Source: Psychrobacillus sp. NEAU-3TGS (lineage in GTDB: Bacteria; Bacillota; Bacilli; Bacillales_A; Planococcaceae). From it: a DNA stretch of 64,000 bases. The notes below the pieces were generated by a model that worked only from the letters and a program-made list of their open reading frames with translations, did not search any database and had not been told where the DNA came from. A program made the position numbers and the translations under genes. Of this stretch, positions 1 through 64,000 are shown one piece after another (the stretch's first letter is position 1; the number at the start of each line of letters is the position of its first letter). Location: positions 397,996 through 461,995 of the forward strand of contig NZ_JAPNOZ010000004.1 of NCBI RefSeq assembly GCF_029955155.1, given 5' to 3'.

Positions 1-87
1 GAGGTAACTGCAGAACAAGAAGATACTACTGCAGTAGCAGAAGCGCTAAAAGAAGCGGTAACAGGTACTAATAACTCGAATAAATAA
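1..87 (+). CDS. C-terminal tail of an unidentified protein (5' truncated by window edge)
   Basis: An open frame enters from the left edge in frame 1 and stops at TAA 85-87. The 28 visible residues are rich in Glu, Ala, Thr and Asn and end in NNSNK, a hydrophilic tail with no recognisable motif. In Bacillales the genes before this locus are often the small general-stress proteins YtxG/YtxH, and the tail would suit one of those. That is context only. The stop codon lies inside the stem of the following terminator. Confidence 0.5.
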   Translation, partial: EVTAEQEDTTAVAEALKEAVTGTNNSNK

Positions 88-130
88 TAAAACACGAAAC
101 GAGCATATACTCGTTTCGTGTTTTATTATT
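83..130. terminator. Bidirectional intrinsic terminator with perfect 21-bp stem
   Basis: Positions 83-103 and 110-130 are perfect reverse complements (21 bp) around a 6-nt loop (CATATA). The stem is A/T-rich at its base, so either strand ends in a U-rich tract. It lies between two convergent genes and its arms contain both stop codons, so it probably ends transcription in both directions. Confidence 0.9.
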
Positions 131-2285
131 TAAGAATTATTTCTAATAGATCCCCACCAAAAATTTCTTCATCAAATCGAGAGGGGCTACCATTTCGAAT
201 AATTTGAAACGAACTAGCACCTTCTGGCATATTCCAATTCGTAAAACGGAATACATCCTGGAAAATCCAAGGAGAATGGTTTTCCTTCTTCCATTGAAGG
301 CTTGCTCCACTTGGAATATTATCCGTAGGTGAGATTCTCGTCTCCCCAATTGTTACAACCGCACATTCTCTCGTTAGCTCGATTGCTTCTCCTTGGAAAG
401 TAACTATTAAATGTTCCGTCAATTTCTTTTCCAATTGATCAGCGAGTTGTTGCAAGGTAGGATAGTTCGTTGCACTTACCTCTAGAACATCATTGTCTTG
501 AACAGGATACGAAAGTTTTACTATGTTTCCGTTTAATAATAATTTTGATGACAGATCCGGTATATATTGAATCTTTTCGTTAATGGTAACGGAATAAGGA
601 GTCAACTTTGCTACATAATGTTCTTTTTTAAGAGCTTGTAAAACTTGTTCCACTGTTTGTGGCGTATCGACTGTTATTTTGTCTCTTTCTTTTAATGCTG
701 TGTCAATAGAAATTGTTTTTCCATTAACTTTTACAGTAGGTTCAACTGTATGTACAACACCTTGAAAATAGATTGTTTTGACAGAAGCGTTATCGATTAA
801 ATCACGGACAGAAGCGGAACCCTCTTTTCCGTTCTCGCCATCTAATATTTCAATAATATCTTTATTTTTTATCACTGCTTTTGTATTAGTTTTCATGCCA
901 TTTAACATAATTACAGCTGGTTTCCCATGTTCACCTGGAATATGTATCGTTTGCCCATTCACTTCCACTGAAAGTGCTGCTCCGGGTTTGCCGTATAATT
1001 GTCGCGTAGGGATATTCGCTGCAAGCAGTGCATCCCCTACAGTCATTTCTTTTAGCTCAAATAGGCGAACGACTTGGTTATTAACTTTTACCGACATATA
1101 TTGTATTGGTGCACGTTTTGCTGCAATCGCAATTCCGATCGGTGTAACCAGTTCAGGAGATACAGGAATATGTGCTTCTTTTGTTAAATTTTGAATAGCA
1201 TCAATTCCTCGGACTGCCACACGATTTGCAGGTAAATTTAGTTTTTCAGCTAAAATTGTTGTAAGGGAAGGGGTTAAGCTTCCTCCACCCACTAGCATGA
1301 CCGCTTTTGTTGATCGGTTATTATTTAACCGAAGAATTTCAGTTGAAATAGATGTGGCTAGTTCTAATATTGCCGGTCTAATCGCTGCTACCATTTCTTC
1401 TTTCGGAATGTTTTGCTCGCATCCCAAAATATCTTGTATTGGTATAAAATCATTCGTATTAATCGCTCTTTTTGCATCTTCTGCAAGTGGAAAATCAAGT
1501 AAGTAATGGTCACTTAATGCTTCTGTAATTTCATCCCCTGCATTGGGCACCATGCCATATGCAACAACTGTACCGAAGTCTGTAATTGCAATATCGGAAG
1601 TTCCAGCACCAATGTCTACAAGTGCAACATTAAGTCTCCGCATAGTTGGAGGGATAAGTACATTAATCGCTGCAATAGGTTCTAATGTTAAAGCTTCCAT
1701 TTCCAAATTAGCTCTCTTTAATGCAGAAAGTAATGATTCGACAACTACTCTTGGCAAAAAGGTTGCGATTACTTCTATAGATGCTTCACGACCTTGTTGG
1801 TCTACCAAACTACCGATTTCCTCACCATCTAATCGGTAGTATAAAACGCTATATCCAACACAGTAGTAATGGCTCGATTCCGTTTCAGTGTCGTTTTGTA
1901 CAATATTATTTTGTGCCTGTTGAACGGCTGAAAGCTCTAGTCGGCTTATATCATCCTCTGAAAAGATTGGTCTATTTTTTATATCCAGTTTAACTTCTGC
2001 TTGTTCAGTTTTTAACGCTCGTCCAGCTGCAGCAACGCTCACTTTCTCAAGTGGACCATGTTTTTCCTCCAGTTGCTTTTTTATTGATTGGATTACTTCT
2101 GCCACTTTCAGTACATTATGTATTTGCCCGTCGACCATTGCACGTTCTTTATGTTCCTCGACCAATATATCGACAACATGAAAGGTCTCATTGCGCTCTT
2201 CTAATATAATTCCAACTACAGATCTTGTTCCTATATCTAATGCAAATAACTTAGATGCCAATTTCCCACGTCCTTTTTCAGGCAA
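126..2285 (-). CDS. FtsA/PilM-like actin-fold ATPase with long C-terminal extension
   Basis: 719 aa. The N-terminal ~400 residues have the actin/Hsp70-type ATPase signature: phosphate-1 loop ALDIGTRSVVG at 15-25, phosphate-2 VDIGAGTSD around 223-231, and adenosine motif VGGGSLTPS around 332-340, as in FtsA and PilM. Residues ~400-719 form a soluble, repetitive extension (VNGKTI-type stretches) with no transmembrane segment. Proteins of this architecture are usually annotated 'cell division protein FtsA' in Bacillus, but the canonical ftsA lies next to ftsZ elsewhere, so this is a paralogue of unknown role. There is no obvious amphipathic C-terminal membrane anchor. It is divergent from aroA. 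Confidence 0.75.
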   Translation of the reverse strand: MPEKGRGKLASKLFALDIGTRSVVGIILEERNETFHVVDILVEEHKERAMVDGQIHNVLKVAEVIQSIKKQLEEKHGPLEKVSVAAAGRALKTEQAEVKLDIKNRPIFSEDDISRLELSAVQQAQNNIVQNDTETESSHYYCVGYSVLYYRLDGEEIGSLVDQQGREASIEVIATFLPRVVVESLLSALKRANLEMEALTLEPIAAINVLIPPTMRRLNVALVDIGAGTSDIAITDFGTVVAYGMVPNAGDEITEALSDHYLLDFPLAEDAKRAINTNDFIPIQDILGCEQNIPKEEMVAAIRPAILELATSISTEILRLNNNRSTKAVMLVGGGSLTPSLTTILAEKLNLPANRVAVRGIDAIQNLTKEAHIPVSPELVTPIGIAIAAKRAPIQYMSVKVNNQVVRLFELKEMTVGDALLAANIPTRQLYGKPGAALSVEVNGQTIHIPGEHGKPAVIMLNGMKTNTKAVIKNKDIIEILDGENGKEGSASVRDLIDNASVKTIYFQGVVHTVEPTVKVNGKTISIDTALKERDKITVDTPQTVEQVLQALKKEHYVAKLTPYSVTINEKIQYIPDLSSKLLLNGNIVKLSYPVQDNDVLEVSATNYPTLQQLADQLEKKLTEHLIVTFQGEAIELTRECAVVTIGETRISPTDNIPSGASLQWKKENHSPWIFQDVFRFTNWNMPEGASSFQIIRNGSPSRFDEEIFGGDLLEIILK

Positions 2286-2321
2286 ATACTTTAGCGAGTT
2301 GAATCGCTAAAATAAAAATGC

Positions 2322-2350
2322 GTGACATTTTCACAAACATTGATTATAAT
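2322..2350 (+). promoter_or_regulatory. Predicted SigA promoter of aroA
   Basis: GTGACA (2322-2327), 17-bp spacer, perfect TATAAT (2345-2350). It lies about 75 bp upstream of the aroA start in the divergent intergenic region. A small hairpin (arms 2290-2296 and 2305-2311) sits just upstream, beside the start of the divergent gene. Confidence 0.6.
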
Positions 2351-2427
2351 ATGAGTTATACTTAAAAATGTATCATAATTTTCAGTCGATATAAAGTGTC
2401 GGTGGAAAGAAGAGAGGAGAAATATCT

Positions 2428-3513
2428 ATGAGTCATATGGATTTAGAAGCTCTACGCAGTCGTGTAGATGAGATCAACGTAGAAATTCTACAGTTAATCA
2501 ATGAAAGAGCCGGTGTTGTAAAAGAGATAGGAAGAGTTAAAGAAAAGCAAGGTGTGAATAGATATGATCCTCTTCGTGAAAGACATATGTTAGATCACTT
2601 AAAAGAAAATAACGCTGGTCCACTACCACAATCAACGGTTGAGCATATTTTTAAAGAAATATTCAAAACTGCTTTGGAATTACAAGTGGATGATCAAAAG
2701 AAAGCATTATTAGTATCTCGTAAAAAGAAATCTGCTGACACAGTCGTGGAAATAAACGGTGAGAAAATTGGTACAGGAGCACCTTCTTTCGTGTTTGGTC
2801 CATGTGCAGTAGAGTCATATACACAAGTAGCAGAAGTAGCAGCTGCAATCCAAGCAAAAGGTTTAAAGCTAATTCGTGGGGGAGCGTATAAACCACGTAC
2901 ATCACCTTACGATTTCCAAGGTCTAGGATTAGATGGCCTTAAAATTTTAAAACAAATTTCACAAGAATATGGCCTAGCAGTCGTGTCTGAAATTGTCACA
3001 CCTAGCCATTTAGATGAAGCGCTTGACTATGTAGATGTAGTGCAAGTTGGTGCTCGTAATATGCAAAACTTCGAATTATTAAAAGCAGTAGGTTCTATTG
3101 ATAAGCCGGTGTTATTAAAACGAGGTATTGCAGCTACACTAGATGAGTTCATACATGCAGCAGAATATATAATGTCACAAGGAAATGACCAAATCATTTT
3201 ATGTGAACGCGGAATCCGCACATACGAGCGTGCTACCCGTAATACATTAGATATTTCAGCAGTGCCAATTTTAAAACAGGAGACACACTTACCAGTATTT
3301 GTAGACGTTACACATTCAACAGGACGTCGTGATATTCTTTTACCTGCAGCTAAAGCTGCTATCGCAATTGGAGCAGATGGAGTAATGGCTGAAGTTCATC
3401 CAGATCCAGCAGTTGCGTTATCAGATGCTGCACAGCAAATGAATTTACAGCAATTCGATGAGTTCTATAATTCATTACAAAACTTCATGAAAACACATGA
3501 AGTGCATGCATAA
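2428..3513 (+). CDS. aroA: Bifunctional chorismate mutase / 3-deoxy-7-phosphoheptulonate synthase
   Basis: 361 aa, first step of the shikimate pathway: condenses PEP and erythrose-4-phosphate to DAHP. Residues 1-85 are an AroQ-type chorismate mutase domain ([18 protein letters not shown] start), which in B. subtilis acts as the allosteric sensor of chorismate/prephenate. Residues ~105-355 are a type I-beta DAHP synthase barrel with FGPCAVES and [15 protein letters not shown]. The AGAGGAGAAA ribosome site fits the ATG. In B. subtilis this gene (aroA, also aroG) also precedes ccpA. A terminator follows at once, so it looks monocistronic. Confidence 0.95.
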
Positions 3514-3528
3514 GTAGAAAAATTTCAC

Positions 3529-3562
3529 AAAACCGACTCTTCTTATAGAGTCGGTTTTACTA
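3529..3562 (+). terminator. Intrinsic terminator of aroA
   Basis: Perfect 12-bp stem (3529-3540 with 3547-3558), loop TCTTAT, ending in a T-rich tail, 15 bp after the aroA stop. Confidence 0.88.
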
Positions 3563-3567
3563 TTTGA

Positions 3568-3597
3568 TTGAAAATTATAGGGTATATCAAGTATTAT
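3568..3597 (+). promoter_or_regulatory. Predicted SigA promoter of ccpA
   Basis: TTGAAA (3568-3573), 18-bp spacer, TATTAT (3592-3597), about 45 bp before the ccpA start. A second A/T-rich hexamer TATAAT (3603-3608) lacks a good -35. Confidence 0.45.
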
Positions 3598-3642
3598 TTA
3601 TATATAATATAAATAGTAAAAAATGTGAAGGAGGGATATGCG

Positions 3643-4641
3643 TTGACTATAACCATTTATGATGTAGCAAGAGAAGCAAATGTGTCGATGGCAACTGTTT
3701 CACGTGTAGTTAATGGAAACCAAAACGTCAAGCCAGCAACCCGTCAAAAAGTGTTAGCTGTTATCGAGCGATTGGACTATCGACCGAATGCAGTAGCTAG
3801 AGGGTTGGCTAGTAAGAAAACAAAAACAGTAGGGGTAATAATACCGGATATTTCTAACGTATTTTACGCAGAACTAGTGCGAGGCATAGAAGATATAGCA
3901 ACCATGTATCGCTATAATATTATATTAACGAACTCTGACCAGCAGGCTGATAAAGAAGTACAGCTACTTTCTACATTGTTTAGTAAACAAGTGGATGGAA
4001 TTGTGATGATGAGTGATGAAGTAACGAAGGATATGCTTAGTGAAATGGAAAGATCGAGCGTACCGATTGTTTTAGCAGGCACCGTGGAAACATCTGAATC
4101 ATTTCCTTCTGTCAATATCGAATATCATGATGCAGCAGTGGACGCTGTAAATCGCCTCATCCAAAATGGTCATACTCGTATTGCATTTGTCTCTGGAAAT
4201 ATGGACTCGACCATCGATCGCGTATATAAACGTTCTGGTTATGAAAAAGCATTAAAAGAGGCAAATATTGAAATTGATGATAACTTGATCGTAGGTGTAG
4301 ATAATACATACGATGATGGGCTTGCTGCATGGGAAGAATTAGGGCAACTTAACAATCCTCCAACTGCATTTTTTGCAGGCAATGACGAGATTGCAATTGG
4401 TTTGATTCATGGGGCACAGGATAGTGGACTAAATGTACCAAATGACATCGAAGTCATCAGTTTTGAAAACTCTAAACTGGCTCGAATGGTTAGACCACAG
4501 TTAACAAGTGTCGTATTACCTTTATACGATATTGGCGCAGTTTCTATGCGATTATTAACGAAATTTATGAACAAAGAAAAAATCGACGAACAAATTGTCG
4601 TTCTTCCTTATCGAATTGAGGAAAGAGACTCCGTCAAATAA
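3643..4641 (+). CDS. ccpA: Catabolite control protein A (LacI-family regulator)
   Basis: 332 aa. Global carbon catabolite regulator: with HPr-Ser46-P it binds cre boxes to repress or activate carbon genes. The N-terminal LacI helix-turn-helix reads [20 protein letters not shown], followed by the hinge segment with [12 protein letters not shown] and a periplasmic-binding-protein core ([28 protein letters not shown]). The start is taken as TTG 3643 because AAGGAGGG (3628-3635) is correctly spaced and the product then begins MTITIYDV like B. subtilis CcpA. A GTG at 3625 would swallow the ribosome site. Candidate target boxes lie in this window at 17593 and 49298. Confidence 0.95.
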
Positions 4642-4644
4642 AGG

Positions 4645-4785
4645 GAAACTTCAATCAGTGGGAGTCATCTCCCACTGATTGTTAGTTAAACCAAACGGGC
4701 TTTTACGGGCAGTTGATCTCCGACTTATCTTTTCGCTTTTCTCAAATTTTGAAGTGGGAGCCTTACTGCCCGTTAATGCGGGATA
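4645..4785 (+). repeat. Structured dispersed repeat, copy A (IS200/IS605-end-like)
   Basis: Begins 3 bp after the ccpA stop. It contains a 12-bp perfect hairpin (4653-4664 with 4669-4680). A second, nested structure follows: ACGGGCAGT pairs with ACTGCCCGT, enclosing CTCCGACTT against AAGTGGGAG. It ends in CCCGTTAATGCGGG. Copies occur at 37571-37751 (full) and 13795-13828 (3' end only). The palindromic ends resemble short non-autonomous IS200/IS605 derivatives or the right end carrying a TnpB guide-RNA scaffold. That attribution is from memory and unverified. Confidence 0.7.
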
Positions 4786-4786
4786 G

Positions 4787-4823
4787 AAAATCACCAGTAG
4801 CCAAAATGGTTACTGGTGATTTT
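4787..4823. terminator. Bidirectional terminator between ccpA and acuC
   Basis: 16-bp stem (4787-4802 with 4808-4823, one wobble pair), loop AAAAT, with A and T runs on either side. The acuC stop codon (4810-4812) lies in the right arm. It follows directly on repeat copy A. Confidence 0.85.
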
Positions 4824-5985
4824 TGTATGACTGCTGATTGCGAAGCGCGTATAGTGCTTTTTCGAGCATTTGTTTATTTTTCTCTGTTATTTCTGCTTTA
4901 CGTGGAATTGGTTCATACAATGGATTTGGATCCATCCAAGTCGGAATGAATGGAACTGGTGACTCTTTTGACCAACGATCGAGCCAAACTTTTGGTAAGT
5001 TGCCTTCAGGTGTTTTTATATCATTCATTTCCATCCAAAGAAGAGACCAAGCACGAGGAACGACACGCCAAATATCATACCCACCGCCACCAACAGCTAT
5101 CCATCTTCCGTCACAGTATTGATGTGCCAATTCATGGGCAAGTTTAGGAATTTCTCGGTAAATATTCATCGTTCCATATAAATGGGTTAATGGATCAAAA
5201 TAATGCGCATCTGCACCATTTTGGCTTAAAATAACATCAGGTTTGAATGCTTCTACAATTTCCCGAAGTGCTGTCCGATAAATTTCCAAAAAGGAGTCAT
5301 CCTCGGTAAAAGCATCTATCGGAAAGTTAAATGAAGTCCCGTATCCTTCACCAGTTCCTCTTTCGGTAATATTACCTGTGCCAGGGAATAAGTATCTGCC
5401 AGTTTCATGAATGGAAATAGTACATACATTGGGGTCATCATAAAAACTCCACTGTACACCATCCCCATGGTGCGCATCCGTGTCGATATAAAGAACACGT
5501 GCATTGTATTTTTGCTGCATATACTTAATAGCTACTGAACTATCATTATATACACAAAATCCTGAAGCACGTCCTTTAAATCCATGATGGAGCCCCCCAC
5601 CTATGTTGAGTGCATGCACAGATTTCCCTTCCATAACGTAATCCACTGCGGTTAGCGTACCCCCAACAAGACTTGCGCTCGCTTCGTGCATATGTGGGAA
5701 AATAGGGGTATCTTCCGTTCCGATACCATAGCTTTCATAATTGGTTGTTTCACTTTTCTCCAGGCTTGCTTTTTTGACGATTTCAATATACCCAGGATCA
5801 TGTACTAAACTTAATTCTTCATCTGTTGCAATGCGAGGTGCTACGATATCCGATGGTGATAAAGCATTCATTTCTTTTAAAAGATCGACTGTTAGAGTTA
5901 GGCGTTTTTGATTGAATGGATGCGTTTCTGAAAATTTATAGCCTAACTGGTCTTCAGAAAAGACAAACACAGCATTTTTTTTCAT
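4810..5985 (-). CDS. acuC: Acetoin utilisation protein AcuC, histone-deacetylase-family lysine deacetylase
   Basis: 391 aa. Zn-dependent protein deacetylase; in B. subtilis AcuC removes the acetyl group that AcuA puts on acetyl-CoA synthetase, reactivating it. HDAC signatures are clear: IGTEDTP, GGGLHHG, the metal site DTDAHHGDG, and C-terminal WIAVGGGGYDIWR. I take the start at ATG 5985 (MKKNAVFVFS), which matches the family N-terminus and overlaps the acuB stop as ATGA. An upstream in-frame ATG at 6012 would add nine residues inside acuB. Last gene of acuABC, co-transcribed on the minus strand. Confidence 0.92.
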   Translation of the reverse strand: MKKNAVFVFSEDQLGYKFSETHPFNQKRLTLTVDLLKEMNALSPSDIVAPRIATDEELSLVHDPGYIEIVKKASLEKSETTNYESYGIGTEDTPIFPHMHEASASLVGGTLTAVDYVMEGKSVHALNIGGGLHHGFKGRASGFCVYNDSSVAIKYMQQKYNARVLYIDTDAHHGDGVQWSFYDDPNVCTISIHETGRYLFPGTGNITERGTGEGYGTSFNFPIDAFTEDDSFLEIYRTALREIVEAFKPDVILSQNGADAHYFDPLTHLYGTMNIYREIPKLAHELAHQYCDGRWIAVGGGGYDIWRVVPRAWSLLWMEMNDIKTPEGNLPKVWLDRWSKESPVPFIPTWMDPNPLYEPIPRKAEITEKNKQMLEKALYALRNQQSYKNHQ

Positions 5986-6629
5986 AAAATTTTTCCCGGA
6001 TGATTTGGCCATAGTACTTCGAAGTCATCAGCTCGTAATGCTTCGATGAGTTTGAGTGGATTCATGGTTTTTACACGAAGCACTAAAATTTTATAATCTT
6101 CATTTGCTTTATCGGGATATACGAGTACGCTTAATACATTCACTTTTTGTTCATAAAAAACCTTCGAAACTTCAAACAATACACCTGTTTTGTTTGGAAC
6201 GCGAACTTCAATTTGAGAGCCTGGTTGATGTGAGCCCGTCAGTTCAATAAACTTATACAATAAGTCAGATTCCGTAATCATACCGACTAATTTTCCTTGT
6301 GAAACAATAGGTAAACAGCCTATCCGATTATCATAAAAAATAGTAGCTGTTTCTTCTAGAAAATCTAATGGATGGCCCACAATTGGATTTTTTGTCATTA
6401 TTTTTTCTAACGGTAATTCATACACTTCGGGGTTGTTACTGTTTAATAATGTAGATGGTGTTGCTTTCTTTAAATCGCGATCTGTTACTACTCCTAGTAT
6501 TTCTTTATTTGCGTTAATGATTGGTATATGGCGGATTCTTTTTGCTTTTAATAGCAATAATGCATCATTAATCGTATGTGTAGGTGTTAAAGTCGGTACC
6601 GATGTATTCATAATTTCTTCTACAAGCAT
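5982..6629 (-). CDS. acuB: AcuB, CBS-pair plus ACT domain protein
   Basis: 215 aa. Two N-terminal CBS repeats (roughly 1-55 and 75-130, with IRHIPIINANKEILGVVTDRD and IGCLPIVSQGKLVGMITESDL) precede an ACT-like domain (IEVRVPNKTGVLFEVS). Its biochemical role is unclear; CBS pairs usually sense adenine nucleotides, and it is always found with AcuA and AcuC. Two ATGs lie six bases apart. The downstream one (6629, MLVEEIM) is preferred because the AAGGGG site is better spaced and the product matches the family start; 6635 is the alternative. Translationally coupled to acuC. Confidence 0.88.
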   Translation of the reverse strand: MLVEEIMNTSVPTLTPTHTINDALLLLKAKRIRHIPIINANKEILGVVTDRDLKKATPSTLLNSNNPEVYELPLEKIMTKNPIVGHPLDFLEETATIFYDNRIGCLPIVSQGKLVGMITESDLLYKFIELTGSHQPGSQIEVRVPNKTGVLFEVSKVFYEQKVNVLSVLVYPDKANEDYKILVLRVKTMNPLKLIEALRADDFEVLWPNHPGKIL

Positions 6630-6664
6630 TTCCATACACCCCTTAGAAAAAATATAATTTTTAT

Positions 6665-7297
6665 CTAATACATAAACCGGTTCATAAATCGTAATTGATC
6701 GAATTGTTGAATGGATTCGTCGTTCACTCGACTGCCTATTTTAGCCATTAAACAATTAGCGGGATGCGAACTGATCTCGGGATCGTCCGTTGCAAAATAT
6801 TCAAGGCCGCCAGCTTGCATCATTTTCTCCATCACTTTACGGTACTCCCATACATTTAAACCAGTACCCTTTAAATCCCAATGCCAGTAATATTCCGTTG
6901 TAATAGTTATATAATCTTCCATTGCATCATCCATCATTGAAACGCGTAATAGTGTTTTACCAATACCAGTTCCGCGAAATTTTGGAATTATTTCAATTGC
7001 CCCTAATTCAATCAGGTTTTCCATTTTTCCTTGCGACCATCTTTCCAGTGGATCCGGATAAAGAAATGTACAATAACCAACGATAGTCTCTTGGTCTCGT
7101 ACAATAATAATTCTTCCTTCAGGCAATTTGGCAATTTCAATAATTGCTTTATGCTGCTGGGCAGGCGCCCGAAAGGCTACTAGATCTTCATGAAACGTTA
7201 AATCGGCTATTACATCTGAAGGAATCGGTCCTTCGACAATGACAGCACCATGTTTTGTTTCTATTTCCAACGCATTATACGTCTTTTCGTGTATCAC
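6665..7297 (-). CDS. acuA: Acetyltransferase AcuA (GNAT), regulator of acetyl-CoA synthetase
   Basis: 210 aa with the GTG start at 7297, the same length as I recall for B. subtilis AcuA. It acetylates the active-site lysine of AcsA to switch it off. The GNAT acetyl-CoA binding segment is visible as IEIIPKFRGTGIGKTLL (R/Q-x-x-G-x-G/A), followed by TTEYYWHWDLKG, a family-specific stretch, and SSHPANCLMAKIG. AGGTGGTG lies just before the GTG. A longer ATG-started frame from 7333 lacks a ribosome site. First gene of acuABC and divergent from acsA, its target. Confidence 0.92.
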   Translation of the reverse strand: MIHEKTYNALEIETKHGAVIVEGPIPSDVIADLTFHEDLVAFRAPAQQHKAIIEIAKLPEGRIIIVRDQETIVGYCTFLYPDPLERWSQGKMENLIELGAIEIIPKFRGTGIGKTLLRVSMMDDAMEDYITITTEYYWHWDLKGTGLNVWEYRKVMEKMMQAGGLEYFATDDPEISSHPANCLMAKIGSRVNDESIQQFDQLRFMNRFMY

Positions 7298-7481
7298 GAT
7301 TTCACCACCTATAAAAATAAACGCATTTAACACTATTATACATGATTTCTACAAAAAATAGATGGATGTATATGAAACGTAATGGAACATTCGTAAAAAT
7401 AAAAAGATTGGCAAAACTGTGAACAAGTATTGTAGAATAGAAGTGTATAGTTTTTGTATAGTTATAGAAAGGGTGAATAGG
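7298..7481. promoter_or_regulatory. Divergent control region between acuA and acsA
   Basis: 184 bp separating the acetylation operon from its target gene. A perfect -10 on the minus strand (TATAAT, plus coordinates 7335-7340) could serve acuA. On the plus strand TTGGCA (7408-7413) and TAGAAT (7433-7438) could serve acsA, though the 19-bp spacing is poor. I looked for a cre box and found only poor matches. Confidence 0.4.
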
Positions 7482-9203
7482 ATGAAGGTAGTTGAATTGT
7501 TACCAGTCGAACAAGGGGATTATCAGTTAAAGGATTATGAAGAAACAAAAAGAACTTTCAAGTGGGAAGATGCAGAAAAAAACTTTTCATGGTATGAAAC
7601 TGGAAAAGTAAATATGGCATACGAAGCCATTGATAGACATGCAGAGTCTGACAAGAAAGACAAAGTCGCACTATATTATCAAGATGCAGATAGAAAAGAA
7701 TCGTATACGTATTCAGATATGAAAAAGTGGACAAACAAAGCTGCAAATGTTTATAAGGAATATTCTAACTTAACAAAAGGTGATCGACTATTCATCTTTA
7801 TGCCGAGATCTCCAGAATTATATTTTTCACTTTTAGGTGCTGTTAAAAAAGGTGTGATTGTTGGACCTCTTTTCGAAGCATTTATGGAAGGAGCAGTATA
7901 CGACCGATTATTGGATAGTGAAGCAAAGGCAATTGTGACAACTCCTGAATTATTGGGAAGAGTACCTTTAGAAAAATTACCGAACTTAGAAACGGTATTT
8001 TTAGTAGGGGATAACATAGAGGAAACAGATAAGTTTATTGACTTTAACAAAGCATTACATAATGCTTCGGATGCTTTTGATATTGAGTGGGTAGATAAGG
8101 AAGATGGGTTGATCCTACACTATACATCAGGTTCCACAGGAAAACCAAAAGGAATTCTACATGTACACTATGCAATGGTTCAACAATATCAATCGATGAA
8201 ATGGGTTATGGATATTCGGGATGAGGATGTGTATTGGTGTACAGCTGACCCAGGCTGGGTAACTGGTACTTCTTATGGCATATTCGGACCTTGGTTAACA
8301 GGTGCTACATCACTTGTTCTTGGTGGTCGTTTTTCACCAGATGCATGGTATAATGCCATTGAAGATTACAAAGTAACAGTATGGTATAGTGCGCCTACTG
8401 CTTTCCGGATGCTGATGGGAGCAGGAGATGCTATCGTTGAAAAACACGATTTATCCTCTTTACGTCATATTTTATCCGTTGGAGAACCATTGAATCCAGA
8501 GGTGATAAAATGGGGAATGCAAGTGTTCCAATTACGCATACATGATACTTGGTGGATGACGGAAACAGGAGCTCAAATGATTTGTAATTTTGGGTGCCTA
8601 CCGATTAAGCCAGGATCTATGGGGAAACCACTTCCAGGATTAGAAGCAGCGATCATTGATAATCAAGGAAATATTGTTCCACCATTCACGATGGGCAATT
8701 TAGGAATTAAAAAAGGCTGGCCTTCGATGATGCGTCAAATTTGGAATAATAAAGAGAAATATGAGTCTAGCTTTATGAATGATGAATGGTATTTTTCGGG
8801 AGATTCTGCTTATATGGATGACGAAGGATACTTTTGGTTCCAAGGTAGAGTAGATGATGTTATTATGACTTCCGGGGAACGTGTAGGACCATTTGAAGTA
8901 GAGAGTAAACTACTGGAGCATCCTGCTATTTTAGAGGCAGGCGTAATTGGTAAACCGGACCCTGTACGCGGTGAAATTATTAAAGCATTTGTTGCGTTAA
9001 ATGAAGGGTATAAGCCTTCCGATGAACTAATTGCGGATATTCAGCAGTTTGTGAAAAAAGGACTCGCTGCACATGCAGCGCCAAGAGAAATTGAATTTAA
9101 AGATAAGCTCCCGAAAACAAGAAGCGGTAAAATTATGCGCCGAGTTTTAAAGGCTTGGGAGTTAAAATTGCCAACTGGCGATTTATCTACGATGGAAGAT
9201 TAA
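7482..9203 (+). CDS. acsA: Acetyl-CoA synthetase (AMP-forming)
   Basis: 573 aa with the ATG at 7482. Activates acetate via acetyl-AMP to acetyl-CoA. Adenylate-forming signatures: P-loop YTSGSTGKPKG, the WWMTETGAQ substrate/ATP motif, YFWFQGRVDDVIMTSG, and the C-terminal KTRSGKIMRR, whose Lys is the catalytic residue acetylated by AcuA. Start chosen for GAAAGGGTG upstream and for agreement with the ~572-aa B. subtilis enzyme; an upstream in-frame codon at 7419 would add 21 residues without a ribosome site. Divergent from acuABC, consistent with the known acetylation circuit. Confidence 0.94.
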   Translation: MKVVELLPVEQGDYQLKDYEETKRTFKWEDAEKNFSWYETGKVNMAYEAIDRHAESDKKDKVALYYQDADRKESYTYSDMKKWTNKAANVYKEYSNLTKGDRLFIFMPRSPELYFSLLGAVKKGVIVGPLFEAFMEGAVYDRLLDSEAKAIVTTPELLGRVPLEKLPNLETVFLVGDNIEETDKFIDFNKALHNASDAFDIEWVDKEDGLILHYTSGSTGKPKGILHVHYAMVQQYQSMKWVMDIRDEDVYWCTADPGWVTGTSYGIFGPWLTGATSLVLGGRFSPDAWYNAIEDYKVTVWYSAPTAFRMLMGAGDAIVEKHDLSSLRHILSVGEPLNPEVIKWGMQVFQLRIHDTWWMTETGAQMICNFGCLPIKPGSMGKPLPGLEAAIIDNQGNIVPPFTMGNLGIKKGWPSMMRQIWNNKEKYESSFMNDEWYFSGDSAYMDDEGYFWFQGRVDDVIMTSGERVGPFEVESKLLEHPAILEAGVIGKPDPVRGEIIKAFVALNEGYKPSDELIADIQQFVKKGLAAHAAPREIEFKDKLPKTRSGKIMRRVLKAWELKLPTGDLSTMED

Positions 9204-9213
9204 TATATAACGA

Positions 9214-9254
9214 AAAGCCACAGCAACCAAGTTTAGGTTGTTGTGGCTTTATTT
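9214..9254. terminator. Terminator shared by acsA and the convergent PBP gene
   Basis: 15-bp stem (9214-9228 with 9236-9250, one wobble pair) followed by TTTATTTT. It lies between two convergent genes. Confidence 0.82.
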
Positions 9255-9256
9255 TA

Positions 9257-12175
9257 TTATCTTCTTGCAGTTGTAGTATCTACTTCTTCGGCTGGTTCTT
9301 CTTCAACAGGAGGAGTAATTATTTCTTCTTCTTCTTCTGTCGTGTCATCCTCTCCATTTTCTGGAGCTGTTGGAGGCACGACTGGTTCTGTTGGTGTTTC
9401 AGGTTGTTGAACTTCTAGTGATACAATATTGGAAGCGCCTGATTGTAAACCAGTAATGTCTACAGATACAATAATATATTGACCAGGACCGCTAATTGTA
9501 TGACTAGGAGATTCGGCTTCCGCTTTAGTTGCCATTAGCATTCTTTGTCCATCCACCACTTGGTACACACGATAACCAACAACGTCTGAAGACGCTGATT
9601 TGGACCAAGTAATGGTGTTTCCAGATATCGTAGCATTTACCGCTGAAGGTGGGCTACCATCTGCATTAAATACTTCTTCTGAAACAACATTTCCACCAAA
9701 ACTAGAATTCTCTGGGAACAGCTTACTAGCATTCCCACCAAATCTTCCAAGCATTCGTGTGATAAAGTCTTGGTTTACACCATAGCCTCCTTGCACAACA
9801 AATTCCCTTGGAGTAGCATCCAATGCGCGATATCTATTGCCGTTTATCACCACATAAGAAGAGGAGATTAGACTATCATCTGCTGCGGTTGGTAACATAG
9901 CAGCAGCGTTAAACAAATCGGATTTAACTAATCCTGCTTGTGCACATGCATCGGAAGGAGCTAGTCCAGAAATTCCACAGAAAGATCTTGTAACTACACC
10001 TTCAGGAACTTGGAAAGCGTTTGGTGCATCGATTAGTTCTGGTGACACATCATACATAGCATTCATCATATTAGACCACAGCATATTGACTCGTACACTA
10101 GGATGATTATAGCGATTATTCATATAAAATAAAGATTTTGTATTATCATCGTAACCAAGCCATACACCTAAAGAGATATTTGGATTATAACCGACGAGCC
10201 ATGAGTCATTATGATTTTGGGTTGTTCCTGTTTTAGCAGCGAAATCGGACTGGAATTTAAGTCGTGAATTTGCTAACTTCGCAGTACCACCGGATAATAC
10301 GTCACGCATCATATCAGTAATAATATAAGCGGTTGCTGGACTAAAGACTTGCACTGGCTCGATTTCATGTTGATAAATAACTTTTCCATCCACGCTTTCA
10401 ATCTTTTCGATCATATAGGCGTCGATAAATTGACCATTATTAGCAAAAGTACCAAATGCATTTGTATTTTCTTCCACTGTAGCACCGTTTGTCATCCCGC
10501 CTATAGAAAGCGCATGGTTTGCATATTCATTTTCTTCAATATGTTCAAATCCCATTTTTAACAAGAAATCAGTTGGTTTTCGATCCATAATTAAATCATA
10601 TAATCGAATCGTCGATAAGTTTTGGGAAGTCATCAGTGAACTACGTGCTGAAATAATCCCTTTTTCTTGTGCAATCGTGTAGTTAGCTGGTGATTTAGCC
10701 CAAGTCGTCCCTTTTAGGTTGTCCAGTTTAATATCCACAACTGGGCTTCCGGCACCAATGACTCCATATTCAATTGCAGGTGCATATACAAGTAAAGGCT
10801 TCATCGTTGACCCAATTGGTCTTACCCCTTGTGTAGCATGATTATATTGTTCTAAATTATAATCGCGTCCACCAAGGAACGATAGAATTTTCCCGGTGTT
10901 ATTTTCAATTAGCATACTCCCAACTTGAGCAGGGAAATCTTTTGTAACGATCTCGCCGGTATTTGGATCTTTTACTTCTTTCGTATACGTATGTCCATAG
11001 TATTCGAATTCATCTTTTACTTTTAACATCGCTTCAAACATGTCTCTATTAATCGTTGTATGGATGCGATATCCATCTGTTCGAATAGAGCGTTCAGCCA
11101 TTATATTATATTTCTCTAATAATTTAGGTTCTTTTGCTAGTCTTTCCGGGTCAATTCCATCTGCACTAGCTAATTGGACTCTTAAAATCTCTTTTACCCG
11201 GTTTTCTACTTCTGCTGTTAGCCATGGATATTTCTCTTCTGCTACCACTTCAGGCTCTCTAAAATCTTGAGTAATATCATAATTTACTGCAGAATCATAT
11301 TCTGCTTGCGAAATATAACCTGTTTCTTTCATACGGAAAAGCACTGTCTTCATACGCTCGATACCGGCTTGCAGTGCTTCACCCTCTTTTTTTTCTCCAC
11401 CTTGTCTAAAAGGTGTGTAGGCAAATGGAGCTTGTGGAATACCGGCAATATAGGCGGCTTGTGGCAATGTAAGATCTTTTGCTTTTACATTGAAGATACC
11501 GTTTGCAGCTGTTTCAATTCCTGCAATATTTCTTCCGTTTGCATTTCGTCCGTATGGAATGATATTTAAATACGCTTCTAAGACTTCCTCTTTTGTCATG
11601 AAATGTTCTAAACGCATAGCCAAGAGGATTTCTTTAGCTTTTCGTTCGTACGACACTTCGTTTGTTAGAATCTGGTTTTTTATTAACTGTTGCGTCAAAG
11701 TAGAGCCACCAGTTTGTGTATCCGAATTTGTAACGTCTTGAAGCAAACCACGGAAAATTGCTTTCGGTACAATTCCATTATGTACTTCAAAGTATTCATC
11801 TTCTGTCGCCAGTACCGCATCAATAACATATGGAGAAACGGCAGCAAGCTTCGTTTCCGTACGTTCAAGATCCGTTCTTAGCTTTCCTAAATAGACATTT
11901 TCTGCAAAATATATTTCAGACGTTTCTTCATAATTAAACACATCCGCTCTCATATCTTCTTTAGCTCGAAGTGGTTCTTCTTTCACTAAAGAAGCAAAAT
12001 AACCGGCACCTACGGAAGCTGCAAATACTCCGAGCGCAAGGAATGTGACCAAGAATATTAAGCACAAGTTCCATATAACACTAGAAGAAATTCGCAATCC
12101 TTTCGCCCATTTAGTAGTTTGCCACTCATTCATTTTCTCTGTATAAAAGTGGATTTTTTCCATCCATTTTTTCAT
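9257..12175 (-). CDS. Class A penicillin-binding protein (transglycosylase/transpeptidase) with FN3-like and acidic tail
   Basis: 972 aa bifunctional peptidoglycan synthase. An N-terminal cytoplasmic segment and one transmembrane helix (~28-60) precede a GT51 glycosyltransferase domain (EDEYFEVHNG 125-134; GGSTLTQQL 156-164). The transpeptidase domain has SxxK as STMK at 456-459, SxN as SQN at 517-519, and KTG at 648-650. Residues ~825-910 look like an FN3 domain; the last ~55 are Pro/Glu/Thr-rich, probably a wall-spanning linker. Which B. subtilis PBP it matches (PBP1, 2c, 2d, 4) cannot be settled by eye. Convergent with acsA and divergent from the tyrS leader. Confidence 0.9.
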   Translation of the reverse strand: MKKWMEKIHFYTEKMNEWQTTKWAKGLRISSSVIWNLCLIFLVTFLALGVFAASVGAGYFASLVKEEPLRAKEDMRADVFNYEETSEIYFAENVYLGKLRTDLERTETKLAAVSPYVIDAVLATEDEYFEVHNGIVPKAIFRGLLQDVTNSDTQTGGSTLTQQLIKNQILTNEVSYERKAKEILLAMRLEHFMTKEEVLEAYLNIIPYGRNANGRNIAGIETAANGIFNVKAKDLTLPQAAYIAGIPQAPFAYTPFRQGGEKKEGEALQAGIERMKTVLFRMKETGYISQAEYDSAVNYDITQDFREPEVVAEEKYPWLTAEVENRVKEILRVQLASADGIDPERLAKEPKLLEKYNIMAERSIRTDGYRIHTTINRDMFEAMLKVKDEFEYYGHTYTKEVKDPNTGEIVTKDFPAQVGSMLIENNTGKILSFLGGRDYNLEQYNHATQGVRPIGSTMKPLLVYAPAIEYGVIGAGSPVVDIKLDNLKGTTWAKSPANYTIAQEKGIISARSSLMTSQNLSTIRLYDLIMDRKPTDFLLKMGFEHIEENEYANHALSIGGMTNGATVEENTNAFGTFANNGQFIDAYMIEKIESVDGKVIYQHEIEPVQVFSPATAYIITDMMRDVLSGGTAKLANSRLKFQSDFAAKTGTTQNHNDSWLVGYNPNISLGVWLGYDDNTKSLFYMNNRYNHPSVRVNMLWSNMMNAMYDVSPELIDAPNAFQVPEGVVTRSFCGISGLAPSDACAQAGLVKSDLFNAAAMLPTAADDSLISSSYVVINGNRYRALDATPREFVVQGGYGVNQDFITRMLGRFGGNASKLFPENSSFGGNVVSEEVFNADGSPPSAVNATISGNTITWSKSASSDVVGYRVYQVVDGQRMLMATKAEAESPSHTISGPGQYIIVSVDITGLQSGASNIVSLEVQQPETPTEPVVPPTAPENGEDDTTEEEEEIITPPVEEEPAEEVDTTTARR

Positions 12176-12239
12176 TTATTATTCGACCCCCAAATCAAGA
12201 ATTATTATACCATAATCGCTCATCTGTAAACGATAGATA

Positions 12240-12267
12240 TTGACATACGGATTAAATTAGGTAAAAT
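12240..12267 (+). promoter_or_regulatory. Predicted SigA promoter of the tyrS T-box transcript
   Basis: Perfect TTGACA (12240-12245), 16-bp spacer, TAAAAT (12262-12267). TATAAT at 12273-12278 is an alternative -10 but has no well-placed -35. The T-box leader starts just downstream. Confidence 0.55.
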
Positions 12268-12278
12268 AGGTATATAAT

Positions 12279-13791
<1,513 letters not shown>

Positions 13792-13794
13792 ATT

Positions 13795-13828
13795 AAGTGG
13801 GAATCCTATGGCCCGTTAATGCGGGATA
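13795..13828 (+). repeat. Structured dispersed repeat, copy C (3' end only)
   Basis: Starts 3 bp after the tyrS stop. It matches only the last ~34 bases of copies A and B (AAGTGGGA...GCCCGTTAATGCGGGATA), with a few substitutions. Like the others it sits between a stop codon and the gene's terminator. It is either a decayed copy or a minimal form of the element. Confidence 0.6.
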
Positions 13829-13833
13829 AAATG

Positions 13834-13871
13834 AAAGCTACTTCCCAATAAATAAAGGGAAGTAGCTTTTT
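13834..13871 (+). terminator. Intrinsic terminator of tyrS
   Basis: Perfect 13-bp stem (13834-13846 with 13857-13869), 10-nt loop, T-rich end. It is directly downstream of repeat copy C. Confidence 0.85.
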
Positions 13872-13890
13872 ACCAAAAAGAGTATATTGG

Positions 13891-14055
13891 TTAGAATCCA
13901 CCACGTTCATCTACATGATGATTGTTCTGTCCATCTTTTACTTGAAGTTTTTTCTTTTCGTGATCTGTTAATTTTTCAGGTTCAGTGAAATTTGGGCTAA
14001 CATGTGTATTTTTCATTTTTTTATTTGTCGATGTATGGCTGTTGTGATTTTTCAT
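13891..14055 (-). CDS. Small hydrophilic protein of unknown function (54 aa)
   Basis: 54 aa, ATG at 14055, TAA at 13891-13893, with TGGAGGATT 5-8 bp before the start. Very rich in Asn, His, Lys and Thr, with no hydrophobic core and a DERGGF end. Size and composition recall minor small acid-soluble spore proteins, but I recognise no specific family and make no functional claim. The good ribosome site and isolated position between tyrS and the next gene support it as real. Confidence 0.6.
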   Translation of the reverse strand: MKNHNSHTSTNKKMKNTHVSPNFTEPEKLTDHEKKKLQVKDGQNNHHVDERGGF

Positions 14056-14277
14056 ATGCTAATCCTCCAATCTATAATCATTTCAGTTCTTAGTATTTAC
14101 GTTGGTTAGTGAAATAATCATGAAATTATTAAGAAGTTTTAAATTTAATGTGAAATAGGATGATAAATAAGCGTTAAATAGTATAGAATAATAATTGGAG
14201 AGAAACTTTCAACTATTTTTAAATAGTAAGTAATTTCATTTTATAGGTTAATTATTTGGATCGAGGGGCTGGGTGCA

Positions 14278-14526
14278 ATGGCTACAAAAAAGTACATATT
14301 AGATCGCTTCGACGATTTTTTTGTCATTCTATTTGAGAAAAATAACAAAGCGAACAAGTTAGTTATTTTAAAAGATAAGTTTACGATAGATGCAAAAATT
14401 GGAGATTTAATAGAAGTTCATATGAATGAGGACAAATCAGGATATGATTTTAAAATACTAAAAGAAGAAGCAAATGAGACGAGACAGCGGTTATTGGATT
14501 TAATTCAAGGAATGAAAAAAGTTTAA
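14278..14526 (+). CDS. DUF3006-like small protein
   Basis: 82 aa, ATG at 14278. The pattern YILDRFDDFFVILFE at the start, then KIGDLIEVHMNEDKSGYDFKI and a TRQRLLDLIQ tail fits the DUF3006 family, small beta-rich proteins of unknown function. GAGGGGCTGGG precedes the start. It stands alone with its own terminator. Function unknown. Confidence 0.65.
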   Translation: MATKKYILDRFDDFFVILFEKNNKANKLVILKDKFTIDAKIGDLIEVHMNEDKSGYDFKILKEEANETRQRLLDLIQGMKKV

Positions 14527-14544
14527 ACATATGTATCTTGAAAG

Positions 14545-14582
14545 AAAGCGTTTTTCTATTCGATTAGATTGGCGCTTTTTTT
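14545..14582 (+). terminator. Probable terminator after the DUF3006 gene
   Basis: AAAGCG (14545-14550) pairs with CGCTTT (14573-14578), with a smaller inner stem (TCTA/TAGA), followed by seven Ts. The stem is short but placed 20 bp after the stop. Confidence 0.55.
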
Positions 14583-14663
14583 GTTTGCAGAAAAAATATA
14601 GAAAAACCTTTTCTGATTATCCCTTAAGAGGGTGTGAAAGCCATTCTAGGATAAACAATAGAA

Positions 14664-14711
14664 TAGAAAAAAGCCTCCAACCCCCTGATTTCGCAGAGAT
14701 TTGAAGGCTTT
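14664..14711 (-). terminator. Terminator of rpsD
   Basis: On the minus strand an 11-bp stem (14670-14680 with 14701-14711, one wobble) runs into a T tract (plus-strand A run 14666-14672). It is 17 bp after the rpsD stop. Confidence 0.78.
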
Positions 14712-14727
14712 CAATACTATTTCTCGA

Positions 14728-15330
14728 TTAACGAGAGTAGAACTCAACGATTAGAGCTTCGTTAATTTCAGCAGATAATTCGCTACGCTCTGGAAGGCGA
14801 ACGAAAGTACCAACTTTGTTGTCAGCGTCAAATGTTAAGTATTCTGGAACGAAGTTGTTTACTTCGATTGATTCGTTTACAACGTCTAGGTTTTGAGATT
14901 TTTCACGAAGAGAAATTTCTTGACCTGGTTTTACGCTGAATGATGGAATATCAACACGTTTACCATCGATCATAACGTGACCGTGGTTAACTAATTGACG
15001 AGCTCCACGACGAGTACGAGCAAGACCTAAACGGTAAACAACGTTATCAAGGCGAGTTTCAAGAAGAATCATGAAGTTTTCACCATGTTTACCTTGCATT
15101 TTACCAGCTTTGTCAAAAAGATTACGGAATTGACGTTCGTTAACACCATAAGTGTGACGAAGTTTTTGTTTTTCTTGTAATTGCATACCGTATTCTGTTA
15201 ATTTTTTACGTTGGTTTGGACCGTGTTGTCCTGGTGCGTAAGGGCGTTTTTCTAATTCTTTACCAGTACCGCTTAGTGAGATACCAAGACGACGTGATAA
15301 TTTCCATGATGGACCTGTATAACGAGACAT
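14728..15330 (-). CDS. rpsD: 30S ribosomal protein S4
   Basis: 200 aa. Primary rRNA-binding protein that nucleates assembly of the 30S body and contributes to decoding fidelity. It begins [19 protein letters not shown] and has the S4 RNA-binding core [20 protein letters not shown] and [31 protein letters not shown] precedes ATG 15330. A longer frame to 15420 lies within the leader and lacks a ribosome site. In B. subtilis rpsD is a solitary gene repressed by its own product; the long leader here would allow the same. Confidence 0.97.
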
Positions 15331-15513
15331 ATATGTCTCCTCCTTTATATTGGTTTTATTTTGTTGTAAAATAAGACCAGATGTATTCAGACTAGCAGAC
15401 ATTTTGTTTTCATGTATCATCGCCCTAGCAGCCGAGGGTTACAGGATACACCATCTATAAGAGGAACAAAATGAGCAATCTAGGCCATACAACTGCTGCA
15501 TTTATTTTACACA
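15331..15513 (-). promoter_or_regulatory. Long 5' leader of rpsD, candidate S4 autoregulatory RNA
   Basis: About 180 nt separate the predicted start of transcription from the rpsD start codon. The leader contains short complementary arms (for example CCCT/AGGG and GTATC/GATAC around 15421-15455). B. subtilis S4 represses translation by binding an rpsD leader pseudoknot. I infer an equivalent from length and position and have not shown the fold. Confidence 0.45.
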
Positions 15514-15519
15514 AATTCG

Positions 15520-15548
15520 ATTGTATCGTTTTATGTGGAGAAAGTCAA
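15520..15548 (-). promoter_or_regulatory. SigA promoter of rpsD
   Basis: On the minus strand TTGACT (15548-15543), 17-bp spacer, TACAAT (15525-15520). A near-consensus promoter, as expected for a ribosomal protein gene. Confidence 0.75.
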
Positions 15549-15595
15549 TAAAATTCATTTTAATAGATTGAACAGTTATGAAGTACAAGAAACAA

Positions 15596-15624
15596 TTGAC
15601 AAATCTAAAGGGATATAGTCAAAT
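15596..15624 (+). promoter_or_regulatory. Possible promoter of the GGDEF gene
   Basis: Perfect TTGACA (15596-15601), 17-bp spacer, TCAAAT (15619-15624). It lies downstream of an ATG at 15578 and upstream of the ATG at 15689, so if real it excludes the longer start. The -10 is weak. Confidence 0.35.
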
Positions 15625-15688
15625 AGAATTACAATTAAAGTGTGATAAAAGTATCAAATCCGCTCTTAGAAAACTGAGAGGTGTACTC

Positions 15689-17551
15689 ATGAAAAATGAC
15701 GCAATAATGACGCATTTAAAAGGTCGTATTCTAGATGTTTATAACGAGAATTTACTTGTAAATGGAACTACTATAAAATGGTTCAATGACTTAAAAGTAA
15801 TATTGTCAGAATTTTTTGGAGTTGAGATAGCTCATTATTTAATTTTTGACGTTGATTCATTTAAACCATTGAGAGAAGATTATGCTTTTACTAAAAACAT
15901 GCCTACGATTAAATGGCTTGATATAAAAGCATTCTTTGATGAGAGAAACTTTACCGAAAATCCTATTTGGGATTCTGAAAATGACATGAATAAACTAGTT
16001 AAAATTTTACTGAGGGATCACGATGATAAACCAATTGGATTGCTCGCAATGGATTCAACAGTGAAATGGAAGGAATTCTCCGAAACAGAAAATATAAAAG
16101 AGTTTGTTTGCACGATTAGTAAGCTTGTGAAAACCATAAGACAATCGATTAGATTAGTCCAGCAAGAAAACCAATTTCGTCATTTATTTAGTGTAACAAA
16201 AACATTTAACTCCACGCTAGATTCCGGAGAAATATTAAATGGAACATTATTCGCTATAAATAATGCATTTCCACAAATAGAGCCTACGTTAATATTATCG
16301 AATGACCAAGATAGAAAAACTTCAGTTCCTTATAAGTTATTTGACTACACTTCTGAAAGACCAGCCACAGTAGATGCATATGTTTCGGGAGAAATTACTA
16401 CAGAAATAGAAGAAGATTTAGGAGTACGATTAATAAATGTGCCGATAAAAGGGAAACAAGGAATTTATGGAATATTACAACTTGCTGTCCCAACAGATTA
16501 TATTTTTTCTACTAGACAAAAAGAATTTGCAACTTCGTTAGCGGAAACAACGGGAAATGCCCTTGAAAACGCAAAATTATATATACAGTCACATAAATTA
16601 GTTTCAGATTTGCAATTGATAAACGAAACTTCACATACATTGAATACGAATATTTCTTTAGATGAAATGCTAGTTTTCTTAAGAAACCAATTAATAAAAT
16701 CTTTCATGCCGGAGCAAATATGCTTTGTTTTTATTGAAAAAGATGAATATAAAATCATTGGTGCGAGTAATGATTATTTCCATACAGATGAAGGTCAGCT
16801 GTATATTCAGCATGTATCGAATCATTTTAACAAAGTGAAGGAACCTCTGTTTATAGCTGACTTTAACCGACTAACAAAGTTAAAGTATGGATATCGTTCT
16901 CTCATTGCAGTTCCGTTAAAAGAGCAAAATACAATAACGGGTTTTAGTATAGTTTTGCATAAAGAACCTTATTACTTTTCGTTTGATGCCTTTAAATTAA
17001 TGCAATCACTCATTCAGCATTCTTCACTTGCCATAAGTAACTCTGCACTCCGCAATAAGTTGCAGGAGATGGTTAATCGCGATCATTTGACGAATCTTTT
17101 TGCGCGAAATTATTTAGATAAATATGTAGAAAGCTCCATGAAAGTAGATGACTGTGGAGTATTTGTGTTAATCGATATCGATGATTTTAAACAAGTGAAT
17201 GATAAGTATGGTCATCAAATTGGGGATGAAATATTAAAACAAATTGCATCCATTATAGAGAAAAAAGTTGGAGAGAAAGGAATAGGTGCGAGATGGGGTG
17301 GAGAAGAGCTAGCATTATACTACGCTCAAATGCCACTTGAAGAAGGCATCCAAAATTGCTCTCAATTATTGATGATGATACCACTTGAAACAAATCCGAG
17401 TGTGACAGTTTCGATCGGTATTTCGAGTTGGAAACAAAGCGAAGATATAGATTATCGCCATCTTTTTCATCAAACAGATATCGCTTTATATAAAGCAAAA
17501 AACAAAGGGAAAAATCAGTTAAGTGTTATGGAGGTATCTCAACTTTTGTAG
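15689..17551 (+). CDS. ytrP: GAF-type sensor with C-terminal GGDEF domain (YtrP-like diguanylate cyclase)
   Basis: 620 aa from ATG 15689, preceded by GAGAGGTG; an ATG at 15578 in the same frame has no ribosome site. The first ~450 residues are tandem GAF-like sensor modules without transmembrane segments (SETTGNALENAKLY, LMQSLIQHSSLAISNSALRNKL). The C-terminal ~160 residues are a GGDEF domain: DHLTNLFARNYLD, IDIDDFKQVNDKYGHQIGD, and the active-site loop written GGEEL, an acceptable GG(D/E)E variant. In B. subtilis the equivalent gene is likewise next to rpsD. c-di-GMP synthesis is likely but unproven. Confidence 0.82.
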   Translation: MKNDAIMTHLKGRILDVYNENLLVNGTTIKWFNDLKVILSEFFGVEIAHYLIFDVDSFKPLREDYAFTKNMPTIKWLDIKAFFDERNFTENPIWDSENDMNKLVKILLRDHDDKPIGLLAMDSTVKWKEFSETENIKEFVCTISKLVKTIRQSIRLVQQENQFRHLFSVTKTFNSTLDSGEILNGTLFAINNAFPQIEPTLILSNDQDRKTSVPYKLFDYTSERPATVDAYVSGEITTEIEEDLGVRLINVPIKGKQGIYGILQLAVPTDYIFSTRQKEFATSLAETTGNALENAKLYIQSHKLVSDLQLINETSHTLNTNISLDEMLVFLRNQLIKSFMPEQICFVFIEKDEYKIIGASNDYFHTDEGQLYIQHVSNHFNKVKEPLFIADFNRLTKLKYGYRSLIAVPLKEQNTITGFSIVLHKEPYYFSFDAFKLMQSLIQHSSLAISNSALRNKLQEMVNRDHLTNLFARNYLDKYVESSMKVDDCGVFVLIDIDDFKQVNDKYGHQIGDEILKQIASIIEKKVGEKGIGARWGGEELALYYAQMPLEEGIQNCSQLLMMIPLETNPSVTVSIGISSWKQSEDIDYRHLFHQTDIALYKAKNKGKNQLSVMEVSQLL

Positions 17552-17566
17552 GGAGATGCCTTTTCT
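17532..17566 (+). terminator. Terminator overlapping the end of the GGDEF gene
   Basis: AGGTATCTC (17532-17540) pairs with GAGATGCCT (17553-17561, one wobble), followed by TTTTCTTTTT. The left arm is within the last codons. Confidence 0.6.
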
Positions 17567-17592
17567 TTTTGGTCGATTATGTATAAACTATA

Positions 17593-17606
17593 TGTAAGCG
17601 TTTACA
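17593..17606 (+). promoter_or_regulatory. Perfect cre box (CcpA operator) in the methionine gamma-lyase leader
   Basis: TGTAAGCGTTTACA matches the cre consensus TGWAANCGNTNWCA at every position and is a full palindrome. It ends 16 bp before the start codon, adjoining the AAAGGGGTG ribosome site, so CcpA bound here should block transcription. ccpA itself is in this window. Confidence 0.85.
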
Positions 17607-17622
17607 AAAGGGGTGTAAATAG

Positions 17623-18807
17623 ATGCAAAATAAAAAAGTACAAAAGGAGACAGCATACATTCATAAAGGCTTTCAATCAGCTGAACATCAGGACAGCCTA
17701 GCAGTACCTTTATATCAAACTTCTACATTTGCATTTGAAACAGCTGAACAGGGAGCAAGAAGATTTGCCGGTGAAGAGACTGGAGGAGTTTATTCTCGTT
17801 TAGGAAATCCGACTGTTCGCGTATTAGAGGAACGAATGGCAGCAATGGAATATGGAGAAGGTGCATTAGCATTTGGATCGGGGATGGCTGCAGTTAGTGC
17901 GATTTTAGTACATTTAACTAAGTCAGGTGATCATATTCTTTGTACCCGTGGGATTTACGGCTGTACATTTGGACTTCTGAACATATTGAAGGAAAAATAT
18001 AACGTTTCACATGATTTAGCGCTATTAAATACGGAAGAAGCTATTGAGGCAGCGATAAAACCAAATACTGTTTGTATTTATTTAGAAACACCTATAAATC
18101 CAACAATGGAAATAGTGGATATTGATTTAATTACGAAAATCGCCAAAAAACATCGTATTCGTGTAGTCGTTGATAATACTTTTTCATCTCCTTATTTACA
18201 AAATCCATTAAAACTCGGAGTCGATTTTGTCTTGCATAGCGCGACCAAATATATTAATGGACATGGCGATGTTATTGCAGGAATCATAGTTGGAAGTGAT
18301 AAAGAAGAAATAGAGCAAATCCGGTTGTCCGTTCAAAAAGATTTTGGAGGCATTATTTCACCATTTGATGCATGGTTATTAATTAGAGGAATCAAAACGA
18401 TGCATATACGAATGGATCGGCATACAAAGAATGCAGAGGAACTTGTTGCTTATCTAAAAACAGTTGCTTCTGTAGAAAATATTTATTATCCGTTTGATCC
18501 AAGTAATCCACAGTATGAAATTGCGAAGAAGCAAATGAGTGGTGGCGGTGGTCTTATTTCATTTACTGTAGGCGGTATGAAAGAGGCACAAAAGCTTATG
18601 AATGAATTACAGCTAATAAAAATCGCTGTAAGCTTAGGTGATGCCGAGACCTTAATTCAGCATCCGTCAACAATGACTCATTCAGTTGTACCGGAAAAAG
18701 AGAGACTGGAAATGGGAATTACAGACGGTTTACTTCGACTTTCTGTAGGACTTGAAAACTCTATTGATCTAATAGAAGATTTAAAGCAAGCATTTGCAAA
18801 ACTTTAA
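17623..18807 (+). CDS. Methionine gamma-lyase (PLP-dependent trans-sulfuration family)
   Basis: 394 aa. Likely converts L-methionine to 2-oxobutyrate, ammonia and methanethiol. Fold-type I PLP enzyme with SATKYINGHGDVIAG, Lys209 forming the Schiff base, and YSRLGNPTVRVLEERMAAME. IYGCTFGLL carries Cys114 at the position of the catalytic cysteine of methionine gamma-lyases, which argues against cystathionine gamma-synthase, gamma-lyase or beta-lyase, although these share the fold. AAAGGGGTG precedes the ATG. The cre box over the leader implies repression when preferred sugar is present, which fits a catabolic enzyme. Not an operon member. Confidence 0.85.
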   Translation: MQNKKVQKETAYIHKGFQSAEHQDSLAVPLYQTSTFAFETAEQGARRFAGEETGGVYSRLGNPTVRVLEERMAAMEYGEGALAFGSGMAAVSAILVHLTKSGDHILCTRGIYGCTFGLLNILKEKYNVSHDLALLNTEEAIEAAIKPNTVCIYLETPINPTMEIVDIDLITKIAKKHRIRVVVDNTFSSPYLQNPLKLGVDFVLHSATKYINGHGDVIAGIIVGSDKEEIEQIRLSVQKDFGGIISPFDAWLLIRGIKTMHIRMDRHTKNAEELVAYLKTVASVENIYYPFDPSNPQYEIAKKQMSGGGGLISFTVGGMKEAQKLMNELQLIKIAVSLGDAETLIQHPSTMTHSVVPEKERLEMGITDGLLRLSVGLENSIDLIEDLKQAFAKL

Positions 18808-18836
18808 AAACAGAGGGAGCATCGACTCCCTCTGTT
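18806..18836. terminator. Terminator between the lyase gene and ytsP
   Basis: Perfect 11-bp stem (18809-18819 with 18826-18836), loop CATCGA. The adjacent A run (18806-18810) gives a T tract on the minus strand, so it best terminates ytsP but may serve both convergent genes. Confidence 0.75.
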
Positions 18837-18849
18837 GTTCTTGCTTTTC

Positions 18850-19329
18850 TTAAATATGTTTAACTAATACTTGAACAAATTGTTCTAAACCAGTTGCATC
18901 TTGCTCCGAAAAGCGTTCTTTGATAGGACTATCGATATCGAGAACACCAACCAATACGCCATCTTTCACTATAGGTACTACAATTTCCGATTGTGAAGCT
19001 GCATCGCAAGCTATATGACCTGGAAAAGCATGAACATCAGGAACGATAATAGTTTCTAATTTTTGCGCGGCAGTGCCACATACCCCCCGACCTACAGGGA
19101 TTCTTACACAAGCGGGCAAGCCTTGAAATGGTCCTAATACCAATTCGCCATCCTCCATCAAATAAAAACCAACCCAGTTAATTTGGTCAAAAAACTGATT
19201 TAGTAAAGCAGAAGCATTACTAAAATTTGCGATTGCATTAGTTTCTCCTGTTAAAAGTGCATCTAATTGTTTTGATAACATTGTATAATTTGCTGTTAAA
19301 TCTTCTGAATAAGTTGTTTTTGTAAACAT
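18850..19329 (-). CDS. ytsP: Free methionine-(R)-sulfoxide reductase (GAF-domain fRMsr)
   Basis: 159 aa. A GAF-fold enzyme that reduces free Met-R-sulfoxide, the counterpart of E. coli MsrC/YebR. The three family cysteines are present at residues 74, 84 and 108 (LPACVRIPVGRGVCGTA and HIACDAAS), with INWVGFYL and GVLDIDSP completing the signature. It follows hisJ by about 14 bp on the minus strand, so they are probably co-transcribed. Its neighbour, a methionine gamma-lyase, also acts on free methionine, but convergent orientation means no shared transcript. Confidence 0.9.
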   Translation of the reverse strand: MFTKTTYSEDLTANYTMLSKQLDALLTGETNAIANFSNASALLNQFFDQINWVGFYLMEDGELVLGPFQGLPACVRIPVGRGVCGTAAQKLETIIVPDVHAFPGHIACDAASQSEIVVPIVKDGVLVGVLDIDSPIKERFSEQDATGLEQFVQVLVKHI

Positions 19330-19343
19330 TATTAATCTCCATT

Positions 19344-20140
19344 CTACAAATATAGTTTTAATTCCTTATAAAATTGATGCAGATCCTCTGCATTATGGGC
19401 ATCTGATCCAAAAACAACAGGAACTTCAAGCTGCTTAGCTAACTGAATATAAGGTGGTGCAGGATAGCTCTCAAAACAATAAGGCTTTGCAAGACCAGCA
19501 CTATTAACATCTAATTGAAGCTGTTGGTTTTTCATTTCAGATAAAATAGAAATGATTTCTTTGTGATCATCTACTTTTTCGGGAAGTGCATGCTGAAATT
19601 TATGTACGAGCGTAATATGACCTATTCGTTTCGGTTTATAAATTCCTAAAGGACTCGTTATTGAATCCATTAATGTTTTGTAATACAATTTATACACAGC
19701 TTCCTGACTTCCCACATGTTTAATAAACTCTAAAAAAGTAGATTTAGAATAATCTATACATGTGTAGGTGTTTTGGAAAGGTAAAAAATGTACCGATAAA
19801 ATTGAATCATCCAAATACATACCGTATGTATTTAGAAAAGAAATGGTGTCTTGTTCAAAACCGGAGATAAAGTCTATTTCCAATCCTGTTGATATAACAA
19901 TATCTTTTTCATATTGTTTTTTCAACCGATTTAAATCGGTGAAGTACGATTCGAGTTGGTTGAAATCCATTCCGCTGTCTTTGTCGGGTGTTGGATCGAT
20001 AAAATCATTGGGTAATGGGGCATGCTCGGTAAATGTAATTTCATGAAACCCATTTTGAATTGCTTTTTCAATATATAGATGGAAGGGGTCAAGCGTTCCA
20101 TGTGGGCAATAGGGCGTATGAATATGACCATCCTTTTCAA
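19344..20140 (-). CDS. hisJ: Histidinol-phosphatase HisJ (PHP family), frame-disrupted as given
   Basis: Hydrolyses histidinol phosphate in histidine biosynthesis. Translating the minus strand gives continuous HisJ homology (KDGHIHTPYCPHGT, ITFTEHAPLP, LDDSILSVHF, KPKRIGHITL, VFGSDAHNAEDL) from about 20130 to 19344, but that frame has no start codon before its metal-binding HxH. The natural start, TTG 20140 with AAGGAGG nine bases upstream, is one base out of frame. One extra A in the A4 run (plus strand T 20134-20137) gives M-K-K-D-G-H-I-H and a 265-aa protein, the expected length. Probably a sequencing error or a very recent mutation. Confidence 0.85.
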
Positions 20141-20289
20141 GAAAATCTGCCTCCTTGTCGTTGAAATATCATTATTTTAAATAATTCATTGCTTTTCTAT
20201 TGTTTTATGAAACAATAACATAAAAAGCATGGTAATATATAGAGTAACATTTGAATTAGAATTTTTTGATTTGGAACAGGGGGCTTACG

Positions 20290-21990
20290 ATGAAGTATAT
20301 CATCCCAGCAGTCATTATACTTTTAGTAATTGCAGTTTTTGCGTTTATCATAAGAAGAAAGCATAATACAGAGATTGAACGTTTAGAGCATGAAAAACAT
20401 CAAATTCAAAACAAACCAATTTTAGAAGAAATGACAAAAGTAAAACAATTGAACATGAATGGCCAAACAGAAGAAATGTTTGAAAGATGGAGAAATACAT
20501 GGACGGAAGTAATGGATGTTCAAATGCCGAAAATCGATGTTCTTTTGTTTGATGCTGAAGAAAATATAGACAAGTTTATATTTCCCAAAGCTTCTAAAAT
20601 TGAAAAAGAAATTCAAGTATTAATTTCTTCTTGTGACGAAAAAATGTCTGGGATTCTAAAAGAACTGGAAGAACTAATCGGAAGTGAAGAAAAAAACAGA
20701 ATAGAAATGGAGCAGTTGAAAGAGCAGCATCGTGCTGCTAGGAAGACATTGCTTGCACATCAATATTCTTTCGGAGATGCACTTCCAGCATTAGAAAGAG
20801 AATTAGAATCATTTATACCGGATTTTGAAGAATTTGATAAATTGACAGAGACTGGAAACTATTTAAGTGCACGCGAAATTGTAATTACTTTGCAAGAAAA
20901 GGGGAAAGAATTTTTTCCTAAACTACATGAAATTCCAACTATACTTTCAGAAATACAAAATAAAATACCCGCTACGATTCATGAATTACGAAATGGTCAG
21001 AAAGAAATGGAAGAAAGTTCTTATTACTTGCAGCATCTTGAAATGACGAAAAAATTAGAAGAAATAGAAGCGGAGTTAGTTGACTTAAAGGCAGCAATTG
21101 TGGACCTTGAAGTTGATAAAACAATTATTAGAGTAGAAGAAATCAAAGATGAGATGGAAACATTCTATGATTTATTAGAAAAAGAAGTACTTGCTAAGAA
21201 ATATGTAGATCAACATAAAGATCATACAGCTAGCCGTCTAAAGGAAGTAACTACGGTTACTCGTGCAGTGAGCGCAGAAGCTGCTTATGTTCAACAAAGC
21301 TACCGCTTACCAGAAAAAGAGGCAGAAATTCCACAAAGCTGTTTGAAGGAATTGGAAGATTTAGCGAAAAAGTTCGACTTACTTTCATCACGAGTAGAAG
21401 AAGAGCAATCTGCTTATTCTAGCTTACAGGAAGAACTAAACGAAATAGCAGAAGAGCTAGACCGCTTATATGAAGAACAGGATCGTTTTGCGGATCGTTT
21501 AAAAAATCTTCGAATTGATGAAAATAAAGCACGTGAAAAACTAGATGAATTAAAACATATTTTGCATGACACAGATCGTATGTTACAAAAAGCGAATATT
21601 CCAGGGATTCCTGAAGATATGGATGTTCGATTAGAAGAAGCAGAGGAACATATTTATGTTGCAATGCAAAGCCTTCAAGAAGTACCGCTAAATATGACGT
21701 TGGTAGACAATTATTTAGAAAAAGCAGAGGCTTGCATGGAAGAAGTGCATAAACGGGCAAAAGAAATGTTAGAAAATGTATTGCTAACAGAAAAAATTAT
21801 ACAATACGGCAATCGTTATCGTACAAGCCATCCCCATATACATGCGCGCTTATTAGAAGCAGAGGAAGCCTTTAGACAACTTAGATATGCAAAAGCGCTA
21901 GAAGATGCAGCTACAGCTGTTGAGGAAGTAGAACCAGGCGCATTAAAGAAAATCGAAGTAATTGTTAAAGAAGAGGCCTGGCGTACATAA
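20290..21990 (+). CDS. ezrA: Septation ring formation regulator EzrA
   Basis: 566 aa. Membrane-anchored negative regulator of FtsZ ring assembly at the poles, also an early divisome component. One N-terminal transmembrane helix (~4-22, YIIPAVIILLVIAVFAFII) is followed by a basic stretch and then ~540 residues of coiled coil made of spectrin-like repeats, ending with the conserved-type segment NRYRTSHPHIHARLLEAEEAFR. The start is ATG 20290 after CAGGGGGC; an upstream ATG at 20266 would place extra polar residues before the anchor. Placement before iscS-thiI is as in B. subtilis. Confidence 0.95.
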   Translation: MKYIIPAVIILLVIAVFAFIIRRKHNTEIERLEHEKHQIQNKPILEEMTKVKQLNMNGQTEEMFERWRNTWTEVMDVQMPKIDVLLFDAEENIDKFIFPKASKIEKEIQVLISSCDEKMSGILKELEELIGSEEKNRIEMEQLKEQHRAARKTLLAHQYSFGDALPALERELESFIPDFEEFDKLTETGNYLSAREIVITLQEKGKEFFPKLHEIPTILSEIQNKIPATIHELRNGQKEMEESSYYLQHLEMTKKLEEIEAELVDLKAAIVDLEVDKTIIRVEEIKDEMETFYDLLEKEVLAKKYVDQHKDHTASRLKEVTTVTRAVSAEAAYVQQSYRLPEKEAEIPQSCLKELEDLAKKFDLLSSRVEEEQSAYSSLQEELNEIAEELDRLYEEQDRFADRLKNLRIDENKAREKLDELKHILHDTDRMLQKANIPGIPEDMDVRLEEAEEHIYVAMQSLQEVPLNMTLVDNYLEKAEACMEEVHKRAKEMLENVLLTEKIIQYGNRYRTSHPHIHARLLEAEEAFRQLRYAKALEDAATAVEEVEPGALKKIEVIVKEEAWRT

Positions 21991-22049
21991 CTAGAAAGTC
22001 TAACGCATTAGATCCTAGAAACGACTAATGGCTTTTGTATACAAACGTG

Positions 22050-22084
22050 AACCACCTCACTATAAAAGTGATGGTGGTTTTTTT
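22050..22084 (+). terminator. Terminator after ezrA
   Basis: AACCACC plus TCACT (22050-22061) pairs with AGTGA plus GGTGGTT (22067-22079) with one bulged T, then a run of seven Ts (22078-22084). It lies 60 bp after the ezrA stop and just before the iscS ribosome site. Confidence 0.78.
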
Positions 22085-22109
22085 CCGAAAAGGAGTTGGA
22101 ATTACAGTG

Positions 22110-23240
22110 ATTTATTTTGATAACAGTGCTACGACAAAAGTGCATCCCGAAGTGATGAACACATTTGTGGCAGTAAACGAAAAGTTTTGGGCAAATCCAG
22201 CCTCTATACATGAATTTGGTCATCAAACAAACGAATTATTACAAACAGCTAGAAAACAAGTAGCGGAAATTTTACATACTTCTAGCGACAAGATTTATTT
22301 TACATCTGGTGGAACGGAATCCAATAATTTAGCGATTTTTGGCTTAGCAAATAAATATAAAAACCGTGGAAGACATGTACTTGTTTCAGAAATTGAACAT
22401 CCTTCAGTACTTGAAGCGGCAAAACAACTAATGAAAAATGGATTTGAAGTTGAGTGGATTCCGGTAAACTCGGACGGTGTAATAATAATAGATGCGCTAA
22501 AAGGCCTTTTACGAGATGATACAGTTTTAGTAAGTGTCATGCATGTGAACAATGAAACAGGAGCGATTCAACCAATCCAGGATCTTATTGCTTATATAAG
22601 AAACACTAGTCGAGCGCTAATCCACATGGATGCGGTGCAAAGCTTTGGCAAGATGCCTGTAGATTTTGCAGAAATGGATGTCGATGCAATCACCATTTCT
22701 TCTCACAAAATTCATGGTTTAAAAGGTTCAGGTCTTTTAGCATTAAAAACATTTATTGAAGTGGAACCGATGCTTGTTGGAGGCGGTCAAGAATATGGTA
22801 TTCGCAGTGGAACAACGCCAGTACCATTAGCGGTTTGCACTGCCAAATCTATAAGGCTTGCACACGATCACTTGGAATCAAATGCAAAAAAGATGAAAGA
22901 AATAACGGAAGAACTTATTCCTTTTTTAGAGACATTTCCTGCTATTAAAATAATCTCGCCTTCTAATAGAGCACCACATATTGTTTCTTTTTCTGTCCGA
23001 AAAATAAAAGGAGAGGTTTTGATTAATGCTTTACAGCAAAAAAATGTTATAGTTTCTACAAGTAGTGCATGCTCATCCAGAAATACAAAAACAAGCCATG
23101 TATTAAAAGCAATGCATATACAAGATGAGTATATAAAAGGAGTTATTCGTTTAAGTTTTAGCTCATTCAATACTCCAGAAGAAATCGATCAGTTTAAAAT
23201 AGTATTTACACATGTAATGAATGTTATTAAAGGAGATTAG
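22110..23240 (+). CDS. Cysteine desulfurase (IscS/NifS family), sulfur donor for ThiI
   Basis: 376 aa from GTG 22110 (MIYFDNSATT, the family start); AAAAGGAG lies upstream with a rather long 11-nt spacer. Takes sulfur from cysteine via a persulfide. PLP lysine at about 200 in SSHKIHGLKGSG; catalytic Cys at about 321 in STSSACSSRNTKTS; YGIRSGTTPVPL near the active site. In B. subtilis the matching gene (nifZ) is paired with thiI and supplies sulfur for 4-thiouridine in tRNA. Only 5 bp separate it from thiI here, so the same pairing is likely. Confidence 0.92.
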   Translation: MYFDNSATTKVHPEVMNTFVAVNEKFWANPASIHEFGHQTNELLQTARKQVAEILHTSSDKIYFTSGGTESNNLAIFGLANKYKNRGRHVLVSEIEHPSVLEAAKQLMKNGFEVEWIPVNSDGVIIIDALKGLLRDDTVLVSVMHVNNETGAIQPIQDLIAYIRNTSRALIHMDAVQSFGKMPVDFAEMDVDAITISSHKIHGLKGSGLLALKTFIEVEPMLVGGGQEYGIRSGTTPVPLAVCTAKSIRLAHDHLESNAKKMKEITEELIPFLETFPAIKIISPSNRAPHIVSFSVRKIKGEVLINALQQKNVIVSTSSACSSRNTKTSHVLKAMHIQDEYIKGVIRLSFSSFNTPEEIDQFKIVFTHVMNVIKGD

Positions 23241-23245
23241 TTTTG

Positions 23246-24448
23246 ATGAAATGGGAAAAAATATTAGTAAGATATGGTGAGTTATCAACAAAAGGAAGAA
23301 ATAGAAAACAGTTTATATCACATCTTCGAAACAACATAAAATTTTCTTTTGTAGATTTACCAAATATTAAAGTACAAGCAGAAAGAGATCGGATGTTCTT
23401 AACTTCAACAGACGATAAAGAGATCGAAGCACTAATAAAACGACTACCAAAAATATTCGGCATTCAGTCATTTAGCCCTGTTGCTTCTTGTTCGCAGGAT
23501 TTAGAGGATATTCAAGCAACTGCTCTTCAAATAATGGAAAGCTTAGATAGTGAAAACAAAACATTCCGTGTAACAGTAAAACGTTCTGATAAAAGGTTCC
23601 CACTGGATACGTATGAATTGCAAAAGATAGTAGCAAGTCATGTTTTAAGACAATTTCCATCTTTGCAAGTACAATTAAAAAAACCAGAAATAGACTTACG
23701 AATTGAAGTATTAGCGGATGCTGTATATATGATGGCGCAAGTAATTCCTGGTGCTGGCGGTATGCCACTTGGTTCAAATGGTCGCTCGCTTTTAATGCTT
23801 TCCGGTGGAATTGACAGTCCAGTTGCGGGATATATGCTTTTGAAACGTGGAGTTAGATTAGATGCCATTCATTTTCATAGTCCGCCGTTTACAAGTGAGC
23901 GTTCAAAAGAAAAAGTAATGGATTTAGCAAACCAATTAAGTCATTACGGAGCAACTGTACGACTGCATATCATTCCCTTTACGGAAATCCAACAAAGTAT
24001 AGCAGCACAAATTCCAGAAAATGTATCCATGACTACTACAAGAAGAATGATGTTAAAGATTGCAGAAATTGTACGTGAAGAAATTGGCGCATTAGGAATT
24101 GTAACTGGTGAAAGTCTAGGTCAAGTTGCGAGCCAAACGCTCGAAAGCTTAACTGCTATTAATGCAGTCACGTCCACACCGGTTTTTAGACCACTCATTT
24201 CTATGGACAAATTAGATATTATAGATATTGCCCGGGAAATAGGGACTTATGAGACATCTATCTTGCCATATGAAGATTGTTGTACTATATTCACTCCTTC
24301 TTGCCCTAAAACAAAACCTAAGTTGGAGAAAGTAGAATACTACGAGAGCTTTAAGGATTACGATGATTTAATAAAAGAGGCTGTAGAAAATAGAGAAGTT
24401 CTTTCTTTTCCTACAAAAAAGAAAAATGACTTTGAAAACCTGCTTTAA
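23246..24448 (+). CDS. thiI: tRNA 4-thiouridine synthetase ThiI
   Basis: 400 aa. Adenylates U8 of tRNA and transfers sulfur from the desulfurase to make s4U; in some bacteria also works in thiazole synthesis. Domain order: ferredoxin-like N-terminus, THUMP domain (~60-165), then a PP-loop ATP pyrophosphatase (LMLSGGIDSPVAGYMLLKRG). There is no C-terminal rhodanese domain, as usual in Bacillales. AAAGGAG (23229-23235) serves either the TTG at 23243 or ATG 23246; I prefer ATG. Forms a two-gene unit with the cysteine desulfurase. Confidence 0.93.
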   Translation: MKWEKILVRYGELSTKGRNRKQFISHLRNNIKFSFVDLPNIKVQAERDRMFLTSTDDKEIEALIKRLPKIFGIQSFSPVASCSQDLEDIQATALQIMESLDSENKTFRVTVKRSDKRFPLDTYELQKIVASHVLRQFPSLQVQLKKPEIDLRIEVLADAVYMMAQVIPGAGGMPLGSNGRSLLMLSGGIDSPVAGYMLLKRGVRLDAIHFHSPPFTSERSKEKVMDLANQLSHYGATVRLHIIPFTEIQQSIAAQIPENVSMTTTRRMMLKIAEIVREEIGALGIVTGESLGQVASQTLESLTAINAVTSTPVFRPLISMDKLDIIDIAREIGTYETSILPYEDCCTIFTPSCPKTKPKLEKVEYYESFKDYDDLIKEAVENREVLSFPTKKKNDFENLL

Positions 24449-24479
24449 AAATTAACAAAATATACCTCTCTTCCTCCGT

Positions 24480-24508
24480 GCATGAAATTCGAAAAAAAGA
24501 CCATTCTA
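24480..24508 (+). promoter_or_regulatory. Predicted SigG-type promoter of the spore protein gene
   Basis: GCATG (24480-24484), 17-bp gap, CATTCTA (24502-24508). This matches the forespore SigF/SigG pattern, with CATnnTA as the -10, and not the SigA pattern. It sits 22 bp before the start of an alpha/beta-type SASP, a classic SigG target. Confidence 0.65.
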
Positions 24509-24530
24509 ATTTCACAAGGAGGTGAGAGAC

Positions 24531-24740
24531 ATGACAAACAACAACAACAGCAACTCAAATCAACTTTTAGTTCCTGGAGTAAGACAAGCGATTGATCAAA
24601 TGAAATATGAAATTGCTCAAGAGTTTGGAGTACAATTAGGAGCTGATGCATCATCGCGTGCCAACGGATCCGTAGGCGGAGAAATCACAAAGCGATTAGT
24701 GCGTCAAGCTCAATCACAAATGAACGGTTTCAATAAATAA
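24531..24740 (+). CDS. Alpha/beta-type small acid-soluble spore protein
   Basis: 69 aa. Coats and protects forespore DNA and is degraded at germination. It contains the GPR protease site EIAQEFGV, the DNA-binding core [16 protein letters not shown], and [23 protein letters not shown] is spaced for ATG 24531; a GTG at 24522 in frame falls within the ribosome site. In B. subtilis sspA also follows thiI, so this is probably that orthologue, though such paralogues are hard to separate by sequence alone. Confidence 0.95.
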
Positions 24741-24750
24741 TAAAACAGAT

Positions 24751-24780
24751 AAACCGGTAGCTTAGGCTACCGGTTTTTTT
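24751..24780 (+). terminator. Terminator of the SASP gene
   Basis: Perfect 11-bp stem (24751-24761 with 24766-24776), loop TTAG, followed by Ts to 24780. Confidence 0.92.
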
Positions 24781-24840
24781 GTTGTATGACATGAACGGCT
24801 TAGGGAAACTGCGAAGTGAGAAATCTTATTAGGTAAACGC

Positions 24841-24905
24841 TAGACTTTTCGCTTCAGGAGAACGCTTTCCGCGAGGCGGGCGGTGAGCCTCCTCGGTCGC
24901 ACATT
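24841..24905. repeat. GC-rich dispersed repeat fragment (GCTTCAGG...ACGCTTTCCGC family), unit 1
   Basis: Much more GC-rich than its surroundings. TTTTCGCTTCAGG followed by ACGCTTTCCGC recurs, in reverse orientation, at 57970-58000, and GCGGACGCTTTCC recurs at 57463-57475. No reading frame. It opens a 760-bp gap between the SASP gene and the acyl-CoA synthetase that holds no gene I can support. Confidence 0.6.
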
Positions 24906-25121
24906 AAAACTTCTTCAGAAGTTTTCTAACTATTAAATACCAGTAAATGGTATAACACGACATAAGATGCTGTGAATGCGACAAACTCCTCCTCGAACAC
25001 GAACAGAACACCTGCTGAACGTGACAAAGCCAGTAAAGCTGATGCTTTTTATTAAGAAACCCCAAACGACACACCATTATTATAAGCGTCTCACTCCAAG
25101 TAAACTTGCCTTATGAAAAAA

Positions 25122-25236
25122 TGGTTGCTCTCAGGAGTAATTTTGTCGCTTTCAGACTAGAACTAGTTGCTCTCAACAGTCGTTTGGTTGCTCTCAGACT
25201 ACAACTGGTTGCTTTCGAGATTTTTTGATTGCCCTT
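25122..25236. repeat. Degenerate ~21-bp tandem repeat (about five units)
   Basis: Five or six imperfect units close to TGGTTGCTCTCAGACTACAA start at about 25122, 25144, 25164, 25185 and 25206, with a degenerate unit after that. Units differ by several bases and vary by 1-2 bp in length. No unique spacers, no cas genes and no open frame; function unknown. Confidence 0.6.
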
Positions 25237-25285
25237 ATCCATTTATTGGATATATTTATTCTGCAACTACCTAATTGGAGGGATA

Positions 25286-25400
25286 TAGTGCCGCCGCGCG
25301 AGACTCCTGCGGGAAAGCGAGACAGACGAGACCCTGCAGTCGCTCGCGACGAAGCGTTTCGTCACTCGCCCGCGGAAAGCAAAGCCCCCCCGTGCTAAAT
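25286..25400. repeat. GC-rich dispersed repeat, unit 2
   Basis: A GC-rich block with GACTCCTGCGGGAAAGCGAG, ACAGACGAGACC, GTCGCTCGCGACGAAGCG and CCCGCGGAAAGC. The GACTCCTGCGG...ACAGACG...GTCGC core recurs at 27168-27210. With unit 1 it frames the tandem repeat, giving a composite repeat island from about 24841 to 25400. Confidence 0.6.
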
Positions 25401-25458
25401 CCAAGCGGTCACTTTCTTCCACTCACTACCACGAAGTTTCCCTAAACCGATAAACACA

Positions 25459-25473
25459 TATATTCAGAAAATT
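25459..25473 (+). promoter_or_regulatory. Candidate CodY box upstream of the acyl-CoA synthetase gene
   Basis: TATATTCAGAAAATT matches the CodY motif AATTTTCWGAAAATT at 13 of 15 positions. It lies just upstream of a predicted promoter. In A/T-rich DNA such matches arise by chance, so confidence is modest. Confidence 0.35.
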
Positions 25474-25482
25474 ATTTTTATA

Positions 25483-25511
25483 TTTAACAATCTAACTAAT
25501 TCCTTTATAAT
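25483..25511 (+). promoter_or_regulatory. Predicted promoter of the acyl-CoA synthetase gene
   Basis: TTTAAC (25483-25488), 17-bp spacer, perfect TATAAT (25506-25511), 29 bp upstream of the TTG start. Confidence 0.45.
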
Positions 25512-25540
25512 TAATTGTATGATGTAAAGGAGGAATAGTA

Positions 25541-27112
25541 TTGAATAAATCAGACCTAATCGCACCAGCACAATATAACTTAGTAAGTGAGTTTGAAAAA
25601 TTTAGTATAAATGAAGAAAAATTAGCGCTTATTTGGGAGTCCGAAAACGGAGAAACGAAAAAGAGTACATATAAACAATTAATCCAACAAGCGAATAAAA
25701 TTGCAAATGCATTTACTCGAAGCGGCCTTAAAAAAGGGGATATCGTACTTGTAATGGTACCTCGATTAATAGAAGCGTATGAAGTGTACGTAGCAGCTTT
25801 AAAAGCTGGTTTAGTAGTTATTCCAAGTTCAGAAATGCTGCGAGCAAAGGATATAGAATATAGATTAGTTCATAGTGGAGCAAAAGCGATTATTGCATAT
25901 GAACCATTTTTAAGCCAATTTAACGAAGTATCGAACTTAGACGATAAACTATTATTTGTAATTGGAAATGGCCAAGGTAGTTGGAAATCTTTAACTGATG
26001 AAATAGTTAGTGAAGATGATGTGTTCCAAACAGTCGAAACAACAAAAGATGATCTGGCATTCATATCATATACAAGTGGTACAACCGGAAATCCAAAAGG
26101 TGTTGTTCATACGCATGCATGGGCATATGCACATTTACGGACATCAGGACCAAATTGGCTAAGTATACAAGAGGGAGATATCGTTTGGGCTACAGCAAGT
26201 CCTGGGTGGCAGAAATGGATTTGGAGCCCGTTTCTTGCGGTTCTTGGAAGTGGTGCAATTGGCTACGTCTACAATGGTAAATTTGAGCCGAAAACATATT
26301 TAAAAAATATTCAAGAGAAAAAAGTAAATGTGCTTTGTTGTACACCAACGGAATATAGAATTATGGCGAAAGTAGACGGCTTAACCGACTATGATCTTTC
26401 TTCACTTCATAGTGCAGTTTCTGCAGGAGAACCATTAAATAGAGAAGTAATTGAAACTTTTGAGCGCAATTTTAATTTAGAAGTGCGAGATGGGTACGGT
26501 CAAACCGAAAACACATTACTCGTTGGAACAATGAAAGGAATGAAAGCTAGACCTGGTTCTATGGGGAAACCAACACCAGGAAATACAGTAGAGATTGTTA
26601 ATGATCTTGGGGAAATTTGTGCACCTGGTGAAGTAGGCGATATTGCAGTGCATATTGAAACTCCAGCTCTTTTTAAAGAATATTTAAAAGATCCCGAACG
26701 TACCGCGATGCAATTCAGAGGAAATTATTATATAACCGGTGACCAAGCGAAAAAAGATGAGGATGGCTATTTTTGGTTTGAGGGTAGAAGTGACGACATT
26801 ATTATCAGTTCCGGCTACACAATTGGACCTTTTGAGGTAGAGGATGCTTTAACAAAACATCCTGCAGTGCAAGAATGTGCTGTCGTTGGTAGTCCACATG
26901 AAGTTCGTGGGACGATTGTAAAAGCTTTTGTTGTTTTACTAGATCCTTCGAAGGAAGGTTCGCCTGAATTAGTGAAGGAGCTTCAAGATCATGTGAAAAC
27001 AATTACTGCCCCATATAAGTATCCGAGAGAAATTGAGTTTGTGAAAGAATTGCCAAAAACAACTTCTGGGAAAATTAGAAGAGTCGAGTTAAGGCAACGA
27101 GAACAATTATAG
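25541..27112 (+). CDS. Acyl-CoA synthetase (AMP-forming), YtcI-like
   Basis: 523 aa, TTG start with AAAGGAGG at ideal spacing. Adenylate-forming enzyme that probably activates a short- or medium-chain carboxylic acid: YTSGTTGNPKG P-loop, GYGQTENTL, YFWFEGRSDDIIISSGY, and the C-terminal catalytic lysine region KTTSGKIRRVELR. It resembles B. subtilis YtcI, encoded in the same neighbourhood, and the AcsA of this window. Substrate cannot be read from sequence. A CodY-like box upstream would suggest control by branched-chain amino acids and GTP. Monocistronic. Confidence 0.85.
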   Translation: MNKSDLIAPAQYNLVSEFEKFSINEEKLALIWESENGETKKSTYKQLIQQANKIANAFTRSGLKKGDIVLVMVPRLIEAYEVYVAALKAGLVVIPSSEMLRAKDIEYRLVHSGAKAIIAYEPFLSQFNEVSNLDDKLLFVIGNGQGSWKSLTDEIVSEDDVFQTVETTKDDLAFISYTSGTTGNPKGVVHTHAWAYAHLRTSGPNWLSIQEGDIVWATASPGWQKWIWSPFLAVLGSGAIGYVYNGKFEPKTYLKNIQEKKVNVLCCTPTEYRIMAKVDGLTDYDLSSLHSAVSAGEPLNREVIETFERNFNLEVRDGYGQTENTLLVGTMKGMKARPGSMGKPTPGNTVEIVNDLGEICAPGEVGDIAVHIETPALFKEYLKDPERTAMQFRGNYYITGDQAKKDEDGYFWFEGRSDDIIISSGYTIGPFEVEDALTKHPAVQECAVVGSPHEVRGTIVKAFVVLLDPSKEGSPELVKELQDHVKTITAPYKYPREIEFVKELPKTTSGKIRRVELRQREQL

Positions 27113-27128
27113 ATAATAGGTGAAAATG

Positions 27129-27160
27129 AAGCACGAAGGACGAATGTTCTTCGTGCTTTT
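27129..27160 (+). terminator. Terminator of the acyl-CoA synthetase gene
   Basis: AAGCACGAAG (27129-27138) pairs perfectly with CTTCGTGCTT (27149-27158), followed by TT. Confidence 0.75.
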
Positions 27161-27167
27161 CCACGTC

Positions 27168-27210
27168 TAGACTCCTGCGGAAGCTCGAAGCTACAGACGG
27201 TCGCAAATTT
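27168..27210. repeat. Short fragment of the GC-rich dispersed repeat
   Basis: GACTCCTGCGGAAGC, ACAGACGGTCGC: a shortened relative of the block at 25286-25400, abutting the preceding terminator. Confidence 0.45.
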
Positions 27211-27310
27211 AGACTGTATTCCTCTGACAGAGTTTTGGTGTTTACTTTAACTTGTTAAAGCAATATAATAAATCTATTGTTTTTTGTGGAAAAAATAAGG
27301 AGATGGGGAA

Positions 27311-28207
27311 GTGCAAAAAGAAGAAAAACAAGGAATAATAATAGTCGCAACCGCTTATGTTTTATGGGGATTCATGCCGATTTTTTGGAAAATGCTTGGC
27401 CATGTGTCCAGTGATGAAATTTTAGCAGGACGTGTTATTTGGTCATTCGTATTCACATTGTTGCTAGTTGTTATTGGTCGCAATTATAAACAACTTGTAA
27501 ACGATATACAAGAATTATGGAAGGATAGAAAAGCTTTCTGGAGCTTAGTGCTAGCTTCTTATTTAGTAACAGGAAATTGGTTTATATTTATCTATGCAGT
27601 GAATGCGGGATACATAGTTCAAACAAGCTTAGGTTATTACATAAATCCACTGCTTTCTGTGGTACTTGGAATTGTCTTTCTAAAAGAAAAGTTATCAAGA
27701 GCTCAAGTGTTAGCAGTAGTTATTGCAGCTATTGGTGTACTCATATTATCCATTTCTTATGGACAAGTACCATGGATCTCCTTTTCATTGGCAATAACAT
27801 TTGCCTTTTATGGATTGATTAAAAAGACATTAAAAGTGGATGCCCTAAGAGGATTAACGATAGAAACTTTCTTTGTCCTACCAGTAGCACTCATTTATTT
27901 TGCTTACTTAGTCGCGACCGGGAAAGCAGTATTTTTTTCAACGGATATTCTGACAGTAATATTGCTTTTGTTGACAGGCGTTGCAACTGCTGTTCCACTT
28001 GTCTTGTTTGCTAAAGGAACAAAGAATATTCCATTGTACATGTCTGGATTTATACAATACATAGCACCAACGCTTATGCTTTTAATCGGTGTCATCATCT
28101 ATAAAGAGCAGTTTAGTAAAATCGAATTTCTATCCTTTTCGTTTATTTGGTGCGCGCTTATATTGTTCACTGTATCGAAAATTATGGAAGTACGGAAACG
28201 TAAATAG
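27311..28207 (+). CDS. rarD: EamA-family transporter RarD-like
   Basis: 298 aa, GTG start after AAGGAGATGGGGA. About ten transmembrane helices in two EamA repeats, starting VATAYVLWGFMPIFWKML and including TSLGYYINPLLSVVLGIVFLKEKL, the signature of the RarD (chloramphenicol-sensitive protein) group. Substrate unknown; related members export metabolites or drugs. No operon partner: the next gene has its own ribosome site 78 bp on. Confidence 0.85.
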   Translation: MQKEEKQGIIIVATAYVLWGFMPIFWKMLGHVSSDEILAGRVIWSFVFTLLLVVIGRNYKQLVNDIQELWKDRKAFWSLVLASYLVTGNWFIFIYAVNAGYIVQTSLGYYINPLLSVVLGIVFLKEKLSRAQVLAVVIAAIGVLILSISYGQVPWISFSLAITFAFYGLIKKTLKVDALRGLTIETFFVLPVALIYFAYLVATGKAVFFSTDILTVILLLLTGVATAVPLVLFAKGTKNIPLYMSGFIQYIAPTLMLLIGVIIYKEQFSKIEFLSFSFIWCALILFTVSKIMEVRKRK

Positions 28208-28285
28208 TATTTATTTTAACGATTTATGAAACATTTGAATTTTTTTTACGTAAGTAAAGAGAGAACAAAAGGAGGAGAATATAAA

Positions 28286-29299
28286 ATGAATATGAAACGT
28301 TGGCTTGCTATTTTGGGTGCAGCCGTATTATTAGTCATTTCCCTATTCGTCAATACGATGTCTAGTATATTTTCAAAGGACTGGACTGCTATGTTAGATG
28401 AATTTGCTGCTGTTTCGAGTTCCGAGTTTTTCGAGACGGTATTAGAAGAAGGTAGTATGAACGAACGTATCGCACTATTAACGGTTGATGGGGTTATACA
28501 AGATACTGGGAGTGCTACTTCCCTTTTTGCAACAGAAGGATATAATCATTCTGTGTTTTTACAGCAATTAGAACAAGTAAAAACGGACGACACGGTAAAA
28601 GCAATTGTGCTCCAAGTTAATTCTCCAGGTGGGGGAGTAGTTGAATCAGCAGAAATCTACCGCGAGATTAGGGAAATACAAGAGGAAACAGAAAAACCAA
28701 TTTATGTGTCGATGGGTAGCATGGCAGCATCGGGTGGATATTATATTTCAGCACCAGCTGATAAAATCTTTGTAAATAAGGAAACGATGACAGGATCTAT
28801 CGGGGTCATTATGCAAAGTATTAACTACGGAAAGTTAGCTGAAGAATACGGTGTTGAGTTTGTAACGATTAAATCGGGTCCTTATAAAGACATTATGAGT
28901 CCTACTAGAGAAATGACAGAAGCAGAAAGAAATATGCTGCAAGAAATGTTAAATGATTCATACGAAGATTTTGTAGACATTATTGAACAAGGTCGAAATA
29001 TGACAGAAGCTGAAGTGAAAAAAGTAGCAGATGGTCGTATCGTAAATGGTCGCCAAGCTATTGACGCAGGACTTGCTGACGAAATTGGATTTTTAGATGA
29101 TGCTGTTGCTGCTATTAAAACAGATTACGATTTAGAAAACGCGGAAGTGTTTGAATATGGTTACTCGCAGAGCTTTGGTTCATTATTTGCGATGAAAGCA
29201 CAATCGTTATTAGGGGTGGACATTGAGACGAAGCTAATTGGTAAGTTAATCGCAGATAATAGTGCACCTAAAATGATGTACTTATACGGAAATAATTAA
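28286..29299 (+). CDS. sppA: Signal peptide peptidase SppA
   Basis: 337 aa. Membrane-anchored serine protease that degrades remnant signal peptides; in B. subtilis it also contributes to lantibiotic tolerance. N-terminal anchor (~7-25), then the ClpP-like domain: VNSPGGGVVES, SMGSMAASGGYYISAPAD with nucleophile Ser about 149, and KSGPYKDIMSP with general base Lys about 201. AAAAGGAGGAG is spaced for ATG 28286; the in-frame ATG at 28226 has no such site. Followed 12 bp later by yteJ, as in B. subtilis. Confidence 0.94.
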   Translation: MNMKRWLAILGAAVLLVISLFVNTMSSIFSKDWTAMLDEFAAVSSSEFFETVLEEGSMNERIALLTVDGVIQDTGSATSLFATEGYNHSVFLQQLEQVKTDDTVKAIVLQVNSPGGGVVESAEIYREIREIQEETEKPIYVSMGSMAASGGYYISAPADKIFVNKETMTGSIGVIMQSINYGKLAEEYGVEFVTIKSGPYKDIMSPTREMTEAERNMLQEMLNDSYEDFVDIIEQGRNMTEAEVKKVADGRIVNGRQAIDAGLADEIGFLDDAVAAIKTDYDLENAEVFEYGYSQSFGSLFAMKAQSLLGVDIETKLIGKLIADNSAPKMMYLYGNN

Positions 29300-29311
29300 G
29301 GAGGGGTCTAA

Positions 29312-29893
29312 ATGAGTGAGATTATACAGCCAGATGAACAAAATGTGCAAGAAAAGGCACCAGTGTTCGAGCAAGCGGTCGTAAATCGAACAGAGCAATA
29401 TGAACATAAAGCTGCCGGTTTTTGGATTCGATTTTGGGCTTATACGGTAGATATCCTTATATTATCTTCTGTTGGTATGTTGATCATCAAGCCTGTGTTC
29501 CGACTTTTCTCCTTGGAACTTAATGATCCAGTTTGGTACGCGCCTTTTAGCCTTATTACAGCATTTCTTTTTTATGCGTATTTTGTGCTGATGACTAAAT
29601 TTTGTTCTCAAACAGTTGGGAAAATGATATTTGGTATCCGAGTTATTTCAAAAAATGGAGTTAAACTTACATGGAGTACGGTAATCTTTAGAGAATGGAT
29701 AGGTAGACTTATCTCAACGATTCCTTTGAGTCTACCATATATAGCGGTCGCGTTTACTCCAAAAAAACAAGCAATTCATGATTTTATCGCAGATACGCTA
29801 GTCGTTCATGAAGCAGTTTATGATAAAAAAGAAAAACTGGTACAGGAACATACTTCTGTTGCAAAAGAGTTGCAAGAACAGAATGTATTCTAG
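29312..29893 (+). CDS. yteJ: RDD-family membrane protein YteJ
   Basis: 193 aa with three transmembrane helices in an RDD domain (AGFWIRFWAYTVDILIL, SQTVGKMIFGIRVI, FREWIGRLIS). Charged, soluble N- and C-terminal tails. In B. subtilis SppA and YteJ are co-transcribed and YteJ is reported to inhibit SppA activity; tight spacing (12 bp, AAGGAGGGG before the ATG) supports the same pairing. Confidence 0.9.
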   Translation: MSEIIQPDEQNVQEKAPVFEQAVVNRTEQYEHKAAGFWIRFWAYTVDILILSSVGMLIIKPVFRLFSLELNDPVWYAPFSLITAFLFYAYFVLMTKFCSQTVGKMIFGIRVISKNGVKLTWSTVIFREWIGRLISTIPLSLPYIAVAFTPKKQAIHDFIADTLVVHEAVYDKKEKLVQEHTSVAKELQEQNVF

Positions 29894-29929
29894 TAAGATG
29901 AAGATAATGAAAAAGGAGGCTACATAATT

Positions 29930-30436
29930 ATGGCTCAAGTAACATTTAAAAACAATCCAGTAACTTTAGTTGGTCAAGAAGTAGTAGTTGGAGAGAAAGC
30001 ACCAAACTTTACGGTGTTAGCAAATGATTTATCACCAGTAACGCTACAAGATTCTGCAGGTAAAGTACGTTTAATCAGTGTAGTCCCATCGTTAGATACA
30101 GGTGTTTGTTCAACGCAAACTAACAAATTCAATCAAGCTGCTGCTAGTTTAGGTGATGATGTGGTGATTTTAACAATCTCTGCGGACTTACCATTTGCAC
30201 AAGCACGTTGGTGCGGAGCAAACGCTGCGGACGCTATTCAAACACTTTCTGATCACCGCGATTTTTCATTCGCAGAAGCGTTTGGAGTTGGTATGAAGGA
30301 ATTACGTTTACTAGCTCGTTCTGTATTCGTAGTGGACAAAAATGATGTTGTTACTTATGCGGAATATGTTAGCGAAGGAACAAATCATCCAGACTATGAT
30401 AAAGCATTAGAAGCAGTAAAAGAAGCAACAAAATAA
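29930..30436 (+). CDS. tpx: Thiol peroxidase (atypical 2-Cys peroxiredoxin)
   Basis: 168 aa. Reduces H2O2 and organic peroxides using thioredoxin. Peroxidatic Cys60 in LDTGVCSTQT and resolving Cys95 in RWCGA are both present, with the Thr57 of the active site. AAAAAGGAGG precedes the ATG. Neighbouring ytxK follows after a large hairpin, as in B. subtilis. Confidence 0.96.
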   Translation: MAQVTFKNNPVTLVGQEVVVGEKAPNFTVLANDLSPVTLQDSAGKVRLISVVPSLDTGVCSTQTNKFNQAAASLGDDVVILTISADLPFAQARWCGANAADAIQTLSDHRDFSFAEAFGVGMKELRLLARSVFVVDKNDVVTYAEYVSEGTNHPDYDKALEAVKEATK

Positions 30437-30445
30437 TAAAAAAAC

Positions 30446-30533
30446 AAACCCACTTATTCCATCAATTTTGTCTTGGACAAAGAATTAGCAGGGAGCTTAA
30501 GCTCCCTGCTAATTCTAGTTTAGTGGGTTTTAT
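30446..30533 (+). terminator. Nested terminator between tpx and ytxK with an 18-bp perfect palindrome
   Basis: 30481-30516 is a perfect 36-nt palindrome (18-bp arms, no separate loop). It is nested within an outer pair: AAACCCACT (30446-30454) with AGTGGGTTT (30522-30530), followed by TATTT. The outer arm ends only 16 bp before the ytxK start, so its ribosome site lies immediately after the structure. Confidence 0.75.
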
Positions 30534-30548
30534 TTGAGGGATGTATAT

Positions 30549-31478
30549 ATGCACACAAATGTAGAACAAATTTTTACGTTTATCGATCAAGAAAGCACCT
30601 TTATAGAAGAACAAGAATCAGCTACTTATTTAGAAGGGGTAGTATACGCATTAGAATTGTGGTTAGAACAGAAAAAAGTACCTGCAATAACTAATCCAAC
30701 AAAAGAACAAATTCGAAAAGCGATTCAATTGGCGATTTTAAAAGGAATGAAAGCAAGTTCTCAAGTAAATCATCAAATGACACCAGATGCCATTGGACTG
30801 TTAGTAAGTTATTTTGTCCAAGTAGTAGCAAAGGACAAGAAAGAATTGTCAATTTTGGATGCCGCGTTTGGAACGGGAAATTTACTATATACCGTAATGA
30901 ATGCATTACCTTTTGAGAATCATGCTTACGGTGTAGAAATCGATGAACTATTAATCCAACTGGCAGCTCAAACTGGAGAATTGCTTAATCATGATATTCA
31001 GCTATTCCGTCAAGATGCCTTAAAACCATTATTAATTGATCCCGTCGATATAGTTGTAAGTGATCTACCTGTTGGGTATTATCCAGATGCTGAAACAGCA
31101 CAGGACTATTTTTTGCATAGTACAGAGGAAATGTCTTATGCACATCATTTATTCATCGAACAATCGATGAAGCATGTAAAACCAGGTGGATACTTGTACT
31201 TTTTAGTGCCAAACACTATCTTTGAATCTAAGCAAGCGCCACAGCTTCATAAGTTTATTAAGGAGAACGGATGGATTCAAGCGGTCATTCAATTCCCAAC
31301 TTCGATTTTTAAAACGAAAGGGCAAGAGAAAAGCTTGTTGATTTTGCAAAAGAAAAGCGAAGAATTGAAAGCCCCACGTGAAGTATTACTTGCAAAAGTT
31401 CCGAATATGACCAATAAAGAAGCGATGGAATTGTTTTTCCAAAAAGTGGACATATGGCAAGAAGAAAATGCAAAATAA
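30549..31478 (+). CDS. ytxK: YtxK, N6-adenine-type methyltransferase-like protein
   Basis: 309 aa from ATG 30549, after GAGGG at 8-nt spacing; TTG 30534 in frame is less likely. An N-terminal helical domain is followed by a class I SAM-methyltransferase fold: motif I LDAAFGTGNLL, acidic loop YGVEIDELLIQ, and at motif IV SDLPVGYY in place of the NPPY of DNA N6-adenine methylases. Bacillales YtxK proteins generally look like type I/IIG HsdM relatives without partner subunits. Substrate unknown. In B. subtilis ackA comes next; it is absent here. Confidence 0.8.
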   Translation: MHTNVEQIFTFIDQESTFIEEQESATYLEGVVYALELWLEQKKVPAITNPTKEQIRKAIQLAILKGMKASSQVNHQMTPDAIGLLVSYFVQVVAKDKKELSILDAAFGTGNLLYTVMNALPFENHAYGVEIDELLIQLAAQTGELLNHDIQLFRQDALKPLLIDPVDIVVSDLPVGYYPDAETAQDYFLHSTEEMSYAHHLFIEQSMKHVKPGGYLYFLVPNTIFESKQAPQLHKFIKENGWIQAVIQFPTSIFKTKGQEKSLLILQKKSEELKAPREVLLAKVPNMTNKEAMELFFQKVDIWQEENAK

Positions 31479-31481
31479 GAG

Positions 31482-31504
31482 GGTAGCCCTAAAGCAGGGC
31501 TACC
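31482..31504. terminator. Hairpin between convergent ytxK and uspA
   Basis: GGTAGCCCT (31482-31490) pairs perfectly with AGGGCTACC (31496-31504). There is no long T tract on either side, so it is a weak or incomplete terminator. Confidence 0.5.
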
Positions 31505-31547
31505 TTCTAGCTAATTACGAGTATTTAAAATGTTTGACGTGCTTTTC

Positions 31548-32000
31548 TTAGTCTGGAATTTCTTCCGTACGAACAACCAGTACGTCACATGTTGCAGACC
31601 GTACAATGTACTCAGAAACACTTCCGATTAAAAATCTTTCCATAGCATTAAGACCAGTAGCACCACAAATGATTAAATCTGCTACTACTTTTTTAGCAAG
31701 GTCTTTAGAGATCATCGTTTTAGGAGAACCATATTCAACGATGATATTTACATGTTGAACTCCGCCTGCCTGTGCCTCTGTTTTATAACCTTCTAACAAT
31801 TCTTCTGCAAATGATTGTGCCCGCTCAGCTATAGAACGGTCATAAGCTTCGATGGCAGCAAACGATCTTGTATCAATAATATTAACGAGATTTAATGTCG
31901 CACTGTTTCTTGCTGCGATAGAAACTGACTTTTTAAATGCGTATTCCGCTTCTTTTGAACCGTCTACAGCAACTAGAATTTGTTTATATTTTAATGACAT
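31548..32000 (-). CDS. Universal stress protein UspA family
   Basis: 150 aa single Usp domain. The ATP-binding signature G-2x-G-9x-GS is intact (GATGLNAMERFLIGSVSEYI), preceded by ADLIICG and followed by CDVLVVRT; the N-terminal strand ILVAVDGSKEA is typical. AAGGAGG precedes the ATG. Function of individual Usp proteins is unclear. It occupies the place of ackA in the B. subtilis order. A single-gene unit. Confidence 0.92.
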   Translation of the reverse strand: MSLKYKQILVAVDGSKEAEYAFKKSVSIAARNSATLNLVNIIDTRSFAAIEAYDRSIAERAQSFAEELLEGYKTEAQAGGVQHVNIIVEYGSPKTMISKDLAKKVVADLIICGATGLNAMERFLIGSVSEYIVRSATCDVLVVRTEEIPD

Positions 32001-32378
32001 AATAAAAACCTCCTTATTCTTTATACATATATATTTCGATATTTATTGACATATTCCTGCTTACTTTCATTATTTAATTTTTCGTCAAGTGAACTTAACG
32101 AGTTCTACACCATTACATGGTACTTATCCCTTGGAGATGATGGATTAATTATTCCTGTCTAAGCGTACCAAAAATTAACAAGTGTATAATGAGTTTCTAG
32201 AGCGTTTAATGTGAAATTTTAGTGGTATAATTTAGATAATATAAGTTCGTACTTATATAATTTAAATTATTGAAGCATTATGAATATAGAAATGATAGAA
32301 TGGAATTGTCGAAAGTGATTTATTTGGCTTGTCGAATCATTTATTCAACAATATCGGATTACATAGGGGGATATAGAA
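32001..32378. other. 378-bp intergenic control region between uspA and ald
   Basis: No gene seen. On the plus strand there is TATAAT (32226-32231) without a clear -35 and a short inverted repeat (TATAAGT/ACTTATA, 32240-32257). An 8-bp direct repeat TTGTCGAA occurs at 32306-32313 and 32329-32336, 23 bp apart, ahead of ald. The direct repeat could be a regulator site. Confidence 0.4.
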
Positions 32379-33494
32379 ATGCGAATTGGAATTCCGAAAG
32401 AAACGAAAAACAATGAAAACCGTGTGGCAATGACGCCGGCTGGGGTAGTAAGTTTCACGCATTATAATCATGAAGTATATATTGAAACAGGAGCAGGATT
32501 AGGATCTAGTTTCACCGATCAGGATTATATAGACGCAGGGGCAACCATTGTTCAAACAGCGCAAGAGGCTTGGAACCAAGAAATGGTTATGAAAGTAAAA
32601 GAACCTACACATGCTGAGTTTGATCTTATACGAGAAGAATCTATTCTCTTTACTTATTTACATTTAGCGCCTGAAGATGATTTAACAAGAGTACTTCTAG
32701 AAAAGAAAGTAACTGCTATAGCATACGAAACGGTTCAGCTTCCTAATAATACTCTTCCATTACTGTCACCAATGAGCGAAGTAGCAGGACGTATGTCAAC
32801 TCAAATTGGTGCTCAATATTTAGAACAAATTAATGGTGGTAAAGGAATCTTACTTGGTGGGGTGCCAGGTGTTCCTCGAGCGAAGGTAGCTGTAGTAGGA
32901 GGCGGAATTGCTGGTACAAACGCAGCTAGAGTTGCGTTAGGAATGGGTGCACAAGTGACAATTATTGACCTTAATCCTGATCGTCTTCGTCAATTGGAAG
33001 ATTTGTTTGGTAGCCAAGTACAAACTTTAATCTCTAATCCGTATAATATCGGAGAAGCGGTAAAAGAGGCAGATTTAGTCATTGGCGCAGTTCTTATTCC
33101 AGGAGCAAAAGCACCGAAGCTTGTTTCTGAGGAAATGATTAAATCTATGTCTCCGGGTTCTGTAGTGATTGATATTGCTATTGACCAAGGTGGTATTTTC
33201 GAAACTTCTGACCGTATTACAACACATGATAATCCAACATATGAAAAGCATGGGGTAGTACATTACGCTGTTGCGAATATGCCAGGAGCAGTTCCTAGAA
33301 CATCTACAATGGCTTTGATCAATGCAACAGTACCTTATGCGCTTCAAATAGCAAATAAAGGCTATAAGCAAGCTTGTTTGGATAACCTTGCATTACAAAA
33401 AGGTATTAACACACTAGCAGGTCATGTAACATTTAAAGCAGTTGCTGAAGCACAAGGATTACCTTATGTTGATGTTGCAACTCTTTTGAATTAA
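32379..33494 (+). CDS. ald: Alanine dehydrogenase
   Basis: 371 aa. NAD-dependent reversible deamination of L-alanine to pyruvate, important for alanine use and sporulation in B. subtilis. Family start [20 protein letters not shown] with the substrate residues of that motif, active-site region YLHLAPE, and Rossmann motif [31 protein letters not shown] precedes the ATG. Long upstream region consistent with regulated expression (AdeR in B. subtilis). Confidence 0.97.
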
Positions 33495-33508
33495 TAGTAG
33501 GACATACT

Positions 33509-33543
33509 ATCACCCAACTCTGTTTAAAGATTTGGGTGATTTC
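33509..33543 (+). terminator. Weak hairpin after ald
   Basis: ATCACCCA (33509-33516) pairs with TGGGTGAT (33533-33540), followed by TTCTAATTTT. A plausible but weak terminator. Confidence 0.5.
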
Positions 33544-33573
33544 TAATTTTGTGGCAAGATGGAGTGGGTGCAA

Positions 33574-33930
33574 TTGATTTATTTATATATTGGTTTAGCT
33601 GGAGCTTTAGGGGCCATTTCACGTTATTTAGTAGGAATCTTCTTTTATACAAGTTCATCCTTTCCGTTCGCAACATTATTCGTGAATCTAGTTGGTTGTT
33701 ATGTATTAGCTTATTTAAGTTCTAGAATCACTAATTTTTCAATTAAGTTGAAGACTGTAATTGGTACAGGTTTTATAGGTTCTTTTACTACCTTTTCTAC
33801 TTTAAGTGTAGAAACTATCCACTTATTTGAGCAAGGAGAAGTGTTGCTTGCTTTTGTGTATATTCTTGTAAGTATAGTCGGTGGTATTTTCATGAGTAAT
33901 TTAGGTTGGAAAAAAGAGGTGGTCGAATGA
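33574..33930 (+). CDS. crcB: Fluoride channel subunit CrcB/FluC (first of pair)
   Basis: 118 aa from TTG 33574, with GGAG (33561-33564) at 9-nt spacing; ATG 33559 in the same frame lacks a ribosome site. Four transmembrane helices and the Fluc signatures GALGAISRYLVG, TLFVNLVGCYVLAYL and the F-box GTGFIGSFTTFSTLS. Fluc channels are dual-topology dimers exporting F-. When two adjacent genes exist, each usually has fixed opposite topology and they form a heterodimer. Its TGA overlaps the next ATG. Confidence 0.9.
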   Translation: MIYLYIGLAGALGAISRYLVGIFFYTSSSFPFATLFVNLVGCYVLAYLSSRITNFSIKLKTVIGTGFIGSFTTFSTLSVETIHLFEQGEVLLAFVYILVSIVGGIFMSNLGWKKEVVE

Positions 33931-34280
33931 ATGTCTATTATATTCTTGCTGTAGGAGCTGGAGGTTTTTTAGGTGCAATCACTAGATATTATACCTCTCA
34001 GAAGTTGAACAAAACGAAAGAAGATCGTTTACCTCTTGGAACACTTGCAGTTAATCTGATTGGATCTTTTCTCCTTGGGTTCATTTTGAGTGTAGGATTA
34101 AAGGATATTTATACTTTGTTAATTGGAACTGGCTTTCTAGGAGCTTTTACCACTTTTTCTACACTTCATAAAGAGCTGCTCATCCTTCAAAAGTATCCTC
34201 GAAAGTGGTTAATATATTTTGTTATTACTTACAGTGGGGGATTAGTGTTTGCATTTTTAGGATATTTGTTAGGAAAGTAA
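33927..34280 (+). CDS. crcB: Fluoride channel subunit CrcB/FluC (second of pair)
   Basis: 117 aa. Start ATG 33927 overlaps the previous stop as ATGA, with AAGAGGTGG upstream; an earlier in-frame codon at 33906 is unneeded. Signatures GGFLGAITRYY, GTLAVNLIGSFLLGF and GTGFLGAFTTFSTL are intact, so both subunits look functional. I looked for a fluoride (crcB) riboswitch before the pair and did not find one. Confidence 0.9.
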   Translation: MNVYYILAVGAGGFLGAITRYYTSQKLNKTKEDRLPLGTLAVNLIGSFLLGFILSVGLKDIYTLLIGTGFLGAFTTFSTLHKELLILQKYPRKWLIYFVITYSGGLVFAFLGYLLGK

Positions 34281-34306
34281 AAAGCACCCATGGAAGAGTG
34301 CTTTTT
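34279..34306. terminator. Bidirectional terminator between crcB and pepQ
   Basis: AAAAGCAC (34280-34287) pairs with GTGCTTTT (34298-34305), with A and T runs on both sides; it lies between convergent genes. Confidence 0.75.
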
Positions 34307-34308
34307 CA

Positions 34309-35403
34309 TCAAGAAATTATTTGTAATTTTTTCGGGAACTTTGTTAAAACTTCTACGCCGTCTGCTGTTACAACAACGTCATCTTCAATGCGAACACCTG
34401 TTATTTCTGGGTGGTAAATACCAGGTTCAATCGTAAATACCATACCAGTTTCTAATTTCATCTCATTGACACCTGTAATAGATGGGAATTCATGTACAGA
34501 AATTCCAAGCCCATGTCCTAAACGATGAGTGAAATACTCTCCATAGCCTGCGTCTGTAATGACATCCCGAGCTATTTTATCCAGTTCCATCGCAGTAATT
34601 CCTGGTTTTACAGCTTGTACAGCAGCTTCTTCTGCTCGTAGAACTGTTTCATAAATTTCTCGTTTATCAGCTGTTGGTTCACCAAAAGCAACTGTGCGTG
34701 TGATATCTGAGCAATAACCATTATAAACTACTCCAAGATCGAATAAGATAAAGTCGCCTTTTTGAATTTTACGCTCTCCAGGTGTACCATGTGGAGAAGC
34801 AGTTTTTGGTCCGCTTAATACCATTGTATCGAAAGACATTTGAGCAGCGCCTTTTTCTTTCACAGCTAGTTCGATTGCGTTTAATATTTCTAACTCCGTT
34901 TTACCTTCTGCAATTTCTTTACATCCAACTTCAATTGCGAAATCAGCAAGTTCAGCAGCCTTGCGCATATTTTCTAATTCCTCTTCGGACTTTATCACAC
35001 GAAGATCGTTTATTTTCTCATCAATTCTAGAAACTTGTAAGTTGGGAATTCTTTCGATTAAAGCTTCTAATCTTTCTACTGTTAAATGGGCTTTTTCAAC
35101 TGCTAGCGTTGTAATATCTTCTGCTTTTTCTTTCATTGTTTGGACAACAATATCCCATGCGTTATCTGTATCTTGATGTCCAACAATTTGACCTTTCCAG
35201 CCGGAAGCTTTTGCATCTGGGATTTCCATTTGCGGACAAATGATAAACGGCTCTGCTTCTTTAAAAATAGCGACACCAAGTAGTCGTTCATGCGGATTAC
35301 TGCGGAAACCAGTAAAGTAAAATACGTTATCAGGAGTGGTAATGAAGGCTGCTTCCATATTGTTTGTTTGTAAAAAGTTTTGGATTTTTTCGACTTGATT
35401 CAT
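34309..35403 (-). CDS. Xaa-Pro dipeptidase / aminopeptidase P family metallopeptidase
   Basis: 364 aa (M24B). Cleaves the bond before proline in small peptides. N-terminal creatinase-like domain (FYFTGFRSNPHERL), then the pita-bread fold with dinuclear metal ligands: Asp in FDLGVVYNGYCSD and ITRTVAFG, His in HRLGHGLGISVHE, Glu in FTIEPGIY and RIEDDVVVT. Start ATG 35403 after AAGAGGTGTT; the frame is open to 35475 but that extension has no ribosome site. The B. subtilis YkvY/YqhT-type proteins are the closest kind. Confidence 0.9.
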   Translation of the reverse strand: MNQVEKIQNFLQTNNMEAAFITTPDNVFYFTGFRSNPHERLLGVAIFKEAEPFIICPQMEIPDAKASGWKGQIVGHQDTDNAWDIVVQTMKEKAEDITTLAVEKAHLTVERLEALIERIPNLQVSRIDEKINDLRVIKSEEELENMRKAAELADFAIEVGCKEIAEGKTELEILNAIELAVKEKGAAQMSFDTMVLSGPKTASPHGTPGERKIQKGDFILFDLGVVYNGYCSDITRTVAFGEPTADKREIYETVLRAEEAAVQAVKPGITAMELDKIARDVITDAGYGEYFTHRLGHGLGISVHEFPSITGVNEMKLETGMVFTIEPGIYHPEITGVRIEDDVVVTADGVEVLTKFPKKLQIIS

Positions 35404-35515
35404 ACTAACACCTCTTTTATATTTATAAATTAAGGATAGCAGAATAAAGGAATTATCGCATCTACGTAGAATCAATACTTAAGAAGTATAATAATTTTTA
35501 AGGAGAGATGACAAC

Positions 35516-36205
35516 ATGAATATCAGTTATCATGGACATTCAGTAGTAAAAATTCAAACAAATACACATACAATATTAATTGATCCTTTTATAAATGGAA
35601 ATGGACAAACTGATTTAGAGGTTTCGGAAGTAACGGCTGATGTCATTCTATTGACACATGGACATAATGATCATGTAGGGGATACTGTTGAGATTGCGAA
35701 AAGAAGCGATGCGTTAGTAGTTGCACCGTTTGAGCTTGCAGAGTTTATAGAATCTCAAGGTGTTAAAGTGCATGCAATGGGGATAGGTGGTTCCAGAGAA
35801 TTTGAATTTGGTACAGTAAAATTTACACAAGCATTCCATAGCTCCTCATATACGAAGGAAGATGGTCAATCCGTTTATACTGGAATGCCTGCTGGAATAC
35901 TACTTACAGTAGAGGGAGCGACAATCTATCATGCAGGGGATACCTCTTTGTTTGGAGATATGAAGTTAATCGGTGATAGAAATAACATTAAAGTTGCTTT
36001 CCTACCTATTGGAGATAATTTCACAATGGGGCCAGAGGATGCTGCCTATGCTGTGGAATTATTAAAACCAGAAATAGTTGTACCAATTCACTACAATACT
36101 TTCCCACCAATTAAACAGGATCCAAATAAATTCAAGGAACTAGTAAAATCAGCGGAAGTTCAAGTTTTAAATGCAGGAGACAGCGTACAACTGTCACGTG
36201 ATTAG
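35516..36205 (+). CDS. ytkL: Metal-dependent hydrolase YtkL (UPF0173, beta-lactamase fold)
   Basis: 229 aa. Metallo-beta-lactamase fold with HGHNDHVGD (HxHxDH), a later His in AFHSSS, Asp in YHAGDTSLF and His in [10 protein letters not shown]. Physiological substrate unknown. AAGGAGAGATGACAAC precedes the ATG. It precedes ytoI as in B. subtilis. Confidence 0.9.
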
Positions 36206-36260
36206 AAAAAAAGGAAAATGTGGTACAATAAACGTATAACAAGCGTTTGGATGTGACTAC

Positions 36261-37568
36261 ATGACGACAAAACACGAACAAATATTAGCGTATATAGAAA
36301 AACTGCCAGTTGGAGATAAAATATCGGTTAGGCAAATTGCAAAAGACTTAATAGTTAGTGAAGGAACTGCCTATCGTGCCATAAAAGAAGCGGAAACTAG
36401 AAGGCTAGTTAGTACAATTGAACGAGTAGGAACTATACGAATAGAGTTAAAGAAAAAAGAGCACTTTGAACGGCTAACTTTCGCAGAAGTTGTAAATATT
36501 GTAGATGGACAAGTATTAGGTGGTAAAACGGGTCTTTATAAAACGTTGAACAAATTTGTAATAGGTGCCATGCAATTAGAAGATATGATGCGATACGTAG
36601 AGCCTGGTAATTTACTCATTGTTGGAAACCGCTTAAAGGTTCATGAAACGGCACTACAGGCAGGAGCGGCAATACTTGTAACAGGGGGCTTTGATGTTCC
36701 AGAGCCTACAAAGAAACTAGCTGATGAATTTGAATTGCCGGTTATCTCAACAAGTTATGACTCATTTACGGTTGCAACGATGATTAATCGTGCAATTGAT
36801 GACCAATTGATCAAAAAAGACGTACTGCTTATTGAGGATATTTATATTCCTTTAGAAAAAACATCATTTCTACGTACTACCGATCATGTAAAGCAATATC
36901 GAGAATTGAATGATGAAACCACACATGGAGGATTTCCAGTGGTGGATAAAGCCAATAAATTAGTTGGAATTGTCACAGCTAGAGATGTAATTGGAAAAGA
37001 AAATCATGAACTAATAGAAAAAGTTATGACGAGAACACCAATATCTATTACGATGAAAACAAGTGTAGCCTCGGCAAGTCACCGGATGATTTGGGAAGGA
37101 ATCGATTTGTTGCCAGTTGTTGGCGATAACAACAACCTAGAAGGGGTTATCAGCAGACAGGACGTATTAAAAGCCTTGCAAGCAGCGTCTAGGCAACCTC
37201 AAAACGGAGAAACTATTGATGATATTGTGAAACAACAAATAAAAGCAATTTCATCAGAGGAATTTATCTTTGAATTTGAAGTAACCCCTCAAATGACCGA
37301 TCATTTTGGTGCTATGTCTTACGGAGCATTTACGATACTAGTCACGGAGACAGGATCTCAAACGTTGAAAATTCGAAAACGTGGAGAAAGTGTTGTCGAG
37401 AATATGACGATTTATTATACGAAGCCAATCCAATTAGAGAGTATACTTCGAGTACATGCTCGCGTTTTAGAAATGAGTAGAAAAGTGGCAAAAATGGATC
37501 TAGAAGTTTTCAACGAAAAACAATTAGTAGGAAAAGCAATGGTTACGTATCAGTTATTGGAGAGATAA
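36261..37568 (+). CDS. ytoI: YtoI, winged HTH - DRTGG - CBS pair - hotdog thioesterase fusion
   Basis: 435 aa multidomain protein. Residues 1-65 are a GntR/MarR-like winged helix (VRQIAKDLIVSEGTAYRAIKEAE), ~75-185 a DRTGG domain (GNRLKVHETALQAGAAILVTGG), ~195-315 two CBS repeats (GFPVVDKANKLVGIVTARDVIG), and ~325-435 a hotdog domain (DHFGAMSYGAFTILVTE). The order suggests a nucleotide-sensing transcription factor with an acyl-thioester-binding end, but its role is not established. The ribosome site is weak (TTGGATGTGA). Repeat copy B starts directly after the stop. Confidence 0.88.
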   Translation: MTTKHEQILAYIEKLPVGDKISVRQIAKDLIVSEGTAYRAIKEAETRRLVSTIERVGTIRIELKKKEHFERLTFAEVVNIVDGQVLGGKTGLYKTLNKFVIGAMQLEDMMRYVEPGNLLIVGNRLKVHETALQAGAAILVTGGFDVPEPTKKLADEFELPVISTSYDSFTVATMINRAIDDQLIKKDVLLIEDIYIPLEKTSFLRTTDHVKQYRELNDETTHGGFPVVDKANKLVGIVTARDVIGKENHELIEKVMTRTPISITMKTSVASASHRMIWEGIDLLPVVGDNNNLEGVISRQDVLKALQAASRQPQNGETIDDIVKQQIKAISSEEFIFEFEVTPQMTDHFGAMSYGAFTILVTETGSQTLKIRKRGESVVENMTIYYTKPIQLESILRVHARVLEMSRKVAKMDLEVFNEKQLVGKAMVTYQLLER

Positions 37569-37570
37569 AG

Positions 37571-37751
37571 TGAAACTTCAATCAGCGGGAGGTCTTCATC
37601 CTCCACTGATTGTTAGTTGTGTCGCACACGATGTTGCGTACTTAGTCTGGGATCATTCCATCGGGCGCATGCCAGCAGTTGATCTCCCACTTATCTTTTC
37701 TTTTTTCTTCAATCTTGAAGTGGGAGTCTTACTGCCCGTTAATGCGGGATA
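37571..37751 (+). repeat. Structured dispersed repeat, copy B (full length)
   Basis: 181 bp starting 2 bp after the ytoI stop. Same ends as copy A: GAAACTTCAATCAG hairpin at the left and TACTGCCCGTTAATGCGGGATA at the right. Between them CTCCCACTT pairs with AAGTGGGAG (9 bp). About 40 bp more central sequence than copy A. A short open frame across it is fortuitous. Confidence 0.75.
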
Positions 37752-37755
37752 AAAA

Positions 37756-37790
37756 AATGATGCAGCTGTTAAAGCTAAAGCTGCATCATT
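37756..37790. terminator. Terminator between ytoI and ytpI
   Basis: 12-bp perfect stem (37756-37767 with 37779-37790). The A7 run (37751-37757) gives a U tract on the minus strand, so it serves ytpI best. Directly abuts repeat copy B. Confidence 0.78.
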
Positions 37791-37797
37791 CTAATCC

Positions 37798-38106
37798 TTA
37801 TTGATTTAACGTGAGTTCCTCTTGAACAAACTGTCCGTAATGCTTGCTTGCTTTATAATTATGATACATAAAATAACCACCAAGTAAAACAAACAAACCA
37901 GTAACAGCATACGTAACAGAGGATTGGTAAATTACTAAAAAGTTAAGACCGAAGAAAAACATGAACGCACCAAGGCATACAGCTGCCCTTGCAGCAAACC
38001 ATTTTTTTCGAATCGGTAAATTTGTTCGTAACTGTTTTGTTTTAAAATAGAAATACCAAACAAATGAGATAACTATTGCACATATCAATATTCCATTAAG
38101 AATCAT
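37798..38106 (-). CDS. ytpI: YtpI-like small membrane protein
   Basis: 102 aa with three hydrophobic segments (~3-21, ~42-62, ~66-85) and a basic loop (KTKQLRTNLPIRKKWFAAR), ending in a polar tail. Matches the YtpI family by layout and neighbourhood (next to nrnA). AATGGAGG precedes the ATG. Function unknown. Confidence 0.78.
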   Translation of the reverse strand: MILNGILICAIVISFVWYFYFKTKQLRTNLPIRKKWFAARAAVCLGAFMFFFGLNFLVIYQSSVTYAVTGLFVLLGGYFMYHNYKASKHYGQFVQEELTLNQ

Positions 38107-38211
38107 TATGAACCTCCATTAAAGTGAAACTTCCATCATATCCTTCTATTATTGTAATAGTAAATTTCAAAAAATGCGAATGGTAATCCTGACTAACTGA
38201 GGAGAAATGAC

Positions 38212-39140
38212 ATGAAAAGACAAATCATCGACACAATCGAACGCTATGACAAAATAATAATTCACAGACATGTGAGACCAGACCCGGATGCTTATGGCTC
38301 TCAAATTGGACTGAAAGAGTTAATATCTCTGAACTATCCGAACAAAAAAGTACTAGCAACGGGAAAACATGAACATACTTTAGATTTTCTTGCTCGTCCT
38401 GACTCCGTGTTTGATGAGGATTTTAAAAATGCATTAATCATTGTTACAGATACAGCGAATACGGAAAGAATTGATGACAAACGTTATAAGCTGGGTAGCT
38501 ATCTGATAAAAATCGATCATCATCAAATGATGATGCGTACGGAGATTTACTTTGGGTCGATACAAATGCAAGCTCTGTAAGTGAATTGATCTGTGAGCTT
38601 TTCGAGGAAGCAAAAGACTATAAAAACTGGAAGATGGATGCGACTGTTGCAAGACTTTTATATGCAGGGATTGTTGGGGATACTGGTCGATTCATGTTCC
38701 ATAGTACAACAGAGCAAACGATGAAATTTGCAGGTCAATTAATTTCTTATGGGTTTGATCGCACAGAACTATTTAATGGGATGTATGAAGTAGAAAGCAA
38801 CCTGCTCCAGTTAAAAGGATATATATATGCAAACTTTGAAATGGATGACAACGGTGTTGGTCATATGAAACTAACGCGGGAATTATTAAAAGAATATAAT
38901 GTATCCGATTCAGAGGCTTCCTTATTAGTAAGTGTGTTAGCGGATGTCAAAGGCATGAAATACTGGGTATTTTTCATAGAAGATACAGATACCATCCGAG
39001 TTCGCTTGCGATCTAAAGGTCCTGTCATTAATACAGTGGCGAAAAAATATGGTGGTGGCGGTCATCCACTTGCTGCCGGGGCCTCTGTACAAACTTGGGA
39101 AGAAGCAGATTTGGTAATTGAAGATTTAAAAAAGCTGTAA
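38212..39140 (+). CDS. nrnA: Bifunctional oligoribonuclease / pAp phosphatase NrnA, frame-disrupted as given
   Basis: DHH-DHHA1 phosphoesterase that degrades nanoRNAs and 3'-phosphoadenosine 5'-phosphate. HRHVRPDPDAYGSQ and VTDTANTERIDD are intact; after KIDHH (38506-38523) the frame breaks and stops at 38580. The next frame continues at once as NDDAYGDLLWVDTNASSVSELICELFEEAKD through IVGDTGRF to KYGGGGHPLAAGAS. One missing C in the proline codon after DHH (38524-38525) explains it; restored, the protein is 309 aa, the usual length. Everything downstream is well conserved, so the gene is probably functional in the organism. Confidence 0.88.
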
Positions 39141-39155
39141 ATTGAGGTGTGTTAT

Positions 39156-42100
39156 ATGGAAACAGTATATCCACAAATTGTAACATCAGCGGATATGCTG
39201 AAAAGTACAATTCAATTGGAGCCACTTATAGAAAAGTTAAAAAGTAATCACGCAAAGGCAGTCGCCATTACAAATAGTACTTTGTATGGCATAATGCCTT
39301 TTTGGCATGCAATGAAAAATCAACAAATTCATCCGGTTATCGGACTATCAATCCATGTCCAATTAGATGATAAAAGTGTTCCACTCGTACTGTATGCCGA
39401 AAATATGAAAGGCTATGAAAATCTGTTGAAAATTTCAAGCGGCTTAGAAACAAGGGAATTGACGGAACTCCCTAAGAAATGGCTTGCAGCTTATAAAGAA
39501 GGTATCATTGCAGTTTATCGGGGAGATAAACAGTTTTCTGAAGATAGTTTAGGGGAGCTAAAAGACTTATTTAGAGATAATAATTTGTATGTTGGAATAG
39601 AACGAACGAATGGAATAAAGCAAGAGTTCGAAGACGAAATAATCAAAGCATCAAAACAATTCTCCACTAATATTACTGTTTTTCATATGAGTCGCTATCT
39701 ACAAAAAGAAGATGCGTTTGCCTATGAAGTATTAAACGCTATGGATCAATCTTTAAAAATGTCTGATCGAAATCGATTAAAACCTCCGGAAGATTCCTAT
39801 CATGTGTTGACAGAAAAAGAATGGGCGGAATGGTTCTCCGATGTACCTGAATGGCTTGAAAATACGAAAGCTATGCTAGAAAGATGTTGTGTTAATTTCG
39901 ACAAAAAATCGCATATTATGCCGAAGTTTCCCTTATCTGAGCAGCAAAGTGCAAAAGATTATTTGCGAGCACTTTGCGAAGAAGGCTTAACCATTCGTTT
40001 AGGCGAAGTGACACAAAATTATAAAGACCGTCTACATTATGAACTTCAAATTATTAATGAGATGAATTACGAGGATTATTTTTTAATCGTGCAAGACTTT
40101 ATGAAATTTGCCAATAGAGCGGGTATTTTGACTGGTCCGGGTCGAGGATCTTCCGCAAGTTCACTTGTCGCCTTTTCCCTTTTTATAACGGACGTGGACC
40201 CTCTTGTATATGGTCTTTTATTCGAACGATTTTTAAATCCTGAACGTATCACCATGCCCGATATTGATATTGACTTTGCAGATTCAAGAAGAATGGAAGT
40301 TATTCGATATGTTGCCGAAAAATACGGAAAAAATTATGTTTCGCAAATTATTACATTTGGTACATTATCCGCAAAGTCAGTAGCGAGAGAAGTTGCGAGA
40401 ATCTTTGGTTTTGAATCGTCTACATTAGAAGCTATTTCTTCTTTTATCCCAAATAAAAACGGCATAACTTTAAAAGAAGCGTATGCACAATCACAAAAGT
40501 TACGTGAGTTTATACAAACAGAAGAAATACGAAAAAAGTGGTTTGAAGTTGCATTGGCGTTAGAAGGATTGCCTAGAAATGCCTCTACGCATGCCGCGGG
40601 GGTTGTACTATCACCGGTCCCATTAGTAGACGTAGTTCCTATTCAAATGGGGCATGACGATCTATTTTTAACACAATGGCCGATGAAAGAAGTGGAACAG
40701 GCAGGCTTGTTAAAGATGGATTTTCTCGGGCTAAGAAACTTAACGATTATTGAACGAATTTTAAAGATTATCCATAAGAATAACCGTCAATCTTTCTCGC
40801 TGGATACTATTCCTTTCGATGATAAGCGTACCTTCCAGCTATTACAAAACGGCGATACGACGGGTGTCTTTCAACTAGAGTCGGAGGGTATGCGACAATC
40901 CTTAAAGCAAATCCAACCGACAAAGTTTGAAGACATTGTAGCAGTAAATGCTCTTTATAGACCAGGTCCAATGGAAAGTATTCCACTTTATGCGAAACGA
41001 AAACGAGGACAACTACCGGTGACATTTGAACATCCGGTTTTACAGCCGATTCTACAAGAAACATATGGGATAATCGTCTATCAAGAACAAATAATGCAAA
41101 TCGCATCCCAAATGGCAGGCTTTACTTTTGGAGAAGCCGATTTACTCCGTCGAGCAGTAAGTAAAAAAAATCGAGAAATCTTGCAAAAAGAAAGAACGCA
41201 TTTTGTGCAAAAAGCAATTCAACTAGGTCATTCTGAACAGGCTTCTTCATCTGTATATGATCTGATTGTTCGCTTTGCAGATTATGGTTTTCCAAAAAGC
41301 CATGCGGTAGCATACAGCGTCATCTCCTATCAAATGGCTTTCTTAAAAGCACATTTTCCAGAAGCTTTTTATTGTGCGTTACTTAGCACAGCAACGGGCA
41401 ATCAAGACAAGATTAATCAACTAGTAATGGAAATGAAGCAAAAAGGAATTCCTATACTACCGCCTTCTATTTTTAATAGCAGCAACTTTTTTACTGTGGA
41501 AAATGATGGAGTAAGATTCGGTTTGCAAGCGATTAGAGGTGTTTCACACGCATTTCTCCAAAAATTATTACAACAAAGAAGGAATGGAACAAGGAAGTGG
41601 GAGGATCTTTTTGACCTTGCTGCTGATTTATCAGCGATTCATTTTACTAGAAAAAATATGGAGCCACTTATCAAAGCAGGTGCCCTCGATCATTTTCAAG
41701 AAGAGCGATCTACCCTACTGGCAACACTGGACGCAGCAGTAAAGTACGCAGAACTTGTTAGTCCTACGGAGGATACTGACTTATTTGAAGGAAATGCGAC
41801 TCATTTTGGAAAGTCAAAGTATATTCGAACGGATGAATTGCCGCTTATGGTCAAACTTCAATTTGAAAAAGAAGTATTAGGTCAATATTTTTCAGAGCAT
41901 CCTACAGTTTCAAAGAAAAAGCATATGACTCAACAAGTTATGAATATTTGGGATGTCGTCCAAGCTTCGAAAGATTGGAAAGTCACCATAGTTGGATTAA
42001 TACAAGAAATAAAAAAAATTCGAACGAAAAAAGGCGAATCGATGGCTTTTGTCACGATACAGGATGAAACGGGAAGTGTTTCTGTCACGCTATTTCCAGA

Positions 42101-42215
42101 GGATTATGCAAAGCATAATTCTTTGTTAGAAGAGCTAGCAATCATTGTAGTGGAGGGGAAATCGGAGCGTCGTAATGGTCGAACTCAAATAATAGGAAAA
42201 ATAGTTTCAAGATAA
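39156..42215 (+). CDS. dnaE: DNA polymerase III alpha subunit DnaE
   Basis: 1019 aa. Error-prone C-family replicative polymerase that extends primers on the lagging strand before PolC takes over. Catalytic aspartates in PDIDIDFADSRR and KMDFLGLRNL; GPGRGSSASSLVAF, FQLESEGMRQSL and RPGPMESIPLYAKRK are typical; an OB domain closes the protein (KVTIVGLIQEIKKI). About 95 residues shorter than B. subtilis DnaE, and the N-terminal PHP domain has lost the HxH-type motif (VHSxYSLL is replaced by IVTSADMLKST). Start ATG 39156 after TTGAGGTG, 15 bp from nrnA. Confidence 0.94.
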   Translation: METVYPQIVTSADMLKSTIQLEPLIEKLKSNHAKAVAITNSTLYGIMPFWHAMKNQQIHPVIGLSIHVQLDDKSVPLVLYAENMKGYENLLKISSGLETRELTELPKKWLAAYKEGIIAVYRGDKQFSEDSLGELKDLFRDNNLYVGIERTNGIKQEFEDEIIKASKQFSTNITVFHMSRYLQKEDAFAYEVLNAMDQSLKMSDRNRLKPPEDSYHVLTEKEWAEWFSDVPEWLENTKAMLERCCVNFDKKSHIMPKFPLSEQQSAKDYLRALCEEGLTIRLGEVTQNYKDRLHYELQIINEMNYEDYFLIVQDFMKFANRAGILTGPGRGSSASSLVAFSLFITDVDPLVYGLLFERFLNPERITMPDIDIDFADSRRMEVIRYVAEKYGKNYVSQIITFGTLSAKSVAREVARIFGFESSTLEAISSFIPNKNGITLKEAYAQSQKLREFIQTEEIRKKWFEVALALEGLPRNASTHAAGVVLSPVPLVDVVPIQMGHDDLFLTQWPMKEVEQAGLLKMDFLGLRNLTIIERILKIIHKNNRQSFSLDTIPFDDKRTFQLLQNGDTTGVFQLESEGMRQSLKQIQPTKFEDIVAVNALYRPGPMESIPLYAKRKRGQLPVTFEHPVLQPILQETYGIIVYQEQIMQIASQMAGFTFGEADLLRRAVSKKNREILQKERTHFVQKAIQLGHSEQASSSVYDLIVRFADYGFPKSHAVAYSVISYQMAFLKAHFPEAFYCALLSTATGNQDKINQLVMEMKQKGIPILPPSIFNSSNFFTVENDGVRFGLQAIRGVSHAFLQKLLQQRRNGTRKWEDLFDLAADLSAIHFTRKNMEPLIKAGALDHFQEERSTLLATLDAAVKYAELVSPTEDTDLFEGNATHFGKSKYIRTDELPLMVKLQFEKEVLGQYFSEHPTVSKKKHMTQQVMNIWDVVQASKDWKVTIVGLIQEIKKIRTKKGESMAFVTIQDETGSVSVTLFPEDYAKHNSLLEELAIIVVEGKSERRNGRTQIIGKIVSR

Positions 42216-42241
42216 ACTGTACATTCCTCGTACAGTTTTTT
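42214..42241 (+). terminator. Terminator of dnaE
   Basis: Perfect 9-bp stem (42214-42222 with 42230-42238), 7-nt loop, T run to 42241. Confidence 0.82.
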
Positions 42242-42281
42242 CTTTACGTGACTCTCATTTTTTTGTATGCTATTAACTATG

Positions 42282-42296
42282 AGTGGTCAGACCACT
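42282..42296 (+). promoter_or_regulatory. FadR-type operator before the gntR-accD-accA operon
   Basis: AGTGGTCAGACCACT is a perfect 15-bp palindrome with the TGGTCNGACCA core of E. coli FadR operators. It lies 29 bp before a FadR-like regulator, just downstream of a weak promoter (GTGACT 42248-42253, TATTAA 42271-42276), so binding would block transcription. Confidence 0.7.
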
Positions 42297-42324
42297 TTGT
42301 AATTAATGGAAGAGTGAGGCTTGA

Positions 42325-42969
42325 ATGATTCCAAATAATAACTCCAGGAAAATGTTTTTAGAAATAGTTAAGCAACTAAGACAACTCATTCATGATGAAA
42401 ATATTGCAGTTGGTGGAAAACTACCGTCTGAAAGAGAGCTTGCAGAAAGACTACAGGTTGGCCGATCCACTGTAAGGGAAGCGCTTAGAAGTTTAGAATT
42501 GCTTGGAATAATAGAAACAAGAAGAGGAGAAGGAACTTTTCTTTCTGATTTTCGCAAACATCAGTTAGTGGAATTATTATCTACTTTTATATTACAGGAT
42601 GTTAAATCCAAAAAAGATGTTCATACTACGATGCAAGCATTAGAAAAAGACGCAATTCGTACAATATGTATGACAGATGTACTTCATAAACAATCCATTT
42701 GGGATGCTTTCTTAGATAAATTACATGAGGAAGTACTTCAAGAAGATATTATTCGAGAAATTATCATTATATCTAATAATCGACTAGCCTTGAAAATATG
42801 GTTTTTATTGAAACAGTTTGCTGATGAACCTTATCACAGTTTTATGAATGTAGAAGAGAAGAAAGCCTGGAAGCTACTTTTGACCAATTTAAAAGTTGGA
42901 AATGAGCAACAAGCAATATCCTATTACAATGAATGGAAATTGTTAACGAATAGGGGAGAAATAAAATGA
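42325..42969 (+). CDS. FadR-like GntR-family transcriptional regulator
   Basis: 214 aa. Residues ~8-75 are the GntR winged helix-turn-helix ([44 protein letters not shown]); the rest is an all-helical C-terminal domain of the FadR/FCD type, without the clear metal-binding His set of FCD. Its TGA overlaps the accD ATG, so it is co-transcribed and translationally coupled with acetyl-CoA carboxylase genes. With the FadR-like palindrome in front, I infer autoregulation and acyl-CoA- or metabolite-responsive control of accDA. Confidence 0.85.
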
Positions 42970-43835
42970 TTCGAGATATATTTAGAAAAAACCAAAAAAA
43001 GAAATATGCAACAATACCAACTGAAAAAGCGAAAAATGATGTGCCGGAAGGAATTATGATGAAATGTCCGGAATGTAGAAAAAATGTCTTCACTAAGGAC
43101 TTGATGAAAAATTTAAAAGTCTGCCCTACTTGTGACCATCATATGAAAATGACTGCACATGAACGAGTAGAAATCTTTTTAGACGAAAACACATTTGAAT
43201 CAATGGACGACCATTTAGAAACAGTAAATCCATTAAATTTTCCAAGCTATACAGAAAAAATTAAATCGGATGCAAAAAAAACTGGTATAAATGAAGCCGT
43301 CCTTACTGGTGTGGGTCAATTAGAAGGACAAAAAGTAGTTGTAGCAATTATGGATTCCCATTTCAGAATGGGTTCTATGGGATCTGTTGTTGGAGAGAAA
43401 ATTACGAGAGCTATTGAAAAAGCAACGGAGCTTCAAGTTCCATTTATTATTTTCACTGCAAGCGGTGGGGCTAGAATGCAAGAAGGTGTTCTATCTTTAA
43501 TGCAAATGGCGAAAACTTCCGTAGCGTTAAGAAGACATAGTGATCACGGTCTTTTATATATTTCCATCTTAACGCATCCAACTACAGGCGGTGTTTCTGC
43601 AAGCTTTGCTTCAGTAGGTGATATTAATATTGCAGAACCAAAAGCATTGATAGGATTTGCTGGTCGTCGAGTAATTGAACAAACAGTGCGTGAAAAACTT
43701 CCGGAAGATTTTCAAACAGCAGAATTTTTAATGGAGCATGGCCAGTTGGATGCAGTAATTCATCGAAAAGATATGCGTGAAAAAGTGACAACACTGGTCC
43801 AAATGCATATGAGTAAGGAGGTTTCTACATGGTAA
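42966..43835 (+). CDS. accD: Acetyl-CoA carboxylase carboxyltransferase subunit beta
   Basis: 289 aa. With AccA it transfers CO2 from carboxybiotin to acetyl-CoA, making malonyl-CoA for fatty acid synthesis. N-terminal zinc ribbon with Cys34, 37, 53 and 56 (CPEC...CPTC), then the crotonase-fold carboxyltransferase ([30 protein letters not shown]). Start ATG 42966 overlaps the regulator's stop (ATGA); AGGGGAGAAA is the ribosome site. Overlaps accA by 7 bp. Confidence 0.97.
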
Positions 43836-44782
43836 AAACATTGCCCTTTGAAGAACCAGTTGTTCAGCTTAAAGCTAAAATAGAAGAGTTAAAAGAGTAT
43901 ACTGTAACTGCAGACGTGGATATGACTGCAGAAATAGAAAATCTAGAAAAAAGATTACAAAGATTAGAAAAAGAAATCTATGAAAACATGGAGCCATGGG
44001 ATCGTGTGCAGGTTGCTCGTCATCCTAGCCGTCCGACTACAAGAGATTATATTCAATTATTATTCACGGATTTCATCGAGCTACATGGCGACCGTCTGTA
44101 CGGAGATGATGCAGCAATCATAGGTGGAATTGCATTGTTCGATGGTAAACCTATTACGATTATTGGTCATCAACGTGGAGCTGATACAAAAGAAAATATT
44201 AAACGTAATTTCGGAATGCCACATCCGGAAGGCTATCGAAAAGCATTGCGTTTAATGAAACAAGCTGAAAAATTCAATCGCCCGATTATTTGTTTTATTG
44301 ATACAAAAGGGGCTTATCCAGGTAAAGCAGCAGAAGAGCGTGGACAAAGTGAAGCGATTGCTAGAAATTTAGTAGAAATGGCTGGTTTAAAAGTACCGGT
44401 TATTAGTGTTGTCATTGGAGAAGGTGGAAGTGGTGGTGCGCTTGCACTTGGCGTTGCAAACCATATTCACATGCTGGAAAACTCCACTTATTCGGTTATT
44501 TCTCCAGAAGGTGCAGCATCGATTTTATGGAAAGATGCATCACTTGCTAAACAAGCGGCAGAAGCGATGAAAATAACTGCACCTGATTTGAAAAAGATGA
44601 ATATCATTGATGGAGTTATTCGCGAAGTATATGGCGGTGCTCATAGAGATTCAGAGGCACAAGCAACGTATATGAAAGAAGTTCTTCTCAACTCTTTACG
44701 TGAGCTTTCCAAGCTTTCTGCTGAACAATTAATCGATGAGCGTTATAATAAGTTCAAACATATTGGGGAATTCACCGAGTAA
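43829..44782 (+). CDS. accA: Acetyl-CoA carboxylase carboxyltransferase subunit alpha
   Basis: 317 aa. Second carboxyltransferase subunit. N-terminal helical segment ([31 protein letters not shown]) then the crotonase-like core ([67 protein letters not shown]). AAGGAGGTTTCTAC precedes the ATG inside the end of accD. Last gene of the gntR-accD-accA operon; a terminator follows. Confidence 0.97.
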
Positions 44783-44813
44783 AAAAATGCGTCTATAGTG
44801 ACGCATTTTTTTT
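44782..44813 (+). terminator. Terminator of the accDA operon
   Basis: 12-bp stem (44782-44793 with 44800-44811), loop TATAGT, T run to 44813. It separates accDA from pfkA. Confidence 0.9.
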
Positions 44814-44850
44814 GACTCCATTCATGATAAGATGAAATTAATAAATATAA

Positions 44851-45828
<978 letters not shown>

Positions 45829-45868
45829 GACCAGATAATAATTCTTTTACATAGAAAGGATTTGGACA

Positions 45869-47629
45869 ATGAGAAAAACAAAAATAGTTTGTACAATAGG
45901 GCCTGCAAGTGAATCAGAGGAAAAGTTAGAAAAATTAATCGAGGCAGGGATGAACGTAGCTAGATTAAATTTTTCACATGGAAGCCATGAAGAACATGCT
46001 GCAAGGATTAAAACAATTAGAAAAGTGTCCAAAAAAGTAGGGAAAATTGTAGGGATTTTATTGGATACGAAAGGGCCAGAAATTCGTACACATAAAATGG
46101 AAAATGACGCAATTGAGCTTGAGTCTGGTCAAACAATTGATATTTCTATGACAGAAGTTTTAGGAAATACGGAACGTTTTTCTATTTCATATGAAAAACT
46201 AATAGAAGATGTACAAGAAGGTTCAATTATTTTATTAGACGATGGCTTAATCGAGTTAATCGTTACGAATATTAATATGTCAGATGGCATTATTTCTACG
46301 TATGTTCAAAATGCTGGAACATTAAAAAACAATAAAGGTGTAAATGTACCTGGAGTTTCTGTACAATTGCCGGGAATTACAGAGAAAGATGCAAAAGATA
46401 TACTATTTGGAATAGAGCAAGATGTAGATTTCATCGCCGCATCTTTTGTACGTCGAGCTAAAGATGTACTCGAAATTAGAGAGTTACTTGAAAATAATAA
46501 AGGCTCTCATATTCAAATCATCCCGAAAATCGAAAACCAAGAAGGTGTCGATAACATTGATGAAATTATTCAAGTTTCAGACGGTTTAATGGTTGCAAGG
46601 GGAGATCTTGGTGTAGAAATTCCAGCAGAAGAGGTTCCTTTAGTACAAAAAAGCCTTATTCAAAAATGTAATGAAGCCGGAAAACCAGTTATTACAGCAA
46701 CCCAAATGCTAGATTCTATGCAACGTAACCCAAGACCAACTCGTGCAGAAGCTAGTGATGTTGCAAATGCTATTTTAGATGGAACAGATGCTATTATGCT
46801 ATCAGGTGAAACTGCAGCAGGTACCTACCCTGTTGAAGCTGTTCAAACAATGGATAAAATCGCTAAAAGAACAGAAAACGCAATCGATTATCGTGGACAT
46901 GTATCCAAGCTAAGTAAAGCGCGTGACGTGAATTTAACGGATGCCATTGGGCAAGCTGTCGCACATACTGCGATAAACTTAAAAGTAAAAGCAGTAATTG
47001 CACCTACAGAGAGCGGTCATACGGCTAAAATGATTGCTAAGTTTAGACCAGGAGTTCCAATCATTGCAGTGACGTCTTCTGATTTACCATCTAGAAACCT
47101 AACCCTCGTATGGGGTGTTTACCCAATTGTTGGGAAAAAAGCTTATTCAACAGATGAAGTGCTAGAAACAGCAATTGAAGAAAGTATCGCCCATCAGTAT
47201 GTAAACCATGGGGAGCTTGTTGTAATTACTGCAGGAGTTCCAGTTGGTGAAGCGGGTACAACAAACTTGATGAAAGTTCATGTAATTGGTGACAAAGTTG
47301 CTAAAGGGCAAGGAATTGGGAAATCCTCAGCACATGGAAAAGCCATTGTAGTAAATAATGCAAGTGAGTTGGCAGGACAGGACACTACAAATAGTATTAT
47401 TGTTACGATTGGTTCTGATCGTGATATGGTTCCAAGCATTGAAAATTGTAAAGGGCTTATTACAGAAGAAGGCGGATTGACTAGTCATGCAGCAGTTGTT
47501 GGGCTAAGCTTAGGAATTCCGGTCATCGTTGGTGTTGAAAATGCCACCAAATTAATAAAAGATGGTCAAGAATTAACAATAGATGCTATTAGTGGGGCTA
47601 TTTATAACGGTCACGCAAGCATTATTTAA
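45869..47629 (+). CDS. pyk: Pyruvate kinase with C-terminal PEP-utiliser domain
   Basis: 586 aa. Makes ATP and pyruvate from PEP. Signatures: [65 protein letters not shown] and [36 protein letters not shown] as the active site runs on. The last ~100 residues are the extra PEP-utiliser-like domain ([27 protein letters not shown]) typical of Bacillus-type pyruvate kinases. GAAAGGATTTGG precedes the ATG. Confidence 0.97.
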
Positions 47630-47631
47630 AA

Positions 47632-47664
47632 AATTGCCTCACCATTTAAGGTGGGGCAATTATT
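47632..47664 (+). terminator. Terminator of pyk
   Basis: 12-bp stem (47632-47643 with 47650-47661, one wobble), short T-containing tail. Starts 3 bp after the pyk stop. Confidence 0.75.
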
Positions 47665-47893
47665 CTAGGAGATCTAGCTCCAGCGCCTTACCCCTCGGGT
47701 TCAAATGTGAAAAAGCTGCTCCTGCGCACAGCTCGTCGCAAACAAAATCGCTTGTGGTGGCTGAGGAGCTGCCTCCTTGGCCCGCACGATGCGGGTTATG
47801 TCTGCTATGCCACAGGATGTGGCGTACTTTGCAGACCCACCACGTCCCCATTTGCCTGTCGGGGCAGACATAGGAGCTTGCGCTTTTCATAGG
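47663..47893. repeat. Long structured dispersed repeat (CTAGCTCCAGCGCC...GCTTGCGCTTTTC type)
   Basis: A ~230-bp GC-rich block. Outer ends are complementary (AGCTCC with GGAGCT, AGCGC with GCGCT), then CCCC with GGGG and CAAATG with CATTTG, with a large central part. I recognise the ends as a repeat seen between genes in many Bacillaceae genomes; copy number here is unknown. Short frames across it are not convincing genes. Confidence 0.65.
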
Positions 47894-47904
47894 AAGGTGA
47901 ATGT

Positions 47905-48297
47905 ATGAAATGGATTATAGGCTTAATCATAGTTATCCCAGCAATAGAGTTATATATATTGTTGCTATCTGGTAAAACAATTGGAGCAGGATATACATTA
48001 CTCTTGATCTTAGCAAGTGGAATAATTGGTGCATATTTTGCAAAGAGACAAGGAATGAGAGCCTTTCGAGAAGTCTCGGACAATATCAAAAATGGTCAAG
48101 CACCAGGAGAGGTTGCTATAAATGGAATTTTCATCTTTATTGGTTCTATCTTAGTAATACTTCCTGGTTTTATTTCGGATCTTCTTGGGTTTATGTTGTT
48201 ATTTTCTCCTACAAGAAACCTATTTAAACCGCTACTCTATCGCTGGATTCGTAAAAAGATGAAAAATGGTCAAGTTATTGTGATGAAGTCTTCGTAA
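47905..48297 (+). CDS. fxsA: FxsA-family membrane protein
   Basis: 130 aa with FxsA signature: IPAIELYILLLSGKTIGAGYTLLLILASGIIGAYFAKRQG in several helices, GEVAINGIFIFIGSILVILPGFISDLLGF, then a basic tail. E. coli FxsA affects F-plasmid exclusion of phage T7; its normal role is unknown. AGGAAGGTG precedes the ATG. Its 3' end overlaps the convergent ytvI by 23 bp. B. subtilis has the same order (pyk-ytzA-ytvI). Confidence 0.88.
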   Translation: MKWIIGLIIVIPAIELYILLLSGKTIGAGYTLLLILASGIIGAYFAKRQGMRAFREVSDNIKNGQAPGEVAINGIFIFIGSILVILPGFISDLLGFMLLFSPTRNLFKPLLYRWIRKKMKNGQVIVMKSS

Positions 48298-49249
48298 GGT
48301 TTTCCCACTTGTTTGCGATTAAATAAATAAACGGACTAAATAGTATTCCTATAAATCCAAAGATTAAAATGGCTGCCGCGCTTAGAAAGAATACGTGGAC
48401 GGCCTTTATTTGCATAGAGGAAGACCACAAAACATTTTCTACAATATGCCTTGTTAACTGAACAAATATATATAGAAGTAAAACGATTATCCCAGCCATT
48501 CGTTGCTCCATTAAGAAAAAGTAAACACTAAGCGGTATTAATAGTATTCCTGTACCTAAAAAAGGGATACTATCAACTAGCGATACGAGAAACGCATATT
48601 TTACAGGATTATGGAAACCTAATAATTGAAACCCTATAGCTAAAAGAACAAAGGTCAAAAAAAACAGTTTTAACTCTACAGAGATAAATTTATTCATGAC
48701 GCCAGATGATTTTCTTAGCGCTCTTTGAGAGAAATTTCGTGTTTTTTTAGGAAAGTAAACGAGAAACCACAGACGATCTTTCGTAGATTCGTATAAAGAA
48801 AAAAATAAACCAATACTAAATAAAAAAAACTTCAAAAAATAAGAAGGTAAATTTGTCAGATTTAATAATAAATCATTCAGTAGTTTGTTTAATAGATTTT
48901 GAAACTTTCCTTCAAAAAAAATGAAAATAGGATGCTGCTTCAATTCTACAAATGGTAATAATAAAATATGTTCATGAATAAGTGGAAGAATATCTAGAAG
49001 AGCTTGTACTATTACAAACAAAAATAATATAAAACTAGACAATATAACTGCTTCTGTTAACAGGACACTAACAGTAACAGGCAGCTTAATATTTTTATAA
49101 AAGAAATTTGTAATAGGGTATAAAAAATAACCACATAAAATTGCTAAAGATAAAGGATAAGCAACAAGCGAAATAAGTATAATAATTCCAAATGGTATCC
49201 AAAGTGACCAAAATTCTTTCTTATTTATTTGTAGAGTAATCATTTTCAT
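48275..49249 (-). CDS. ytvI: AI-2E transporter (PerM) family protein YtvI-like
   Basis: 324 aa with about seven hydrophobic segments and the family's late signature (VSLVDSIPFLGTGILLIPLSVYFFL, VENVLWSSSMQIKAVHVFFLS). Such proteins are exporters or antiporters of uncertain substrate. It is somewhat short for the family. The 3' end overlaps fxsA on the other strand by 23 bp and no terminator separates them, so the two transcripts should be partly antisense. Confidence 0.8.
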   Translation of the reverse strand: MKMITLQINKKEFWSLWIPFGIIILISLVAYPLSLAILCGYFLYPITNFFYKNIKLPVTVSVLLTEAVILSSFILFLFVIVQALLDILPLIHEHILLLPFVELKQHPIFIFFEGKFQNLLNKLLNDLLLNLTNLPSYFLKFFLFSIGLFFSLYESTKDRLWFLVYFPKKTRNFSQRALRKSSGVMNKFISVELKLFFLTFVLLAIGFQLLGFHNPVKYAFLVSLVDSIPFLGTGILLIPLSVYFFLMEQRMAGIIVLLLYIFVQLTRHIVENVLWSSSMQIKAVHVFFLSAAAILIFGFIGILFSPFIYLIANKWENLTKTSSQ

Positions 49250-49297
49250 CCATTCTTTTCAAAAAATTAGGATATACACACATTATTTTTTAATAAT

Positions 49298-49311
49298 TTT
49301 AAGCGTTTTCA
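49298..49311 (+). promoter_or_regulatory. Cre-like box upstream of citZ promoter
   Basis: TTTAAGCGTTTTCA matches the cre consensus at 13 of 14 positions (T for G at position 2) and directly abuts the predicted -35. CcpA represses citZ in B. subtilis, which fits. Confidence 0.65.
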
Positions 49312-49340
49312 TTCACAAAATCGCCAAATATGATTATACT
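49312..49340 (+). promoter_or_regulatory. Predicted SigA promoter of citZ
   Basis: TTCACA (49312-49317), 17-bp spacer, TATACT (49335-49340), about 100 bp before the start codon. The untranslated leader is correspondingly long. Confidence 0.65.
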
Positions 49341-49440
49341 AGAATTGTAAGGCTTAAAAGGTACATAATATATACAGGTAATCTTTCGTCCGGCGATTAA
49401 GTGGAGCGAATTATTATACTGTAGAAGGGGAGATTTCGAA

Positions 49441-50556
49441 ATGACAACAACTCGTGGTTTAGAAGGTGTTGTAGCTGCGGAGACTGCCATCAGTTCTATC
49501 ATTGATGACACACTTACATACGTTGGCTACAATATTGACGATTTAGCAACAAATGCAAGTTTTGAAGAAGTAGTATATTTACTATGGCATAAACGCCTTC
49601 CAAAAGCAGATGAGCTAGCAGAACTAAAACAACAATTAGCTGATAATATGGCTGTTCCTCAAGAAGTTTTAAATCATTTCAAAACGTATCCAATTAATAA
49701 TGTTCACCCCATGTCTGCTCTAAGAACAGCAGTATCTATGCTAGCATTATATGATGATGCTGCAGAAGATATGTCCGACGAGGCTAATTACTTAAAAGCA
49801 ATTCAATTACAAGCAAAACTTCCGACATTAGTAACAGCATTTTCACGTGTTCGTAAAGGCTTAGAACCAATTGCACCTAAAACAGATCTAGGGTATGCTG
49901 CAAACTTCTTGTACATGTTATCTGGTGATCTTCCAGACGACATTGAAATAGAAGCTTTTGACAAAGCACTTGTACTTCATGCAGATCATGAGTTAAATGC
50001 ATCTACATTTACTGCACGTGTTTGTGTAGCTACGCTATCAGATATGTATTCAGGTGTAGTAGCAGCACTAGGTGCCTTAAAAGGTCCACTGCACGGTGGT
50101 GCAAACGAACAAGTTATGAAAATGTTGACAGAAATTGGTTCACTAGATAATGTGGACAAGTATATTAATGAAAAACTAGATAACAAAGTAAAAATTATGG
50201 GCTTCGGTCACCGTGTATATCGTAAAGGAGATCCACGTGCGAAACACTTACGTGAGATGTCTAAAAAATTAACTACTCTTCGCGGTGAGTCAAAATTATA
50301 TGATATGTCTGTTCGCATTGAAGAAATCGTTACTGGACAAAAGAATTTACCACCTAACGTAGATTTCTACTCTGCTTCTGTGTATCATTCATTAAACATT
50401 GACCATGATTTATTTACACCTATTTTTGCAGTTTCACGTGTGTCTGGTTGGACTGCACATATTCTCGAGCAATACGCTAACAACCGCTTAATCCGCCCTC
50501 GTGCAGATTATGTTGGACCTGGTTTGCAAACATATATTCCGATTGAAGAAAGATAA
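49441..50556 (+). CDS. citZ: Citrate synthase (type II-like, small Gram-positive form)
   Basis: 371 aa. Condenses acetyl-CoA with oxaloacetate at the entry of the TCA cycle. Signatures: GLEGVVAAETAISSIIDD start, VLHADHELNASTFTARV (catalytic His), GPLHGGANEQVMKML, and GFGHRVYRKGDPRAK (second active His); C-terminal Asp region NVDFYSASVY. GGGGAGATTTCGAA precedes the ATG. First gene of citZ-icd-mdh; CcpA control suggested by the cre-like box. Confidence 0.97.
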   Translation: MTTTRGLEGVVAAETAISSIIDDTLTYVGYNIDDLATNASFEEVVYLLWHKRLPKADELAELKQQLADNMAVPQEVLNHFKTYPINNVHPMSALRTAVSMLALYDDAAEDMSDEANYLKAIQLQAKLPTLVTAFSRVRKGLEPIAPKTDLGYAANFLYMLSGDLPDDIEIEAFDKALVLHADHELNASTFTARVCVATLSDMYSGVVAALGALKGPLHGGANEQVMKMLTEIGSLDNVDKYINEKLDNKVKIMGFGHRVYRKGDPRAKHLREMSKKLTTLRGESKLYDMSVRIEEIVTGQKNLPPNVDFYSASVYHSLNIDHDLFTPIFAVSRVSGWTAHILEQYANNRLIRPRADYVGPGLQTYIPIEER

Positions 50557-50637
50557 TTTTATTGCCCTAAAAAATTTTTGTTCAACAACTTAATATGAGT
50601 TGATAGCATTATAGATATAGTAGGAGGAAATAATAAC

Positions 50638-51903
50638 ATGACAACTGGTAAAATCACTGTAGAAAACGGAGTACTTAACGTACCAAACACAGCAATTATT
50701 CCTTTCATCGAAGGAGACGGGACTGGTCCTGACATTTGGGCTTCTGCTTCACGCGTTCTAGAAGCAGCAGTTGAAAAAGCATATAACGGTGAAAAGAAAA
50801 TTGAATGGAAAGAAGTACTTGCTGGTCAAAAAGCGTTTGATCAAACTGGCGAATGGTTACCACAAGAAACACTTGATGTAATCAATGAATATTTAATCGC
50901 TATTAAAGGACCACTTACAACACCGATCGGTGGTGGTATTCGTTCTTTAAACGTAGCATTACGTCAAGAACTTGATTTATATACTTGCTTACGTCCAGTT
51001 CGTTATTTTACTGGTGTTCCTTCTCCAGTAAAACGTCCTGAAGATACTGATATGGTGATCTTCCGTGAAAACACAGAAGATATCTATGCAGGTATTGAAT
51101 ATGCTAAAGGTTCTGATGAAGTGAAAAAGTTAATCAGTTTCCTTCAAAACGAAATGGGCGTTAATAAAATCCGTTTCCCTGAAACTTCAGGTATTGGTAT
51201 TAAACCAGTTTCTGAAGAAGGTACGAAACGTTTAGTTCGCGCTGCACTTAACTATGCTATTAAAGAAGGTCGCGAATCTTTAACACTTGTTCATAAAGGA
51301 AATATCATGAAGTTCACTGAAGGAGCTTTCAAAAATTGGGGCTATGAAGTTGCTGAATCAGAATTCGGTGATAAAGTATTCACTTGGAACCAATACGATC
51401 AAATTAAAGAAGAGCAAGGAACTGAAGCTGCTGACAAAGCACAAGCAGACGCACTTGCAGCTGGTAAAATCTTAGTAAAAGATTCAATCGCTGATATCTT
51501 CTTACAACAAATCTTAACTCGTCCGAAAGAGTTCGATGTAGTTGCTACAATGAACTTAAACGGAGATTATATTTCTGATGCATTAGCTGCTCAAGTTGGT
51601 GGTATTGGTATCGCTCCAGGAGCTAACATTAACTATGTAACTGGACATGCTATCTTCGAAGCAACTCACGGAACAGCTCCAAAATATGCTGGTCTTGATA
51701 AAGTAAATCCATCTTCTGTAATCCTTTCTGGTGTATTAATGCTTGAACACCTTGGTTGGACTGAAGCAGCAAAATTAATCATGGATTCTATGGAAAAAAC
51801 AATTGCATCTAAAGTAGTAACTTACGACTTTGCTCGACTAATGGACGGAGCAACGGAAGTTAAATGTTCAGAGTTCGGTGATGAACTTATCAAAAACATG
51901 TAA
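50638..51903 (+). CDS. icd: Isocitrate dehydrogenase (NADP)
   Basis: 421 aa. Oxidative decarboxylation of isocitrate to 2-oxoglutarate. Family motifs [36 protein letters not shown] with the phosphorylatable-type Ser region, [13 protein letters not shown], and [26 protein letters not shown]. The NADP-type pocket ([21 protein letters not shown]) is present. AGGAGGAAATAA precedes the ATG. It ends with its own terminator. Confidence 0.97.
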
Positions 51904-51924
51904 TTTGAAATGAATTTTGGTCTT

Positions 51925-51952
51925 AAAGGAAGGGATTTTTCCCTTCCTTTTA
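51925..51952 (+). terminator. Terminator of icd
   Basis: Perfect 11-bp stem (51925-51935 with 51940-51950) with TTTT loop and a T-rich right arm. Confidence 0.88.
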
Positions 51953-51965
51953 TCTTCATTCAGTA

Positions 51966-52180
51966 GAAGACCCCCACTTATTTGGGTGGTGAGATGAATT
52001 CGGTTTTGTTTACTGTTCAGTGGATGCTCAAAAGCTTACTGAACGAAGATAAAGCCTTCGGCGGATGTCACAAATTTTGAAAGAAGTCAGGGCAGGCAGT
52101 CTAAGTTCGAGACATACTGTAGGCCTCATGCTTGATTCAAAATCTGTAGGTAACTATGCCAAGGCGTAATTGATTTAAAC
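51966..52180 (+). repeat. Structured dispersed element between icd and mdh
   Basis: A ~215-bp block without a reading frame. Hairpins: CCCAC with GTGGT near 51972-51989, GTTCAGT (52015-52021) with ACTGAAC (52038-52044), and AAATTTTGA (52072-52080) with TCAAAATCT (52137-52145). GCCTT/AAGGC flanks the latter, and it ends AAGGCGTAATTGATTTAAAC. I believe similar blocks recur in related genomes but cannot check. No copy elsewhere in this window. Confidence 0.55.
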
Positions 52181-52197
52181 AAAAGGAGAGTTTTCTA

Positions 52198-53136
52198 ATG
52201 ACATTGAAAAGAAGTAAAATCTCAGTAATCGGTGGCGGATTTACAGGAGCAACAACTGCTTTTCTACTTGCTCAAAAAGAACTTGGTGATATTGTCTTAG
52301 TAGATATTCCACAAGTAGAAAATGCTACTAAAGGGAAAGCATTAGATATGGCACAAGCTGGACCAGTACAAGGATTTGATGCGGAGATCATTGGTACTTC
52401 TAACTATGAAGATACAAAAAACTCGGATTTAGTAATTATTACGGCTGGTATTGCACGTAAACCTGGAATGAGCCGTGATGATTTAGTTCAAACAAACCAA
52501 AAAGTAATGAAAGCAGTAACGAGTGAAATAATAAAGTATTCACCAAATACTACTATCATCGTATTAACCAATCCAGTTGATGCAATGACCTATACGGTTT
52601 ATAAAGAGTCAGGCTTGCCAAAAGAACGCGTAATCGGACAATCTGGTGTACTTGATACAGCTCGTTTCCGTACGTTTGTGGCACAAGAGTTAAACTTATC
52701 TGTTAAAGATGTTACTGGTTTTGTTCTTGGCGGACATGGCGATGATATGGTTCCATTAGTAAGATACTCTTATGCCGGGGGTATTCCATTAGAAAACCTT
52801 ATCGACGCTAGCCGTTTAGAAGAAATCGTGGACCGCACTCGAAAAGGAGGAGCTGAAATCGTTAATCTTTTAGGAAATGGCTCTGCTTATTATGCGCCCG
52901 CAGCATCGCTGGTTGAAATGGCTGAAGCAATTCTTAAAGACCAAAAGCGTGTATTACCCTCTATTGCTTATTTAGAGGGTGAATATGGTATGGATGGTAT
53001 ATATCTTGGCGTTCCGACCGTACTGGGTGCAGGTGGTATTGAGAAGATTGTTGAGCTTGAACTAACGGAGGATGAAAAGGGTTTACTAAGTAAATCTGCT
53101 GATTCTGTTAAAGCAGTTATGAATGTTTTAGCATAA
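52198..53136 (+). CDS. mdh: Malate dehydrogenase
   Basis: 312 aa LDH-type malate dehydrogenase: oxidises malate to oxaloacetate with NAD. Rossmann motif [44 protein letters not shown]-type loop, and [13 protein letters not shown] with the catalytic His. The AAAAGGAGAG site precedes the ATG. A repeat element separates it from icd, so citZ-icd and mdh may be independent transcripts. Confidence 0.97.
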
Positions 53137-53150
53137 TTCACGATAATATT

Positions 53151-53183
53151 AATCGAGTGTGGGAAACCTGCTCGATTTTTTTT
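53151..53183 (+). terminator. Terminator of mdh
   Basis: AATCGAG (53151-53157) pairs with CTCGATT (53171-53177), then eight Ts. Confidence 0.78.
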
Positions 53184-53231
53184 GTACTTATTGTTAAGAT
53201 AGATATAGCTAATTGATGGGAGGATGAAATC

Positions 53232-53678
53232 TTGTTATTGGGAAAGATACAGAAAAAGGGTAAGAATATAAATGATTTATTTATTGGTGAAAAATTAACA
53301 ATTACTGAGAAAATAGAAGATAAGGATTTACTTCTATACTTAGGGTTAACAAATGATAATAATCCTTTATATATTCAGCACGATTTTGCTTCCAAAACAA
53401 TCTATGAAAAACCTATTGTCCCACCAATTATGTTAATGGGTATTATTACAGCTGCTATCTCTAAATACTTACCCGGTCCAGGAGCTTATATAACAAAGCA
53501 AAACATCAGCTTTTTAGCACCTGCGTATCACTATTCAACTTTAAAGTTTACGTTCGAAGTAATGGAGATTGATATAATTTCAAATGAAATAGTAATTTCA
53601 GTTATTGCTAATAATGAACAAAAGAATGCAGTATTGGCTGGTACTTTTTATGTTAATCCACCAGCAAACGAACAGTAA
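53232..53678 (+). CDS. MaoC-like hotdog-fold dehydratase
   Basis: 148 aa, TTG start after GGGAGGATGAAATC. The MaoC dehydratase pattern is clear: YLGLTNDNNPLYIQHDFA (catalytic Asp/His of the (R)-specific hydratase motif), PIVPPIMLMGIITAAISKYLPGPGAYI, and a C-terminal strand pair. Probably an (R)-3-hydroxyacyl-CoA dehydratase or related acyl-binding protein; substrate unknown. It sits between mdh and phoP, 63 bp before phoP. Confidence 0.82.
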   Translation: MLLGKIQKKGKNINDLFIGEKLTITEKIEDKDLLLYLGLTNDNNPLYIQHDFASKTIYEKPIVPPIMLMGIITAAISKYLPGPGAYITKQNISFLAPAYHYSTLKFTFEVMEIDIISNEIVISVIANNEQKNAVLAGTFYVNPPANEQ

Positions 53679-53741
53679 GTCTACATTTGAGGTCAAATGA
53701 TTTGGAATGGGGGTTTCAAATCAACTTTGGAGGCAAAATAA

Positions 53742-54455
53742 ATGAAAAAAGTATTAGTTGTGGATGATGAAAGCTCAATTGTAACATTATTAAAATACAA
53801 TCTGGAGGATGCAGGTTTTGAGGTCATTACTGCATATGACGGTTTAGAAGGTCTGAATCGAGCAGTGGAAGAAAATCCGGATGTCATTGTGTTAGATTGG
53901 ATGTTGCCGCGTATGGACGGAATGGAAGTATGCAAGGAACTACGCCTAAAAAAAATTCAAACACCGATTATTATGCTTACTGCAAAAGACGAAGAGTTTG
54001 ATAAAGTGCTCGGTCTTGAATTGGGTGCGGATGATTATATGACCAAACCGTTTAGCCCTCGTGAAGTTACTGCTCGTGTAAAAGCAATGCTACGACGTTC
54101 TAATATTTCATCAGAGCATCAAATGAATGAAATAAAACAAAAAGAAGAAATATATTCGTTTGGACCATTACAAATTTATCCGGATCGATTTGAAGTGCTT
54201 TTAAATGAAGAACCAATCGAGTTTACACCGAAAGAATTTGAATTACTTGTTTACTTAATTGAAAACAAAAATAGAGTACTTACACGCGACCAATTATTAA
54301 GTGCTGTATGGAACTACGATTTTGCCGGCGATACTCGAATTGTAGATGTTCATGTTAGTCATTTACGAGATAAAATTGAAGAAAATAGTAGAAAGCCAAT
54401 TTTCATTAAAACGATCAGAGGTCTAGGATATAAATTCGAGGAACCTAAATTGTAA
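53742..54455 (+). CDS. phoP: Response regulator PhoP (OmpR family)
   Basis: 237 aa. Receiver domain with acidic pocket VVDDESS, phospho-acceptor Asp52 (VLDWMLPRMDG), and conserved Lys in MTKPFSPRE; C-terminal winged helix (VLTRDQLLSAVWNYDFAGDTRIVDVHVSHLR). In B. subtilis PhoP activates phosphate-starvation genes and controls wall teichoic acid. Start after TTGGAGGC. The stop shares its last A with the phoR ATG. Confidence 0.94.
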   Translation: MKKVLVVDDESSIVTLLKYNLEDAGFEVITAYDGLEGLNRAVEENPDVIVLDWMLPRMDGMEVCKELRLKKIQTPIIMLTAKDEEFDKVLGLELGADDYMTKPFSPREVTARVKAMLRRSNISSEHQMNEIKQKEEIYSFGPLQIYPDRFEVLLNEEPIEFTPKEFELLVYLIENKNRVLTRDQLLSAVWNYDFAGDTRIVDVHVSHLRDKIEENSRKPIFIKTIRGLGYKFEEPKL

Positions 54456-55990
54456 TGAAAAGATTCCAATCCAAAATATTACGAACGTATTCTATAGTAA
54501 TTGGATTAATTTTAGCTAGTCTTGGTCTCGTTCTTGGGCAACTTTATCCTATTTTTGTTCATCATTCCACTGTTGTTTTAATAGACTCCAAAATGGAGCA
54601 AATAGCTACAGATTTAGCTGCAACCGAACTTTCAAAAGAAGAGCAATCGTCTATAAAGCAAACACTAAGTTCAGCGCTTCAAAATAATGAAATGGCGAAT
54701 GAACAACAATCACTCTGGTTGTTTTTATTTTTTATTTTGTTCATCACTTTTCTTGTTGCTTTATTTTTGGGAGCCAACATATTTAAAAAATATGCTCAAC
54801 CAATTGAACATTTAACCGAAACCGCGATGGAACTTGCAAGAGGTAACTATCGTATTCGGGCATTTGAAGATGATTTTTCTGGTATGTCTACATTAAGCAA
54901 TTCCATCAATATATTAGCACGCAATTTACATGATATTTCAGTTATGCGTGAAACGGAGAAAGAACGGTTAAAAACATTAATTGAGAACATGGGTAGTGCC
55001 TTGATCATGATTGACCGAAATGGATTAGTAACGATTGTGAATCGATCCTTTTTGAAGCAATTACAAATTTCTTTTGAAAATATAGATGGAAAACTTTTTC
55101 GTAAAATCGGTCTTCCAGATAAGATAGAAGCTTTTATCGATAAACTTTTTTTAACGGAATCCTCATCCCGTGAACAAATTCAGATCAAGCGAAATTTACA
55201 TACTTATTATATGGATGCTTATGGGGCACCTGTAATTGGAGAACACGGAAGATGGCTAGGTATCGTAGTGGTAATGCATGATATCACCGAACTTATTAAG
55301 TTAGAGCAAGTACGAAAAGATTTTGTTGCAAATGTGTCCCACGAACTCAAAACACCGGTAACTTCTATTAAAGGATTTTCGGAGACATTACTTTATGGGG
55401 CATACAAAAATGAGGATACATTATTATCTTTTCTTGAGATTATTCATAAAGAAAGTAATCGATTGCAAATGCTAATTACCGATTTGTTGGACCTTTCCAA
55501 AGTGGAACAAGTTGGGTATGAAGTGAATTTGAATAATGTAAAATTGAAGGATGTATTGGATCGATGCATCGAGATGTCTACACATCTTTTGGAAGAAAAA
55601 GATATAGAATTGGCATTAGCAGTAGAAGACTCCGTGAAAGTGTTAGGAGACTCCAATCGTTTAATGCAAATTTTGATGAATTTAGTGACAAATGCAATTA
55701 CGTATTCGCCTGACCATACAACATTACATATTTCCATTTTCAAGGATGAGAAGTATGGCATATTCCGAATTCAAGATGAAGGTATTGGAATTAGTAAGAA
55801 AGAGATTAGCCGAATATTTGAACGCTTTTATCGAGTGGATCGTGCAAGAAGTAGAAACTCAGGTGGTACTGGCCTAGGTCTGGCCATCGTAAAGCATCTA
55901 GTAGAAGCACATCATGGGTTGATAAAAGTAGAAAGTGAAGTAGGAAAAGGTACATGTTTTACAGTGTACATTCCACTTGTGCAAAGTTAA
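54455..55990 (+). CDS. phoR: Sensor histidine kinase PhoR
   Basis: 511 aa. Two transmembrane helices (~10-32 and ~87-108) flank only ~54 extracytoplasmic residues; then HAMP, PAS (LIMIDRNGLVTIVNRSF), HisKA with His296 (NVSHELKTPVTSIKG) and HATPase (LMNLVTNAITYS, DEGIGI, GTGLGLAIVKHL). Notably shorter than B. subtilis PhoR (~579 aa), because the external PDC-like domain is missing. There the signal is thought to be sensed in the cytoplasmic PAS domain, so function may be retained. Translationally coupled to phoP. Confidence 0.92.
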   Translation: MKRFQSKILRTYSIVIGLILASLGLVLGQLYPIFVHHSTVVLIDSKMEQIATDLAATELSKEEQSSIKQTLSSALQNNEMANEQQSLWLFLFFILFITFLVALFLGANIFKKYAQPIEHLTETAMELARGNYRIRAFEDDFSGMSTLSNSINILARNLHDISVMRETEKERLKTLIENMGSALIMIDRNGLVTIVNRSFLKQLQISFENIDGKLFRKIGLPDKIEAFIDKLFLTESSSREQIQIKRNLHTYYMDAYGAPVIGEHGRWLGIVVVMHDITELIKLEQVRKDFVANVSHELKTPVTSIKGFSETLLYGAYKNEDTLLSFLEIIHKESNRLQMLITDLLDLSKVEQVGYEVNLNNVKLKDVLDRCIEMSTHLLEEKDIELALAVEDSVKVLGDSNRLMQILMNLVTNAITYSPDHTTLHISIFKDEKYGIFRIQDEGIGISKKEISRIFERFYRVDRARSRNSGGTGLGLAIVKHLVEAHHGLIKVESEVGKGTCFTVYIPLVQS

Positions 55991-56001
55991 TGGAGGTAAA
56001 T

Positions 56002-57216
56002 ATGAACAAAGAACCGTTTATCCCAATTATTGTGGGGACTGATATGAATGCTTATAATATGGCTATTTCATTTCATGAGGAATATAAAATAAAGCCAATT
56101 TTAGTCGGAAAGGAAGAAATGTCCTTTACGAAATGGAGCAGTGTCATCGATCATATTGAAATTCATCCGAATTTATGGGATAAAGCTGCTTTTGTCACAG
56201 TTTTAACAGAAGTAGCGATGAAATATAAAACGGCTGGAAAGCAATTGCTGTTAATCGGTACAAATGATTTCTATGTCCGACTAATAATTGAGAATGCAAA
56301 AGCATTAAAAGAAATGTATGTATTTAACTATATGTCAGAGGAGTTAATGAATAATCTTCTCGTCAAATCTAATTTTTATAAGCTTTGCGAGGAGCATGGC
56401 ATTGATGCACCAAAAACATACTATTATTCTTGTGCCAAGAAGGAGCCTTTTACAGAAGAGGTATTATTTCCATTAATCATTAAACCAAGCAATGGGGTTC
56501 AATATTACAAAAATAAATTTCCTGGGCAACAAAAAGTATATCGTGTAGAATCACGCGAAGAATTAAATGATGTCATTAACAAAGTGAATGCAAGTGGCTA
56601 TAAGGAAGATCTAATCATTCAAGATTATATTCCTGGCGACGACACGTATATGTGGGATTCAGTTTTTTATATAAATTCAAAGGGAAAAGCCCAGTTAAGT
56701 ACGCTCGCACAGGTTGTGTTGCAAGAACATACGGTTACTGCAATTGGAAACTATACGGCGCTAATCACTAGGTATAACGAAGAATTGATGCTTAAGCTTC
56801 AACATTTTTTAGAAGCAGTAGGGTATGTAGGATTTGCTAACTTCGATTTGAAGTATGATGAACGCGATGGTAAATTTAAAGTATTCGAAGTGAATATTCG
56901 TCAAGGACGCTCTAGTTATTATACGACAGCTCTTGGACATAATATGGCGAGATATTTTGTGGACGACGTCATTTACAACAAAGCAAAGCCGTTAACATTG
57001 TTAAATGAGCATTATTTGTTTACCGTAGTCCCTAAGATTGTATTAAAGAAGTTTGTTAATAATAATGAAATTCAACGAGAAATAAGACATCTGTTAAGAA
57101 CGGGAAAATGGGGAAATCCAATGTTTTATAAAAATGATACGAATTTTATGAGAAAGTTGTATTTAATTGCTCGTCAGTTTAATTATTATAAAAAATACAA
57201 AAATAATAATTGGTAA
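56002..57216 (+). CDS. ATP-grasp ligase, candidate peptidoglycan D-aspartate/D-glutamate ligase
   Basis: 404 aa from ATG 56002, with ATGGAGGT ideally spaced. Three-part ATP-grasp fold: N-terminal substrate domain (IPIIVGTDMNAYNMAISFHEEY), ATP-binding part (FPLIIKPSNGVQYY, IIQDYIPGDDTYMWDSV) and Mg-binding GFANFDLKYDERDGKFKVFEVNIRQGRSS. This layout and N-terminal motif resemble the D-aspartate ligase of Enterococcus faecium, which builds the peptidoglycan cross-bridge. Planococcaceae commonly have D-Asp or D-Glu bridges. Function is inferred; other carboxylate-amine ligases share the fold. Directly downstream of phoPR, possibly in the same transcript. Confidence 0.75.
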   Translation: MNKEPFIPIIVGTDMNAYNMAISFHEEYKIKPILVGKEEMSFTKWSSVIDHIEIHPNLWDKAAFVTVLTEVAMKYKTAGKQLLLIGTNDFYVRLIIENAKALKEMYVFNYMSEELMNNLLVKSNFYKLCEEHGIDAPKTYYYSCAKKEPFTEEVLFPLIIKPSNGVQYYKNKFPGQQKVYRVESREELNDVINKVNASGYKEDLIIQDYIPGDDTYMWDSVFYINSKGKAQLSTLAQVVLQEHTVTAIGNYTALITRYNEELMLKLQHFLEAVGYVGFANFDLKYDERDGKFKVFEVNIRQGRSSYYTTALGHNMARYFVDDVIYNKAKPLTLLNEHYLFTVVPKIVLKKFVNNNEIQREIRHLLRTGKWGNPMFYKNDTNFMRKLYLIARQFNYYKKYKNNNW

Positions 57217-57298
57217 AGTAAAATTTACAATATATTCATTAAAGATTTACAATCGTCTGTTACATTTAAATAGACCCCTTTTCCAAACGATTTACCTG

Positions 57299-57326
57299 AA
57301 AAAGCTAGCCCTCCGCTAGCTTTTTT
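57299..57326 (+). terminator. Terminator of the phoPR-ATP-grasp unit
   Basis: Perfect 11-bp stem (57299-57309 with 57315-57325), CCTCC loop, T run to 57326. Confidence 0.9.
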
Positions 57327-57420
57327 CAATTGTTAGAAACTAAAAAGTAATTTTTGTAGATAAATTTCCCCAAAAACAAAGTTCTGCCACTTTTTTAGCG
57401 CAGTTTAAGGAAAATGCGCG

Positions 57421-57590
57421 GTAGTGAGTTGAATGAATGTCCGCTGGGATTTCCGCTGCGGGGCGGACGCTTTCCACGGGGTGAGCGATGAGCCATCACC
57501 GACGCTAGCGCGTTCGCCTGCGATGGCTCATCTACTCACTCATCCCGTAGGAGTCGCCTCCCCTCCGCTACAATCCAATAAAGGAAGCTA
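57421..57590. repeat. GC-rich dispersed repeat with long internal hairpin
   Basis: GCGGACGCTTTCC at 57463-57475 relates it to blocks at 24841 and 57970. GATGAGCCATC (57487-57497) pairs perfectly with GATGGCTCATC (57522-57532); further GC-rich arms lie outside (CGGGG / CCCGT). Part of an ~820-bp gene-free gap from 57331 to 58151. A short open frame here is fortuitous. Confidence 0.6.
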
Positions 57591-57884
57591 CTTCCGCAAT
57601 GTCACTAGCTGTAAGGAAAATGTCAAGTATTATGGAAAGAGATTTCCCATCTTTACAATAAGTCAGATACTTCGTCCAAACAACAAGTGTACTTAGATGG
57701 AGACGATGATATAAAGAAGATTAATACCAATAAATAGTTGAAAAGACGAGCTATATCCTGATAAACGAACTACGAAATTGGAAATAACATTGTCTAAATT
57801 GTTCTAATTATTATGTGGTAAACTTGATAAATTTAAAACTTTGATAACTGCAGACACCAAATTAGCAGATCATACATAATGAGT

Positions 57885-58000
57885 GAAGCGGAAGGCGGCG
57901 ACTCCCGCCGGAATAGCATGATCTGAAAGACCCGAAGGAGCGTAAGCGACGAGGAGATTGAAGTCATGCCGGCGGAAAGCGTCCGCCTGAAGCGAAAATC
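57885..58000. repeat. GC-rich dispersed repeat (inverted orientation)
   Basis: GCGACTCCCGCCGG..., then GGAAAGCGTCCGC (57974-57986) and CTGAAGCGAAAATC, the reverse complement of the motif at 24843-24870. The AT-rich stretch between this block and 57590 shows no gene or clear signal. Confidence 0.6.
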
Positions 58001-58151
58001 ATAGTAAACCCTTAATAGGCAACATACCGTGCAGTTTCTCTATAATGCGACGCAATCGTTGACGTCTTTTTTAAGCCTAGTTTTATTATTTTTGAAACCA
58101 AATGGACTATTATTCCGTAATAGGATTATACATATAGAAAGGGGAATTATG

Positions 58152-59129
58152 ATGAGTACAAAGAGATTAATATCCATCATTGTTGCTTCAATCCTAGGAA
58201 TTATTTTATTATCTGCTGTATTTACATCCTGGTACACAGTAGATGAATCAGAACAAGCAATCGTTATTACATTCGGAGAAGCAGGCGACTCAATTACAGA
58301 ATCAGGGTTGAAATTTAAAATGCCTTGGCCGATTCAAAAAGTAGAAAAACTGTCTAAAGAAACGTTCAGTCTGCAATTTGGATATAAACAAGCAGCCGAC
58401 GGGGAAATAGAATCTTTTGATAAAGATACAAAAATGATCACGGGAGACGATAATATTGTCTTAACGGATTTAGTTGTACAATGGAAAATTACTGATCCAA
58501 AAGCGTACCTATTTAACTCCGAAAGTCCGCAAGATTTACTGCATGATGCAACGTCCGCCTCTATTCGCTCGATTATTGGGAACTCCAAAATCGACGATGC
58601 CTTAACATCCGGAAAAGCACAAATTGAAGCAGATACTGTTGAACTATTAGGTTCTTTAATAGACAAATATGACATTGGAATAACCGTACTTACTGTAAAA
58701 CTGCAAGATGTAGAGCTACCTAATGCGGAAGTCCGAGCTGCATTTACTGCTGTAACGGATGCAGAGGAAACGAAAAATACAAAAGTAAACCAAGCAGAAA
58801 AATATATGAACCAAAAGATGAGTGAAGCAGAAGGGGAAAAGGATGCAATCATTTCGGAAGCAACTGGATATAAAACTGCTCGTATCCAGCAAGCACTCGG
58901 AGATGTGGAGTTATTTAATAAACTTTATGTAGAATATGCAGACAATAAAGAGATTACGAGACAGCGACTTGTAATGGAGACACTCGATGCAGTGTTACCG
59001 AACGCCCAAATTTATATTATGAAAGATGATGGTGGCACGATGAAGTATTTACCGCTCCAACCACTGGAATCTACTAAACAAACACCGCCACCAGCGGATA
59101 CCGAAACAGAAGAAGGGAGTGGGCAATAA
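58152..59129 (+). CDS. hflK: HflK, SPFH/prohibitin-family membrane protein
   Basis: 325 aa. N-terminal transmembrane helix (~4-25) then a band-7/SPFH domain (YTVDESEQAIVITFGEAGDS, GLKFKMPWPIQKV) and a long helical part (NQAEKYMNQKMSEAEGEKDAIISEATGYKTARIQ), ending in a Pro-rich tail. In E. coli HflK and HflC form a large membrane complex around FtsH protease. Tandem ATGs at 58149 and 58152; AAAGGGG is better spaced for 58152. Its stop overlaps the hflC start by one base. Confidence 0.9.
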   Translation: MSTKRLISIIVASILGIILLSAVFTSWYTVDESEQAIVITFGEAGDSITESGLKFKMPWPIQKVEKLSKETFSLQFGYKQAADGEIESFDKDTKMITGDDNIVLTDLVVQWKITDPKAYLFNSESPQDLLHDATSASIRSIIGNSKIDDALTSGKAQIEADTVELLGSLIDKYDIGITVLTVKLQDVELPNAEVRAAFTAVTDAEETKNTKVNQAEKYMNQKMSEAEGEKDAIISEATGYKTARIQQALGDVELFNKLYVEYADNKEITRQRLVMETLDAVLPNAQIYIMKDDGGTMKYLPLQPLESTKQTPPPADTETEEGSGQ

Positions 59130-60106
59130 TGGCGGATAACAATAATCCATTTTCCAATCTTGAAGAAAAATTTAATGCGATGCAAAAGAAAAAGAAGCCA
59201 CAAAAAGAAAAAACACCAGTCGATTACAAAAAATATACAAAGCCATTTATCGGTATTTTTATAACATTCGTTGTTATTATTATCGCACTTGCAAATATCT
59301 ATGTCGTGAAAGAAGGCGAATTTAGAGTAGTTCGCCAGTTTGGAGAGATTAAAGATATTAAAGATACACCAGGTCTGCATATGAAAATACCATTCATACA
59401 AAGTGTTACAACCATTCCAAAACATCAAATGAACTATAAATTATCAGAAGCAGAGATTAACACGAAAGATAAACGTCGAATTATTATTGACAATTATGCT
59501 GTTTGGCGTGTTGTAAATGCGAAAGAAATGATTTCGAATGCTGGTAACTTGGTAAATGCAGGATCTCGTATGGAAGAGTTCATCTATTCAGTCGTACGTT
59601 CAGAGCTTGGTCAACTAGAATATAGCGAGATTATTAACGATGAAAATTCTTCCCGAGGAAGTTTAAATGATCAAATTACAACACATGTAAATGAATTGCT
59701 TAAAAAAGATAAATACGGTATCGAAGTAATAGATGTACGTATTAAACGCACAGACTTACCGGAAGAAAATGAACAATCCGTTTATAATGAAATGATTTCA
59801 GAAAGACAAAGTATTGCACAAAAGTTTTTATCTACAGGTGATGCAGACAAACGTCGTATTGAAGCAGATACAGATCGTCAAGTGAAAGAGATGCTTGCGA
59901 CTGCCAAAAAAGATGCTGCAATGATTGCTGCAGAAGGGGATGCAGAGGCGGCGAAAATTTACAATCAAAGTTTCTCTAAAGATCCAGAGTTCTATTCTCT
60001 TTATCGGACACTAGAATCCTATAAGCGAACAATTGGTGAGGATTCGATGATTATCATCCCGTCTGATTCTCCTTATGCGAAAATTCTTTCAGGTTACTTA
60101 GAATAG
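59129..60106 (+). CDS. hflC: HflC, SPFH/prohibitin-family membrane protein
   Basis: 325 aa. Charged N-terminus, transmembrane helix (~38-55), then the SPFH domain (NIYVVKEGEFRVVRQFGEIKDI, GLHMKIPFIQSV) and a helical segment with ISERQSIAQKFLSTGDADKRRIEADTDRQVKEMLATAKKDA. Partner of HflK, same operon, translationally coupled (shared A). FtsH is not in this window. B. subtilis has no hflKC at this position. Confidence 0.92.
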   Translation: MADNNNPFSNLEEKFNAMQKKKKPQKEKTPVDYKKYTKPFIGIFITFVVIIIALANIYVVKEGEFRVVRQFGEIKDIKDTPGLHMKIPFIQSVTTIPKHQMNYKLSEAEINTKDKRRIIIDNYAVWRVVNAKEMISNAGNLVNAGSRMEEFIYSVVRSELGQLEYSEIINDENSSRGSLNDQITTHVNELLKKDKYGIEVIDVRIKRTDLPEENEQSVYNEMISERQSIAQKFLSTGDADKRRIEADTDRQVKEMLATAKKDAAMIAAEGDAEAAKIYNQSFSKDPEFYSLYRTLESYKRTIGEDSMIIIPSDSPYAKILSGYLE

Positions 60107-60112
60107 TATATG

Positions 60113-60164
60113 AATCGTCATTCCCCTTACTCTCATGGTAAGATATAGGGAATGACGATTTTAT
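60113..60164 (+). terminator. Terminator of hflKC
   Basis: 13-bp stem (60113-60125 with 60148-60160) enclosing a second stem (CTTAC/GTAAG), followed by TTTATTT. Confidence 0.88.
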
Positions 60165-60203
60165 TTATTAAATGATATTTTTTATTTTGAGGGAGTGAAT
60201 GGA

Positions 60204-62830
60204 ATGTCCAACGAAAAAATACTTTTATTGGATGGGAATAGTCTCGCATACCGAGCTTTCTTTGCTTTACCATTATTATCAAATGAACACGGCATACATA
60301 CAAATGCTGTATATGGTTTTACATTAATGCTACAAAAAATTATGGACGAGGAAAATCCGACGCATATGCTTGTGGCGTTTGACGCAGGTAAAACGACTTT
60401 CCGTCACTCTACTTTTGGAGAATATAAAGGTGGAAGACAGAAAACACCACCGGAGCTTTCTGAACAATTCCCTTACGTTCGTAAACTAATCGATGCATAC
60501 GGGATTAAACGATATGAATTGGAAATGTATGAAGCGGACGATATTATTGGGACACTAAGTAAACAAGCTGATGCAAAAGGTCAACAGGTTGTCATTGTTT
60601 CAGGAGACAAAGATTTGACACAGCTAGCAACGGATCGTACGACTGTCTATATTACCCGAAAAGGTATTACAGACATTGAAAATATACACCTGCACATATA
60701 GAAGAAAAGTACGGGCTTACTCCGCAACAAATTATTGATATGAAAGGGCTCATGGGAGATGCTTCCGATAATATTCCAGGTGTACCAGGTGTCGGAGAAA
60801 AAACAGCGATCAAACTATTAAAAGAACATGGTTCTGTAGAAAAGCTTTATGAAGCATTAGACGCTGTTAGTGGTGCGAAATTAAAAGAAAAGCTAGTTGC
60901 AAACGAAGAACAAGCGAAAATGAGTAAAATACTTGCGACCATTGAAACGAGTGCTCCAATTGAAGTAACACTAGATGATCTAACATACAATGGACCTAAT
61001 ATGGAAGAGGTTGTGGAGATTTGGAAAGAGCTTTCGTTTAAAACACTTTTAGAGAAATCGGATTTCGTCGCGGAAGAGCAAGAAACTGCAGAAATGAATT
61101 ATCAGGTGTTAGAAGAAGTAGATACTTCCATATTAAAAGACCAAATGGCTCTTCATTTCGAAATGTATGATGAACAATATCATACAAGTGAATTATTAGG
61201 AATCGCTTTTTCAAACGGTGAGGATTCGTATTTTATCCAAGGGACTAAAGCATTTCAATCAGACGCATTTTGTGCATGGCTAGAGGATAACGAAAAACAT
61301 AAATTTTTATCGGATTCGAAAGCAACCCAAGCAGTAAGTAGAAAACATGGCATTAGTATCCAAGGAGCAGAATTTGATCTGCTATTAGCAGCTTATATTG
61401 TCAACCAATCTATTTCTTCTGGAGATGTATCGACACTAGCAAAAGAATTCGGGAATTTTAATGTTTGGACAGATGAGAGCGTCTATGGAAAAGGTGCGAA
61501 AAAATCAACGCCAGAACTTGAGAAACTCGCTGAACATGCGGCACGAAAAGCGCAAGCGATATGGCAACTAAAGCCGACTTTAGAAGAAAAGTTAAAAGAA
61601 AATGAACAGTACGAGCTCTACAAAGATTTAGAATTACCACTTGCATCTATTCTAGGAACAATGGAATCAGACGGAGTAAAAGTGGATAAACAAATACTTG
61701 TCGAGATGGGACATGACTTAGAAGTAAAGCTACAATCCATTGAGCAAGATATATTCGCGCTGGCAGGGGAGAAATTTAATATTAATTCTCCTAAACAATT
61801 GGGCGTAATATTGTTTGAAAAAATAGGATTAACACCTATAAAGAAAACAAAAACAGGTTATTCCACAGCAGCGGATGTATTAGAAAAATTAGCTGGAGAG
61901 CATGAAATTATTGAACAAATTCTTCTTTATCGCCAATTAGGAAAATTAAATTCAACATACATTGAAGGATTATTAAAAGAAATTCATGAAAAAGATGGGA
62001 AAATCCATACACGCTACCAGCAAGCACTAACTTCAACAGGACGACTAAGCTCGATTAACCCAAACCTGCAAAATATACCGGTTCGTTTAGAAGAAGGTAG
62101 AAAAATTCGAAAAGCATTTGTCCCATCGCAACCTGATTGGGTGATGTTTGCAGCCGATTATTCACAAATCGAGCTTCGTGTGCTTGCGCATATGTCGGAA
62201 GATAAAAACTTAGTAGAAGCTTTTATTAACGATTTGGATATTCATACAAAAACTGCAATGGATGTTTTTCATGTAGATGCAGAAAATGTGACATCGGACA
62301 TGCGCCGTGCTGCAAAAGCAGTAAACTTCGGTATTGTGTACGGGATTAGTGATTATGGTTTATCGCAAAGCTTGGATATAACGAGAAAAGAAGCAGCCAT
62401 ATTTATTGAGCAATATTTAAATAGTTTTCCTGGTGTAAAAGAATATATGGATGATATTATCCGAGAAGCAAAGCAAAAAGGATTTGTTACGACGATATTA
62501 AATAGAAGAAGATATTTACCAGAAATTACGAGTTCTAATTTTAACCTAAGAAGCTTTGCGGAGAGAACTGCGATGAATACTCCTATTCAAGGAAGTGCAG
62601 CTGATATTATTAAAAAAGCGATGATTGATATGGCACAGCGTTTGAAAGATGAGAAAATGCAAACGAAGATGCTTTTGCAAGTGCATGATGAGTTAATTTT
62701 CGAGGCACCAAAAGAGGAAATTGCATTACTTGAAAAAATTGTACCCGAAGTAATGGATACTGCGATTAAATTGCTCGTACCATTGAAAGTCGATTATGCA
62801 TTCGGTGCTTCTTGGTACGAAACGAAGTAA
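60204..62830 (+). CDS. polA: DNA polymerase I, frame-disrupted as given
   Basis: Repair and Okazaki-fragment polymerase. The first frame (ATG 60204 after GAGGGAG) encodes the 5'-3' exonuclease start (LLLDGNSLAYRAFFALP, VAFDAGKTTFRHS, YEADDIIGTLS, SGDKDLTQL) and stops at 60701. The next frame resumes without a gap as KYTPAHIEEKYGLTPQQIIDMKGLMGD and runs through a degenerate 3'-5' exonuclease region to polymerase motifs A (FAADYSQIELRVLAH), B (RRAAKAVNFGIVYG) and C (LLQVHDELIFE). One extra A in the A4 run 60679-60682 restores an 875-aa protein, about the length of B. subtilis PolA. Probably sequencing error. Confidence 0.9.
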
Positions 62831-62842
62831 GGAGTTTTGAAT

Positions 62843-63715
62843 ATGCCTGAATTACCAGAGGTAGAAGGGGTCGTTCGGTCGTTAAGACCAATTGCGACGG
62901 GCAAAACAATTCAATCTGTAGACGTTTCTGAAACAATTATTACATCTAAAGCCAATGGCAAAGAGGCTATCATTAAAGGGGCAGATGTAGATGTTTTCAA
63001 AGAAGCACTACCTCAAATGATGATTGAAAGAATAGATAGGCGTTCTAAATATATCTATTTTCATCTAATGAAGGATGGAACCCCTCATTTACTCGTTTCA
63101 CATTTAGGAATGTCTGGGGCTTGGTTCTACGTTCGTAACTTGCATGAAATTGAAGAAGAAAAATTTAAACGGCATTCACATGTCATATTCCATTTGGAGG
63201 AAGGTGACATGCTTGTATATGCTGATATTAGGCGATTCGGTGAGCTTCGTTTATTAGAAAGTGAAGCAGATCATCCACCATTATTGTTAATGGCTCCAGA
63301 GCCCTTCGATCAGGATGCTTTAGATCATTATTTGGCGATGAGTATTTTACCAAAATATGAAAATAAAGCGATAAAAGAATTTATCATGGATGGTCATGTC
63401 GTTTCAGGCTGCGGCAATATATATGCAACAGAGGCATTATTTCGATTAAGAATGCATCCCGCGCGAAAAGTGAAACGTATCAGCAAGGAAAGAAAAATAC
63501 AATTATTCAATGAGATTGTCATTGTGCTTCTTGATAGTATTGAAAATGGAGGAAGTACGATCTCCGATTATCGTTCTATTAATGGAGAAGCAGGAAATAT
63601 GCAAAACAGATTACAAATGTATGGAAAGAAGAATTGTCCAATTTGTGGTCGAAAAACGCTGCAAAAAACGATAGGTGGTAGAACCTCCACTTATTGTGGT
63701 ACATGTCAGAAATAA
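62843..63715 (+). CDS. mutM: Formamidopyrimidine-DNA glycosylase
   Basis: 290 aa. Removes 8-oxoguanine and Fapy lesions with AP-lyase action. Mature N-terminus P-E-L-P-E-V-E gives the catalytic proline and Glu; HLGMSGAW and Lys in RRSKYIYFHL follow; H2TH segment SGCGNIYATEALFRLRMHPAR; C-terminal zinc finger with four cysteines (CPICGRK, YCGTCQ). Start ATG 62843 after AAGGAGTTTTGAAT, 12 bp past polA; in frame TTG 62837 is rejected. Operon polA-mutM-coaE. Confidence 0.96.
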   Translation: MPELPEVEGVVRSLRPIATGKTIQSVDVSETIITSKANGKEAIIKGADVDVFKEALPQMMIERIDRRSKYIYFHLMKDGTPHLLVSHLGMSGAWFYVRNLHEIEEEKFKRHSHVIFHLEEGDMLVYADIRRFGELRLLESEADHPPLLLMAPEPFDQDALDHYLAMSILPKYENKAIKEFIMDGHVVSGCGNIYATEALFRLRMHPARKVKRISKERKIQLFNEIVIVLLDSIENGGSTISDYRSINGEAGNMQNRLQMYGKKNCPICGRKTLQKTIGGRTSTYCGTCQK

Positions 63716-63727
63716 CGGAGGATAGTT

Positions 63728-64000
63728 ATGATCATTGGTTTAACTGGAAGTATTGCAAGTGGGAAAAGTACTGTTTCCAATATGTTAAAGGAATTAGGCT
63801 ACCCAATTGTAGATGCAGATGTTGTAGCCCGAGTCGTCGTTGAAAAAGGAACGGAAACACTTGGGAAGATAAAGGAAGTATTTGGCCAAGAAGTAATTGC
63901 AGAAGATGGTTCCTTAAACCGCGGAAAACTAGGTGACATTATTTTTTCAAGTCCCTCTAAGCGGAAACAACTTAATGATATTATCCATCCAGCAATTCGT
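63728..64000 (+). CDS. coaE: Dephospho-CoA kinase, N-terminal part (runs off window)
   Basis: First 91 residues of the last enzyme of CoA synthesis. P-loop IIGLTGSIASGKSTVS, IVDADVVARVVVEKGTETL, and HPAIR at the cut end are typical CoaE. ACGGAGGATAGTT precedes the ATG; 12 bp after mutM, so co-transcribed. The rest lies beyond position 64000. Confidence 0.95.
   Translation, partial: MIIGLTGSIASGKSTVSNMLKELGYPIVDADVVARVVVEKGTETLGKIKEVFGQEVIAEDGSLNRGKLGDIIFSSPSKRKQLNDIIHPAIR

Follow-up and report, generated by a model that had tools for sequence, protein, structure and literature searches.

The analysed window, a 64,000-nt stretch of DNA from a Psychrobacillus-like genome, contains three copies of a hairpin-forming repeat, located next to ccpA, tyrS and a gene with a DRTGG-CBS-hotdog (YtoI/SpxR-like) architecture, which we take to be ytoI (Table 1). 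As proposed in an earlier note on this sequence, all three copies are present, the one next to tyrS as a short remnant, and each lies directly behind the stop codon of its neighbouring gene, whose TAA is that of the left ATAAA pentamer flanking the repeat. The constant end of the repeat accounts for three matches in the window, compared with 0.05 expected by chance. The additional claim that every copy is followed by a terminator stem is correct in part: a terminator-like hairpin is recognizable by eye behind all three copies, but a consensus terminator scan of copies 1 and 3 listed none of these structures. For copy 3 it returned a single weak match, which falls within the left hairpin, and for copy 1 none. 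The hairpin that follows the ytoI-like gene also lacks a long run of T. In the closest relatives, whose ccpA sites are empty, the hairpin downstream of ccpA likewise begins within about 5 nt of the stop codon, so that the distance between stop and hairpin is a property of the host rather than of the repeat.

Table 1. Coordinates of the repeat copies and their parts in the window
Feature	Position	Strand	Remarks
Copy 1	4638..4787	- (IS orientation, antisense to ccpA)	Canonical short form of 150 nt, both pentamers included; the site is empty in sister species
Copy 1, left flank ATAAA	4638..4642	+	TAA at 4639-4641 is the ccpA stop codon
Copy 1, perfect 13-bp hairpin	4652..4681		Right end in IS orientation
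Copy 1, nested hairpin	4699..4779		28-nt arms, 75% complementarity; left end in IS orientation; resembles left ends of TnpB-bearing IS
Copy 1, right flank ATAGA	4783..4787	+	Same as the empty site of G006, the closest relative
Copy 2 (43-nt remnant)	13788..13830	-	Both ATAAA flanks and constant end kept, interior gone; TAA at 13789-13791 is the tyrS stop codon
Copy 3	37565..37753	-	189 nt; internal module shortened; TAA at 37566-37568 is the stop codon of the YtoI/SpxR-like gene
Copy 3, internal-module remnant	37620..37660	-	Limits approximate, set by eye against longer copies carrying RF01690 hairpins there

Genome-wide, the repeat proved to be a real family that occupies 41 or more places in the host instead of the three noted earlier. 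Its constant-end side was found at 40 BLAST places (the 40 scored out of 53 candidates), to which the tyrS remnant is added; one scan of the 41 places dropped L018, L062, L065 and L066, and the analysis of stop codons and orientation covered 40 loci (omitting L066), among them 34 full copies and two without a far end. Full copies have the form ATAAA-[about 140-320 nt]-ATAAA, with the left pentamer ATAAA in 32 and the right one in 26 of the 34, while forms of approximately 50 nt look like internal deletions. In the genome G006, copies also occur head to tail with a common ATAAA. Beyond the host, an exact-pattern scan placed the family under many other Bacillales genus names (at least 117 matches). 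The loci taken from these named genomes were picked by an exact right-flank pattern, which leaves the right pentamer no room to vary. They are not wholly independent of the host set, because P. lasiicapitis contributes 9 of the 113 named copies, including 3 of the 21 at stop codons, and L104 represents the same ytoI insertion site.

Both ends of the repeat carry subterminal hairpins, whereas no terminal inverted repeats are present; in copies 1 and 3, none was found to connect one terminus with the other. The left hairpin and nested right structure described previously for the strand read at that time are backed by compensatory changes. In an alignment of 33 copies of 138-172 nt, obtained after removal of similar ones and using a fold drawn from a single copy (L002), 91.3% of the cells were paired and 18 of 30 pairs showed double changes, a level reached in 0 of 500 shuffles. 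Folding is strong on the strand read in the earlier note (z = -5.8) as well as on the other one (z = -6.6), with wobble pairs showing no strand asymmetry (30 G-T versus 31 A-C cells).

The distribution of the copies among related genomes is that of a mobile element. The insertion at the ccpA stop codon is absent from all 18 other genomes of the genus, and this stop codon, TAG in the closest relative, is TAA in the genome analysed here. Of 13 further sites, 11 gave a junction-spanning alignment to an empty site in one or more of three relatives. The pentamer there was ATAAA itself at 9 of the 11, although the junction of L016 rests on a 75% alignment, the relative has TTAAC at L028, and elsewhere the pentamer of some relatives differs. 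One site scored as empty, the ytoI locus (L025) in G006, actually holds a 54-nt remnant of a shared insertion. The single ATAAA at the empty sites of sister species thus indicates that the element has moved. As to whether one pentamer is borne by the element, following the IS605 rule, or arises by target duplication, the sites disagree: the ccpA site points one way, its right ATAGA being the pentamer of the sister species, while L067, L019 and L063 point the opposite way. Inspection of base tables by eye revealed no wider target consensus around ATAAA that could explain the use of stop codons.

Collectively, these features suggest that the repeat is probably a non-autonomous miniature element of the IS200/IS605 type that inserts at TTTAT, the complement of ATAAA. 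The earlier note had considered an IS200/IS605-type target choice, and this idea is supported by the strict ATAAA/TTTAT flanks, the lack of terminal inverted repeats, the subterminal hairpins, the empty sites and the resemblance that one end bears to the left ends of elements with TnpB in relatives. In IS orientation, the sequence reads TTTAT|CCCGCATTAACGGGCAGTAAGACTCCCACTT...AAGTGGGAG...ACTGCCC...[right hairpin]...GTTTCAC TTTAT, an arrangement in which an imperfect nested hairpin would form the left end, a spacer would separate it from the hairpin of the right end, and TTTAT would mark each edge. The polarity assumed previously is reversed, as the end said to meet the terminator corresponds to an IS left end rather than to the right end. 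A profile of this end, built from 116 of 146 copies after removal of near-duplicates, matched 24 places at E<=1 in 60 TnpB loci, compared with none in 151,620 control bases and none in the reversed TnpB loci. We took 18 of the 24 matches as left ends, most of them upstream of the tnpB open reading frame and in the same direction; the other six lie elsewhere, some at a hairpin behind tnpB. Fifteen of the 18 left ends have TTTAT within the 26 nt that precede the core (5% background), 13 of them as TTTATC at 18-19 nt. The resemblance emerges from the matches as a set and concerns TnpB-only elements, not one that carries a TnpA. Individually, these matches are weak (best E = 0.002), and not all of them are independent, as some TnpB loci stem from the same genome or from near-identical elements. 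Moreover, the distance between flank and core is about 4-5 nt longer in the repeat, and at the right ends of the TnpB elements concerned, no counterpart of its IS right end is visible. TTTAT has also been reported as an insertion pentamer of group A IStrons (PMC4227781). The element would be mobilized by single-strand 'peel and paste' through a Y1 HUH transposase acting in trans.

The copies sit behind stop codons because ATAAA holds a TAA, which also accounts for the sense direction of the three copies in the window, since the pentamer must then lie on the gene strand. The notion that all copies follow the direction of the gene holds for the window but not beyond it: 16 of the 34 full host copies and 57 of the 113 named copies are co-oriented, so that there is no overall gene-strand bias. 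Placement at stop codons similarly needs qualification, because 10 of the 34 full host copies use the TAA of ATAAA as a stop, exceeding expectation from nearby ATAAA sites, but the other 24 do not. In the host loci, stop sites comprise 10 copies and 8 unused pentamers, as against 2 and 26 for downstream pentamers on the same strand (p=4.5e-4; odds ratio 16); in the named loci, the corresponding numbers are 21 and 61, as against 14 and 176 (p=1e-4; odds ratio 4.3). The background for these odds leaves out the left flanks of the elements themselves, and one that includes them (18 stop sites, 260 intergenic) is conservative. Genes were called as plain open reading frames (at least 80 aa, greedy), which places 6 of the 34 host and 20 of the 113 named copies in 'coding' regions, some of whose reading frames are probably spurious. 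With respect to GC skew, named copies show opposite leanings away from stop codons (35 of 92; p=0.028) and at stop codons (16 of 21; p=0.027), and the host copies (7 of 24 and 8 of 10, respectively) give no significant result.

The excess at stop codons is real, yet not fully explained. If the element brings or copies an ATAAA, the stop codon would be retained upon insertion, and integration at a terminal ATAAA would leave the gene, its stop and the downstream hairpin intact. The local excess therefore suggests, as we infer, that the terminal ATAAA is the best-tolerated place, with selection acting after insertion. It is also conceivable, albeit quite unlikely, that the excess goes beyond tolerance and that TAA-A sequences in use as stops are preferred, be it by the transposition machinery or through DNA that lies exposed once the last ribosome has passed. 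In that case, a single-strand transposon would read gene ends and replace the stop codon that it displaces with its own ATAAA.

Other readings of the repeat see it as a functional RNA. It could be a 3'-UTR module, such as a stabilizer or regulator, that is selected and kept at stop codons for the benefit of the upstream gene, consistent with the exact placement of copies at stops beyond the level predicted from nearby ATAAA sites and with the strong folding. However, most full host copies lie away from stops in even orientation, the ccpA copy is private to one genome among 19, the wobble pairs show no strand preference, and the element ends match no Rfam family at threshold. We thus consider such a role, which the earlier note had envisaged, very unlikely. 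Still further from the evidence, and with a probability close to nil, is the proposal that the repeat serves TnpB or another nuclease, of Cas12-like type, as a stand-alone scaffold for guide RNA. The repeat is indeed kin to TnpB-bearing insertion sequences, one of its hairpins is also similar to the stem that TnpB elements have close to their right end, and G006, the genome richest in copies, lies outside the TnpB search listing. However, TnpB is absent from the host genome, it was found only in G010 among the 17 genus genomes listed (G006 and G011 left out), and G010 lacks the exact 18-nt core. Furthermore, 6 of 20 named carrier genomes are without TnpB, and the TnpB-like end of the repeat is its left end, whereas a scaffold would be expected at the right end, with the guide beyond it. 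As for a tnpA or tnpB gene sharing the ends of the repeat, for which the earlier note suggested a search, the left end resembles TnpB-bearing elements of relatives, but neither tnpB nor an IS605-type tnpA was found in the host itself. We read the repeat as a new cousin of a well-known kind of mobile DNA, not as a new RNA guide.

The source of transposase leads to another alternative, in which the repeat is a REP/REPIN-like sequence that owes its movement to a Y1 transposase of the host, the REP-associated-like protein L061. This protein is the only Y1 enzyme in the genome, the search for an IS605-type TnpA having found none, and the longer copies contain nested modules made of hairpins of the Rfam family RF01690 ('Bacillaceae-1'), that is, palindromic high-copy repeats. 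All 27 RF01690 matches in the 20 host loci scanned are in IS orientation, with no Rfam match within copy 3 itself, and the family is likewise present beyond the element, including genus genomes that lack the exact core of the element (genome counts being lower bounds, with 150 candidates scored per genome). In the interior of the longer forms, Bacillaceae-1 hairpins were probably amplified along with the element. Against a REP-like origin, no copy of the element was found in loci of approximately 3 kb around 27 Y1 matches of the genus or in 12 kb around the host's own Y1 gene, the sole match being one of 27 nt to part of a module, and a scan for Bacillaceae-1 that covered 20 of the 27 loci gave one match in total. 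In addition, the host Y1 protein scores below the curated cut-off for REP transposases (69.1 versus 80 bits), and the 5-nt target and two-ended architecture are IS-like. We therefore regard this origin as unlikely. The Y1 gene was also rejected as the cause of copy number, because it is found in 18 of 19 genus genomes regardless of copies. No autonomous element with both ends was seen: 23 of the 125 ends in the named loci have no recognized far end in the locus, and the rest lie less than 400 nt apart, except for one pair at about 1.3 kb, which was taken as a chance pairing. In viral contigs, the right-end pattern matched once and the left-end pattern not at all, one query of phage records returned no match, and a full-text search of open-licence literature for sequence strings of the element retrieved no paper.

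A miniature element of the IS200/IS605 type accounts for the location of hairpin repeats in this genome, where they separate a stop codon from a hairpin further downstream, and cautions against taking such 3'-UTR hairpins for regulatory RNAs. It links IS200/IS605 elements with a TTTAT target to a MITE-like family that is spread over many genus names of the Bacillales and shows that a Rfam 'RNA' family, Bacillaceae-1, travels within the element. The excess at stop codons, in turn, poses a testable question on the target choice of single-strand transposons.

Among known systems, the TnpB-only IS200/IS605-type elements of relatives, which we take to be IS1341-like, share with the repeat a nested left-end hairpin with the core GAAGACTCCCACTTCAAG...AAGTGGGAGATGAA and a TTTATC flank. 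Unlike them, the repeat has no gene, carries an extra CCCG/CGGG stretch beside the flank and possesses a different right end of its own, ending in TTTAT. REP elements and their tyrosine transposases resemble it in forming hairpin DNA and in the presence of an enzyme of the Y1 family in the genome, but the repeat is two-ended, 140-320 nt long and strict in its 5-nt target rather than a palindrome of 20-40 nt, and it is not found beside the Y1 gene.

The elements known as bcr1 in Bacillus cereus are about 155 bp long. It is possible, although we consider it doubtful, that the repeat belongs to the same family of TTTAT-flanked, MITE-like elements of roughly 150 bp. Two reports describe bcr1 as MITE-like, with a TTTAT motif, an average of 39 copies per strain and a frequent location in UTRs, and as specific to the B. 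cereus group (PMC6542083, PMC3446304). Compared by these descriptions only, the two are alike in their MITE-like nature, the TTTAT flank (the complement of ATAAA), the dozens of copies and the partial location in UTRs. However, bcr1 has been reported to occur on plasmids, yet when 72,556 plasmid records were queried with the repeat, none of those listed came from the B. cereus group. Likewise, no B. cereus group species name appears among the 117 matches listed, several of which are unplaced 'Bacillus sp.' entries. By these descriptions, bcr1 belongs to the B. cereus group, whereas the repeat occurs under many other Bacillales genus names.

The three copies that the earlier note had placed behind ccpA, tyrS and a ytoI-like gene are real, although the tyrS copy is a remnant (see table), and the window contains three occurrences of the constant end of the element, where chance would give 0.05. 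Across the whole host genome (4.42 Mb), BLAST identified at least 40 places with the constant-end side of the element, in addition to the tyrS remnant. On the strand read in the earlier note, a full copy has the layout ATAAA-GTGAAACTTCAATCAG...GGCAGT...AGTGGGAGTCTTACTGCCCGTTAATGCGGG-ATAAA, with ATAAA as the left pentamer in 32 and as the right pentamer in 26 of the 34 full copies in this genome. The element exists in a canonical form of ~150 nt, shorter forms and longer forms of up to ~320 nt, and cores of ~50 nt represent an additional form in other genera. Both the left hairpin and the nested right structure described previously were recovered in copy 1, one comprising 13 perfect pairs and the other being nested and imperfect, with 28-nt arms. 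Their pairing is backed by an alignment of 33 copies (138-172 nt), in which 91.3% of the cells are paired and 18 of 30 pairs display double changes, values reached by none of 500 shuffles. Wobble cells are equally divided between G-T (30) and A-C (31), so that they give no preference for either strand. The outer stem is overlapped by a small putative CCCG/CGGG hairpin, which shows hardly any variation and thus offers little scope for covariation.

Coordinates of element copies and associated features
Feature	Sequence	Positions	Strand	Remark
Element copy 1	window	4638-4787		behind ccpA
Element copy 2, 43-nt remnant	window	13788-13830		behind tyrS
Element copy 3	window	37565-37753		behind the DRTGG-CBS-hotdog (YtoI/SpxR-like) gene
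T-box leader	window	12276-12476	+	precedes tyrS
Bacillaceae-1 Rfam match	window	47781-47847	-	free-standing, outside the element
preQ1 riboswitch match	locus L002	2268-2314	-	close to one element copy
Y1 transposase-class gene	locus L061	1468-2058	+	REP-associated-like, 69.1 bits (cut-off 80)
54-nt element form	locus L086	782-804		4.6-kb contig labelled Modestobacter sp. (actinobacterium)
Weak two-piece element match	CP079755.1	221561-221652		Klebsiella grimontii plasmid; 80%, E 0.04

The element moves. It is found behind the ccpA stop codon in none of the 18 other genomes of the genus, and in three of them (P. lasiicapitis G006, which is the closest relative, as well as G010 and G012) this stop codon is directly followed by the same downstream hairpin, without the element. 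When 13 further sites were compared with three relatives, an alignment across an empty junction was obtained at 11 of them in at least one relative, with a single ATAAA in the relative at nine of these 11 junctions. Certain sites are filled in both sister species with altered content, as at ytoI, which holds 189 nt here and 54 nt in P. lasiicapitis; the latter genome also contains head-to-tail copies with a common ATAAA, at locus L298. The exact 18-nt core has matches in 11 of 61 genomes searched, ten of which belong to the genus (n=19, including the host), with up to 51 matches in one genome, and inexact copies are present in others, such as G016. Beyond the genus, at least 117 stretches match a 23-nt pattern exactly, the names among the matches listed including Lysinibacillus, Domibacillus, Peribacillus, Cytobacillus, Neobacillus, Sporosarcina, Filibacter, Priestia, Terrilactibacillus, Rummeliibacillus and Gottfriedia. 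The copy labelled Modestobacter sp. perhaps reflects Bacillales contamination of that assembly, and the match on the K. grimontii plasmid may be due to chance, contamination or transfer alike.

Copies 1 and 3 lack terminal inverted repeats, the flank is a strict pentamer with no visible consensus beyond it, and a subterminal hairpin lies at each end. In addition, the left ends of TnpB elements in relatives, read in the direction of tnpB, follow the pattern TTTATC...CCGACAGAAGACTCCCACTTCAAGG...AAGTGGGAGATGAATGTCGG, and the reverse complement of the present element reads TTTATCCCGCATTAACGGGCAGTAAGACTCCCACTTCAAG...AAGTGGGAGATCAACTGCCCG. When 60 TnpB loci were searched with an end profile built from 116 copies, 24 places scored E<=1, and two controls of similar size gave no match at this threshold. 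We took 18 of these places as left ends, the remaining six lying elsewhere; TTTAT is located within 26 nt of the core in 15 of the 18 (5% by chance), and TTTATC at 18-19 nt in 13, whereas the flank of the present element is 4-5 nt further from the core. One tnpB gene from these loci was checked and clearly encodes an IS200/IS605 TnpB. Based on these sequence features, we conclude that the repeat is probably an IS200/IS605-type miniature element. The earlier note had given IS200/IS605-type insertion as one of two readings of its positioning; the IS orientation is opposite to the one assumed there. At its far (IS right) end, the element resembles none of the right ends of those TnpB elements. 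The earlier note had also proposed looking for a tnpA/tnpB gene with the same ends; the host genome lacks an IS605-type TnpA, so that the transposing enzyme would act, or have acted, in trans or may have been lost. The only Y1 protein encoded is REP-associated-like and scores below the cut-off of that model; neither an element copy nor a Bacillaceae-1 match lies around its gene (3 kb).

In IS605 elements, one pentamer is host-derived and the other is part of the element. At ccpA, it is the right flank (ATAGA) that is identical to the empty site of the sister species, with a different pentamer on the left; this fits the rule when read in IS orientation. The right flank also equals the sister's site at locus L029, and the left flank does so at L067, L019 and L063; either pattern can be explained by later mutation or excision.

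The proposed placement at stop codons holds as an excess over other ATAAA sites, although the stop codon is the TAA of ATAAA in only 10 of 34 full copies in this genome and 21 of 113 copies in named records from other genomes. Ratios of copies to unused sites are 10:8 at stop codons versus 18:184 at all other non-coding ATAAA in the host (odds ratio 12.8, p=5e-6) and 21:61 versus 72:1277 in the named records (odds ratio 6.1, p=1e-8). The excess persists when the reference is narrowed to same-strand ATAAA lying no more than 100 nt downstream of a stop codon (host, 2:26, p=4.5e-4; named records, 14:176, p=1e-4). The sense direction noted for the three copies in the window is likewise correct for these, but both orientations relative to genes occur overall. 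In the simplest reading, an ATAAA holding the stop codon is the cheapest insertion site, because gene, stop codon and downstream hairpin all survive; target choice may contribute as well.

Longer copies carry Bacillaceae-1 modules (RF01690), with 27 Rfam matches in 17 of 20 host loci scanned, all in the IS orientation of the element. Matches at E<=0.001 occur in all 19 genomes of the genus (above the cut-off in 18), including genomes without the exact element core, and number at least 59 in the host and from one to at least 149 in the others. This dispersal in many copies speaks against RF01690 as one sRNA gene and in favour of a repeat that is mobile or palindromic. Its discoverers were reportedly unsure of the strand, and a CsrA-binding role has been proposed for the reverse strand (PMC4333381); caution is advisable with this proposal, given that Bacillaceae-1 behaves in the present data as a passenger and is dispersed as a repeat.

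Strings of element sequence gave no match in the full text of an open-licence library, within which the family is undescribed. Among known systems, insertion after TTGAT, ATTAT or TTTAT is reported for group A IStrons, in which an intron is fused to an IS (PMC4227781). No B. cereus group plasmid was among the matches listed for element queries against plasmid records. The closest published lead, likened by description and not by sequence, is the B. cereus group repeat bcr1, which is described as MITE-like, with a TTTAT motif, an average of 39 copies and a location partly in UTRs (PMC6542083, PMC3446304).
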